Origin: Pezizomycotina sp. ARF18
Lineage: Eukaryota > Ascomycota
Direction of reading: 5' to 3'
Length of the DNA stretch: 64,000 nt
NCBI GenBank assembly: GCA_002224055.1
Contig: AZLU01000156.1
Span: 15,764 to 79,763, forward strand
Position 1 is the stretch's first letter. The number at the start of each line of letters is the position of its first letter. Below the pieces are notes generated by a model that was not told the DNA's origin, ran no database searches, and saw nothing but the letters and a program-made list of their open reading frames with translations. Both the position numbers and the translations under genes were made by a program. Shown here piece after piece: positions 1 to 64,000 of the stretch.

Positions 1-2765
1 TCTTGAACATTCTGATAATATATTTCTACACCCCTTTGAGGCGTAGAGATACATGTAGGATGTTTCTCTTCTTTAGTGCATCTATCAAGGTTCTTGAAAA
101 TTTCGTTTGGATCCGCTAAAGGTTGAAATAATATGCCCTTTCGTCCCGCCCACTCGATTTACTATAATAACAAATGACTTGGACAAGCCAAGACTATGTA
201 TTTAGAAAAGAAGAGAAGGCAATAATAATGCAGGTTTTTTTCGCCGGTATAGAGACGCTACTTGAGTTACTTCTTAATGCTATATGATTTTTTTTTTTGC
301 CGTGTCTGATCCAAAGATAAATGCTAGTCAAAAAATTCTGTTTTTAACAATCATTTCATATTGATATCATCAGTAAAAAAAAAAAAAAAAATCAAAAACT
401 GGCAGCCAGAGAAGACTTCCTGAGAGTTACTTTATCCCTGATGATGGTCGCGTGGATCCTTTTCAAATCTTTGATATCAGAATATCTCTTCGTTCCTTTG
501 GAGTGTGGAATTCTATGTACACGCGCGGTTGAGTCAGTGAGGTTTATGAATGTTCTGTGATAATTCCTCCGCACCTCAGTAATGCGTTATCCGAACACCT
601 CTTTGGGGGTAAAGGTTCCATTATTATCGTAAATAAGGGATGTAAACGCTGTGAAAAGTAGTTTTGAGAAGAAAACAGGGATTCAAATGGAGAACAGGAA
701 GACGATCATCCAAATACAGTTCTTCTTTCATCAATTATCAGCTACTTCCGGCATTGATTTTGGCTATCAACGCCATATTCTGGCTGATTGTATACGAAAA
801 TAAAGACGAGGGAGTCGTTTGCTTCAATATTCTTTCTACTCGTGGGGTATTAAATTCATATAATTCGCTGCAAGTTTTGTGGCTACATCAAGCCATGATG
901 ATTGCGTAGGTTACATAGATCTGGATACTTTTGTTTATATTGCATCCCGGCGAATTGATATCATGATCGACGGTGTACATGCCACATACTAGAGGCCATA
1001 TATCTGCCTCTATATTTCTGACGGTATTATTATCTTATTTCACCCAGTAACAGAAAATAAGATCTATAGCAAATTGGCATGGCTCTTCCTGGCGAAATCT
1101 TATGGCGCGGACGAACAATCCTCCTTCACTTGAGCAGTTGACTTGGTTATTTATCTTTGTCGCGTTGCTGTAATCGCTTCCAAAGATTATAAGGTCCTTC
1201 ATAACTCTGTCGTCTCGGACCTTGCCATCGTCGTTTATGGTTTCCCAAGATATCCAAGTACCAGGTATTCTGCAGCTCTGGATCATTCAATGATTCTTAT
1301 AATATATAAAATTTAGAAGTATGAAGTAGTTAGAAGAGAAGTGAACATAAAGTAAATTTTGTTTGCTTCTATGCGCTCCTTATTTATTATATTGGTTAGT
1401 AGGGGAGCGCTGCGTTCCCCCCCTCCCCCCCCCTTGCTGCTTTGTGTAACCCCAAAATTTAAGCAGGTCTTGCGCTACAAGCAATTTAAATCGTCCACTC
1501 TCAAAAAATAAAAATAAAATCCACACACGACGATAGGGCTTTACCTCTTCCTGTTCTAATCCATCAATTCAAAGGAATCTCTAGACGGGTTGCCGCCCGT
1601 CCTTTCGCGTCTCATTGCGCCTATACTCCTCCGTTAGGCCATCGTAGCTTCTGCAGGCTCACGGCTTTTAATCTCTACCAGCTTCCTCAAATCCCAGCAG
1701 TTAACAGTATTCCTAAAAGGCTGCTTTAACGCCAGTTCACCGTGAAGGAGCAAACACCAACATCACGGCAGCTTCTTCCTCTTCCAACATCTTCTAGAAA
1801 GTATATCCCTCTTCACCACCAGCTTCCTCGTCATCACGGACACAGACAATCCTGGGTCATCCAAGGCCATGAACCAACAACCGCCGCACGCGTTGATCTT
1901 CACTGTGTGGCGTATTTCCCTTGCAATTCCCTCATATTACAGTCATATTGGCTTTCTAGCCCGGCTATAGCCCCACCCGTCGATGCGCGACTTTTTCATG
2001 AAGGCTCCGACGTCAAACGCCGAATTGTTCACTCGCTAAATAAGATCAAATACGTTTCCGGACAGTACAGCCTTTGTTTTTTTTTTTTTTTTTTTTTTTC
2101 CTTGCTCTGCTCAACGCCCACGGAGCTGAGAATGGATTTTGGCGCACCCCTCCAAGCAAAAAGCCCCAAGCCCTAAAGGAGTAGTGTCGCCATTCGGCGG
2201 CTATCCCGCGTTCCACGCGAGAGAGAGGGGGGGAGAAATCGAACCACCGAAAATACCGAAAATACCGACCGCCCCAATCTTTGCTGGGTGGACTCTTGCA
2301 CAACTCGCTAGGAAGGATTCAGCCACCCCAACCGACACATGTATCCCGAGTCAACGAGGGAAATGAAGAGCGAATATTTCGAAATGAAGACTCCGCGGTT
2401 TTCCCGTTTCAGAATCTAGACCTGCGCTGGAAGCAGGCTAGCAGAGGTGACGACCTCCTGTTTTGGGCAAAAAAGAGATCGAGATCACGGGCTTTTGAAG
2501 TTCAACGCCTCAGCACCAGTGCACCACCAGCACCCACTGTGCAAGTGTGGTGTGATCCATTGCATGAGGAGAATTAGACGAAGCTAAGTAGAAATTGGAA
2601 AGGACTGCCAATACCCAAACACCGAAGCACAATTTAAATAGCAGGGATTCTTTTGGAAGTGGAGGCGCCTCTTTTTCTCAGGTAAATGATTGTAATACCT
2701 GATTATACAACGACTTTTTCTGGAAAAAAAAATTTTTATTTTTAAACAGCCTTCTTTCTCTTCTC

Positions 2766-2812
<47 letters not shown>

Positions 2813-3019
2813 TTCTTCCTGCATTTTCTAGCTTCGTTTTATCGTACATACTTCCTGTCCGTGGTTCTGGGACGGACGCTTCGCTGGTTTTCTTTTCCGG
2901 TTCCACTGCGCTGGGAACGGCTGAAGGAAAAGAATTTAGGAGATAAATTTCACCGCCTAAAAAGAAAGAGCCCAACAAACGAATTTTGAGGTTTTTTTTT
3001 TTTTTTTGCGCATCCAGGG
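1..3019. other. Intergenic, no supported gene apart from one weak small ORF
   Basis: AT-rich at the left and more GC-rich from about 1.55 to 2.6 kb, which is probably upstream DNA of the methyltransferase gene. It holds A/T runs, including a 23-T run at 2077-2099 and a 31-T run followed directly by 13 A at 2769-2812. A short direct repeat (ccgaaaata twice) lies near 2246-2264. I see no conserved protein except the weak minus-strand candidate at 1035-1286. Confidence 0.5.
1035..1286 (-). CDS. Candidate small protein, unrecognised
   Basis: An ATG-initiated frame of 83 codons with three cysteines and mixed polar and hydrophobic composition. It has no signal peptide or recognisable domain. It stands alone in AT-rich DNA and I see no partner exons. 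It could be a chance frame. It is listed because its amino-acid composition is not the low-complexity kind that the A/T runs produce here. Confidence 0.2.
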   Translation of the reverse strand: MIQSCRIPGTWISWETINDDGKVRDDRVMKDLIIFGSDYSNATKINNQVNCSSEGGLFVRAIRFRQEEPCQFAIDLIFCYWVK

Positions 3020-4318
3020 ATGATCAACTCCCCAGATCAAGCCGCAGATGCCCACCACCACCGCGCCAGCACAGTGAGCAACGCCAGCAAGCGATGCGAT
3101 AACGATAGACTCCGTCAACGCCATCTTGCAATCTCACGGCGACAGCAATGGCAGTGGCAGCGGAGGTGGAAGCGGAGATCCGCCGTCAGGCTCAACCAAA
3201 GCAAATGGGACATGGAGATGCTGATGGAAGATACGGAATCGCTGCGGAGCTTCGTCGCCGAGCATGCGTTCGAGTACGGCCGCAGGTACGCCCGCAATAC
3301 GAATTGGCTGTTCCCCAGACGACGAGTCCGAAAGTGCGCGGCTGGATTTAGTGCACCATATTTATCTTTTACTGCTGGTCGATTGAGGCGAGCTAGTCGT
3401 CACCCGCAGCCGATAAAGAACCCCGAGTATATTCTCGACGTAGGGTGCGGGACGGAATCTGGTGCATCGACGCGGGCGATAAGTTCATGACGCGACGATA
3501 ATCGGAGACAGACGTTACGCGCGATACAGGTAAGAGACTAACTACAATTTCTTCTTTTTCTCCCTCTCCCTCTTATATACAAAATTCTTTCAATTCCTCG
3601 TCAGGTTCCTATGAACAATCGTCGGAAAGTTAATTCACGCTAACTTCCTCAAAAAAAAAAAAAAAAAAAAACAGCCGGAATGGGTCCCACCCAATGTCGC
3701 CTTCCAATGATAGACGACGCCGAGCTAGACTGGAACTTCGCCCACCTTCGACCTAATCACGTCCGCTACATGCGCGCGCAATCTCCGACTGGCCGCGCTT
3801 CTACCGCCAAACCTATCTCAACCTAAAACCCGGCGGCTATGCCGAATTCGTCGAACCAGAACTCGAATGCTACACCGACGACAATTCCCTCCCTCCCGAC
3901 GCAGACTTGCACCGCTTCACGCGCATGTACCACGACGCACAACAAGACTCGGACGTAAAACTAAAGATTTGCATTAACCATCCCAACATCATTGAGAGAA
4001 GCGGGCTTTGTCGATGTGACGAGTTGGTTAAGAAGGTGCCGTGTAATGTGTGGCCGAAGAGTCAGAGGATGAAGGAGCTCGGTGCATTTTCGCTGATGAG
4101 TTGCCTTGATGGGGCTGACGGCAGTGTTTGAAGCTGTTTACGGCGGTTTATGGGTGGACGGTGGAGCAGGTGTGGGAGTTTACCGCGAGGTTGAAGAGGG
4201 AGCTGAAGAATCCGAGTACCATATATACTTCAAGTACCACTTTATAACAGCGAGGAAGCCGGAGGTGATGGTGGTGGTAGCAGTAGCTCTGCTAGCGATG
4301 GAGCTCGGCATTGCATGA
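3020..4318 (+). CDS. LaeA-like SAM-dependent methyltransferase
   Basis: A class I S-adenosylmethionine methyltransferase of the fungal LaeA/TAM type. Across frames the order is: a low-complexity N-terminus rich in Gly, Ser and Asp; the family-typical stretch around SLRSFVAEHAFEYGRRYA; then EYILDVGCGT, the glycine-rich SAM-binding motif I; and after the intron PEWVPPNVAF, an acidic DDAELDW stretch, the LKPGGYAEF motif and a C-terminal aromatic segment. An intron at 3530-3674 runs from gtaaga to acag, with a gctaac branch site followed by a run of about 22 A before the acceptor. The frame changes at least four times; near 4150, VYGGLW and GWTVEQVW join if one G is restored in a G run. LaeA relatives influence secondary metabolism and development, but this large family is functionally diverse, so no pathway is assigned. 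The start is the ATG at 3020. Confidence 0.8.
3530..3674 (+). other. Intron of the methyltransferase gene with a poly-A run before the acceptor
   Basis: Donor gtaaga and acceptor acag. The branch-like gctaac is followed by ttcctc and then about 22 consecutive A. Removing it joins the codons for ..YAIQ to PEWVPPN, as expected in this family. The A run lies where a polypyrimidine tract is normally found. Confidence 0.75.
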
Positions 4319-4962
4319 GTAGGAAAGTTTGTGGACAATACCCCCGCTTCTCCTGCCGTTTATTTCGCTTCTGCCTTTTTTGCGGTTTCTGCTGTTTTGA
4401 TTTCAGTCTATGTTAGGGCTGTAATGTGCCAGGTTTTTCGTTCGGGTTCTTTCCAGCGATGCTAAATTGCAAGGCGCTCACGGTGTTTATATGGAGTTTC
4501 TTCCTTAGTGTATACTATTCATTGCTAGACACTTCAGATCTAGAAATTCAATACGTGGAGAGAGCTCTTTACAAGGCTCATCTAGCGAGATCTGACCAAG
4601 AAAACACACTTTCAACACGGGTATTTTCGGTGATCGAATTACCTCCTCTAAGATATAAACCAGCCGTAATCAACGATACGCACGAGGCGAACGTCAGTAA
4701 TAGCTATGAAGCATGATATATATACTTTCTCTGTTCCTTTAAAACTTCAAGTAAAAAAACAAGTTTTATTAACGCCGATTTTTAAACAAAAAAATGATGA
4801 ATAGCAGTGAAATCAAAGAAGGGTAACCATGAGTTATAAAATTCCCATAACGGAAATTCTCTAAAAAAAAAAAAAAAAGCAATGGGTTTTTTTCAAAAAA
4901 AAAAAAAAAAGTCATAAGGAGTATTTCCTCCCACCAGAACCACAAAGAAAGGAAAAAGTCGC
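4319..4962. other. Convergent 3' intergenic region
   Basis: DNA between the ends of the methyltransferase and V-ATPase C genes. An open stretch at 4426-4716 has no recognisable protein character and is probably 3' UTR. Two A runs lie at about 4863-4878 and 4898-4911. Confidence 0.5.
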
Positions 4963-6362
4963 TCAGGCAACTTCGAACAAGTACTCCACGAACGGCGCGT
5001 AATCCTCCCGCCGCCGTGCGAAGCCGTAAACTCCGCAACGCTAGCGTCATCCTTCCTCTTAATCTTTCCCTTCTTATCCCTGCCATACGCATTGCCACCA
5101 AAAAGTCGTACTTCTTCTCCAGTTCGTCCTTCGCCTTCCTGATAAACTTCCCTCCCTTTTTCTCAGGCTCCAGGAATATCCGCTGACGAACTCCAGCGGC
5201 AAACCGTACCTCAGTACCGTCTCCACGAACACCCTGAGCGTCTTTACGTGCATCCAGCCGGAAACGCACTCCGAGTACCGTTCGGCCCATCCTCAGCGTC
5301 TCCCCCCAGAGCTTATCAACCTGCTCCTCGACGCTCTTGGCTTCCTTCGCTTCGTCGGCTTCGGACGTCGCTGAGTAAGAGAAATCGCGGGGTGCCCACT
5401 TGTTTTCTCTACACTTGTGGGTAAACTCGGCCGAGTGCTTCTTGAACACGACGACGGAGAAGAGGACGAACTCGGAGTCGTCGGAGATGCGGTTCGCGAG
5501 CGCGGACGACCATGTCGCAAATCGTTTCGTAGGAGTTTAGGAAGTCCTTTTCGGCTGTTTTGGGACGGCGACGAAGATGTTGGTGAGGTACTCACTGTCG
5601 GGGATGAAGTGTTCCTTGCGGAGGATCGAGGCGAGGGAGCGGGTCGAGAGGTTGCCTCTGTAAAGAAGAATAACAATCGTTTTTTAGCTTCGGGTACGAA
5701 GATGAGAATGTTGGTGGAGGTTGGCCTTACTGCTGCTTCCTGTGTATTGCCTGCAGGTTACCCTTGGCCGCCTGGAAAGCGCCGTACTTGCTCTTGATGT
5801 CGTTGTCTAGCTGGCCTATTTCCTATTTTTCGAAAGAATAGTATTATCTTAGCAAAACAAATATTATGCAAGTTGCTTCTGAGATATACCTCCGTACCTT
5901 CTTCAGCACATCGATAATCTGCTCGATAGGTCTATTCATTCCGAAATTTACTCTTATTCCACTTGAAATTGCGTATGTACTGGTCGAAAGGTTCTACAAT
6001 GAAACGTCCATATTAGCATCAACATCCTCTCTTCACTTGAAGGAACTTCTTCATAGAAAATTACTTACTCTCCTCGACCAGCTTATTCTCCGCCGCCCTC
6101 CTCTCGTCGTCGTCGAAGATCTGCTTTATGACGTCCGCCGTCTTCGCTACCGTGGCCTCCGTGGACGAGTCCAGCTTCGACAGCTCGTCGGCCTGCAGGA
6201 CGAGGGCGTCCAGGGTTCCGATCTTAAACTCGGGGACCCTGAACTCTATCAGCGTCGCCTCGCTGGAGTTGACTATGTTCTGCACGGCCCGGAAGGCATC
6301 CTCGGAGTGGTTGGAGGAGACGATGGAGTTCGGGAGGAGACGAGGAGGTAGGTGCCCGACAT
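4963..6362 (-). CDS. VMA5: V-type proton ATPase subunit C
   Basis: Stator subunit C of the vacuolar H+-ATPase V1 sector, which bridges V1 and V0 on the cytosolic face of vacuoles and endosomes. The N-terminus MSGTYLLVS leads into [22 protein letters not shown], a subunit C hallmark. Next come the exon with [13 protein letters not shown], and [13 protein letters not shown]. Later frames give [46 protein letters not shown] and [12 protein letters not shown]. They also give the family signature (W)[19 protein letters not shown] and the C-terminus [14 protein letters not shown]. Three short introns of 73-75 nt sit at 5994-6068, 5823-5897 and 5658-5730. At least four one-base frame changes interrupt it. 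The start is the ATG at 6362. It is divergent from the prolyl-tRNA synthetase gene. Confidence 0.9.
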
Positions 6363-6786
6363 CGTGCCCTTGTATATCTGCTTATGTTTTTTGTTGATGA
6401 AGGGCGTGTGTGGTGGTGGAGGAAGATGGAAGTTTTAACGGGTTATTGGTGGAAGGTGGGATTTTAGCAATTAGCTGAGGTCATAAGGGCCATGCTGTTT
6501 TATTAAGAAAAATTTAGTGGTAAAACGTAGTGGGGCTCTTTTGGGCAGTAGCTGGCGGGTTTGGTGCATGAATTATTATTATTATTATTGAGTTCTGCGC
6601 CGAAGCTTCCAAAACCTCCGAAGGCAACGAAACAGTTTAAACAATTTTGTATCATACGACATTTTCAAAAAAAAAAAAAAAACTGCATTCGTGAAGCATT
6701 TTTATTACTACCTAGGTTCTCAATTTAGATCCCGTTAGATTCTTTATATAGCTACCAGTCAATAGGTATATCCACTCTAATTGACG
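6363..6786. promoter_or_regulatory. Divergent promoter region, VMA5 / mitochondrial ProRS
   Basis: 424 bp between two divergently transcribed start codons. It contains a short (att)n stretch near 6572-6590 and a 15-A run near 6667. No specific factor site is claimed. Confidence 0.45.
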
Positions 6787-9050
6787 ATGATACCGTTCTC
6801 CCCGAGGTCAATCTGTCGCGCCTGCGCAGGTTCTATCCTCCGGCAGCCCCGCACAACCCTGCAGCTAAAGCTCAAGGGTCGGCCCAGCAGCGTTCGGTGC
6901 ATAGTGGTAAGACTGTTACTCTCAATCTCTCTTCAATCTCTCAAATCATAGATCGAAGCTGATTTGTCGTCAATTGTTGCCAGACCGACAGCCGTACCCG
7001 AACCTCTAACTTCTGGGGCCCCGTCACCGTCTCGAGCAAAGGGAAGAACGAAGATGAGGACGTCCACGACTTACTGTCAGGGCGGGCTTCCTGAGGCAAG
7101 CGTACGCGGGGATATTCCACATGCTGCCGCTAGGCGTCAGGGTGCAGGAGAAGATCGAGAAGCTGATAGATAAGAAATGAAGAAGCTCGGTACATTTCCC
7201 AAACTTCACACCGTTCGGATGGTTTCTGGCTGCTAATTGGAGTTGGACTGTCACTGTTTAGGTGCGTCGAAGGTTTCCCTTTCCGCTATATCGTCAGAAC
7301 AGCTGTGGAAGCAGACGGACAGGCTGGATAAAGTCGGGAAGGAGGTCAGTCGAGCTCAATTCCTTATTCCAGTACGGCTCAGCAAAAGTCGAGAAGGAGC
7401 TAACGGCCACACTCTCAGGATATAGCTTTTCAGATTCAAAGACAGGAAGGATAAAAGGTTCCTCCTCGCGCCGACGCACGAAGAAGAGATTACAAGTTTA
7501 GTCAGGGACGCCGTAAGCTCGTACAAGCAGCTACCGATCAGGGTTTACCAAATATGTGCGCTTCTACTTTATTCGCACCATTTGACATTCTTCGGAGCTT
7601 ATAAATTCGTTTATATACAGCGCGAAAGTACCGCGACGAACGCCGACCCCGCGGTGCCTCCTACGCGGCCGCGAGTTCACGATGAAGGATCTGTACACCT
7701 TCGACATCTCCTCCACGGAAGCATTAACGACGTACAAACGAGTCCAGCAGGCGTACAGGAGCATATTCGACGAGCTCACGATCCCGTACTTGGTCTGCCA
7801 GGCCGATACCGGTGCCATGGCGGCAGCTTGTCGCACGAGTTCCACTTCGCGTCGGAGATCGGGAGGATACGTTCGTCCAGTGCACGAACTGCGGCTTTGC
7901 GGCTAACGAGGAGAGCATGACCGCGCTGCCGCCGAAGCTCGGGGCAAGAACTGCCGGCACCGAAGGATGTGGTCGTGTGGCATGGGAATAAGTCGGGATC
8001 GGTTGACGCTAGTGAAGGTGTACTTTCCTAGGAGGTCCTCGGAGACTATATTTGACTCGGATGGGAAGGATGAGAAGACGATATGGAAGGTTAATGAGGT
8101 CAACGTGCACGCCGTACGGAGATATCGGTAGCGGGAAGGACGAATTAGACCCAGCGTCGATTCGGCGAATGCGTACCGCAGTGGGAGAGTAATTTCACCG
8201 CGTATCCCGCCGGCCAGGACGGTAAGAATCCCGTGTACAGCAAAATCGTCAAGCTGTACGACTGCAGATTACTCGAAGGCGACGGCGTCAGCAAGCTCAG
8301 CACGTTCTCTAACCACGCCGACGTCACGTTCTCCCCGACCGAAGGCATTGGCTCAACAACTACTGAAGCATCGCATACTTCCAGCAGCACTTCGGCGAGT
8401 ATACATCCAAGCAATACCCACGAGCATAATAATAAGGCACCCATCCTCTACAGACGAGGAAGACTTCCGCTGAACCTCCTCCGCGTAACCCACGGCGACC
8501 GGGTCCCGAATGCCAGACCGGGCAGCTTAACACCACGACCACGATAGAGCTCGGCCACACGTTCACCTCGGCACGCGGTATTCGGACCCGCTGGGGGCGT
8601 TCGCGAAGATGTCGATCAGGATTACGTACCGCTGGAGATGGGGTGCCACGGCATCGGCGTGACGAGAATGATTACCGCCGTTGCGGATGCGCTGAGGGAT
8701 GCGAAGGGTCTGTGCTGGCCGACTGCTATGCGCCGTTTGCGGTCGTGATCGTTTATTCCGGTGAGGAGGCGGATATGTGGGCACGGAGCGGTGGGGAGGA
8801 GTGTATGATATGCTGGTCGGTTCGAACGGTCCTGTCGTTGCTCCGATGATGTTATACTGGACGATAGGAAGCAAGGGCTTGTGTGGAAGATGAAGATGCT
8901 GATCTCATTGGGTACAGCGTCATGGTCGTTGTAGGTAGGAGATGGAAGGAAGGCGAGAAAGTCGTGGAGGTGCAGCAGCGGAGGACGGGTCTGAAGAGGG
9001 AGATCGATCTGGAGGAGCTTGAGACGGAGATTCTGATGATGCTGAGGTAG
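6787..9050 (+). CDS. AIM10: Prolyl-tRNA synthetase, probably mitochondrial
   Basis: Class II aminoacyl-tRNA synthetase charging tRNA-Pro. The N-terminus ([20 protein letters not shown]) is basic and Ser/Arg-rich, like a mitochondrial presequence. Conserved blocks in order are: [83 protein letters not shown] and [18 protein letters not shown]. They are followed by [17 protein letters not shown] and a C-terminal anticodon-binding region ending [11 protein letters not shown]. This is the short bacterial-like ProRS type. Introns fall near 7189-7260, 7342-7417 and 7557-7620. It is among the most fragmented genes here; at the REFTMKD motif the frames join if one G is restored in GG. The symbol AIM10 is the yeast mitochondrial ProRS and is assigned by type. 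Confidence 0.88.
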
Positions 9051-9312
9051 TATCCTTCACGTTCGTCGTAGGAACAGTGCATGATACAGGTAGTCTTATT
9101 CTTTTTACGGGGAATTGTATGTATGTACAGGTATAATTACAAGTTTTTTTTTCTAAAGGTCTCCAAGCATGACAAACAGTAGTCATTCTTCATCTCCTGT
9201 TCTCCAGCACTTAAGCTCCTTATGTCCAGCGGTATAGAACGTCAAAATAAAAAACAACGGATTACACTACCGATGCCAGAGATCCGGTAGTATTTGTACA
9301 TTAGAGAAAATG

Positions 9313-9871
9313 CTATTCAACGACAACAATAATGTCACCGCTCCGCTCATTATACCGCGGGCGCAGAATAGCCGCCGGCGCCGACTTCTTCTTCTTCCCG
9401 ATTTCCCTTCCGCCGCCGTCTTCTTCTTCTTCGGTGCTCCCTTGCCCTTCTCCTTCAGCCTAAATCGCCCGTAAACCTCGTTGTTAGCACCACACATTCT
9501 CTCCCTATCTCCAGCAAATTGAGGTTTGTAGGAAATAACATACGCCTCAACTTCTCATGCCTCCAAATCTCCCTTCGTCCAAAAGCTCAGGTCGGGAAGT
9601 CCCGCACCATGTCGTAAAAGCCGTACTTCTTCCTCGGTAGTACTCCACCATCGAGGTCCCCGTAGGCGTTCGCGGAGGATTTGTTACCAGTGCGTATGCC
9701 GTCGGGGTTGTAGGTTGTTTGGAAAATGCGGCATTGTACCTAGAAAATAACCCCTCTGAATTAGCAATTGGGGTTGTGGAGGAGGATTGTGGAGAAAGGG
9801 TTGTAGAGGACCTTCATGAGCTTCAGCATGCGCTGGCCGAGCTGCGTGGCGTAGAATTTGGGACCTGCCAT
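9313..9871 (-). CDS. RSM27: Mitochondrial small-subunit ribosomal protein mS33 (Rsm27)
   Basis: A small basic subunit of the mitochondrial ribosome. Exon 1 encodes MAGPKFYATQLGQRMLKLMK. An intron from gtcctc to ttctag (gctaat branch site) ends near 9733. The next exon reads VQCRIFQTTYNPDGIRTGNK, matching the Rsm27 pattern of a short N-terminus followed by an F/YNPxGIRTG block. Across frame changes come a K-I-L-R-E-R-L-R-G block, SMVEYY, PRKKYGFYDMVRDFP, and near the end RLKEKGKGAPKKKK, the hallmark basic motif, followed by a Lys-rich tail. My reading is that one coding sequence is broken by at least three one-base changes. The 3' end is uncertain: 9313 is the stop of the frame giving the most natural Lys-rich tail. 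It is divergent from HEM25 and convergent with the ProRS gene. Confidence 0.75.
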
Positions 9872-10599
9872 TTGCTGATTGTGAGAGCGGGAGCTAATGG
9901 CAGCGCTCCCCTGGTGAATTGGAAATTGTTTTGTTGTTCGTAGTCTCTTTTGATATGGATGGTGATGATTGGACGTTGGAGGTTACTTTTTCGATAATTA
10001 CTTAGTTCAATTTTCGGGGTTTGCGCTAGGAGATGTTGTTGTCTGGCGTTACCCGTTTTTCGGTGGTAATGGAAAGTGGTGTCGCCCAATAAAATCTCTG
10101 CGGAAAGGATTTATCCGGCGGCGCACGGCAAGCATGCAGCTAATCCCCTGTTTATGACGATATTGGAGAGGGATTGTGACTGTCACCGCCGACTGCCCAT
10201 TCGTCCCTATCCTAACCCAAAATCTCACCTCCTCAGCCATTACTTCATATAAAGCGGTCAATTGACTCCTCTCGAGGTTTCTTGAACTTTCAAGCTATCC
10301 ATCTTGTTTTTTTTTTTTTTTAATACCTTCAGAAGCTTCCAGGATGCCGTCGACGGTTGTATAGTAGCGGCCTGACCACGACCGGAAGCTCACGGACATA
10401 TACAAAGAAAGTCCAACACTACGCCGCAGAGAGCAAACTTTTGATTCTATACTTAAGTATACCACGGGCGCAAGCAGATTCAACATCTTTCATACATCTT
10501 TAAATTGCGCAATTCAACCATACCCATTAACAATCCTCAAATTCCTACCAAGAACCATTACCCGCGAACCCCGCCAAAATAACCCACCATACCCCCACC
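9872..10599. promoter_or_regulatory. Divergent promoter region, RSM27 / HEM25
   Basis: 728 bp between two start codons of nuclear genes for mitochondrial proteins. It carries a 15-T run near 10307. The HEM25 side, about 10490-10600, is C/A-rich, as is common just upstream of ascomycete start codons (accATGG context at 10600). No other gene is seen. Confidence 0.45.
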
Positions 10600-11616
10600 A
10601 TGGCGCCCTCACCAACAACAACAGCAACCACCCCGCCCCGCAAAAACACAAGAAACTACCCTCTCCTCAAAAAGTAATATCCTACCGACACCCCCATCCT
10701 CCCTCAACATCTACAAGCACTTCGCCTCCGGCCTCGCGGGCGGTACCGTATCCGCCATAATCCTCCAACCCGCCGACCTACTAAAACCCGCGTCCAGCAG
10801 GCGAAATCATCAACTTTACTCTCCAGCATACGTACAATCCTCTCCGGTCCCTCCCCATACGTACCCTATGGCGCGGCGCTGTTCCTCCGCGATACGCTCT
10901 GGATTAGGTAGCGGATTGTATTTTACTACGCTGGATACGATGCGTAAAGCCGTCGCCGCGGCATCCTCTTCTTCTACCTCCTCCAATAACAAAACATCGA
11001 CAACGGGAGCACTAACGTCATCACCAGTAACGAATTTATTGACCGGCGCAACAGCGCGCGTATTCGCTGGCTTCGTAATGATGCCGATTACAGTGATAAA
11101 AGTCCGCTACGAATCCTCTTTCTACAGCTATAATTCCATCGCGGATGCTGGGGGGGATATATACAGAAAAGAAGGCTTTAGGGGTTTTTTTTCGGGGTTT
11201 GGTGCGACGGCGATACGTGATGCGCCGTACGCGGTGTTTACGTTAGTTTCTATGAGGCTGCGAAGGGGGTACTCAATAAAGCCCTCGGGGATGGTAGCGG
11301 GGAGATTAAAGCGACGACAACAACAATAGTAAACCTTTCATCCGGTTTGATTGCGGGCGCGTGCGCGACTGCTGTAACGAATCCGTTCGATGCGCTGAAG
11401 ACTAGGATTCAGCTGTTCCCCGGTGAGTACGGGAATATGTGGATTGCCGCGAGGAGGGTGTTACGGGAGGAAGGACCGAGGGCGCTGTTTGATGGTTTGG
11501 GGTTAAGGATGGGGAGGAAGGCGCTTAGCAGTGCGCTCGCGTGGACGGCGTACGAGGAAGGTATGAGGCGGTGGGCGAAGGCCGCGAGGAGCGAGGAGAG
11601 TAAGTCGTTGAGTTGA
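10600..11616 (+). CDS. HEM25: Mitochondrial glycine transporter, SLC25A38/Hem25 type
   Basis: An inner-membrane mitochondrial carrier that imports glycine for haem synthesis. Three carrier repeats are visible. Repeat 1 has [28 protein letters not shown]. Repeat 2 has LLTGATARVFAGFVMMPITVIKVRYES, with YRKEGFRGFFSGFGATAIRDAPYA after it. Repeat 3 has SSGLIAGACATAVTNPFDALKTRIQ, followed by REEGPRALFDGLGLRMGRKALSSALAW. The P-x-D/E-x-x-K/R signature is present in repeats 1 and 3 and occurs as MPITVIKVR in repeat 2, as in SLC25A38 proteins. The Ser/Thr-rich linker between repeats 1 and 2 is long. No intron is needed. About three one-base changes break the frame between 10670 and 11340. It is convergent with the glycine cleavage T-protein gene. 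Confidence 0.9.
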
Positions 11617-11971
11617 ACAGTAGATGAAGAAGGTCCTCTCCACTATTTTTTCCTTAATTTATACGCTCGACGTCGCTACTTTGCTTATGTTTACGATGCA
11701 TGTTTTTCCTTTTGTATAATATATCTTTTTTTGGTGGAAGGGCATGGAAAGCATTAATGATGTACATATAATTTATATCCACCTAATGAGCAGAACAAAA
11801 AAAGCATTCTTGAGCATAAATCATTTATACCAAAGGAATTATATGTGAAGAACAATAATACTCAATTACTTGTACATTTACATCCTCTCTACCTCTCCAA
11901 CAAACTTTTAACACTACTACATACACTACATCACATCAACAACCTTTTTTCTTACTTTCTTTTTAAACTCC
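11617..11971. other. Convergent 3' intergenic region
   Basis: 355 bp of AT-rich sequence between the ends of HEM25 and GCV1, with no gene. Both 3' UTRs and polyadenylation signals must lie here. Confidence 0.6.
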
Positions 11972-13522
11972 TCATTTCGCCGGCTTGTAGTACTTCGTCT
12001 CCACGAATGGCATCTTCTTAACCGTCGCGTCCCTCACTTTTCCCCGAACTTTAATACCGACTTCCGTCCCGCTCTTGTGCATGCCGTGCTTAATATACCC
12101 CATCGCAACATTCATCCCGCGCCCAGCGTCGGACTAGGGCTACCGCTCGTAATGTGCCCGATTACCTCCCCGCTCTCTTTATCTACAACCTCAGCGCCCT
12201 CACGCGCAGGCGCACCCTGCAGCACGAACCCCACGCGTCTCTGCTTTACGCCGTTCTTTAACTGCTCCAGTATCTTCTCCGCTCCGGAAACCCACCGGAC
12301 TCCCGTCGTGATTTGGGAATAATCCACCCTAGTGCCCCCTCGATGGGCGTGGTCTCGTCGGTTAGATCGTGGCCGTAAAGGCACATACCCGCTTCGAGAC
12401 GTAGGCTATCGCGCGCGGCTAATCCCGCGAGTTTAACTACGTTACCGCCGAGAGAATCTAGTAAAGCCTGCGCGAACGATTCCGTCATATCACCCGGAAC
12501 GGAAATTTCGAAGCCGTCTTCACCCGTATAACCACCGCGGGCAATATGCACTACCAACAACGCCTGCCCGTTCCCATCCCTCGCCGCTCCAGATACCTTC
12601 TCAAGCACCTCGAAAAGCGACATTGTCCGAAATACAATTCATCGAGCTTCGTATCGTTCGTAAAATACTCTCCAACGCATCCTTCGCTTTCGGTCCTTGT
12701 AACGCTATGAGACCCTGCTCTTTCATCTCCGAGTGACGGACTTTATCAGATGCGGAGCGGGAGGAGTTCCAGGTGTTTAAGTGGGTGGTGATGTATCCTA
12801 TGTCTTTATCGCGGCATGCAGCGTTTGTGACGACGTAGAAGGCGGTGTCGGAGTGCTTTGCTATTACGGTGTCGTCTACTATGCCGCCGGAATCGTGAAG
12901 GAAGGTTGAGAGGGTGGAGGAGTAGGCGGGTAGGGATTTTAGGTCGGATGGGGTGATGGATTCTAGGAAGGCGAGGGCGGAAGGGCCGTTATTTGGTGTT
13001 GCTGTAAAGAATTTTAGCATCAGAAGATGTTCCCCTCTGACTTTTCCCTCAGGCAAAGGAAAAGAAATATGGAAGCAAGGTAACAAGGCAAGGTAGAAAG
13101 GAGCGAGGTAGATAATGAGGTGCAGCGCTACGTACCACCATATGCGAAACGTCAAACAACCCGCACTGCTCCCGCACCCATTTGTGGCTCTCAAGGTGGA
13201 CTGGTCTTTATACTGCATCGGCATCTCGTACCCTCCGAAGCCTGCCATCTTCGCCCGTTGCGGACGTGTAAATCGTACAGTGGCGTCTTCTTCAGCTTTT
13301 CACCCGTGGAGGTTGCGTAGCTCCTGAAAGCGACATCGACATTGCTTTGGCGCTTTGGAAAAGTTCGGATTTGAGCTGGACGGGGAGTAGGAGTGGTGGA
13401 GGTAGAAGTAAATTTGGTAGCGGCGGATAAGCACCGGAGCTGCTGCGGATGAGGCGTAGGAGCTTTACGGAGGAAGGTAATTGGGACGTCGCGCGCCGGA
13501 GGGAGGCTCTGGAGATCATCAT
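11972..13522 (-). CDS. GCV1: Aminomethyltransferase (glycine cleavage system T-protein)
   Basis: Folate-dependent T-protein of the mitochondrial glycine cleavage complex. It releases ammonia and passes the methylene group to tetrahydrofolate. The N-terminus [15 protein letters not shown] is a clear mitochondrial presequence. Blocks in order: [40 protein letters not shown], an intron (gtacgt to ttacag, about 13008-13130), then [120 protein letters not shown] and [11 protein letters not shown]. It ends [11 protein letters not shown]. At least five one-base changes occur; near 12286 restoring one G in a G run joins GGFP to GAEKILEQL. The start is the ATG at 13522. Confidence 0.93.
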
Positions 13523-14079
13523 TGTGGAGATCTAGAATTGTCGTGGATGAACTGGCGGTGATCGGGAGCTTAGAGGTTCAATTGACGACTCTTGTGAAGA
13601 AAAAAACTTTTAGAATTGGCGGCCCTGAGCCAATTTTTAAAGTGTTTCTAGCACATGCGAAATTCTTGGTGGGGGAATTGACATCGCATGACGTTTCTGC
13701 TTAAGCTTTTCGGCCACTATCCGACCCCAGCTTAAATTATGCAGGAAACACACCTACATGAATTGAAAGAGCTCCGTTTAGCTGTAACCGTTCATCTAGA
13801 GTCTTTATTTTACGTAAATTTTATGGAAAAATTGTATCAAATTATATCAAGCAATTATTACTATTTATTATTTATCGTACACGAGTAGAGAAAAAAAAAT
13901 TAATATTAATACGATTTGGTTTGTCCAAAATACAGGGAAAGGCAAGCTCCGTCACAAAGAGGGCGGAGGCAAACAGCAATTATAAGTCCGATAACAATAT
14001 GTAAAATCAATTATCCCGAAAGAATGCCTGAATGAACGCCATATATATCCGTCAATTGCAATCTCGCATCTAATCCGCG
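13523..14079. other. Intergenic, no gene seen
   Basis: 557 bp, the right part strongly AT-rich. It contains the GCV1 upstream region and the 3' flank of the dehydrogenase gene. No conserved frame. Confidence 0.5.
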
Positions 14080-15195
14080 AAGTACTTGCTTAAGGACGGT
14101 TCCTGCTTCGTCAAGATCTCGCCGAACTCCTTCCAGACCCTCTTCTGCAACTCTGGCCCTTCGGTCCGGAAACGAGTTTCGCAGCTCTATATTTTACACA
14201 CCAGTCAGCCAATGGTCTTCTTATAGAGACTATAAGAGGAAGTAATAAGAGAAATGAGGGTTTAAGAGAAACTTACGTCTTATTCCTACATGCGCTGAGG
14301 AACTCGCCGTGCGTTTCCGTCCCGCACTGCGTCCCGCATGCATCAGCGTCCTGCTCCCGACCTCAGTAGTCCTCGCCAGCAGCGCCTTAAAAAGCCAAAA
14401 CAAAACCCTCTCGATCCCCTTCGCTTCCCTCGACAGCTCCGATTTACATAATCCCGGATTAACCGTATTAACGATAACTTTCCCCCGTCGTGTTTGCTAG
14501 CGTACTCCGCGATCGAACGGGTAAAGTACACGTTCAGCAGTTTTGATACTTGGTACCTATCCGGCGGGTTGAAGTGCTTTTCGTCATTTAGGCGGAGCAG
14601 GATGTTTTCTGCCTCGCGCTCCTTGAAGGGGGACCAGTAGTGTACTTCGGAAGAGACGATGGAGAGGTGTGGTGTTGATGTTGCGGTGGACGCGGATTCG
14701 ACGAGCTTTGGGTAGAGGAGGAGGGCGAGGTAGGCGGTCGACAGGTCGTTTGTTTGGATGGTGGACTCCCAGCCGTCCGGCGACATGCTCCACTGCCGCG
14801 TCGCGATGCCCGCGTTGAGAATTGCCGAGTCGAGGCGGGGTAGCTCCCTGTTTACTTTGTCGGCGAATTTGCGGGTACCGGCGAAGGTTCCCAGGTCGAG
14901 CTTCCAGACGTGGACTTTTGACTTGGATTTGGGCTGTTTCAAGTATTGACTTTTTGTTAGCGAAACTTGGTCTACAATTGAGGAACAGTGGAAGTTGCCC
15001 TATGCGTACCTGAGAAGCGAGGATATCCTTCTTTGCTTCCTCACCCTTTTCCACGTTTCGGACGGCCAAAATGACGGTATCGGCGTTCAGGCGCACGGCG
15101 TGGCGCGCAGCTTCTTTACCCAAACCGGTGTTGGAACCAGTGACGATGACGACCTTCCCGTCCAGTGGCCCTCCGGGTAAGGAATCTTCGTCCAT
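14080..15195 (-). CDS. Short-chain dehydrogenase/reductase
   Basis: NAD(P)-dependent oxidoreductase with a Rossmann fold. Exon 1 gives [20 protein letters not shown], whose TGxxxGxG is the cofactor-binding motif. After an intron near 14938-15010 come [32 protein letters not shown] (the NAG motif) and [15 protein letters not shown] with the catalytic Ser. [19 protein letters not shown] supplies the YxxxK catalytic pair, and VNPGL follows. The final exon, after an intron near 14200-14276, reads [21 protein letters not shown] and ends SKYFAD. Its length is typical of fungal retinol-dehydrogenase/WWOX-like SDRs. The substrate cannot be told from sequence. A frame change occurs near 14500 and possibly elsewhere. 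Confidence 0.88.
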
Positions 15196-16059
15196 TGCTC
15201 CTTCAAAAAGTTGCCGAACCCCAAAGACATTGCGTCGACTATATTTGTATAGTAGTATCCGTATAATTCGATCTGAAAGCGTTATCTATAGCTCAATGAT
15301 AGAGGAAGTAGGTAGTTTCTGTAGGTAGTTTCTGTAGGTCGATTTATTAATTAATTTAATATTGAAAATTGGAATGATAATGGGAAGAAGAATGAAGGGA
15401 TGGACCCACCAATTTATACAGACAGAAAAGAAAGCAATCGATATCGTCATTATTGGAATTAATCGTTAAGCTTCTGATAAATTTTAAATATTGAAATAAA
15501 TAAATTAAAATTAAATATCTTCGGACAAAAAATACGCCATCGACTACCCAGATGGCAGTCTGGATCTACCACCAAACCTTCCCCTCTCATGCTCATGATC
15601 CACGCAACCCACGCAACGTTCTTTGAACCGTGCATGATTTTCTAGAACGGAACGATAAAGACACCGATCTATCTGTAGGTACCGGAATTCCCTGCAAAAA
15701 GGCAAATTTGTCTCTTCAAAGAAGGACGTCAACTACTACTAACTCCTTTAACTATAATATCGCGTGCTAAGGTGGGCATGGCATAGTTTGCAATTGCAAT
15801 TAAGGCTAACCTGCAGCAACACTCGCTACTGCACTTACCGTATCTCCTTTTTTTTCGCCTTTTTTGCTGCTTCTGGAAGTAAGGGAAAGATAGAATTTTC
15901 TTGGGTACTGTTAGGTACAGTCTACTCCGAGAATACTCCACTAACGGCGTCAATAACAGGTATCTAATGGTGGTGGATGAGAGGTGTAGAACCTGCGGAT
16001 ATAAAGCGCCGTTAAGTCCACGACTTGTACAGTGTACTTTTAACCGGAGGTTGCAGGAG
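15196..16059. other. Intergenic, no convincing gene
   Basis: Upstream region of the dehydrogenase gene and AT-rich DNA. The tract at 15300-15340 contains an 18-nt direct repeat (gtaggtagtttctgtagg and the overlapping copy). A 62-codon minus-strand frame at 15544-15732 has four Cys but no family resemblance that I can name. Confidence 0.4.
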
Positions 16060-16473
16060 TTAGCGGTATCGTGCGAGAAGGGACCCACCCCTCCCGCAAA
16101 AACACCACTTCGCCTTTATGGAAGAAACCCGCGGCTTCCAAGGCTTGGGATTCGTATACTCGGCCACGAATCCTTGTGTTTGAAAAATTCGATATTGCCT
16201 TGAAAATTCGAATATTTCCTCCGGCGCATCTTTAATTCTTTCAGGGGGGCGGCAGTTGCACAATTTTTCAAGTGTCGTTTGTCAATTGACGGCCCGTTTT
16301 TGACAAAGTCGGCAGTAAAGGACCTGCTTTAGGTTTTCATGATCAGGGGCGAAGCGAATGTCCCGTGGCTGATTACACCGAGAGCAGAGATGAGTAAAGA
16401 GCCAAGTGGACACAATTGCATATCGCGTAAATACTATACACAAGCCAATATCAGAGGATGTCCTAATACACAT
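16060..16473 (-). CDS. Candidate Cys-rich, zinc-ribbon-like protein
   Basis: Two overlapping minus-strand frames read as one protein if a single frame change near 16270 is allowed. The first contains CSRCNQPRD...LYCRLCQKRA, a CxxC-x(21)-CxxC arrangement expected of a zinc ribbon. The second contains CNCRPPERIKDAPEEIFEFSRQ and WCFCGRGG, giving a further possible CxC pair. The spacing suggests a small metal-binding protein of about 130 residues. I do not recognise the family; Stc1-like or other fungal zinc-finger proteins are possible but unsupported. Start and splicing are uncertain: the ATG at 16473 opens a hydrophobic stretch that may instead be intronic. Confidence 0.4.
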
Positions 16474-18231
16474 GTTGATCTTCGATAGTCGCCCCCTTTT
16501 TTTTTTTTTTTGGGCTTTTTGTTCGTGTTAGACAGATCTTATAAGCTCGAGAGGCGACGCCGTAATAAGCTTTGAAACGGACATAAGCTATCAAGTCACA
16601 GTGACATGGCTATAATCCATTCGATACGAAGGGCTCTATAAGAAATATCGATATATACGCGGTAGAAGAAAGGAAAAAGAAAGAGTCGTAGATCATACTA
16701 CGTACAGACCGTTCATCGTGAAACTAAACGAGACTGCTTTATAATAGTAATTTACAAGCAATATCAATAATATTCTTCTTTCTAATGCAGATATTCAATT
16801 CAGCTCGGCCATATCCGTATCAACCTCTGTAGTAAGTTATTCGATCAATATCGATATTTCGCAAAGGGTTGGGAATTATTGGATCGGGTGAATATCCTAG
16901 CTATTGCATCGGCTAATTGCCACGCAGATATAAAGACTTGTAAAACGAATATCGTGAAGATGTCATGTTGAGGCTGTTGTATAATTGCTTGAAAGGATTG
17001 AGTATACAAAGCTCAGGGTACTCAATCTTGATCGTAGCCTTTTTTTTTTTTTTTTTTGAGCTTTGATTTGCGTGCCGAATCTTTGTTGTTATTATCCATC
17101 CGTGGTTTTTTAGACTACGTAAATATAGGATCTAATCAAAAATGGGGGTTTTTTTTTCCAACGAGATCCTTTACTTCGATTACTGTATTATTAGCCTAAC
17201 TGAAGCGCATAGGATGAGTTTTTCAAGATTCAATGGCCTCGGTTTCGCTCCAACCACGATTGGACATTAGCGACGATTAATCAAGGTACCGAGAGGGAGA
17301 TGCAAAAAGTTGGAAATAATCGATACATACCGGCAATACATCAATGACAAAAGATGTTGACCATAGCTTTATTATTGTAATACAAGGTTCTTCTCGTCAA
17401 GGAAAGAAAACGTCCAGTCAAAGGCTAACCTCCTGATGTGAAGTACCAACTTTCCTTAATTACTTGCTACTACACGTATCATTTTCCAATCCAGATATAT
17501 ACTTACACTTGAACACATAAAAGACTCACGACTTCTTATATACTTATATGCATGTTTTTGTGGATATATATATTTCCATTCTTTAATTGTATTTTTAAAT
17601 TGTTTGGTATATGATACTATGTATATGTAAGGCTTTTTAAAAGTAGTAGTTATAGAAGATGAGAAGGGCAGCCACACTGACCTTCCAGGTAATACAGGAG
17701 AATAAAGTATAGAGCGTAAAAAAAAAAAAAAAAAGGACAAAAACGCCGTTTCCCAAAGAGTGTTTAGAATAAAGATAAGGTAGTGTTAAAGACTATCACC
17801 TCTAAAAACTTCCATTACTATTACTAGATAAGACGGGAGAATACTAATAAAAAAAGTTACAAGTAATGGTATAACAGGCTAAAAGTAGAGTCCAGGTTAA
17901 AGGGCTAAGGGCAATTGAAGACAAAGGCCGTTATACGCCTTTTACAGCGGCAAAAAAGGTGATGATAGGATATAGGTATCTAAGGAGCGGGTTTGGGGGA
18001 TTTGAGTAAACTTTTTCGTAGGAAGAATTTGTAGAATATTACAAAAAAAAAAAAGAAACAAAAAATTTACTGTCTATTAGTCTGAAGAACGCCGAACATG
18101 TAGAGGAAAAAAAAAAAAAGCCCAAACGTAAACAAAGGAAATAAAACTGAAGTAACTTATTGCAACGGGAGGGTAACAGCTTTAAATCAAAAGGTGGGGT
18201 ATATGCGAAGAAACGAAGACAAAGGTTATAT
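16474..18231. other. Gene-poor AT-rich stretch
   Basis: 1.76 kb with A/T runs near 16496, 17040, 17718, 18042 and 18108. No conserved frame on either strand. The last few hundred bases are the 3' flank of the Ca2+-ATPase gene. Confidence 0.5.
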
Positions 18232-21200
18232 TTATACGTTCTCGTCAGAAGGCTTCTGCCGTTCCGACGACGAAGCAGGGTGCTCGTTCGATTTCGTGGA
18301 CGGTTCCCGCTTCACCGAATCTTCGGCCTTGGACTCCGCTTCGGCTCCACTGTTCGGGAACCTAGTCTCTCCTTCGATCCTGTGTGCGCGGAAGGTCCAA
18401 ACCTAAAGGAGTCTCCGTCGCTACCGGGGACCCTCTCGACCGGAGACCATCCGCCGATGCTTCCGGCAATTATAGCGGGGACCATGGCGCCGGCAGCGAA
18501 TGCGGAGTTCGACCTCGACCTTCTGCGCCTGTGAGAGCCAGGGGTGGACGGTGGGTGGATGTGCATAATGTCGTGAGGGTTGCTAGGGTCGTCGTGGATC
18601 GGGGTGTGGGGGATCGAGCCGGACTTGGACGACGGGAGGAGCCTGTGGCGGAATTCTTGGGTCTTGAACTTCATCTGGTTCAAGCGACCACCGCGGACCA
18701 TCTTGAGGAACTGCAGCTCCTCGCGGATATCTTGGATAGCCTGATTCCATTCGAACCTGTCGTTGTCGGAAACGTATACATTATCGGGTTTCTTTTCCTT
18801 GTAAAAGATGGATGGAAGAAGCTTCTCGACGAAACTATCCGGAATGAGACGGATGACAACAGCAATGACGAGGGAGATGGCGCCAAGGATGAGGGAAATG
18901 GCCCACTGTCCACCGTTGAGGCGGACGACGGAGAAGGCACGACCACCGACGAAGATGATCATAACCTGTCCGGCAATCATAATGACGTTGATTCCAATGA
19001 AGAACCAGTTGCGATGAACTCCCTCGAAGATGTTGAACTTGTTATCCAAACGCCTGTTATTGTACTGGTTGAAGATCTGCATCCAGACGAAAGTGTTGAA
19101 AACCAAAGAGTCGAGCTGGTCCCTTTCCTCGGGGGAGTCGTATTTCAGAATTTTGGCTCCGGCAAAGTGAAGAATGTAGGTAACCACGAGCTGGTAGATG
19201 GCTTGTCCCAGAATCATCTTCCACATAGTGATGGTAATCAAGGGGCAGACTTCCTTTGCGGTGGGCGGTCGAGAATCTTTCGGGTCGGCGGATCGGTAGC
19301 GAGAGCAAGGGCGGCGAAAGTGTCCATAATCAGGTTCACCCAGAGCAGCTGGACGGCACTGAGCACGGAAGTTTCATCCTTAGAGGCAACGGCGGAAACG
19401 AAGGCGAGGAGGACGGCAGTGATGTTGACAGTCAACTGGAACTGCAAAAACTTCTTGACAGCGTCGTTGACAGCTCTTCCCCACATCAAAGCCTTGACGA
19501 TAGAAGCAAAGTTGTCGTCCATAAGAATGATAGCAGATGCTTCCTTAGCGACCTCAGTACCGGCGATACCCATAGAGAAACCGACGTCCGAAAGTTTAAG
19601 AGCGGGACCATCATTGGTACCGTCACCGGTGACCGCAACAGTTTCACCGAGATCTTTGAGGATACGAACGAGCTTCTGCTTATCTTCGGGGCTGGACCTG
19701 GCGAGAACTTGCAATCGAGGAACGGTCTGAACGAGCTGTGCCCGGTCAGCTGCCTAAATTTGGGGCCTTCCATGACGATACCACCGCTAGTGTAGATCCC
19801 ACATTCCGTAGCAATAGCCTTCGCAGTGATCATGTTGTCACCAGTAACCATGCGCACGAACACGCCGGCCTTCTGACATTCCTTGACAGCGTCGGTAACA
19901 CCGAGACGCAGCGGGTCCTGAATACCGACGACTCCAATGAAAACCATATCCCTAAAAATATCTTCGAACTGAGCTGCTTGGAGTCGTCTTCCACGGTTCT
20001 AACGCCACGAGGAGGCCACTGCTGGAAATCCCGGTAGACGAGTCCGATGGTGCGGAGAGAACGTTGGGCGTAGCTGGTGATGGTGTCCTGAAGAGATTTG
20101 AAGATTTCGGGAGACAGTTTCGTATCGGCCGCGCTAGACGTAGGGTCGGCGATAACGCGGGAACACTGGGCGAGCAATATTTCGGAGGCACCCTTGACGT
20201 AGAGCCTGTACGTACCATTCACAAGCTGAACGACGACAGCCATGCATTTCTTCCAGAGTCGAACGGAACCAATTGAACAACCTTAAAACCGCTGCGTTCG
20301 TGAGCGACAGGTCCCATACCCAAGTAACTCTTAGCAAATCCAAGCAAAGCAGTTTCCGTTTTTGAGCCGATAAAGGTCGATTCTCCATTTTCCTCTCCTT
20401 CGAAAGCCGTAGAGTTGAGAACGATTGACTGCATAAGAAGATCCTTGATGGTATTCGGGAGAGTAGACACGAAGTCGCTCATGTTCATGCTGCCATCAGA
20501 GTCATCGGCTCCTTTACCTTTCTCGTTCGATGCTGCTTGTGAGGCCTCGCCAAACCGCATGGACGAACCGAGAGTACCAGCAACGACAGTCATCTTATTT
20601 TGAGTCAGGGTTCCTGTTTTATCCGAGCAGACAGTCGTAGCGTTTCCCATTGTTTCGCAAGCGCGCAGAACACGAACCAAGTTGTTGTCCTTCAACATAC
20701 GGGTCGTTGCGAAAGCGAGGGCGAGAGTTACCGCAAGAGGAAGACCCTCCGGGACGGCAACAACGACGATAGTAACAGCGGTGATGAGAATTTGCATGAA
20801 ATTCTGAGCCTTTTCAGCGGGAGTACGGGTGTCGCCCTTGAGGTTGACCAGGAATCGAATGAACAGAACAACGAACAGAAGCAACGCGGAAGCACCACCC
20901 AATTTGGCAATACTTTCGGCAAGGCTATTAAGCTTCATCTGCAGAGGGTGGCTTCCGTATCTTCCCTAAGGGCCATCATGATGCGTCCGTGGCTGGAATT
21001 GACACCAACGCTAGTAACAAGGTAGGTACCGACACCCTCGAGAACTTTAGAGCCGGAGAGGATGAACGGGTCGAGCTTCTTAACATTCTGTCCAGCCATC
21101 ATTTGGGACATAACCTCGTCTGCAGCGGTTTTCTTCATTTGATCCGATTCTCCAGTCGCAGAGGATTCGTCACACTTAACGTTGTGTCCGGCAATAAACA

Positions 21201-22418
21201 CGCCGTCCGCAGGAATCATGTCACCGGGTTCGAGATGCATGACATCGCCAACGAGGATCTCGTAGACCGATATCAGAACGGATTTACCGGACCGGATAAC
21301 TTGACCTTACGATCCTCTTTCTGTTTTATTCATTAGCTTCCGTACGATAGATGCAAAACATGGGTTCAAGGAGTTAAGCGGGTTATACCTTTTTGTTCAG
21401 TTTGACGAATTGCCTTTCCTTTTGGTAATCATTTCCAGCACCGACGAAAACAACGATAGCGATGGCCGCAATAATAGCAACACCTTCAACCCATTCAACC
21501 TTCGGTTCTCCATCCTTATGCTTGACACCGAATGTTTGGTATAGACCGAGAGCCAAACTAACAACAGCCGCACACGAAAGCAATATCAAGACCTTATCCT
21601 TCAGCGCGATCCACATCAATAGGAAAATACTCTTCGGCTTCCTCTCAGGTAGTGTATTGTCTTTGTAAATGCGTAATCGATCCTTGAAGGCATCGCCGTG
21701 AAGCTCGACAACAGTGCCTTCCTTACCGGACTCTGTGGGTTCTACAGCCGACATATCTTCAACTTTTGTGGAAGGGTTAGGCCGGAGCAAATTCCTCGCC
21801 TCATCAATTGACCGATTTCCGTCCAGTAACGTCTCGTCTAAACTGAGGCCGGCCTGAACATCCGTCCGTAAACCATATTCTAACCCGCGAAGTCCACCCA
21901 ATGCCTTGAGAGCCGGTAAGCTCTTCGGGTTAAACATTTTGTTCAGTTGGCCTGGCGAAAAGGCGAAACGGTTGTCCTCCACTTCGAAATCGGCCTCGTT
22001 TCCAGGGTCGGGTTTCAAGGCGTCATCGTCTGAAGTCCCGGACGCGTCGGCAGTAGGTTGAGCCGGGAATATCGTTGTTCCTCCTGTCGACGATGCGGGT
22101 GATGACGCGTCCATTGAATCACCTCTAGATTCGCCAGGTCCTCCCGGAACATCGAGATATGCTTTCCCTCGTGACGTTGGAGGATTTGCAGTGGGGTGGT
22201 CGGACGTTGTGATTCCGTTGTAGGCGATTGAGAATTGGACGGTATGGGGGAATTCGGATGAAGAGAACCGGAGGACTAGACGAAGTAAAATCCTTTAGCG
22301 ATACAACCCAATATGATGCCATTGGCAAGAGTTGCCTTACAGTCTTCGAAAGTACCTTTTTCTCCTCCACAGAGGTCTCTTTCGGAGGAGGAGCCTGCTG
22401 CCTCTCCTGGTCCGACAT
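18232..22418 (-). CDS. PMC1: P-type Ca2+-transporting ATPase, PMCA/Pmc1 family
   Basis: A P2B ATPase pumping Ca2+ out of the cytosol, usually into the vacuole in fungi. The order is: a long N-terminal region rich in Ser/Pro/Asp; [18 protein letters not shown]; the first membrane pair ([40 protein letters not shown]); actuator motif [12 protein letters not shown]; and transmembrane 4 with [19 protein letters not shown]. Then come phosphorylation site [35 protein letters not shown] and hinge [34 protein letters not shown] lies in transmembrane 6. A charged C-terminal tail may hold an autoinhibitory segment. Introns at 21321-21388 and 22275-22355. The tail stop at 18232 belongs to the Glu/Lys/Ser-rich frame, which I prefer over an Arg/Pro-rich frame ending near 18312. 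Several single-base frame changes occur, but the core is largely open. The start ATG at 22418 opens [14 protein letters not shown]. Confidence 0.95.
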
Positions 22419-23253
22419 ATTCAATATTCGAAAAGGGCTGGCTTCACCAAGTGGAACCGTTCCCTCAGTCGAATGCTTTCTTCAGTACGAATTAGCCCGA
22501 GTGTTTTCTACTGATCAAAGATGATAATAATGATTAGCAATCAAATCCCTTTCCAGAAGAATCGCATCATTCTTATAAAAGAAAGCAGAAGAACAAGAGA
22601 TATCCCTCGAGATGAGATGAACAATGAAGACAAAAGAAAAGGGGGGGAATTTGTAGAAAGAAAGGAAAGCAAGCAACCAACATTAAAATGTCATGGAATA
22701 TTTGCGACAGAAATAGGTACGACAAAAAGTACTTGTGCAGAAAGAGAAAGACCAAAAAAAAAAAAAAAGAAAAAAAAGAGGAATGTAAACGGAAATGAAA
22801 ATTAAAAATATATAGATATTTCGATAATTCTTCTTCTTTTCTTTTTTTTTCTTTTCTGAGAGATTCCTTCGCAGTCCCTTCTACTTTCTCGTTCAGCGAC
22901 GGCTAGCCAACGTGTGCATATATGCGCGCATGCAAGCACCGTTCTGCGGGAAAGGGGCAGGTTTTTGTTTTTTGCAGGACACGGGTGACGAAAGCACACC
23001 GCGGAACGTGTAACAAACCGGGAAAATCTGTGACGGGATGATCTGGAAAACCACCAAAGGATAGGGCAAAAAGAATTGCTGAAGAAAAAGTATATGAAAA
23101 AAAAAAAAAAAAGTGGAATGGCCAAATTGTATGTATGATATAAAGAAGCGGAAGCGAGTGCCAGCCCAGCCCAGGAAGAATTGACGATGACAATATCCCT
23201 TCTTTTTCGTACTTTCTGACTTCCTCCGGCCAAAAACTTTCGAAAACAAGAAA

Positions 23254-23287
23254 AGAGAGAGAGAGAGAGAGAGAGAGAAGAGAGAGA
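23254..23287. repeat. (GA)n microsatellite
   Basis: An almost uninterrupted GA dinucleotide tract of about 34 bp, about 840 bp upstream of the Ca2+-ATPase start codon. Confidence 0.95.
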
Positions 23288-24173
23288 CGGGGAACCACTA
23301 CCGCTACCACTGTGCGTGTTATGTTACAGGGCGAGACAACCAATAGGGAAGAAAGGAGAAATTGTAATGACCCATGCGCTTGCAGAAGCAAGCAAGCAGG
23401 TGTAGGGAAGTATTGCTTTTTCTCTCTTCTCTTTTGCCTTGTTGTTTCTGTGTATTATTGCTTGTTGTTGTTGTTGTCCGTCGATTCCTTGTCCATCCTC
23501 GTTCCCTTATTTTAAAATTGAGGTCTTTTTTAATAAGGATAGGGATTGAAATTTGAAGAAAATCGGAAGGAAAGTGGATGGACAGATGGATAATAATACC
23601 TCGCTGTTGTATGGCAGAAAGGGGTAAAGCGCAGGTAAATATTATTATTATGTAAAATAAAATAAAAATAATAGCAATAATAATAATAATAATAATTAAA
23701 TTGGAAAGAGCCGCCGAATTTAAAGTGAAAAGCGAAAAAAAAAAAAGAAAAAATATAGCTTAATAAGATAAGTCTAAAAGAGAAACGAACAGAGAAATAA
23801 TACACAATATATATATATATATAATATACGACAAGAATCGTAATAATAATAACAAATAAAATAAAATTCAATGACGATATAGCAATATAAAAGTGCTTGG
23901 GGATCAATTTTCTTTCCTTACCTGGCTTATCGTTTGCTGTTGTTGTTCTTTCGTTGTTGTTGTTGTTCGCTAAAATATTAAAATTCCTCTTCAACACCGG
24001 AATGAATGAACCGACAGAGACCTAACCACCAAAACAAAAAAAAAAAGAAAAAAAAAGACAAGCGTCAGAATCCTCTTCTTTCTTTTCTCTTCTTTAGCAA
24101 TCCAAAAACCGTTCACAGTTCACAGAGAGGAAAGGAATGCTTCAGGATGGTCTATATTTATCGCCGTATCTAT

Positions 24174-24206
24174 TCTTCTTCTTCTTCTTCTTCTTCTTCT
24201 TCTTCC
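24174..24206. repeat. (TTC)n microsatellite
   Basis: About eleven TTC triplets in a row, breaking into TCC at the right end. Confidence 0.95.
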
Positions 24207-25866
24207 TCCTCTTATTTCTAATAGGAAAATATGTATATACGTTCGGACCGAATTCTTGCTTTCTGTGGGGGTGTGGACTTCGACTAACCGGTGAGGGAGA
24301 GCAGCAAGCGCTTTCGCTATGAACTGCAGGGCGGAACTTTCGCGAGATGAAATTCAGCAAGGGGTGATTCACAAAAGATCGTTAAGGGAGACGAGATCGT
24401 GAGAAACGTCCGAAGGGGGTATCGAGGCATTGATCCGCTTGTAAAACTAAATATATCGATTCGAAGGGATAGCAGAAGCCTTTTCTACTCTTTTCTTTGG
24501 GGAGCCTTTTGGCTTTTAACCTTCAATATGGGGAATACAGGATGCTGCTGCACTTTTAAATGGAATTCCTGTCAACCTTCTCCCAGGGCGTTTTTTCTTT
24601 TTTTTTTTGTTTTTTTTTTTTTTTTTTTTTTTAGTTGGAACTCTTTTGGGGAAGTATAACACAAAATGGCCGGTGAACGGTACATACAGGTTTCTCACCG
24701 CTTCCAAGACTTTAGGGGGGCAGTGCAAAGTGAATTGTCGTCTACACCCAGTCCCATTTTAAACGCGCCCGTGGTATAATAGGAAGAACGCACAACACAA
24801 AATGCACCCATTTGGTCCTCTGCTCAACAACGCACGAGGCAGTATTTTTTTGATGGCAAAGAAGGAAAAAAAAAAAAAAAGGATTCTAATAAAAAGAGTG
24901 TCCATTAAGTTATAGCCGAATATTTTAAAAGAAATCGAACCGCCTCCTCCCCTGAGGGCTCTGCGAGAAACAAGGGGAGCGTTGGCGAGGCTTCCTCTCC
25001 CGCCAATACATTGGCGACGACATCATTATTGGGCTATATCCTCCTAGTCCTGAGCTCGCCCTAGCATTGATACGCACATACGCAACCAGCTGGAAGAGAG
25101 AAGAAAAAGCGATTGCCACGTTCTTGGCATGTGCCAGAAGCAGATCTTAGGAAGGTTTTAGCGTTAGCGACAGCTTTGCTTTTTGCGCAAAAAGAAAATA
25201 TATTATTTACTTATTTTTTTTTTTTTTTTGTGAAGAACGCTTTGGAACCGTTCCCACCGAAACACACATGCTACGTGCATCTCCACCACAGGCCATTAGG
25301 AAGTTTATTAAATATCATATACTAAATGGAAACACCTTGTGCATTTGCAGCAGTACTACATCCATGAGCGAAGGAATCGACAGTTCATGGTCAATTTCTA
25401 GACGTCTGTCTCTTTGAGCCGTCTTGGCGAGCTTCGGAGCTGCTGGCTGGGATTATCAAGGAAAAATTCAAAAGCGAAAGGTAAGGGATCCGTAAACCTT
25501 TGCGAAAAGGGCAGGTTGCTTCCTCAAAGGAATTTCTTTCAATGGAATTCTTAAGGGCTTTTATAAATGATGATACTGGAAATCAATGGTCCAAAGAAAG
25601 ACTAGGCCGGAAAGAGTCCCTGCATTGGTTAAAAGGAAGCAGCAAGTGAAGGATCTTGAATTTTTGACATCTTTTAAGGCAAGTACGTTCAATGGCTCAT
25701 TCGCTCCGTTCTCCGAGATGACGAGCAATCGGATTTTCTTTTGGTGTATCATGTTACAGAAATGCGCCATCATTTTTATCTAGCCGCGCTTTCACACTGG
25801 ACTGACGAATGAAATTCTTCACTCATAACTAGTAAGTAGTATGTGAAAAAAATTTTCGTCGCCTTA

Positions 25867-26139
25867 TCACTTATCAATCAAGTCTCTAGCACAGAGGATC
25901 GGAAAATAATAGCCGCAGCGGTCATATTCTGTCTGACAAGGCTGGCCGCTTATGCTTACATTACACCTTTTTATTTTCCCCATGCAAACTGACATCAAAT
26001 ACTTATCGAATTCTGATGATTCTAGATTCGCATTTATAATCTTACAAGCCTTAACTTTAAAACCCCCGGATTTCTCTATCTCCGTCACGCCAACACTCCA
26101 GAACAACATAACGTCGCCGTTAGGCTGTACAAAACTCAT
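25867..26139 (-). CDS. Candidate small Cys-rich protein, unrecognised
   Basis: A 90-codon ATG-initiated frame with six cysteines (spaced through the second half: ..KAC.., ..SVC.., ..KRC.., ..QPC.., ..DRC.., ..ILC..) and a balanced, non-repetitive composition. There is no signal peptide at this start. A further upstream exon could supply one, but I could not find it. It stands alone between AT-rich stretches. It may be a small effector-type or fast-evolving protein, or a chance frame. Confidence 0.3.
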   Translation of the reverse strand: MSFVQPNGDVMLFWSVGVTEIEKSGGFKVKACKIINANLESSEFDKYLMSVCMGKIKRCNVSISGQPCQTEYDRCGYYFPILCARDLIDK

Positions 26140-27895
26140 ATCATCTGTCTTTATCCTATGAAATGCTATTTCATCAAGAGAGTTTTTCGCTCAGCCTTCG
26201 CAGGAATCGAAATCTAAGACTTTGACTCTCGTCTTTTCTCTTGTGCGGTTTCGTCATAACAAAGCAGATGGCAATAACGACGTTCGGGATTTATCAGCGT
26301 TGCTTTGCCTGGTCGAATTTTCAACAATTTTTTCGAGCTGATTAGTTTCGCTCCCTGAGAGACGCCCAGTGGCCCAGTCTGGCCTGATCGCTATAATTTA
26401 CTAGAGTTTGATTCGTAGGTGTTCGGCAGCGTGCGACTCTCCAACAAGGACTCAGCCGGAGTGATATGAAACAAGTCATCGTTTTTTCCTTAGACGGGCG
26501 GCGAGACGCGTAAAGTATAGGCTGTGTCGAGCTTTCGGAATATCCGGAAGTTGCTTTTCCCAGCTCAAAATTCACAACTCGCAACTCCATTTTTTCCTGT
26601 TCCTGGGAAATAAGCTGGGTTTGCCTTGGCCCGTCTATCTACTTACTTCCTCCAAGACAGAACAGGCTTTTCATCAACAGAAATCTTTCTCGTTTATTTC
26701 AAAAGCTTGGAGAAAGACAAAATACGGGTTTGGCTTTTTGGCTGTGTAACCGTTTATCCAAGACGACTTCACTTCAAAGAAACTTCCAAAAGATACCGCG
26801 TATACTGCGCCAAGCGCCTAAGTTGAAGTCATTTTGATTTGTCTGCAAACAGCAACTCGAACTTTTTCTCCTTTGTCGTGTCTTGGCTCCTTCTCCAAGA
26901 TCTCGACAACAAAAAAACCCCAACCACCAACCCATACAATTTCTCTTTGATCGATTGATCACACCATCGCCTTTCGTGATCTTCCTCCGTTCAACAAAAA
27001 GGAAGCTCTCGACGAGGACAGAAGGGATAAACACTGCCTCGTAGCATTTAAAATCGAACGGATATCCCGTCCAAAAATACCACTAAGGTAGTCTTGGAGT
27101 ATCATCGCTCATATACTCAATTTTTCTCTTATTGTTATGACGATATTTTCTTGTTATTACTATATCCCCTTATTGCATCCAGTATGTTGCAAAAACCGGC
27201 TTCCCATTCCTTTACCCAACAAGTTCCTTGTTTTTTTTTTTTTTTTTTTTTTTTTTTTTCTTCGGCGGATCGAGTTTCCCCCACTCTGAACTTCCGAAAG
27301 AATACAGGTTCAAAAAAAAAAAAAAAAAAGTCACCAAATTGCAAAATTAATTTATTGTATTTTTAATTTTTAATTTTTAATATATTTAATATTTAAAAAA
27401 AAAAATTTTTTTTCTTATTTTTTTTTTTTTTTTTTTTTCAACCTGGAAGAAACCGGCACAAGGACAGCAAAGAAATTGGTACAGTAGTATCTACTGTACA
27501 ACATACATGCTACACCAACCAGTTCCACTTCCCTCGCAATCATGATTTCGCCTACATCTCCTCCGATTCGAAGTTTCTCTGGCTAAAACCCCTCACGTGT
27601 TAACTTTGACCATACAACTCTTTTCTCTTCTCTTTCTTCACATTTCAAACTCAAAAAAACTGTATCCCTTTTTCTCTCTTTTCTTGTCTTGCATCGTGCG
27701 TCTTGCATCTGATTTCTTTTAACTGAACCCTTTTCTGGATACCAGGAGCTCTCTTCTCGGATTTTTACGCCTCTTTTACGAGACGAGAATCAGAAGATAT
27801 CTTTTTTCTTTCTTTCATACTTGGAGAGAGAAAAGATCTTGAGGTGTCTTTCATAGAAGGCCCCTGGATTTCCGCTTCGTTGATTTGATATCACG
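26140..27895. other. Intergenic, with the promoter/5' leader of COA4 at its right end
   Basis: No conserved frame from 26.1 to 27.4 kb. A/T-only DNA with a 29-T run (27231-27259), an 18-A run (27312-27329) and another T run near 27419-27439. From 27.6 to 27.85 kb the sequence is strongly pyrimidine-rich (repeated ttctctt) and carries one CACGTG at about 27595. This matches the CT-rich leaders common upstream of ascomycete start codons and supports the COA4 start at 27896. Confidence 0.5.
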
Positions 27896-29321
27896 ATGAA
27901 GCAGACGGTCCCAAGCTAGAACCAGCGGAGGAAGATGAGCCAGATGATTGGTGCGTATCATGAACCGCTCCTAATTTTTTTTTTTTTTTTTTTTATGTGG
28001 ATTTTTTCCTACGTTAGCTTGGTAAGGTTCTCGGCAGTCCTTGTTCCGACGCTCTTTCATTTATTCGAAAAAAATTTTTTTTTTTTTTTAATTAGTTAAT
28101 TAAAATAAGGCGTCAATTTAATAAGAAAGAAGATTGTTGCACAATGCCATCGAACTGGAATGTTTTTTTTTTTTTTTTGTTTTGCGTATCATGACCTCAG
28201 CACAAGCCAAACAAAATATTCCTTTTGCAAGTGCTACGATGGACTTAAAATGTCCGAGTCAGAAAGTATGAGAGAAAAGTTCAGACAGTGATTCGGCTCC
28301 GTTTCACAGAGGACGGGAAAGATGACCGCTGCTGCACACGTTTGCTTTGCTGTGGCTTATTCGCGTGGCGAAAAAAAAAAAAAAAAAAAAAAAAACAAAT
28401 ATCGACATTACCAGTTTCTCTAACGTGGCGAAAAATGTAGGGACAAACGCATCAATGATACAGGCTGTGCTGTACGAGTATAACAAAAGATATTCTTTTC
28501 CATCTCTCAGCATTTTTTCATAATGACGTCGGGTTTTCTTGTTGAGATTTTACGCTGTTATTACTGTCCTCTGGAAGTGGGAGATAATACTCGTCCTGTT
28601 TTTATTTCCTTGGGATGGGTAGTCAATTGTTTTGAAAGCAATTTGAATCGCGACCGAAAGTTTTGCTGGCAATTTTGCTCTTGATGCACGCCAATGCTCT
28701 TGGATTTGTGGATGCCACTTTCCTTTCAGCTATGAATCTCGTGCTCTGTCGCAAATCGATTTCTTGGTGTCTTTTCTTGCCTTCCTTTGAGTGGTTTTGC
28801 AGTTTCGTCACCATCATCTTGGAAAAATAACAATGCCTATTTTCATACTCATTCTTTCCTTTATACTTGCTAATTTATTTGTTCACGATGGCGACAGCCG
28901 AGAACGAAAAACTCCAAGACTGCTTCTTTGGAAAACGGGATTGGAGGTTGTGCCAGAATGAGGTAAAGTGCCCAATTGCCAGTTGCAGGTTGCATCTATC
29001 AAACCAGCATACAATACAAGTTAATACCAATATCCCCTCTTTCCCTAAACAAAAAATAAAAGATTTCAAACTCGTCGCTTGCCAACTATCAACGCTTGGC
29101 TTTTCCTTGGCCTTTTTTTTCTCCTTTCAACGCTTTTATCCCTTAACTTTTCAATATCCTTTCCAGTAGAGAAAAGTGGTATCAATTACAAGATATATTA
29201 TTCGTGAACAACAAAGCTAATTCGTTACCCGTCCGGTCCAGATGAAAACGTTCCGGGATTGCTGGAAGAGACAAGGAACGATCAGCGAACGAGCACGGAG
29301 GACGCCAGTACGCGGCGGTGA
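27896..29321 (+). CDS. COA4: COA4-type CX9C protein (cytochrome c oxidase assembly)
   Basis: An intermembrane-space helical-hairpin protein for cytochrome oxidase assembly, split over four small exons. Exon 1 (27896-27950) encodes an acidic N-terminus ending AEEDEPDDW. Exon 2 (28441-28471) supplies DKRINDTGCA. Exon 3 (28898-28962) supplies ENEKLQDCFFGKRDWRLCQNE. Exon 4 (29242-29321) supplies MKTFRDCWKRQG and a short Thr/Asp-rich end. Together they give the C-x9-C-x9-C-x9-C spacing of Coa4 and the W-D-K-R-I start of the first helix. Introns of 490, 426 and 279 nt have GT-AG ends. Three single-base losses are needed: an A after the ATG, one G at the exon 2 donor (gctg/gtacga) and an A in exon 4. 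The arrangement depends on my manual splicing. Confidence 0.75.
28371..28395. repeat. 25-A run inside COA4 intron 1
   Basis: An uninterrupted A25 tract about 45 bp upstream of the intron acceptor (atgtag at 28440), preceded by gtggcg. The same gtggcgaaaaa begins again just before the acceptor. Confidence 0.9.
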
Positions 29322-31031
29322 TAAGGAAAGAATACAAGATAGAGGACAAAACGAAAGACACCGACCTTCGGAATCGGCAGGCCATGAAAACGCAATACAT
29401 AAGTATACTGGTAAAACTGTAAAACTGCGATTGTTGATAACGGTTCCGTTTGTATACTATTGAAAAATGAATAGACTCTTCTACTCGATATAATGAACAA
29501 ACTACAATTGCTTCTATCGGACGAAGCCCATGAAGGCAAAGAAGGAATAGAAAATACCGCGCGAACCCTACTTGCACTGCCTCGACCATATTGAAATCTT
29601 CTTCCTCCTCTTGAGCGCCGAAAAAGATAACTTGATAGGTCCTAGTATATCTTCTGTTCCTTGCATTATAACTTATAAGAAAAAAACTGCCTATTCGGGA
29701 ATATATCAAGGAAAGGTACTATAACTTCAATTATAAGCGGTTTACTTATCATCCTATTATATCTCGAGACTGTCCGGCTTTATCTACTATTATCCTGAAA
29801 ACTCTGCTGCCTGAAAAGAAGTGGATATCCCTACGTAAACCAATCTGTTTGGAAGGAAAAAATTTTCTCCTTCTGGTAAATGTTTCTAGAAAATTATTTC
29901 TGTCGGTGCACGGGAAAGTTGTATATCCTGTACGACCACGGCTTGAAAGTTTTATCCGCTGCGTCTTGCCGTCATCCATTTTAGACGCCAAGATGCATTA
30001 GTAGCGTTGAGAGAAAAACAGTAGTGCAGCGAACCGCGCGCAGCCACAACATCCTTCTAGCGTTTTTCTTGTGCGATGAGCGATGAGCGATGTGCGAGGG
30101 GGTGAGGTCTTATCGCAAATGTTGCTATAGATGGATATGAACCCTTGAGTATTTTAGAGCAGGGAAGATATGGCGAGACTTGAATTTAGATAGAAAAAAA
30201 AAAGCCACGAGAATTGCGCTCTGTTTAATTGACGAGAGCACCGAAATAAATCTGTCTGGCATGTTTTGTCTTTTCCAACTAACTTGTTATTCATGCCTCG
30301 CAATTGCAAGTAAGAACCCTGCTGTCATTATTTGTCTTAAGTAGCTACGGCCGAAAAAACACTGCTTACGGTTCTGAACTTTCTTGTCTTGTTCTTGTCA
30401 GCGTTTCAATTTGAATAGACGAAGGGAAGAACCAAAGGATCGATGGAGACAGGGTTTTTTGTCACGAAATTTTTTTTTCTTGTTACTGGCATCCTTGAGA
30501 AATCTCCAATCCCTAAGTTTGATGCGACGGATAGTCTATAGAGGTTATCAGGGCTACCGTTACTCTCTACGGTTCCGCTTGGATATGTAGAGTGGTTATT
30601 CTAAATACTTAAGGAATACGGAAGAATAGATATTACGCTAACTACGTGGTTGATAGTCCACAATTTACGTTGTTTTAACCAAGATTAAAAAGTAATTTAC
30701 CATCATGCTCCTTGTTAGAACCAAATAATCACATTTCGATATCCAATCTTATATAATTAATTGCAAATAACCGGCGTCGTCTAAAGAATCACACTTACAA
30801 TGCGATTGTCTCAAGGAAATTAAGTAATTACTTTGCTGACGAGGTGGAAAAGAACCGCTGTCCGGACCCCCGGAATTACGAATTAATACGATGTCACTTG
30901 ATAAATTCAAGATCTGCCGGTTCCAAAAAAAACTAGGACGCGACTCGGAGTTTCGGAGCAAAAAAATTTAGAACAAAAGTTGAAATATAAAACAGTTCTG
31001 AAGTACTTGTTTTGAAAATACAAGGTCTAAA

Positions 31032-31130
31032 TCAAGGACGAAAGGAAATTTTGTCGATCTTGAGGATTTCGTAGGCGGCGCGGCCGGGGCGGGGCAGGTC
31101 GTATCGGGTTACGCAAGCTTCGATTTTCGC
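31032..31130 (-). other. GC-rich coding-like island (exon or gene remnant)
   Basis: About 33 codons that translate without interruption on the minus strand to AKIEACVTRYDLPRPGRAAY followed by EILKIDKISFRP and a stop. The central 60 bp is about 70 percent G+C with G/C at most third positions, unlike the AT-rich DNA around it. A run of T on the same strand precedes it, as would be seen before an acceptor site (..cgaag/cttg). I cannot name the family. Confidence 0.35.
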
Positions 31131-31396
31131 AAAAAAAAAAAAAATGTTAAATAACGAATACGATCGATCTCCCTCCTTGCCCTCCGAGCTCTTTTAATCG
31201 ACAGGGTCTGTCGATGAAATTGGAGTGTAAGCGAGCCTTTTGCCCAAACCTTCTACGTGTAAATTATTTGTTTTATGAGAAGAATATCATGAAAAACTTG
31301 GAAGAATTGAAGTCCAAGAAACCATAGCCACAAGTGACGTTTGCTTCTGAACGTTAACAGATCCTTCGGTCCCGAATACAACATCCAAGTCCGAGT

Positions 31397-31425
31397 CCGA
31401 TATCCGATATCCGATATCCGATATT
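31397..31425. repeat. Short tandem repeat, unit ccgatatc
   Basis: The 8-mer ccgatatc is repeated about three and a half times after a related gagtccgagtccgatat stretch. Confidence 0.85.
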
Positions 31426-34400
31426 GAAAGGAAATCCTCCCCCTCGCAAGCCCATCGGTAGGATCCTATATCCATATCCTTCCATTATATTCTCATCCTA
31501 CAACTTTTTCCTTATAGTTTAAGCTTGATATTAAAAATCAACAAAGTTGTCTGGACCCGTGGCGCAAGCGAGTACAGCGCTATTCCTATTCCGGTATATA
31601 TCTCCAGTCCAATTGCGAATTTTTCTTACAATATGTGGCGCAGTTTAAATGTATTGGTCAAATAGAATGTGTGGCGTTCTATACAACCCTACGAGGACGG
31701 CGATAGCGAACCGAGGTCGATTTCGCGGGCTTGATTACATGTCTACACTGCATGTTATATTCCGCGGATTTAAAGTATGGAATGCGTATATGCTCGGCAG
31801 CATAACGCCTTACCGTAGCGATTCAGTGTTTATTGAGCTTATAAATGAGGGGTGGTATTATAGAAGCTCTTCATCTTTAATACGCCTAATTAGCATTTGT
31901 TGAGGAAGGCTGTGATCTATATAAAGGAACTTTGGTGTATTAGCTTTTACGGGTATACAGTGTTTCGTTCGATATAGTATTGAGCATAAACGGAGGCTTT
32001 GGTAAACAAAAAGAAAATGTGGGGGAAATAGGTACAAGGGGTGAAAAGGGGAGCATGCACGTTACCCCACGTGCTGCGGTTTTCGTAAACGGTGCCATTT
32101 GCGAAAACAATGTTTATTTCAAGTTACTCAGCCTCGCACGGGACGAACGAAGGGACGAAATGAACGGTCGGCAGAATGCTAGCAGCTGATTTGAGCCTCT
32201 CATAACCAAATTCGGGTGTTTGTTTGTGAAGAAGGCTGTATATAAAATATGCTTATCGCCTTCTCGCGCGATCCTTTGATGTTGCATATTGTGCGATAGT
32301 AGAGATGACAAGGCTCTGGGACTACGGAAGGTCCGAGCGCTAACTTCGGAAAAGCTTCAACGGAATACATAGCGATTGGTCAGGTAGAAGGGCGAGGAAG
32401 AGCTATAGTCGCGCGACATGTATCAGGCTCTTTTGGTCCGGAAAGCCTTATGAAAATGTGCACGACATCGGTCGCTTAGCGCTCAGGATTCGGACACTAC
32501 TGAATATTAGGGCCAGGCTTATAGATGCCATAGAAGCCGTCCCCATATTTACAGCTGATATATAGATAATTATTTAAGTTACCGACTCTTTGAAATATCT
32601 GCTATCTACTATTGATGCTAGGAAGATCCTTGATATCCCTAAATATTTAGCGCAGATACGGTCTTTTGGTTATTATATTGCCTCACAAGGCGACATTACA
32701 TGGTTTTCGCTTCTGCGCACGGATGTACTTTTAAAATGAGCGTGCATCATGGGTTTGCTATTGATCATCCGCATTTATAGAGGAGTTGACCTACAGACGC
32801 CATGAAAGAGGCGTATTTAATGTAGTCCTAGGACGGGCCTAGCTCGGATATATAAAGCTTACCATACCTTATTTATTGTATGCGATATTGTTAATTGCAA
32901 GTAAAACTGTAGATATATTGATATTCAATCCCAAGATCTTGGACACTACTACCCGGTACTGCAGCTGACGTGTTGCTTGAGACACCAATTGAATAGTTAA
33001 CCCGTGTATTCTGCAGTTATATGTTACGAGCAAACTCATCTAAAACCAACATCGGTGGAATGCATCAGGTCGCTATCAAGCTTAAAAGAAATGGATCATA
33101 TAGCTACTACTAAGTAAATGTACAACAAGTGGATTTTACGAGAGAATACGACGCATTCAGAATTGGACTACCAAGTATTTGCCAATTATAAAGGATGCAA
33201 AAAAAATTTTTTTTTTTCAATCTAGGAGGCAGTGCAGATGCTCTAACCCGTATCTCTAAACTTCTTTTTCTGTATATTAGATAGTACTCTATATATGATG
33301 TGAGCATTACATTGGTTATGAAAGAAAATTTTCCTTATAAATGCGTCCGGTCTTAGCGTTTGATTAAGGCAAGGGATTGAAGCAAGAAAAGTTGTTCCAG
33401 TACTCTATCCCAAGAGCATCCATTTGATAAAAGTTATTTTATTGCTTTTATTTCATCCACTAATTTAATTAATAATATATATATATATATATATTTGATC
33501 ATAATCATTTATCCAAGTATTAATATATATATTGTTTATTTAGACCTGTCGATATTGATATTTGTTTGGCGTTCTTCGATATAATTTTACCTTAGCGCTA
33601 AGAGAAACATCGCGACATATCAAAACTCGGCGCGACAGCGGGGGGTTGTTATACTTCGCATAGAACCTTGAAATATACTTCTTAGCTTGAGGGATTTCAA
33701 TTAAATGAACACCGCAAGCTCAAGCTTCAAGTTACAAAACAAGTGGATCTGTGGGGATTTCTCCCCTTTTACACTGCCTCACTCCTCCCCCTCGCAAAGA
33801 AAACCAAAAGACCCGTATAACCTCTAAGAATTGGGAAAGTCGAAGAACTTAATGGCCCGAAAGGATTACAAAGATAGATAGAGAGCTTTCATTTAGCTAG
33901 CGTTGGCGTTTTTTTTTTTTTTTTTTTTTTTTTTTTCTTCAGGATATATGCATCCAGGCCGTGCGAAGGGAAATGTAGTCGCGATGGAAATCTTAACTCT
34001 TCGGTTGGCGGACCGGTTCATCAAATAAACTCCGGAGAAATAGGGAATTATGCTAGCAGCAGGTTGAAGGAGCTTGAGGGTTCGGAGGGATTTTATGAAT
34101 CCAGCGAAGATCACGCTCATGGCGGAGTAAAAACATATTTGTTACGTACTCCATGCTTCATGCCGCCCTGTGATAAGAGGTCCTAAAATGAGCTTCAGAT
34201 TATGTTTTATTTGAGACTCGTGGTAGAATGTGAGATCATGGATGCTAAAATGAGTTTTTCATTATTCTTTTATTTAATTCTTTCCCTACTGTATTTTACA
34301 GGATAATTTTTTAGCTTCCGACGAAAAGATAGAAAATGCTGCGTGGATGGTATACAACATGAGCGATAATATACAAATGTGGGTTATTTTAACTCTTTTC

Positions 34401-34711
34401 TCTTCTAACCTTCTCTCCGGTGATATTGAATATCAGACGCTGAAAATTTTTTTATTTTTTTATTTTTTAAATTAAATTGTAGTTTGAGCATGATGTTTGA
34501 CAAAGATAACCTTGGACGGCAGCGCGGGCGCAGCGTCACACGACGACTGGTGATAGACCACGTCGCAAGGGCAAGAATAAACCCTCCGTGATCCATTAAT
34601 GGCCGTGGTGTAAACTCCATGCTGGCAATTCAGATGATCTAGTCGTGAAACGAACAGAAACATGTCCCTCTCAACAGCCAGAAAAAAAAAAAAAAAAGAA
34701 AAGTCTTCCCT

Positions 34712-37700
34712 TTACTGGTCCTCATCCCTTCCCCCTTCGCGATCAAAGCCTCATACTCATCGGCAGAAGCGAACAGCGGCAGGCTCTTGAGCTTCCTCCT
34801 CTTGCTCTTCCTATCTTCCTTCTCCTCCTCAGCCTTGCTACTACCGCTAGCAACTTCTTGTTAGCTTCGATCTGCTTCGTGAGCTCCTCGTCGATATCGG
34901 ACGGTATCTCGTCGTCGCTGTCTATGGCGTCTTCCTCTGAATCGTCGAAATTGACGTCGTCCATGTCGCTGTCGTCTTCTTCTTCTTCGTCTCCCTCCTC
35001 TTTCTCTTGAGGAGCAGCAGAGCCGAATAAGTCATCCGTCGTCATACCGAATCCCCACCTTCACCATCTTCAACATCCTCCATATCATCGTCCCCATCTT
35101 CGAAACCGTCCATATCCACATCATCGAAATCGACATCGTCGCCGTCGATATCAGCTTCCAAATCCGGCCTGCTAGCCACCATCGCATCCCAAACCTCACC
35201 TTCATCTTCACTCTCATCACCGCTACCGTCACCGACTTTCTCCGCGATATCGTCGATCTCCTCGCTGTCCTCATCATCGCTATCGACTTTCCTCTCTTTA
35301 CCTTTCCGCTTCTCTTTCCTGTTCTGCGGACGGGCGTTGAAGTACTTATGGAAGAAGACTTCATCTTCGGGGACGTCTTCGATATTCTTCTTCCAGAAGG
35401 CTTCCGTGTTGACGGGCTGCTGCGCGCGGCCGAGGGATTTGACGGAGAGGACCATGTTCGCGGGTTCGGCGCCGCCGGCGAGCGGTTGCATGATAGAACC
35501 GCCCGCGTGCGCGGTCTTTTCGGCGGATTTGGCGTTGCGGTAGACGAAGCGGTCGAGGAAGTGCGAGATCGTGTGAAGTGATAAGTCGGGTTTCGAAGGC
35601 ATTGGCTTGTTCTCTAAGAGATGACGGGCGAAGAGGGAGACGGTAGGGTGAAATGAGATATGAGAGGGAGCTGTAGATTATTAGCCGGATGTAACTTTCA
35701 AGAGTAGCAATAACGGAAAGATATATAGTAAAAGGATGTAATGATACTTACAATTTCCCACAAACAGCTTTTATCAGCGTTACAGTGCAGAGGATCCCTC
35801 TTCCTGCCATCATACCGATTAAACGCTTTCTCCTCCGTCGTGACTTCTTTGCTCTCCGTCTCCTCCGTCTGCATCTGCGTGTCTTCGTCGTCGTCGTCCA
35901 CGGCATCCTTGAATACCTCTTCGTCGTCGCTCTCGTCGACCTCCGGAGTATCGAACATGTTCTTCAAGCTAGGAACACTCGTTCCCAGCTCCCGTAGCAA
36001 GTACAACACACCACAAACAAACGGCGGCTGATGCATCGTCGAAACCTGCAGGATCCTCTTCGCGAACGCTTTAACGCGCTTGACCTGGTGATCTGCTTTT
36101 AGAGCCCTGAACAGCAGGTTCAAGTACAACGCTTGTTTCGAGCTATTCGTCAACCTCGGATCCGTGAGCGATTCATACAGTGACCGGTAGAAGCGGTCAG
36201 AAACCATCTGCTTGCTATTCGCGACTTGGAAGATGAGCATGAGCGCTTGAATACTCGTGTTGAAATTTGCCGAGTGCGTAATGCGGAATAACGCGTCCAT
36301 GTGCTTTTGGAATACAGCGTCGTCGAGGTTCGAGAACGGGTAAGCTCGGTTAACGCCCGTGAGAAGCGCCGATACGAGCTTCGAGTTGTGTTCCTCTTGT
36401 ACTTCCGCGCTTTGGTCTCTTCTTTAGACGTTGCTTCGCTTTGCGTGATAGCTTCTTCTTTTCTTTTGTATCTGCTTCCGGCGGCGGTTTATCGGATAGC
36501 TGCCGTAGTCCCGCAAACACTGCGAAGTACGTCTTTAGGAGCTGGTTGGCGACGTCGGGCTCCTTCGTGCTTTAGAATGTCTGGTTGAGCGTTATGATGG
36601 AGTAGTACTTCGCGTGCTGGTTGTTTCCGGGGCGGAAGAGAACTTCGGATTCGATGGAGGAGATGATGATCGGTTTTCATCATCGGGTGGGTGTTTTGTA
36701 CTTGGAGGAAGTAGGTAGGACGTTTTCGAAGCAACTTTTTTGTCGTTATCGCCCTGTTTCCAACCGTTAGCATTGTGTGCGATAGATACACCGTTACAAA
36801 AATTTAGTACGCAATGGAGGGATCTCCTTACCAGTTTATTCACTAGCAGCCGTAATAGATTCTCTTCACCCTCCGGCTTCTCCTTCAGCAGCTCTATATC
36901 ATCCCAATAGCGTTCAACCTCGTCCACGCAACGCCTCCGTCTGCCGCAACCGCTCCAGAACCTTCAAAACCTCAAAGTAATAACTCTTCAACCAATCCTC
37001 AAACGCATACAACACCAAATACTGCTCCGCAACTTCCTTCTTACCCTTCTCCTTCTCCAACGTACCACAGTAGCAAGCGGTTGCCTCGCGAACGCCTTCA
37101 ATTTTCGATCGGAGGGTAATACATGCCCGCTCGCGAACAGATCCTTCAGCGCGCCGAGCGCGGCTACGGCCTGCGAGCGCGATTTCTTCCGCGCCATGTT
37201 TAGCAGCGACTCGAAGCTGCGGTCGTGTGCAAGGGTGACTCCTGACAGACGAGCGTGAGGGCGGATATCTTGTCGCTGAGCGTACCGGACGTCATGATCT
37301 GCGAGAGGAACTGGCGGTTCGCGGACTTGGAGAGGTTGTGCGTGGTGTATGTCGTATTGTCGTTCGTTAGGAGGGTCTTGGCGCGCTCGTGGAGGGCTTT
37401 TATCTGGAAGGAGCTTAGGCTCTCTTCGGTGGGAGGAGTTCGGGGAGGTCGTGCTTGTGCCAGTCCGGCGGGTTCGACGGTCTTTTGTAGTAGTAGTAGC
37501 GTTAGTAAGTGCAATGTCGGGCATAGAAAAGCTGAGGATATCATACCAAAAGCCCGTCTTTCTTCGCTTTAGCAGTCACCGGAGCTTCAACTTAGAAGCT
37601 TTCGCCGGAGGTTGCCTCTTTCGGCATCTTCGGATTCCTCCTCGTCTTCCTCGACCGATTCATCCTCCACCCTTCTTCTTCCTCCTCCTCAACTGCTCAT

Positions 37701-38279
37701 CCTCAACAACCCCTCCTTCTCCGCAATCGCCCCACCAGCCCGATCTCCTTCATGAAGTCCTCAATCTCGCTACGGTTCGCAGCCTTCGCTTTCGAACTTG
37801 AGCGCTCCTGCACCTCCGTCACTCCTCATCCGAATCAGACTCCAGCTCCCCCACGAGAGCTAAATCTTCCTCCGTTCCTCCCAGCGCTATTATCTCTTCA
37901 AGCAGCGCAGCTTTTTTAGAATCCTTTGGCGCCTTACTGTTGGAGAGCTTGCTGCTGCCCCTTCGAATCCGCACCATTCGACGTCTTTTTAGCTGGTTTC
38001 TTTTCGTCGTTATCGAAGTGTATATGCTCGCCGCTAGCAGGTCTGCTCCTTAGACTACCGCTGCGGTCACGCTTCTGCCGCGCTGCTGCTGTTCTTGAAT
38101 TGCGCCGTCTTTCTTATCAATCTTCTTGCCCTTCCCTTGCGATTTCTTGCCGTCCTTGAGACCTTCTGCGATCCGCAATGTCAGCTTTTCGAGTGCTGAA
38201 TTGTCTAGCACCGGAGCGCCCGTCGTTTGCGACAGGCGCTGCCTTCTTCGATTTTGTTTTCGCTGCCATTGCGTCCTGC
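34712..38279 (-). CDS. MAK21: Ribosome biogenesis protein Mak21/Noc1 (CBF/Mak21 family)
   Basis: A large nucleolar protein acting with Noc2 in 60S subunit assembly. The start MAAKTKSKKAAPVAND leads into LDNSALEKLTLRIAEGLKDGKK. Middle frames give FQIKALHERAKTLLTNDNTTYTTHNL, FLSQIMTSGTLSDKISALTLVCQESPLH, NMARKKSRSQAVAALGALKDLF and YAFEDWLKSYYFEVLKVLE. The CBF/Mak21 domain follows, with LLTGVNRAYPF, DALFRITHSANFNTSIQALMLIFQV and VSDRFYRSLYESLTDPRL. An Asp/Glu-rich C-terminal third follows (around DDEDSEEIDDIAE). The end reads LPLFASADEYEALIAKGEGDEDQ, typical of Noc1. Introns lie near 35674-35750, 36750-36832 and 37495-37550. At least eight one-base frame changes occur. The final stop at 34712 needs one G restored in GGGG. 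Confidence 0.93.
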
Positions 38280-39201
38280 TGAGTTGAGTAGGGCGTAAAA
38301 AAGAAGCTGTGCAATTGAGTTGAAACGTTTTTTTAGGGTACCGAGAGAAAAGTCGCAGGCGTTTTGTGAAAATTTAGAAAAAATCGAACCTCCCGCAAAA
38401 TTTCTGCCGCGCCAAGAAATAGCCAGTATTATCACGCTCCTATAGACACGCACGTATTGAAAAAAAAATACGGTAGATTTTTTCGTCCGATCTATTCTTC
38501 TGGTTGTAAAGGACGATATGTATATCATCGAAGAATAATAAAAAAGCTGCACACTAATAAATCACCATCTGATCATTACTGTGAGACTAGTCTCATTCAC
38601 ATAACAGGCTAGGTCGAGCTGAACAAATACTATACTTTGCTTTGCTAGTTGTAGGTCAGGCCCTAGAGCATTATGACGCCTTGTTTTGAATATCTGCCGC
38701 TAAAATGATATATTCGGAGAGAGGGAGATATTTGCTATACTATAATACAATCTTTTGAGATTTGTCATTCGTAGCTGGGGAAAAAAAAGGAAAAGACCAA
38801 AGGAATGGTCCCAAAGAACCCGCGGGTTAGTTTTCTGACATTTTGTGATAATACACTTAGGAATTGAGAATAATATAGAAACAAGTTAAGTATAAAACAA
38901 GAGAATCAAATTTTTTCGCTTCGACATAAGAAGGGACGAAAATCGAGAATTAAGAATCGAAGTTGGAAAAAAAAAAAAAAAAAAAAGCGTGAGAAGAAAA
39001 TTTGGAAATTTGGAAATAATAAAATAAAAAAAAAGAAAACTCCAAACGACCGCTATGCTTTCAAGATATAAAAACACTGCAGAGAGTGAATTAAAAAAAA
39101 AAAAGAAAGGTTTTTCAGATATATAGAAATAAAAAAGGGATGAAATAATGCTTCATTTAATATTCCAAATCGCCAACGTCCCCTCACTCCCCGGACCGCG
39201 G
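38280..39201. other. Intergenic, MAK21 promoter and NUP84 3' flank
   Basis: 922 bp, AT-rich to the right, with a 20-A run near 38967. No conserved frame. Confidence 0.55.
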
Positions 39202-42200
39202 CTAAAGCCAGACCATCCCTTCAACACTCAACCCTTCGCACGCCGAGGACAGTCGTACTAACGCTCGCCAGCTGCTCGACGTACTTCCCATCGTCCCCGT
39301 CGCGACGAAAGTCTCCGCAACTACTGTCGGGTCGGGCGACGAGGACGGCCAGATCGAAGCAGGACTTGAAGTGGTCCTTGCGGATGTACGTGCCCGCGCC
39401 GACGTAGACGCCGTGCAAAGCGAGCGTGACGTCGGGATGTACATGTTGCGTATCAGGCGGATCTGGCCCCAGTCGGACTGGTTCCGGTACTCGTAGAGCC
39501 AGCCGGAGACTATGCTCCGCAGCTTCGATTTGGCTTCCTCGAAGGCGACTTCGAGGTCGTCTTTCCACTTGTTGCGGCGGGGTCGCGGGGCCGCACTGGT
39601 GAAGAGGAATACATTAGCAAAAATCCTTAAAATGTTTCATGTAAACAGAAAGGGAGAATAATCTTACTTTGGGTTCCTCGAGAGGACAGCTCTCCACTCA
39701 TCTAGCGCGGCTATTCCAATAACCAGCAGTTCGTACTCGACGTAATTTGCCGCCGCAAAGTGATCTGTGATGCCGGCGGTTATAGACATATCTTCGTCGT
39801 CCTGCTGGCCGGGATGACGATGCTGCTGGGAATCCGGAGTGAAAGTTGGCGGGCGGCATTAAGGCGACCAGTCACTAGATAAAAAATTATCATCAATATA
39901 CACGCAAGTGAAGGGAAATGGTGGATAGTAAGAGCAAAAGGTTTCTACTTACGATAGAAACGTTTATAAATAACGTTCCCAGCCCGGACGAGGTCATCCC
40001 TCATGGAATCGACGAGGAGCATCACTCAAGCGCCTTAAGCATGCGTTGGTCCTCCACTTCCAGCTCGCGCCTAAACTCCGGCCCGTTCGCCAGCTGGCGC
40101 GTGATATCCTGGGGCACCTCGTCCTTCTTGAACATCTCCTCCGTCTGCGACAGGCAGTTCTCCATCGTCCTCCGCAGCGTGGCTTCGACGTCGAGCCTGT
40201 GCACCCTGAACAACCGTATCATCTCCACCCTGGTCTGGTCGTCGTCGATGTACAGCAGGATTTCTCCATGATGTCGATGGCCTTCGCCCTAGTGAGTCTT
40301 CCGGCGTAAAGCGGAATGACGCTGTATTTTGCCGCGGCGGCCAACATGCGATGTATCCCGCGATTACTTCTTCGGCGTCGTCCGCGCTAGGTCCTTCCAC
40401 GTACATCGAACGGATAGCTTATATACGATGATAATGTGCGCGACGACCCGGAGCAACTCCAGTCCGTGCAGTCGACCGGGTAATGGAATCCAGAACAGGA
40501 CTGAACGTCGGGTTCTCCCGGAATGCCCTGAACTGGTTTGCCATTTCTTTAATAAGCAGCGAGAATCTGTCGGAGATGATAGCCCCTGGACCGTCCTGAG
40601 CGCGAGACACGATTGCGCATCCATGAATCGGAATTCGTTAGATTTCGACGAGAGGATGTCAACGACGGTTTCGAGCGTGTTCTCGACGTTAAACATTGGC
40701 ACGCCGGACTCAGCGATCTCAAACTTCCGTAGGGTTGACGGTATTCTATTGTGCTGCTGTAGGTATTCTTCGTATCTGTTCTCGACAATGGCGTTCACGT
40801 GCGCGAAAAGGTGGTCGTGCCAGGTTTCACAGACAGGGAGACCTAGAAGCAAGTGTTAAAACCCAATTCATCCAAAAAAAAAAAATTTAAAAAAATTGTT
40901 ACTACTCACGCTCTTGAGATCACCAGCCAGGATACCGTAGCAGGCAGCCTCCCACATGTCTCCGGGCCCCGACCTGGGTTTTCTAGCTAGGGCAAGACAC
41001 ATCCTCCTCCACAGAAGCGCGGCGACGGTTTCCCTTGGGCTCGCTGCTATCCTCCATCATCGAGTTTTCGAAATCCCTGCCGATCTCATCATCTACCAGC
41101 AGATCGTAGCCTTCTTTTCCTCCCAGGATCGAAGGTATCCTCCAATGTTGGCCACATTCGCGACACCAATCCGCGGCGCCATCTAGGTCACCCTTCCGCA
41201 GGAATTGCCACAGCGTGCGTCCGAAGCCGATGTCGTACGTCTGGTCATCCGTCTCGATCGACCGCCTGAGCCGCGACTGGGAATCCGGGTCGAGTTCGGT
41301 AACAATGTTCGCGCTGGGGTCGTGCGACGAGGGAAGCCGGTCCGGGTAGTTGTAAATCCCCGTCTTGGAAAGCCTGATCTCCTCGCCGGGCTTCTGGTTC
41401 ATGCGCTTGTACTGCTTGAGCGTGTGTAGAGTGTACATCCACCCGCTGGACCTCACGTCGTGGTCGCCGTCGGTGTCCTTGGGTATGACCGGCGGCGGCG
41501 CAGTTTCCTTGAGCCACTCAAGGATGATAACCAATTCCCGGAACTTGCTGTCGTTCTTAAAAAGCCTCCGGCGCAACACCTCGTTGGATTCGTAGTCCGC
41601 GAGGGGTGTGCCGTTCGCACTGTTGTTAGCCTCCGCGTGCTGCTCGAGGCTACCGCGGTGCTTCAGCAGCAAGCCCAGCAGGCTCCACGTCTTCCCTTCC
41701 ATCTCGAGGTACTTCATGTCGTCGGCCCACTCTATTTCCCTTTCTTCGTCCTCGCCGTGAAAATCCATGGCTTTCTTGTCGATGGCCTGGTGGTGCGACC
41801 AGACGTCGGCCGTAAAACCGTCGATGAGCTCCTGTGGTTCAGGATCCTCGGTGGCGGATTTGATCCGAAACTCGTCGACGCGCTTCGCGAAGTTTTCCAC
41901 CTCGGGTCCCAGCTGCTCGTCGTCGATGGGCATGTTGTAATCCTCCTCGGCGTCTTCTTCCAGCATTGCGTTAAAATCCGAGAGGGAACCTAACGGTTGT
42001 TGTTCGCGAACGTTCCAGTTAGCAATTTTTTCCGAAGAATAAACCAGACATTGGAGTTTACATTAATGCTAGTTGAATGGATTGATCGCCAGAGTCGGAT
42101 AATTACTGTACGAACCTGACGAAAAGGGGACAACCGCTTTCGAGCCGGTCGGTGAAAACACGTCGCTGCCCTGGGAGTTAACCTATTTGCGAAAGAAAGG

Positions 42201-42498
42201 AGGTCGAAATGGTTAGCAAGCGAAGATCGAAGATTCATTGCCCTGAGAAGAAATCAAGTTTGCGTTCAAATGTAGAAATCCAAGCGAATCATACCATATC
42301 CTCATCCGACATCACCACGAGCTTTCACGGGAATACTGTTGGCGCAGGTTAGCAAAAATACATCTTGAACTCGAAACTCGGTTTGTCGCTGAGAAAAAGT
42401 TCAAAACAAACCTGGTGGAATCCACCGCCAATGCTAGGCTTCACCCCATTCCGTCTATCGTTCTGCCTTAATCGCGTCCCGTGCGCCGCCATCGCCAT
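39202..42498 (-). CDS. NUP84: Nucleoporin Nup84/Nup107
   Basis: A scaffold subunit of the nuclear pore Y-complex. The largest exon encodes MLEEDAEEDYNMPIDDEQLG through WSLLGLLLKHRGSL, VIILEWLKETAPP and the Nup107-family block FGRTLWQFLRKGDLDGAADW with CRECGQHWR. Then follow DMWEAACYGILAGDLKS; after an intron GLPVCETWHDHLFAHVNAIVE; LLRVVAHIIIVYKL; an alpha-helical region with MIRLFRVHRLDVEATLRRTM; LLTGRLNAARQLSLRIPS; and DHFAAANYVEYELLVIG. The C-terminus has DVTLALHGVYVGAGTYIRKD and ends near 39202. Many one-base frame changes are present after the first 330 residues. The 5' end is uncertain: ATGs lie at 42498 (MAMAAHGTRLRQND) and 42312 (MSDEDM), the latter just before a GT donor. Confidence 0.9.
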
Positions 42499-43001
42499 TC
42501 AGAGAAACGCGTATTGAAAAGGTGGTGCCTGTTTATCGAAGTCGTTGATGGGAAGAGAAAAGGGTTTTTGTGGACAGGAGGCGGGTCCACGAAGTAAAGC
42601 GACGAGAAAAAAATTCAACCTCTTCAATTTCTTTTGTATTTTGCCCCCTTGTCGTTCTTTATTCTCGAAATTGTAAGCTTTTGAAAATGAAGAATGATGA
42701 AGACCTTGCTAGAATCGACGATGTGGCGATGAGAATTCGTGGATGGCAGGTGAAGGAAAGGGAGTCGTGAAGAGGGTTATCGCTGGTTGTTTTTGGTTAT
42801 AGAAGAAGATTCGTGAGGATTTAAAATTTTTGAAATAATAATAGATATAATATTTAATTATTTTTTATTTATTTTTGTGTTGTTTACTTTGACGCAAATT
42901 CTGTGTCTGTTGTTGTATTGTTTTGCGTGTAAATTTGAAGCCCCAAAAAGAAAATTCCCCTGGTAAATTTTTTTTGCACTTTGTTCGCCAAAACCATCCC
43001 T

Positions 43002-43036
<35 letters not shown>

Positions 43037-43237
43037 GCCGAGAGCGGCTCAAAAAAAAAAAAAAAAAAAAAAACATCTCTCTAAATTATTACGTAATCAC
43101 ACATGCAAAAATTTTTCACACATAAAACTCCCTTCACCACCAACTTCTTTCTTCTTTTTCTTTCTTTTTCTCTTTTCCTCATCAATGTCATTTTAGGCGC
43201 CCATTAGAGTCTCGGATCAAACTTCATTTTTTTTCCA
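42499..43237. other. Intergenic
   Basis: NUP84 upstream region, then A/T-rich DNA with a 28-T run (43004-43031) followed 20 bp later by a 23-A run (43051-43073), forming a potential long A:T foldback. No gene. Confidence 0.5.
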
Positions 43238-43595
43238 ATGATATCTTCCTTCAATGTTTGTTCAAATGAGTATTCGTACTTGTTTCTTGGCGTGCTCACG
43301 GCAGTCCTTATAGCGATTCCTTTTTCCGCCGCTGTCCGACTCGACCTGATATCTAATGGTGATGGTTTGAGAATGGAAAGAAAAGCGCGTGGGGACATTT
43401 TCTTCTTATATATATTATTGTATAGATACTTCAATTGATGATGGTGAAATGGATGTGAAAAGTGCGATTGAAGAATACTTGAAGTATCGTACAGAGAAGC
43501 TCAATCTTTCCAAGCCTGACGAGAGGGGGTCCAAGGAAAATTTAAACAGACTGGGAGGCAGAATTCATAACAATGTCAAAATATTCTCAGACTAA
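43238..43595 (+). CDS. Candidate small secreted protein
   Basis: Exon 1 opens MISSFNVCSNEYSYLFLG and continues into a hydrophobic core (VLTAVLIAIPFSAA) that resembles a signal peptide with cleavage near Ala-Ala, followed by VRLDLISNGDGLRMERKAR. A short intron of about 40 nt ending ttgtatag near 43430 would join this to SIDDGEMDVKSAIEEYLKYR and a charged tail ending KIFSD. Total about 115 residues. The donor would be gtgggg, which is unusual, so the splice is uncertain. No homologue is recognised. If real it would be a small secreted, effector-like protein. Confidence 0.4.
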
Positions 43596-44101
43596 AAAAA
43601 GTCAGAATTTTGAAAAATTCCAATGTGTACCTTAAGACAAGCAAACCTTCCTCTGCGGCGGAGAACGAGCCTTAACCGTTGATTTATCACCACTCTAATG
43701 CCCGTTCAGCTATGTGCATGTGCATCTGTATAGCGTAAGTATTACATCTCTGAGATCTCATCCACTCGCATTGGTGCCGCATGTTCTTTTGCGGCTTGAG
43801 CGAAATTTTATAATAAATGGCATGATCGGCGAAATCTGGGAGCCATACGTTATCGTGCGATTCTTTGCATTGCACCACCCCCGTGCAAAGCTGTGTTGGC
43901 AGTTGTGCCCAACATGCCTTTCATCCTACACATGAAAATTTTTTTAGCGGATACCGAAACCATTCCACCAAAGTAGACGTGGGAGATGATCCGTATCAAA
44001 GTATGCGCACGCAGTATGGAATTCGTCTCCATGATGATATTGAAGTATATATTTTGTAGTAGTAGGCTAAGTTGAAATTCCACCCTAAGAATACCCCGTC
44101 C

Positions 44102-44137
<36 letters not shown>

Positions 44138-44811
44138 CACGCCGTGACACCGGCCTTGAAGAAAAAAAAAACAGAAGAAAAGGCGAAGAGAAAGGAAGAG
44201 AAAGGAAGAGAAAGGAAGAGAAAAGAAAAAAGATATCCTAGCTTGTAAAAAGGAACTGCCTGTTACTTAGGAGAGAAGGCAAGAGAAGGCAGAAGATGTT
44301 TGCGTTTGCCTTTAGCCATTTTTCAGAAGAAACGAACTGAAAGAAAGAGAAAACAAAAGATAAATAGTAACGACAACGACATGGAAAAGATAAGTAATAA
44401 TAGTAGTATAGGAGTTTATAGAATTTTATCTGCTCGTAAAACTTTTTCCCTCCCTTGTGATAATCCGCCCATTGGTTAAAAAAAAAATGTAGATCCCGAA
44501 AAGAAACATGATATCCGTCATCATAAGTAAACAAGGGAAAATGAAAAACCGAAGCCTTCCGAAATTATTTTAGATGTTCGAGGGGGAAAGAGGAAGAAAA
44601 AAGCTAAAACAAGAATATCGTGCCGACGTTCTCCTTCGGAGGAAGGGCGGAAAGGCGTAACGGAACGTTGAAGACATGATCAATGTTGTTTTCGTATACA
44701 TGGGAAAAACATAAAATTCTTTAAGACGTGTAAAAAAAAGGCGAAACCGAAGAAACAAGAGGAATAATGAAAAATTAACGTGATAAAGTAACTAGCTCCT
44801 TCATGTATAGA
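43596..44811. other. Intergenic with long A run and decamer repeat
   Basis: AT-rich. It contains a 32-A run (44105-44136) and a purine-rich tandem repeat near 44190-44222 (unit aaaggaagag, about three to four copies). No conserved frame on either strand. Confidence 0.5.
44191..44222. repeat. Tandem repeat, unit aaaggaagag
   Basis: A near-perfect decamer repeat of about 3.3 copies in a purine-only tract downstream of the SUMO gene. Confidence 0.85.
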
Positions 44812-45474
44812 TCATGCCCCTCCGATCTGTTCTTGATGGACCTCCAAGGTGTCTCCGTCCTGCATGTCAAGCTGTAGGTAAGGGGGGAAGCAAATGTCAG
44901 CCTTGTGAACCAATAATCATCGCTGCTGGTATATTGAGTCATAAGGATCAAATGCTAAAGCAATAGGAGGGAAGGAAACATTGTGGAGATGAGAGGTAGA
45001 GCAAGAATGGGACAATGAGGTTGTGTGTGGGGGTTAAGTAAAAGTAACCTCGAAAACAAGGGACGAAAAGCCTTGAAGAAAATTTTCATCGCCAGTCTCT
45101 CCCGCGAGCGCGCAAAGTCGCGTTCAGCACACGTCGCCAAAACGCGATTTTGCCACATAGACTAGTGAATCGTTATACTTGAATGGGGATGGAAGGAAAG
45201 AAGGAAGCTTCAAGGGGAAGTTGTGCGAGCTCCCGTGACTTACAGTATCCGGGGTGTCGGAGGCCTGGACTCTGCTGCCGTCGAAGAGGAAACGGACGGA
45301 GCTGGGAGTTTTGCCCTGGCGGTCGCAGAACGCGTCCATGAGCTTCTTCAGCTGGGTTGATCGTTTGATCTTGAAGAAGACCTCGTTGTTGCCGTCAGTG
45401 ACCTTGATGTTAAGATGGTCGGGCTGCTCCTGTTTCTCCTGCTGAGGAGGCGGGGATCTGTCTTGATCGGACAT
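44812..45474 (-). CDS. SMT3: SUMO (small ubiquitin-related modifier)
   Basis: Ubiquitin-like modifier conjugated to lysines of nuclear and other proteins. Exon 1 (45244-45474) encodes [20 protein letters not shown], then the beta-grasp start [34 protein letters not shown] and [10 protein letters not shown]. Exon 2 (44812-44871) encodes [19 protein letters not shown] and the stop. The intron is 44872-45243, 372 nt, with GT-AG ends. The protein is 96 residues, as expected. The mature end is Gly-Gly, with a single Ala to be removed by a SUMO protease. Unlike most neighbours, the frame is intact throughout. Confidence 0.97.
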
Positions 45475-45867
45475 TGTGGTTGACGAAGACAGATCCGTGG
45501 GAAGATGGGTTTTTGTTGAGTGGTTGGTTCTTGGAGATGGAGGAGAAAGGTGTTGGGTTCTGGAGAGAGAGAAGAGTCAGCGATTGCCACGAAAGCGAAG
45601 AGAGATAAGGTTTGAAGGAGCAGCGCAACAAAAGCTTAAGAAAAAGAGCCATGATTCACGTACCTGTGGAAGCTGAGAGCTCTGAAGGGCGCTTTCTGTA
45701 GATTAAAAGGATTGCACAGTGAGAAGATCCAGAGGGGGATGATTTTTACTTTATAAAACTGCCAGGTTCTTGTATTATTGTGGGTTGATTGAATGAGAGA
45801 AGAAGAAGGAAAAAACAGGGAAGATGGGGACGTCAAGGTTGTTGGTTTAAAGTAAAAATTTATCTTG

Positions 45868-45898
<31 letters not shown>

Positions 45899-46741
45899 GG
45901 AAACAGAAACAAAGTGAGGAAAATTTTAATAGCAGCAAATTTAGCAGCCAAAGTAAATAAAATGCAATAATGGTAAAGAAGTAAAGTAAAATAAACTTGA
46001 ATAAAAATAAATTTACGGACGATTTATTTTTAATCACTGGAGACCGCCGAGGGGAACCGCCGAAGCCGAAAATCTCAAAGCAGAAGAAAGGTCCACTCCT
46101 TTCCGTGACCTTCTTGCTAAGTTTTACTAGGGGATATTTTCGTGAAGAGCTCGCCGGAGACTTGACCGGCAGTTACCACGAACTTCTCCATACACGCACA
46201 GAAACAAAAACCCCTGCTTCCCTAGCTAGCAGCATCTCGCGGAGTCGGCGGCATTCTGCAAGTCAACAAAGACGAGGCTTTCGAACGGCATACTATTGCC
46301 ATTTCGTCTGAGGAAAGCTAGATCACGAAGCAGTAAGTAAAAAAATCCCTAATTCTATCTGTAGGTCACTGGTTTTGCCGCAATGGCTTGCTATCATTGC
46401 GAATGGAGTATGTGTTCCTAACTGGAGCTTTTTTGCAGGGAAGTCTGATGTCATGATTCTCGCGGAGAAGCCATCATTTTTATATCCGACAAGTCCGACG
46501 ATCGAAATCTCCTAAAGCAGCACCAAACATCTCCTCTCTAGCTTTCTTGAAGCTTCCTCACATCCTATAAACTTCCTCCGAACTGGCGGAAGCTGCAATT
46601 GCTATATCCGCTTTCACCATTTGGTTGAGGCTGTTACTTTTCCTGGGCTTTTGATTGTAGCAGCTTGTAGCTCATTTGGTTGTCACTCGGGCAAAGCACC
46701 GGCTTGAACCATTATCCCAGAAGCCCAGAAATAAAAAGAAA
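45475..46741. other. Divergent intergenic region between SMT3 and CMC4
   Basis: 1.27 kb with a 24-A run (45868-45891). Probably holds both promoters and 5' leaders. The frames at 45410-45652 upstream of SMT3 read as leader DNA, not protein. Confidence 0.5.
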
Positions 46742-47164
46742 ATGGTATGCTGTTTTAATTTTATTCTCAATTTTTTCTTCTTTTTTTTTCGATATGCCAA
46801 GTTCTTCCATCATCTAACAATTCATTCCACAAAGCCCTCAAAGTCCCCACTAGAGCGCGGCCTCGCCTCCGACCCACCTTGCCATCCGCAAGCCTGCGCA
46901 ATACAGGACTGTATACAGTCTAACCGCTATGACGAATCCAAATGCCAAAAGCAGATAGACGCGCTGTACGCCTGCTGCGCGGAATTCTACAAGCGGAACG
47001 GCGATGATGCGCGGACGGTCAGCTGTCCCAAACCGAAGCTGCTAGATTTGAAGATGAAGCAGCGGAAGGAAGAAAAAGAGAAAAGCGGCGGAAGTGGGGG
47101 GAAGGTTGTGGAGGGAAGAGTAGGTAGTGGATACGTGACCATATATGACGAGGGTGATCGGTGA
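46742..47164 (+). CDS. CMC4: Cmc4-like twin CX9C protein
   Basis: A small mitochondrial intermembrane-space protein related to yeast Cmc4 and human MTCP1NB/CMC4. Only the ATG (46742-46744) lies in exon 1. An intron of 90 nt (46745-46834, gtatgc to caaag with ctaac) precedes the main exon. The body contains CHPQACAIQDCIQSNRYDES, then KCQKQIDALYACCAEFYKRN, and SCPKPKLLDLKMKQ, the expected Cmc4 order with C-x9-C spacings and the SCPKPxLL motif. A Lys/Glu and Gly-rich tail follows, longer than in yeast. The frame is intact. The start codon fits because the intron leaves phase 0. Confidence 0.88.
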   Translation: MVCCFNFILNFFFFFFRYAKFFHHLTIHSTKPSKSPLERGLASDPPCHPQACAIQDCIQSNRYDESKCQKQIDALYACCAEFYKRNGDDARTVSCPKPKLLDLKMKQRKEEKEKSGGSGGKVVEGRVGSGYVTIYDEGDR

Positions 47165-47613
47165 TATAGTGGCAATTACATGCTTCTATCAGAAAGAGAT
47201 CTATGTAGTGTTATTTAGTGGCGTCTGGAGTGATTTTAAGTATGGGATGTTGATTTGGAGCTCGTTTACATCGAGCACCACTTTTTCTGGTTCAGAAGTA
47301 TGCTAGCCAAAGAGGAAAAAGGAGACAATAATAGAAAGAGAGGGGTGGTCCGCATAGCCATCATCATTAACCACGTTATTGAGAGAGCGTATATCTACCC
47401 AAGCTAGAAAGACTTGAAAATTGGGTAGAAAACCACACACAAAAAAAAAAAAAAAAAAAAAAAACCTCGTTACTGTACAGTAAGCTAAGAATGGATGACT
47501 AGAATTAAGACGGACTTTAGTCGGCCTCTAAATTTTCTATTATGCCGGTTGAAGTTCTCACCTCACAATATCCGTCAAACTGAAGCGGCTGAGATTTTCT
47601 TAATAATAAAAAC
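47165..47613. other. Intergenic
   Basis: CMC4 3' flank with a 24-A run at 47441-47464. No gene. Confidence 0.5.
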
Positions 47614-47916
47614 ATGCCGTTTTTTCTCCTTATAAAACGACAAACCAAAATAGTTTATTTGCTACTCTACGTGTTCCTGCTAGTGCTGCCACTGGCAAGT
47701 CCTACGCTAAATAAAGTATGTCATTGGATATATCGTACGATACGATACCGCTCGAAGTTCTTAGGTAACTATACAGGCATCGATTTAACCCGCTATTATG
47801 AATCAAAGAAAATATCATTACGGTGGAAACGGGACCACTGCAATTTTCCCAGAGAAGACGTAGCCTCCGCGAAACTTTTTCCATCGCGGGGCTCAACTAT
47901 AAAGCAAATATTCTGA
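47614..47916 (+). CDS. Candidate small secreted or membrane-anchored protein
   Basis: A 100-codon ATG frame. A basic start (MPFFLLIKRQTK) is followed by a strong hydrophobic core (IVYLLLYVFLLVLPLA) and SP, compatible with a signal peptide or an anchor. The rest is basic, with two Cys and many aromatic residues (WIYRTIRYR, RYYESKK). No family is recognised, and its neighbourhood is AT-rich non-coding DNA. It may be a chance frame. Confidence 0.3.
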   Translation: MPFFLLIKRQTKIVYLLLYVFLLVLPLASPTLNKVCHWIYRTIRYRSKFLGNYTGIDLTRYYESKKISLRWKRDHCNFPREDVASAKLFPSRGSTIKQIF

Positions 47917-49212
47917 CGCACAGTACCTGAGATATATGAGTATCTCCAAAAAAGATCTGATACATGGTTGATATTCTCGAACGCGTTTTATAAGGCTGCC
48001 AGCCCTATACGCTCCTCATATTATTATCTATAACGTGGACGACACGGTTAACAAGTGCATTGTGTAACAGGGTCCACTCTTAACAACACCCCCAAGGACA
48101 ACCTCCTGGTTTGAGGCTTTGAATCTTTCTTCTGACTATATTCCCCCGGATCTGCGACCCAACGAACCAAATTTCTCTCTTTTAAACTAGATTTCGACAC
48201 AGCCCTACAGAGGAAAATATTAAAACAATTGGTACTGGTATTGAAATTTTCAGGGCTTTCTAGCCATACTGGTGATCGACCTCGTACTGCTATTTTCGCA
48301 AAGGGGAAAAAAACTGGCCGCAATACCTGTAATTAATACGTGCTCTTCGAGGCTAGGAGTTAATATTTTCAAGGGCAACTTTTCTCGAAACCGGAACATG
48401 CATTTTGAACCATCTTAAACCGAACCCTTTGGACCCTGCAAAGCGACGTCAGCCCCACAGCAGAACGCGCTAAATATTACCCCACAACACAGAAAAACGG
48501 TTTGCATGCAAGCTGCAGTTTAAGGGTTAAAGGCAGAAAAGAACTGTGGGACCGTATGATCCATTCCCCTTAAGAAAAGCCTAAATTTCTGACTTACATT
48601 GCAGCTTTTAGAACAAGGGGTTCTTTTAATACGATACAATCCCTTGGTTTGGTCTTGGGACCCCTTTTGTGCAATTCTGTATAAATATTGCAGTGGTTCT
48701 GGCTTTTTCTGGCTTTTCTTTGTTTTGGAATGAATATTTTCGTGAATAAGTACAAATATACGTATACAAGTACAATTGCAATTGATTTTTGAATCCTCTC
48801 ACTTTTTGCCTTGTTAATAAAATTAGAAAAAAATTTTTTTTTTGTAAACCATCCACGTCGACACCTTTTGCCTTACTAGATAGACTACGACTATTTAGCT
48901 CAACAACACGACACTACCGGAAAAGAAGCAACCTATCATCAGAACCTTCTCAGCCACACTTACACAGAGCAGAACACCATACGAGAACCCTCCTATTTAT
49001 CCCTGAACAGCATTTTACATTCCTCTTCGACGGGCAGCTATACCGGAATACTGTTATCCTTCATATACGCTTGGAGTGTCCATATCTTACTCCGTGGGAG
49101 CTTGAGCCGACAATAGATCTCTCGCTGTTATAAAGCTTACCCCAACCTCCATCCTACTCCCTTCGTTGACCTAAACCCTCCGTCGAATTCTCCACTACCC
49201 TCCCCATCCACA
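47917..49212. other. Intergenic
   Basis: 1.3 kb. The right third becomes C- and CT-rich, like a promoter and leader for the gene starting at 49213. No conserved frame seen. Confidence 0.45.
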
Positions 49213-49832
49213 ATGTCTAACATACAAGGTAAACGACCCCCTTGCATCTTTCCTCCTCAATTCTACCCCAACAACTTCCACGTCGACCTTCCTCATATTT
49301 CCAACGCATTCATACTAACTTTTACCCTACCTTCTCCCAGATCCCACCCAGAAACCCACATCATCAACAACAACAACCTCAGCAAAACCAATCCCAAAAA
49401 GCCCAAAAAGAAACAGCTCTCCGACTCCTGGGAAGACGAAGCCCTCTCCGACTCCGAAACAGAACCTGACACGCCCACCGCATCCTCATCGTCTCAACCA
49501 CCAGCTCCTCCGCCGCCTACACCGCTACTCCGAGTTTTCTATCACCTGGTGTTCGCTCGCCGTACTCGACGTCGACGTTCGACCAGCGGCATAATATCGA
49601 CCGTTCGGAGCGGGAATTGGGGAGGGGCGAACGGGAGGAGGAGCGGCAGGCGAAGACGGACGCGGTAGCGAGGAGGATGATAGCGAATGCGCTGGGTGTT
49701 AAGAGTCGTAGCACGGCGGAGCAGAAGGAGTACGAGAATAGTTTGAAGGCGAAGGTTAGGAGCGAGAAGGAGGAGAGGAGGAAGGCGGAGGAGGAGATGG
49801 AGAAGGCGAAGAAGGCGATTTGGGACGATTGA
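49213..49832 (+). CDS. Conserved fungal protein of unknown function (C-terminal KKAIWDD)
   Basis: Exon 1 encodes MSNIQ and an intron (49229-49340, gtaaac to cccag) precedes the main exon. The N-terminal half is low complexity, with the marked acidic motif LSDSWEDEALSDSETEPDTP followed by a Pro/Ser-rich linker. The C-terminal 70 residues are a predicted coiled coil or long helix (VARRMIANALGVK, then YENSLKAKVRSEKEERRKAE) ending KAKKAIWDD. From memory, proteins with a DSWED-type motif and an IWDD end occur widely in filamentous ascomycetes without an assigned role. Two frame changes lie between about 49390 and 49560. No catalytic motif is present. Confidence 0.65.
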
Positions 49833-51783
49833 TAAATATTTGGAGTTTTTGAGAGAAAAACATGTAAAAATTGTTGAAAGGAGGTTTGGGATGCGACGGA
49901 AAGAATTGAGAAACAGTTGCGTTTTTGTATATTGAGTGTATTTTATGTTTTTGTTCAAGAGAGCTTTTAGAAGCCAAAAAACTGAACGCTTTGGAGCAAG
50001 GCAGTATAATACCAGCATGCTTCATGCTACTGAATTTTGAGGACAGGTATGTCACGTGATGGGATCAAATTTGGCGGCTTCTCAGGATCTCTTTTTCTCT
50101 ACTCTATTGCTCTGCTATTCGTCTATCATACGTATACTTGCGGAGAATTGCTAATAATGTTATAGACTTGCTGTGGAGCTTACAAGAGCAGGTCCTGGGA
50201 AATATTCAAAATGCAAGCTCCAGCTGAATGCAACGAAAATCGGAATCTAATAAATGCGCAAATATAATTGAAGGGTTTAAATATGAGCTAGCTGTTCCAA
50301 AATTTTCATTCGAGAAAAAAGATAAAAGACATGTTTTGCGAAAGGTTCATGTTCGATCCATAAGTTTGAGATTGTAGTAGATGGTTTCCCTGACTTTACT
50401 ATCATGTAACGTGTTTATTCTAGCTATTCGGGTTCAATTGTATTTCGGATTTTGGGGCTATTTAGATCCATCAAGTCTATCTAGCTGTAGCAAAATCCTC
50501 CATTCTTGGCGAATAGTACGTTCTGCTTCACAGCATCGCGCTGTTCTTCAGGTTGCATCTCTTGGTCCAATATTGGTAGAGACATGTACTCGGGTATAGA
50601 CCTAGGTATATCTCATGTAGTAACAAGGCGTTATTATTATCGATTTATCTCTGCCATTCCATTGTACTCTGCTTACTTAGTATTGTCCTTTTTTTAAATG
50701 GTGCAGCGTAAGCTTTAATATTAGCAGACTGAAATATATATATGTATATAACAAATAATAGCTTACTATCCAGAAAAATGACCATCACGAGTTCTCTCAA
50801 GCAAATACTGAGTCCTACACCATTCGATCCGCTTCGGTGAGCTCGGTCTGACGATGCCCTTCGCTCACCATGGTTTGTGGCTTTCGATCCACACCCTTTC
50901 CGCGATATTTCCCTATATTTTATATAGCATCTTCTTTATACCTAAAAATAGCCTTCGTGATTTCTCTTGAATATCTGAAAATTCATACACCATTCGATGC
51001 GCCTCAGAAAGTCAACTTAAATGGTATACTCAGTTTGTCGTGGCTGTGACTTTCGATCCACACTTTTCATGAAGTTTTCAAAAGTTGTCCAATCTAGTAA
51101 ACTTCTTTACATATAGCTAAAATAAAAGGAAAAGTATTGAAATTACTTAGTGATTCTTCTAAACGGGCAGCGACCTTTTTGAAATGTTTCCTTTTCGGCT
51201 ATTCTAGAATGCTTTCTCTAACGTTCGACATCATCTCGTTTCTCCCAAGCAGCATTGAGCATTTAGTTTCTTGCTCGTGAGCATGTTATAAATTTCTCCT
51301 GTATAAGTAGGGGCCTTTCCTCGGGATTCGCACGAGACATTCGCTCCATCTCTACGCGGGTTGCACAGCATGGGATGATCTTTCACTAGAGTCAAGTACG
51401 TTATTATGACTAAACCGCTGACTGAGCATCGACTTGTGCTGATCGAACTTTCTACAATACCGGTACAAATATGGAACGAAACCGTCTAATGCCTTGTATA
51501 TAGAGGCTGACTGGATTCTAGATCGATTATTTGTATTTATATTCTATTGGATCGCTAACTACTACGCCTGTGCCACGCTATAAGACTATTATAGATATCT
51601 GTGTAAATATAAATCTTTTCCAGAAAAGAAAAGGGAAAGAGCGCTCTACTCCATCGTTTATCTACTTTATATTTTATAAAAAGGATTAATTAGGGGTATT
51701 GAGTATTTATCGGGGGAAACAGAAAACAGGAAAGAACAGGAATGAGGAAAACAAAGCACTAAAAGGCTAGGTCCCCTAGCTTC
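49833..51783. other. Gene-poor region with a diverged tandem repeat
   Basis: 1.95 kb without a recognised gene. A diverged direct repeat of about 170-bp period occupies roughly 50789-51150. Confidence 0.5.
50789..51150. repeat. Diverged tandem direct repeat, about 170-bp period
   Basis: The key acaccattcgat occurs at 50817 and again at 50987. Each copy then carries tttcgatccacac about 70 bp further on and a cttcttta segment before the next copy. A partial third copy begins near 51140 (gtgattcttct). Identity is partial, so the duplication is old. Confidence 0.7.
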
Positions 51784-52722
51784 TTACGCAGCTCCAACGC
51801 CAGTTGGTAACAGCCTCGCCATCGTCTTCGCGTGCTTCGGCTCGACCATCAGCGCCTTCGCTTCAACCAGCAGCTTCCCGTCCAGCGTCTCTATCTTGCC
51901 CTCAACCCACGCCTTCCTACCCTCCACCTTCGTCGTCGTAGCTTTAAGGACCACCGCCTGGTCCGCCATGCACGGCGCGCGGTAGTTTACTTCCAAACTA
52001 GCCGTCATAGCAACGTGATTCGGCAGCGCTAAAAACGCACACCTCGCCAATCCCTCATCCAATATCGTCGCGAGTAATCCGCCGTGAATGATCCCCGGAT
52101 GTCCACAGAGTTCTTTTCCGAGGTACTGTATGCTAGTGAAGCTCTTCCCTTCTTTATCGCTAAATACGAATGGCGGTACGACGATCCTGTTCGGTCCCGA
52201 AAGGACGCCCGCTGTCATTACCTGCGCGCGGTAGTGTAGCGGTATTTGTAAATGCGGGCGAGTTTCTTTGAGGATGGGTCGGACCGGAGGGCTGTTACGA
52301 CGGGTGGGAGGAGATGAAGGATTCGATTTCTAGCGTTTCAGGGTCGGATGTTTCGGGGTCCGGAGGAAGTGGGCGCGGATGGGTTCGGAGGCTTCGAGCT
52401 GCATTTTGTGCGCGAGGAAAACGCCGGCGATTAGGCAGGTTGTTGTGAGGGCGATGCGGAGGAGGAGCGGGACTTTTTTTGTGGGGAGGAGAGGTCTATT
52501 GGGTGCGTCGTGCCGGATGTGCGGTTGTAGGTGTAGACGGAGGTGTTGCGGGTGCGGGTTGGTATAGCTGTTAAGGGAGAGAAAGTTAGGATAGATGCAA
52601 TGGGATTGATTTGAGCTAGAGAAGAGGTAATGGCAGGTTTATATATCTGTTTCCCTTTGTTATGGCTTACATCGGAGTACTGGAGCAGCAGCGTATGTGC
52701 GCCGCACGGAGGTCGCGATCAT
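51784..52722 (-). CDS. Hot-dog fold thioesterase, probably mitochondrial
   Basis: A 4HBT/PaaI-type acyl-CoA thioesterase-like protein. Exon 1 (52671-52722) encodes MIATSVRRTYAAAPVLR, a mitochondrial-type presequence. The intron is 52568-52670. A transmembrane-like segment LLRIALTTTCLIAGVFLAHK follows. The catalytic domain begins at GVLSGPNRIVVPPF and has GHPGIIHGGLLATILDEGLA, the HGG-x(7)-D/E signature of the superfamily. Then come VAMTASLEVNYRAP and KAWVEGKIETLDGKLLVEAK, and the end is LLPTGVGAA. The organisation resembles fungal FMP10-like proteins, though the natural acyl substrate is unknown. Two or three one-base changes interrupt the region 52220-52480. The catalytic part is intact. Confidence 0.85.
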
Positions 52723-53779
52723 GGAGCCTCCGCGCCTGGTAAGGAACCCGGAAGAAACTAGCGACGACATTGCCGGTACCGAGAAAAAGGGAGCTGTTTC
52801 GGGGGGGAAGAACTGGATGGGAAGTTGTCTTTCCCGTTTTTGTTCCCTCTAGGGAAGCAGATATGTCAAATTCAAGGTACGTCCAAGGAAGGGTCGATGT
52901 TGGATCCGGGTGGCGGTGTCCGGGGAGCTTTCCCGCGAAAGGGATCCTTGGATTACAAGGCAAGGGAGCTTCGCAGAGTCGTAATCGGCGTTGATGCAGG
53001 AACAAAGGGGACGAGGCGCAGCTTTGTAATCGGGAAATTGAGAAATTTGCGGCCAGCCTTACTAGAAAAGGGGTCAATTGCGAAGGATGCGCCGTTTGTT
53101 TCGTTGGAGCTTGGGGGGTGAACGGATGTTGCTGGATGACGTTTCTGAATAGCTGAAGAATTTTTTGTTGAGAGAGGTTTTGAAGATTAAGTCCAGAAAA
53201 AGGAGAACAGCCGAGGTTTAAATTTGCTGCTCAGTTTCCACCGGAACTTTCGGAAATCGCCATTTTACAAAAAAAAATTCGGTAAGAAAAAACGCCAAAG
53301 CTAAGGCAGCCAGCAGATATTTATGGTACGCAAGTGTTGCATTGTATTATTAATGAGCTCTTACTTTTGGCGAATTACGGATTGATAATTATTCCGGCTT
53401 AGAAGTGCGGGCATATTTGGCGGCTCAGTGTCGCGGTAATTTTATGCCCGATTGGTGCGACCTGTAGCGATAATTTACCACGTTGCGCCAGTGGCCCCAG
53501 TGCATACCGGGATGACCTGGAAGCGATAAGGATAGACAGGCTGTTACTTCGTCTTACTCCCTTTTTCGTCAGATACAGGAATTATATAACTGGCAATTGC
53601 GGCGTGACTCGTATCAATCAAGGAAAACGGATATTGAACGGTAATAATAGTCTAGAGTTTTCGTATAGCGAATAAAAAAATACCATCTCCGCTTGTGTAT
53701 CCTTATAAAGAAGCTAGGTATATCCACGGAGAAGAACGTAGTTTTAATATCGCTATTAAACCTAGCTATCTACAGAGGA
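52723..53779. other. Intergenic, thioesterase upstream DNA
   Basis: A GC-rich left part (to 53.1 kb) has long frames on both strands, but none has protein-family character, and the antisense frames mirror each other as GC-rich DNA often does. The right part is AT-rich. No gene is assigned. Confidence 0.45.
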
Positions 53780-55433
53780 CTATACATATAGTTTATCTAA
53801 CGTATTCTCCAACTCGTAATCAATCATGTTCTGGGAGATAACACTGGTACACTCACCCTTACCGTTGTTGAGAACGCGTACATATTTTAGGTCAAGCAAC
53901 TCGGGGAATGTGAGGTCAACGTTCTCGTTATTCAGAAAAGCCCGAGCTGCTTTTTGTAACTATCAGGAATAGTTAGTACGTGCCTTTCTACCTATGTTTC
54001 GTTAATAGATGATCGATCAATAACTTACTATTTAAACTTATCTGGCTCCTTGAGCAGTTCCAACCCCATTCTTTTTACAGAATCACCGATCTCTTCTTCT
54101 TTTGCTTGAAAGAACGGATCGTTGTAAAACTCGAGTAACCCGCCATTTTCTTGGAAACGCAGCGCTCTGACTTTATAATCGAATAGGACGTTCAAATATA
54201 AAGGCATGCAACCGGTGTAGCCTTCGATATTTTCTCTCTGCTCTTTTATTGTGACGGGGAGCTGTTTCTCGTGAGCTGACCAGAATGCCTTCATCTCGGT
54301 CTACTGAAAAATACGTAATATCAGCCATATCCCTTAGAAGACAAGAGGGATTAAAAGAGGATGAATTTATCTACTTACTGAAGTCAGGCCATGGTATAGA
54401 TCGAATGTGCTCATATCATGAGCGTCCCATATATTGAAGCAACCCTGCCTGTAGTTTGCAGAAGCGCCTTTCACGACGGGCTGGCCGTAACTTAGCTTAT
54501 TCAAAATTTCCTTAACCGACCTCTTCGTATCATTTGAAAAATCTTCTTCTTCCTTCGCTTGCGGCTCTAAAACATCCACCTGATCTATCACAAAGAGTAC
54601 CTCGTGTCTGAGCTTGTAACTTCCGCATGAAATCTACCAATTGCTCCGTCTTCTCCATCTTTTTGATTTCAGCAATTTTGAGCCCATCCAAATTAAAAGC
54701 GTCCAAAAACGCCGACTTGATGCACGAAAACGCATCTTGAAGCAGGAAATTCGCGTGCGATATATACACGCATGTAACCTCTCCTGTCTTCCGTAGGAAC
54801 GCTACGAGTGCTGCCAGAGAGTGGGATTTCCCTACGCCCTGCGGGCCGATTACCACTAACTCCCGGCATGTCGACCCCTTTCCAAGCTTCCTCACACGCT
54901 CTATCAAAGGTGTCATATGCTCCCTACCGTAAAAACTAAACGCATTGTTTTGCTCATCAAGTTTAAACCGGTTCCGCGGTTTATTGAAGTCGGTGCTGGG
55001 GAACGGTATGCGGTGAATTACGCTTGGATCGGAGAGGGATTTTACATCAAGCGGACGGTTCGTTGTATTGAGGTTTGTAGGTCTTCGTGTTTACAGGTTG
55101 TTTTGGGTTTGGGTTTTAGGTATAGTGAGAGGTCTTCGAAGACGTTGAGGTCTTCTACGGAGTGTTGGAGAGTTGCGAACATGTCTTCATGTAGTTTTGA
55201 AGATGGGCTTCTTCTGCGGCGGAGCTGGGTGTAGTTACCCACGAGGCATCGTCGCTCTCAAGAGATCGTTGTGATTGTGACATATGCTTTTCCTTCTCGG
55301 GATTTTCGCTGGGATCTCGAACCGCAGCCTTCTCTCCAGATACTTCGTTCTCTGCGCCGCGGAAGTTTGTTCCTTGTATTAGAGCTTTTTGGTTGGGTAC
55401 TTCGATGTTTGATCCTCGGGTAGTTTGCGGCAT
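53780..55433 (-). CDS. P-loop NTPase-like protein, fungal accessory type
   Basis: An N-terminal region (MPQTTRGSNIEVPN...) is polar and Ser/Glu-rich with SLESDDASWVTTP. It leads to RIPFPSTDFNKPRNRFKLDE and FYGREHMTPLIERVRKLG. The Walker A motif is VIGPQGVGKSHSLAAL. A helical region (FSCIKSAFLDAFNLDGLK, QLVDFMRKLQAQ) precedes LFVIDQVDVL, a Walker B-like strand. After an intron near 54305-54385 come KAFWSAHEKQLP and the GYTGCMPLYLNVLFDYK block. A last exon ends LENTLDKLYV. The arrangement (single NTPase, QVD after the B strand, downstream GxxGGxP-like block) is reminiscent of the fungal Crinkler/RHS-type or STAND NTPases. That is inference only. At least three frame changes occur. Confidence 0.55.
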
Positions 55434-57369
55434 GAAGCTATGCAAAAATGATATTGGAGCAGAAATCGAGGCTGAGGGCCGTGTTAAGGTCGTCGTCTTG
55501 ATATAACACAGATTATAGCAATCCTAATATGATGGGCAATGAACGGATGTCGTCGTAGAATACAGAGCCTGATAGCGGATGTAAATATTGTTTGGGGAAA
55601 TCCCCAGATCTAGAATTAACTAGCCAGAGAGTGGAAGAAATGAATAAATAGTGAGTTGGAGAATCAGCTAGATTAGATTAGATCATGACACGCAGTGTAC
55701 GTGCTATGATGGTTATATTAGCTAGCATTTGCATCGATCGGCTAGATTCCCAATAGATCGTCGCCCTGCTTGCTCCTAGCGCCCGATTTCCTCTTTACCT
55801 CGTGTGTCTTTTGTAGTCTTTCTGTGCTTAAAACACAGCTGACTAATAAGTTGTTTCAAAGATAAAAATAATAAAGATTTTTTTAGATAAAATAAAATGC
55901 TTTGGCAATTTTCTTGGCACTTTTCCCAACCGAGCGCGTTGAACTCTCTTTCTTCCTACCCTTCGGGGAAGAAATCGAGCATCGAGCATAACACCCATGT
56001 ACTTCCTACTTGTATTATGATACAGCATTCTCCTAACTTTGCTTTATTTTTTTTCTTTCCAGCGCTGCTTCCCTGTGATATATACCTGCTGAGTGCTCTC
56101 GTTCCCCAGAAACGGTTACTACTATGATAGCTTTACCTAAACTACTATCAGCAGGTTAAGCTGTTTATTTTCGTGGGGGAGAATTAAATGCTACTACGGG
56201 TATAATGCTATACTATACAGTCAATGGCTTCAGACCTTTTTTTTCCCTTAACAATTCGTGAAGGTGTTTTCGATACTAACAGGTAGAATGCGTAAAAATA
56301 GTATAAGGTGCCGTCTGGACATTAAGCAAAGATACTATTTGTGCATTAAGATCCCGCGTGCCTAAAGGATGCGTTGAGGGAGCCAAAGACTCAGGTAACT
56401 TTCCTACCCGTTGCCCGATACCGACCTTTCAAATTCAAGAAAACCGTTTCCCTTCCCAATGTTATACAGCAGACACCAAGGTAGAGTACTGCTTGATCAA
56501 TTAAGATATCAAACCTCACGGCATCTTCGAACTCCGAAAAGCCCCCTCCCCCCCCTTTCTTTTTTTTTCTTTCTTACCCGTATAGTACTTGAAATTAATG
56601 AACCTTCACCTCAGCTCTATACCAAAAACACTAGAGAATTTTGCAATAAGTATATCTATCATTAGTCTTTCTATCTATTTTTCTTTCCTAGGATCTTTCC
56701 CCTTTAACCCCACCCCTTTCTTAGCTACTAAGATTTTTAGCATCTTATATAACATGGGATTTAGAAAGGATAAGTTATATAAAACAGTAAAAAAGGGGGA
56801 AAAAAAAGCTAATATCTATATACAGACATTAAACATTTTATCTATAATCATCTATAGCGAGTAAAATTAAAAAATGTAAAACAGAAAAGGTAAACATTAA
56901 ACAAAAAATCTTAATATTTTTATCGCCTACCAATATTTTTTTATTAAATAAAATTTTTTTCTCCATTGTGTTGTTATTTGGGGGGAGGGGAGGGTAAAAG
57001 AGGTGAAAAATTGAGAGAATAAGTAAGTTTATGCGAAAAAATATTATAAAACGGCAGGGAAAAAGTAACTTGACGAAAAATTGCTAGCAAACGCCTTTCA
57101 ATTCCTAAATGTCAAAACATAAACCCTTATTTATGAACATCGACGCCTGCCTTCTATATCCCCCGAGTAGTGAGTAGCAAGGAATTATGTAAAGATAAAG
57201 AAAAGGGAAAGAAAAAAGCGGGGGTAACGGGAAAGAACAAAACAAAGCAAATGTATATGTATATAATGCGAAATAAAATCATAATGTATGTAGCCGACAA
57301 GACTAATACATATATGTATAGTTCAACGCCGCTCACGAAGGACTTAGCGTAAACTTCTCGCATTCTTTT
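55434..57369. other. Intergenic with the left dispersed-repeat cluster
   Basis: AT-rich DNA. A repeat cluster lies at about 55740-55990. The rest (56.0-57.3 kb) contains only short frames and A/T-rich stretches. Confidence 0.5.
55740..55990 (+). repeat. Dispersed repeat, left cluster
   Basis: Contains module B (atcgtcgccctgc..gctcctagcgc.cgatttcctctt, from 55757) and module A (ttttcttggcac..ccgagcg.gttgaactctctttcttcc, from 55910), followed by a partial B (tacccttcggggaagaaat). The same modules recur in the same orientation near 59 kb. No long frame or terminal inverted repeat is associated. Confidence 0.75.
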
Positions 57370-58670
57370 TCAACGCAGGCCCGTCAGCTGGTCGGCGGTA
57401 ACAAAACCCAGCTTCAGTAACTTGCGCTTTAGCGTAGCCAGATCCCGTTCCTCCTTCCGCTTCATCAAGGACGTACCCCATGCATCTGCCGCGGCTCGAT
57501 AAGGGGCCCCGGCACGGCGGTCGTATTTTTTAGCGATCTCGTCGGCCAATTGCTGAAGACTGCAGTCCGCCCTAGCCATGAGGTTATCCGGGATATGGTC
57601 GAAGCATAGAACACGCAGGAGGAACTGCACGTTGCGCATCAACACCTCCGGAGGAACGGGTGACCTATAGCCATATCGATCGCGCGCTAACTTAACAGCC
57701 ATTATCGCGTTGATGGCGGTATTCAATGTCAGGCGATGGATCTCAGCGCTGAGATCCTGGCGGGTGTCAGCAACAACATCCTGACTGATCCTGGGATCGA
57801 GCTCGTTAGCACAAGAGGATGCGGACGAGGCGGCAGACGACTTTGGGGGTGGCAGATGCGCCATGACATCTTCTAATTCCATGTACGGACGTATGTACTG
57901 CGCAACTAGCTCTGGGGAGCCAGGACCGCTGTTGATGACAGGGAAGCAGAGATAAGGGCTTGAGAGAACTCAGGCCTAGTGCAAAACGGCATGTTCACAG
58001 AGAGCATGGCTCGGGGCTTTCCGAGGACGTTACAAAGCTAGATGTGACGTAGAAACAGCAGAGGGATTAGCTCCAAAGTTTTAAACAGAAGAGGAGGACA
58101 GGTACTTTGACCGGGATGGAGGGGATTTGATTCGTACCACAGCGCCTATTTCTCGGATGCGCGGTATGGACGCTAGGACGAGCATCTTGCCATATTGCCC
58201 TGACGCCATCTCATATCGCGACTTGAACTCGGCCTCGGTTTCGTAGCCCATTGCCAGGCCCTCGAGCAGATGAGGGACTGAAGTTGCTTCGAGGAGTCGG
58301 ATCTTCTGTAGTATCTGTTCGGCGGGCACGTTTTCGGGATGCGCGGAGGAGGAGGAGGTGCATGTTCAAGGGAAGGATGATAGAGAAGGAGCGGGAGGTG
58401 ACGAATGTGTCCATGCTTCGGTGCACCGAAGAGGAAGGCGGAAAGGATGGAGAGCAATGAGCGTGGCTGGACCTTCGTCGCCAATGTTGCGATTTTGCGT
58501 ATGGCCATGATGGAGTCCAGCGTCGAAGATTTAAGATCGAGGACGATGAAAACGATAGTGACGGGGCCTGGTGATAATTACGGTCAGAGGATGCCGAATT
58601 GTCCTATTTTTTGATGGTTCCGTGGACGATGACGATGACGTTCCCGTTCTGACGAGTCTCGAAACACGGA
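57370..58670 (-). CDS. Unrecognised multi-exon protein
   Basis: Conserved-looking coding sequence without a family I can name. The upstream exon includes IVFIVLDLKSSTLDSIMAIR and SLLSILSAFLFGAP, then PAEQILQKIRLLEATSVPHL, GYETEAEFKSRYEMASGQYG and LASIPRIREIGAV. A GT-AG intron (about 58025-58135, gtacga to acatctag) joins this to LCNVLGKPRAMLSVNMPFCT, PEFSQALISASL and GPGSPELVAQYIRPYMELED. The C-terminal half is helical (SAEIHRLTLNTAINAIMAVK, MRNVQFLLRVLCFDHIPDNL) and ends in a Lys-rich helix and VTADQLTGLR. No signal peptide or catalytic motif is evident. The 5' end is uncertain and may extend beyond 58670. Frame changes lie near 57930 and 58340. It sits between two clusters of a dispersed repeat. 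Confidence 0.5.
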
Positions 58671-59559
58671 TGGGCTAAACAAAAGAACTAGGGAAAACGA
58701 GTGGTGGTCGTTTGTTCTCTTAGATTAAGATCGAGAAACAGTATCAACAGAAACGGACACTGGAAACGAGATCGCCATTATGATGGTAAGGGTGACGGGA
58801 GCGAAGAAGAGCGTAGAAAGAAGAATTAAACAAAGTCCTAAGTAAAAAAGATGTGAAGAATTGAGGTGAAGTATAAGTAGGTAGGTAGGTAGCATAGTGG
58901 ACGTTAATGGGTTTTTTCTTTCTTAGGGAATTTTTCGTCACTACAGCGTTACCTCCAAGTGCTCAATTCTTTAATTTTCTTGGCACCTTTGATTGAAATC
59001 AGATAAGATGCTAAACCGAGCGAACTGAACTCTCTTTCTTCCCACAGAATCCTACCCTTCGGAGGAAGATAGATCGTCGCCCTGCGGGCTCCTAGCGCTC
59101 GATTTCCTCTTGATTTAGATGAAGGTAAGATGGAAATATTTCTTGGCATTTTTCCAATCCGAGCGAGTTGAACCCTCTTTCTTCCAACCATTCGTGGAAG
59201 AAATTGGAATACATCATCCTTTCAACACTTGAGATTTGGACCAACAAACATGGAAGTGGATGAGAAATTTGGAGAGAAGAAAATTAGATCACAGATCATC
59301 GATCAGTGCTTCTCATTTGTTCAAGGAGAAATTTATTCCTTTTCATTCGTCATTGCTCGCTTTTGGTTTTGATTTGTTTTAGGACGTTCTATTGAACTTT
59401 GAGTTTAAGAAGTTTAAGACCTTATCGAGATCGAGATGCATTAGTACGCTCGGACATACAACAAAAACTGTTCAGTTTAGTAGCAAGAACTATGGAAAAG
59501 TACATCATACATAAATCATCCACGTATTACTCTTTTCAGTAGCCGTTATGTTTTTATGG
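58671..59559. other. Intergenic with the right dispersed-repeat cluster
   Basis: Repeat modules at about 58968-59215. The rest is unremarkable DNA. Confidence 0.5.
58968..59215 (+). repeat. Dispersed repeat, right cluster
   Basis: Order A (from 58976), B (from 59073), A' (from 59139), partial B'. The A to A' period is about 163 bp. Modules match the left cluster at 55.7-56.0 kb with substitutions and one larger length difference between B and A. Same orientation as the left cluster. Confidence 0.75.
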
Positions 59560-60210
59560 TTAAGGAATATGGCCATATCCACTATTCGCTGCTTTTCTTT
59601 TTTCTAGCCAAATTTCATGGCTGATCCTACTCTTAAGCACGAGGTTGAGCAGAGTTTTCAAATTCCTAGAAAGTTTTGCACAGGTAACTTCCGCTGGTAG
59701 CGAGTACCACTTGTCCTGTTCCTCCATACACGAGTTACGTCCATCGCGAGCGTACATGAAGAAGCCCTCTCTCTCGCTCGAATCGTAAATATATACAATC
59801 CGCGCCATCAACGCAGCGGTAGTAGCAACGCATATGAACCCGTTCAAAATGCGCCTAGGCGTCGAATGCGAGTAAAGGACGAGGAACCACCCAAGAGGAC
59901 ATGCCAGTACCAGACCACGACCGTGATCTCGCCACAGGTTCTCTTCGTCACAGTTTAGGAGGAAGATGTAGCACGCGGCGATGTAGCAGGTAGCGGCGTA
60001 CTTGAATTCCACATCCTTCGTGAACGTGGCTTCGAAGTCATCGTCGACCGTGAAATATTTGAGCAGCCCCTTATCTTTGGTTTTGCTTTGGAGGCCTCCA
60101 TGGGGATATCGAAATCGTGACTTGAAACTTGGACCGAAGCGTCTTTCGTGGGCACGATGTTTTTTTTTTTTTTTTCCCCTTATGATAGCGAGTAATAATG
60201 TACGGGGCAA
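59560..60210 (-). CDS. Unrecognised integral membrane protein
   Basis: About 190-200 residues. After an N-terminal polar part (KDASVQVSSHDFDIPMEASK in one frame, then GLLKYFTVDDDFEATFTKDV) there are three hydrophobic segments: KYAATCYIAACYIFLL, GLVLACPLGWFLVLYS and NGFICVATTAALMARIVYIY. A charged C-terminus with KLSRNLKTLLNLVLKSRISH and GYGHIP follows. A frame change near 60085 separates the N-terminal exon. The likely start is an ATG near 60103 (MEASKAK) or further upstream. There is no family resemblance that I can name. Three transmembrane helices with the C-terminus in the cytosol would fit, as inference. Confidence 0.45.
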   Translation of the reverse strand: MPRTLLLAIIRGKKKKKHRAHERRFGPSFKSRFRYPHGGLQSKTKDKGLLKYFTVDDDFEATFTKDVEFKYAATCYIAACYIFLLNCDEENLWRDHGRGLVLACPLGWFLVLYSHSTPRRILNGFICVATTAALMARIVYIYDSSEREGFFMYARDGRNSCMEEQDKWYSLPAEVTCAKLSRNLKTLLNLVLKSRISHEIWLEKRKAANSGYGHIP

Positions 60211-60921
60211 GTTTGTTTGAGAATATTGGTAGTACCCCTAACCTTTGACACCACCAGAGGGTATTGGGCTACTTATAAGGAAGAAATTTTCAGTAGTTTG
60301 GACAGGTAGTAACTTTCCCATATAGAGTTGCTTATCTGTTAAATAAAGTAACTTAAACGGAATTTAGGGTTCCCCGACAAGAAGTCCGCTGAGGTAACAG
60401 CTATAGCCTTGTCGGACAGCGAACTAGAAGCATGAACCTATGGCTTCTAAACCTCCTGTATGGATTCATTCATGTCTTCAAGTTCTTGAATTCTTCTCGA
60501 AGATTTATTCTATGTATATATATATATATATATATTTGTTTGCCCTTGCTGCACCTCGAAGTCGCTCCCTTTAGTTCTTCTGGATCTGCTTAAGTATAGG
60601 AGGAAGCTTTCCCGTGGTCAAGATTCAATTTAGGCCCCCACATAGTGTGCTTCTATAGACTAATCAAGGTCATACGTGTAACCCCCTAAACTAGCTAGAG
60701 GTCGCAAGAAGCCGGTCCCACGAATTTTGATATGCGTGATATTTGGCTGTGATTGCACGCTCTTATCTTGACTGCTGAGAAATGTCTTTTTTTTTCGTGG
60801 TATATCGACATCAAGACGATGACGATTTTGCTCAAAGCCTTTCGCCATATGAGCGTCTAGATACTTCCTCTATTCTTAATATGCTAACTGCTCTTACAGG
60901 GCCCTTAAATAAGACGTCCAC

Positions 60922-60959
<38 letters not shown>

Positions 60960-63900
60960 AAACAGCTGAGAATCGAACCCGAGCGGAGCAAAAGCATAAA
61001 CCCACCTTCTACTAGGCGTTGTAGACCTAGATAGAAAGCAAGCCAATCAAACCCCTCGGGCAGGATTTACATTGTAGTCAACTGGAGTGTCGTTCTGTAG
61101 CTTAGATGAAAGGCAGATTGTTAGAATCCTAGTTTCACTAAGCTACGGTCCGTTGATTAGGATCCCACTGATAGATTTTGTTATTTAAGGTTGCTGGCTC
61201 TCATGGAGGCCACTTAGAGGAAATAAATAATTAGGGCTAAGAGCTATTTATTTTTTTAACTGGAGATTATTTCTTTCCAAACAAACTGGCTACCGCTGGT
61301 TATCTCTAGAGTCAATTTAAGTACTTAAATTTATCAAACTATGATTTGGAGCGATATGAATCGAACACAGATGTAAGGATTTCATGGTGCGGAGCCATCA
61401 ACCACAACCACGTTCAAGTAACCTATATGAGCCCTGACGGATATCTCGAGGATAGTAACGCGCATGAAAAATTATACAAAGCTGAGCTTATGTCACGGAA
61501 TCAGTTATTAGGGAGACGCTATCTCCAAGCGTACATATTATTATTGTACGATAGGAGCAGAAATGATACATCAATCAACGGCGGAGGAACAGTGTGATGA
61601 TTTCCACTTGGTCTACTAAGACTTCCCAGAAGCGCATATGATATTGTGAAATCGCGCCTTAAGAAACGAAAAACCTAGTAAATATCACACGGGAAGTTGT
61701 CATATCGCGTTACAAGTGATTTATTTGCTTTTCAATCTTCGTCGACACCATATCCTCAATATCGACCAACCTAGTGAAAGGATTTCACTGACGGAGACGC
61801 GCAAGGGACGTGATGGACTGATCGAGTCAACCCCAATCTGTAAATTACACTTCATAAATTCATCTTTTTTTTTTTTCCAAAAGCACATGATACCAGCGAC
61901 GTACGAGAAGAAGTACTCCGTGCCGTATGAATCGACGAAGAGGAGTTTGCATTGATTTATGCGCCTTGGTGATAGCATGCCATAGGATCATTTGCTGTAC
62001 TAGCTATTCTTCTAAACGATCAGTCACGTACTCCTTAAAACCCTCGAAATGTATATTCTCACGGGGAAAATCCTGCATCATATAGAAGACGCGCTCCGCT
62101 TCTTGTGATTTGGAGTAACTGAGAGATGGTTTGAGTTCGCAAAAGGATATCCATCATGGTACTAAAAAATGGATAAACATCCAGAATCGCCCTCAAGGAA
62201 CCTTCTCTGATGATATTTTTTCAGACCATGCTCAAATACTCCCTAGATAGTTCAGACTATTTCTATAGACGAGAATTGTAACCTTTCGAATTCAGGATGG
62301 CCTGAGGATATGATAACTGGATTAGGGATGCCACAAGACCGCCAGAATCATCATATGTCGCCTCTGGGATATTCTCTCAAGTACTAGCTTCATGAAGTCC
62401 AAAATATTTTTTGATGTACCTTGAAAGAAGCCGTAAACATGTAGCAAGTTTTTTTTTTGATTACATAATTCTTAAAGCTACTGTAAGGTCTTCAAATCGG
62501 TTGAAAATTTCACTCTAGGATACTACTACCATAGGGCTGATGGCACTCTGGATACTATCTAGTTCAAAGATCCGACGGCGTTCGAAGATAATTCATTAGT
62601 GAAGCATCGATGGCTCATTTGGAAGTCATACCTTCGGTCCGAGATAAGCAGGATGATAGCGGGTCATATGGACCCATATAACTATTTTTATTCTTTGGAG
62701 GAAAGGGAAGGAACATCGCGTCGTCTTATAAAAAAAATGGTAGAAGACTGTCTATGAGAACGCGGATCCCGTCGAAGAATTATACCTTCTGTTTTAGTAG
62801 CACATGCGCTTGATTCTGTGACTCGGATAACGTTTGTCTTAACCAAGTAGATAATCGACGTCCATGATAATGGTAGTACTGTACTAAATGTCTACAGGCC
62901 TACAAACTTACAACATACTACAGCTGATATAGATGGGGTGGCGCCAAAGGTTGCATGTCTAATATAAGCTTTATTATAGCACTTATTTACGAGGTTATAA
63001 CATATTTCACCACGGGGACTTAAGAACTGACTAGTAATTGTTCAACGGAAGGAATAAGAGCAACGAGGAACCATGCCGCCCTCGCAACCTAGTTTCAAGA
63101 CAGTAAGCGTTGCCAACGTTTTGGTTTTTCAATTTATAATCGCCCAGCACTTAATCGAAACCGTTATAAAATTTTAGACGCACATACTTCGAGGAGCAAT
63201 AGATATTTATTTTGTGCGGGGGATACATAATCAAACTACTATCGACGCTATTCATCGATGCCGCTCATAGGCAGTATCCACCGCGGCACGCCCTTAGCTC
63301 CTTGTATATACTACGAAGAGATCTCACGAAGGCTCGCAGACGCATAGCCGAATATTGAATCAACCTATTAAACTGTCAACCTATTAAAGTGCACAAAATC
63401 TTGCCCCGGCAATACCGGGGCAGCTTTTGGCATGAAGATTTCATAGGATCGTATTTCCGTCAATACACGACGAGCCTAATCCATAAACAGTCATGTTTGA
63501 AGTCCAATTCGTAGCCGGTGTCAGAGATTACCCCATTCCAATAATCGCTACGTCCTCTGGCATTCTCTTTTTCACGTTTTTGGCTTGTAAGCTTCTTACC
63601 TTTAACCCCAAACATTGGCATCTAAGGCCAAGAAGTTTTATACCTACATACTAATCGCCAAACATTCATTTACATGATACTCGTTAAGTTTTATACTATC
63701 ACCGGTGTCGTAGCGTTACGCGATTGCGCGTGAGAGAGGGTGCATACACGACAAAGTCTGATTGGAATATTCGATGAAGAAGAGAGCAGGATGAGTAGAG
63801 AGTATAGTGCAGGTTATGATTCTATTGGAAAGAGTACTACAGGATAAGGAAGTCCTAAGAGATAGAACTAAACGAGCGATGAAAACTCAAGAATAACTAT

Positions 63901-64000
63901 GACTAGTCATAGTCAAGACTAGCAGAAGATAAATGAATTCCGATCTAAAGAAATGACAACTGTGAGCCTAATCTACATCAAGCAACTTTGTAAATACTAA
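60211..64000. other. 3.8 kb without recognised genes
   Basis: AT-rich to balanced DNA with only short frames. It has a 32-A run (60926-60957) next to a Pol III-like box pair, a 9-bp hairpin at 61097-61146 and a (TA)n tract near 60514. The 61.3-63.5 kb part may be decayed mobile or gene sequence, but no transposase, polymerase or terminal repeat is visible. Confidence 0.45.
60958..61050 (-). ncRNA. tRNA-like/Pol III promoter-like unit (weak)
   Basis: On the minus strand an A-box-like acgcctagtag (61019-61009) is followed about 30 nt later by a B-box-like ggttcgattct (60979-60969). About a dozen nt further on a 32-T run begins, which would act as a Pol III terminator. The flanks do not form a tRNA acceptor stem, so this is not an intact tRNA. 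It could be a decayed tRNA, a SINE head or coincidence. Confidence 0.25.

Follow-up and report, generated by a model that had tools for sequence, protein, structure and literature searches.

Frame Breaks in Conserved Genes of a Fungal Contig Are Very Probably Consensus Errors of the Assembly

Conserved genes in the 64-kb window analyzed here (positions 15764-79763 of contig C156, from an assembly of 46.36 Mb in 408 contigs) change reading frame again and again, and we put the probability that these breaks arose as errors in the assembly consensus, and not from biology, at about 97%. In the living fungus, which looks like a filamentous ascomycete, the genes are very probably intact. Under this reading, indel-rich reads combined at limited depth would have produced a consensus whose most frequent fault is the lack of one base within a short homopolymer, with an error density in nuclear genes of roughly one to five per kilobase. 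An artefact had been proposed in a sequence-only reading of the window, and that proposal is upheld by breaks in HSP70 and CCT genes across the genome, by losses in 5S rRNA genes and by the lack of another copy for the genes searched. The evidence base throughout is the assembled sequence.

Frame Steps in Genes of the Window

The window genes were analyzed with an open-frame listing, Pfam profile scans and three-frame displays. Frame steps were read by eye from the displays, guided by known sequences of each family, and introns were set aside before the steps were counted. The genes considered are the following.

2990..4315, + strand: methyltransferase-like (weak match); Methyltransf_23 E 0.0093, below the cut-off; frame change at about 4128-4150 in the three-frame display
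4960..6381, - strand: VMA5, V-ATPase subunit C, several exons; PF03223 (V-ATPase_C) pieces in differing frames; six steps of class -1 and one of class +1 (or -2)
7426..7903, + strand: core part of prolyl-tRNA synthetase (ProRS); tRNA-synt_2b in two frames; one intron and one class -1 step near 7655
10583..11613, + strand: mitochondrial carrier, named HEM25 in the earlier reading; Mito_carr in two frames; four class -1 steps
12060..13577, - strand: GCV1, glycine cleavage T protein; GCV_T and GCV_T_C pieces in differing frames; five class -1 steps
18315..22294, - strand: PMC1-like calcium-transporting P-type ATPase; Pfam pieces in successive frames; one intron and six class -1 steps
34740..37575, - strand: MAK21; CBF/Mak21 E 6.8e-46, PDB 8e5t chain 5 E 7.8e-55; an intron and then a class -1 step
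39205..42062, - strand: NUP84; Nup84_Nup100 matched piecewise across several frames; an intron plus one step of class +1 (or -2)
44812..45576, - strand: SUMO, two exons, intact; Rad60-SLD and ubiquitin matches; second exon in phase
46661..47161, + strand: CMC4, matched part intact; PF08991 over 62/62 positions in a single frame, E 4.1e-28
51787..52329, - strand: thioesterase domain in an unbroken single frame; 4HBT positions 2-77 of 79

Within single genes, one and the same Pfam profile crosses from frame to frame in VMA5, ProRS, GCV1, HEM25, PMC1 and NUP84. The E1-E2_ATPase, Cation_ATPase and Cation_ATPase_C profiles run across frames in PMC1, whose assignment as a calcium pump is backed by PDB 9gsd_A, and the identity of GCV1 is backed by an alignment with PDB 1wsr_A. 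In NUP84 the Nup84_Nup100 profile is matched in pieces covering positions 2-207, 241-375, 428-496, 602-659 and 658-717. For the gene at 7426..7903, which we take to be ProRS after the name given in the earlier reading, positions 1-44 and 53-108 of tRNA-synt_2b lie in two frames, the second piece (E 0.0023) falling below the cut-off.

The one-base-short class, class -1, accounts for 23 of the 25 steps read by eye from the displays (PMC1, 6; VMA5, 6; GCV1, 5; HEM25, 4; ProRS, 1; MAK21, 1), and the two remaining steps, near 5505 in VMA5 and near 41050 in NUP84, are of class +1 (or -2). Were the two classes equally frequent, at least 23 of 25 on one side would be expected with a probability of 1e-5. 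This tally covers resolved steps, and MAK21 and NUP84 carry further frame changes outside it. Some seeming gains in HEM25, GCV1 and VMA5 turned out to be pairs of consecutive losses, separated by a brief passage in the third frame. Together with the profiles that cross frames, the 23 class -1 steps bear out the claim that conserved genes of the window are broken.

Base loss, to which the sequence-only reading ascribed the frame changes, accounts for them in part: the class -1 steps agree with it, but some of the change in MAK21, PMC1, ProRS, VMA5 and NUP84 is due to GT-AG introns. Such introns were recognized by eye at about 35751-35671 in MAK21, with a one-base class -1 step just after it, and at about 21388-21321 in PMC1, where a frame step is left over beyond the intron; others were seen in ProRS, VMA5, NUP84 and SUMO. 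The sequence-only reading had named six sites of base loss, and those at 4150, 7655, 12286 and 12111 are supported, but no step could be made out in the displays at 27897 (COA4) or 34732. The frame change in its methyltransferase is visible, but the identity of the gene depends on the weak match listed above. RSM27 could not be confirmed as a gene, two of its pieces having no matching Pfam family, and COA4, viewed in the three-frame display, could not be confirmed either. Both genes described as intact were found to be so: SUMO with its second exon included, as judged from the domain matches and the exon phase, and CMC4 over the whole of its profile in one frame. At the observed error rates, genes so short will often escape.

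A P-loop protein lies in pieces at 54031-55090 on the - strand, with matches to AAA_16 (E 8.4e-6, below the cut-off) and DAP3 (E 0.057); a PDB search with its main piece (54533-55090) gave no match. Scanning the 64-kb window for tRNA genes and for Rfam families gave no matches.

HSP70 and CCT Genes throughout the Assembly

A profile search of the whole assembly for HSP70 gave, among the matches listed, 38 pieces at seven loci. A junction between successive pieces was called tight when the net length difference was below 20 bases, a cut-off that was picked after the CCT rows had been viewed and was applied to both families. Among the matches listed, 21 of the 31 successive HSP70 junctions are tight, and none of these 21 keeps frame: 17 fall in class -1 and four in class +1 (or -2). 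The net values are -1 at 14 junctions and -2 at four, which are the four of class +1 (or -2), with +2, -4 and +14 making up the remainder. Five of the seven loci contain the tight junctions; the other two consist of one piece and of two distant pieces and are uninformative.

The Cpn60/TCP1 profile likewise gave, among the matches listed, 33 CCT pieces at eight loci. Thirteen junctions were at first selected by gap size, and one of intron size (net 62) was left out, so that 12 of 25 junctions, in seven of the eight loci, combine a frame change with a net difference below 20 bases (eight of class -1, four of class +1 (or -2)). For the two families together, 12 of 15 loci carry frame changes that leave too little space for an intron, at 33 junctions, the junction counts being approximate because some matched pieces overlap heavily. 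The densest of these loci lies on contig C49, with six junctions in 1.8 kb, and there are fewer in the CCT loci. Among the matches listed, a full-length match in a single frame was found at none of the HSP70 or CCT loci, a result that introns alone could produce. A cell in which all HSP70 and CCT genes were broken could hardly live.

5S rRNA Genes as an Untranslated Control

The assembly contains 15 matches to 5S rRNA, and 10 of these closely resemble one or the other of two types. The comparison left out the divergent copies (L021 and L023-L026; 5 of the 15), as well as the last base of each match, which belongs to the flank. Four copies (L012, L013, L014 and L016) show no deviation, and in the remaining six close copies a single base is lost nine times and gained once. 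These ten indels correspond to 8.4 per kb (95% range, 4 to 15), and one of the losses is common to two copies, so the events are perhaps not all independent. Substitutions number two, both in L019, and the divergent copies L024 and L025 differ likewise at those positions. Each of the nine losses is located in a run of two to four identical bases, whereas runs of at least two make up about 41% of the positions in one of the two types; the probability that all nine would do so by chance is about 3 in 10,000. Some of the differences among the 5S copies could be genuine, as changes in pseudogenes. The divergent 5S-like copies L021 and L023-L026 are perhaps pseudogenes in part.

Ribosomal DNA, a Mitochondrial Contig and A/T Runs

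Four copies of the rDNA on contig C189 were compared over 8,198 readable bases. No base was substituted, and length differed by one base at three places, or 0.37 per kb (95% range, 0.08 to 1.07), so that differences are much rarer here than among the 5S copies. An insert of several hundred bases was seen in locus L087 just short of the 3' end of the 18S gene and, as recognized by eye, is possibly a group I intron.

Contig C50 (231,088 bases) is apparently mitochondrial and carries all 99 of the LAGLIDADG_1 matches listed and 33 of 54 tRNA matches. Because of this share of tRNA matches on the mitochondrial contig, tRNA genes were kept out of the error counting. Frame is better kept on this contig, where two-domain LAGLIDADG pairs lie in one frame in 20 of 25 cases, a rough comparison given that homing endonuclease genes undergo natural decay, and 11 breaks within single domains show no class bias (6 versus 5). 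COX1, considered as a mitochondrial control, lies in five short pieces and was too fragmented to inform. The results for the rDNA and for C50 are compatible with errors that fade as depth rises, depth itself being something that we infer.

Pure A/T runs of at least 15 bases occur 34 times in the 64-kb window (for example at 2769, 27231, 44105 and 60926), 47 times in 112.6 kb taken from nuclear loci elsewhere, but just twice in mitochondrial loci totalling 44.8 kb, or 42.1 kb once overlaps are removed. An apparent peak in A/T run length at 16 bases in the window was not seen in those 112.6 kb of nuclear sequence and was dropped.

Origin of the Frame Breaks

One alternative is that the frame changes are introns taken for breaks and nothing more. 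GT-AG introns were indeed seen by eye in MAK21, PMC1, ProRS, VMA5, NUP84 and SUMO, but the step persists past the intron in MAK21 and PMC1, the 33 HSP70 and CCT junctions with net differences below 20 bases, mostly of -1 or -2, leave no room for an intron, and 5S genes show the same losses; we regard this explanation as very improbable. We judge it just as improbable that the window is a decayed, nonfunctional duplicate whose genes have intact counterparts in another part of the genome. Pseudogenes do typically carry frame breaks, but a search of this assembly with the V-ATPase_C profile found no second copy, all matches lying in the window, and a DNA search with 39.3 kb of the window (3001-23000 and 34700-53999) returned neither a close copy nor an allelic contig, its matches otherwise being of at most 50 bases; moreover, other contigs carry HSP70 and CCT genes that are broken alike. 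A short-chain dehydrogenase at 14647-15172 of the window has a paralogue at positions 55482-55933 of contig C206, with 70-73% DNA identity.

It is also conceivable that the genome is real as assembled and that frame is restored by ribosomal frameshifting or by RNA insertion editing. That almost all frame steps are of one class would fit such recoding, which is known from Euplotes (frameshifting) and from Physarum mitochondria (editing). Against it stand the several breaks per kilobase in some genes, the scarcity of differences between rDNA repeats and the lack of any common site motif noticed by eye in the displays, and we know of no fungus with frameshifting or editing of this kind. Frameshifting, moreover, is confined to translated sequence and does not fit the data, because the untranslated 5S rRNA genes carry like losses, and it leaves unexplained that the missing base varies between 5S copies within a single genome. 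We rate recoding as a whole at about half the already slight likelihood of either preceding alternative, and marginally lower still the specific case of a fungus with a nuclear genome that is in reality short of individual bases, several times per kilobase and in both protein and 5S genes, and with insertion editing of the RNA that supplies them.

Deletion-biased consensus error in the assembly is by far the most probable origin. Not all steps are of class -1, the exceptions being 2 of 25 window steps, 4 of 12 CCT junctions and 4 of 21 HSP70 junctions. We infer limited depth and missing polishing as the cause, and there are good grounds for attributing the errors to unpolished long reads. The reads might have been of the PacBio continuous type, as is faintly suggested by the survival of A/T runs of up to 32 bases; older nanopore data usually shorten long A/T runs.

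Comparison with Known Systems

The broken look of essential genes is almost certainly an ordinary problem of assembly quality. Gene counts, pseudogene claims, gene-family losses and selection analyses based on this assembly would be unreliable. Dispersed, near-identical 5S copies provide a simple, reference-free gauge of indel error in draft genomes.

Homopolymer indels are known to break genes in long-read assemblies, and in assemblies made from long reads only, as described in two reports (PMC12007338, PMC8812927), short indels in like-base runs disrupt conserved frames as they do here. The example given in PMC12007338 concerns less than 0.05% of the genome, whereas the density in genes here is higher, at roughly one to five per kilobase. 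The present losses also differ from those of long-read-only assemblies in that they occur in runs of just two or three bases as well.

In Euplotes, programmed frameshifting provides a frame change of fixed class that many genes need, at particular mRNA motifs. A change of fixed class in many genes is likewise seen here, but the 5S rRNA genes are hit too. In the mitochondria of Physarum, insertion editing makes up for bases that the DNA lacks at numerous positions, both in coding genes and in genes for structural RNA; the sequence assembled here likewise lacks bases in both kinds of gene. The bases missing in Physarum are mostly C and the genome is mitochondrial, whereas the bases missing from the present nuclear sequence are of several kinds, lie in runs and, among the 5S copies, are missing from some copies only.
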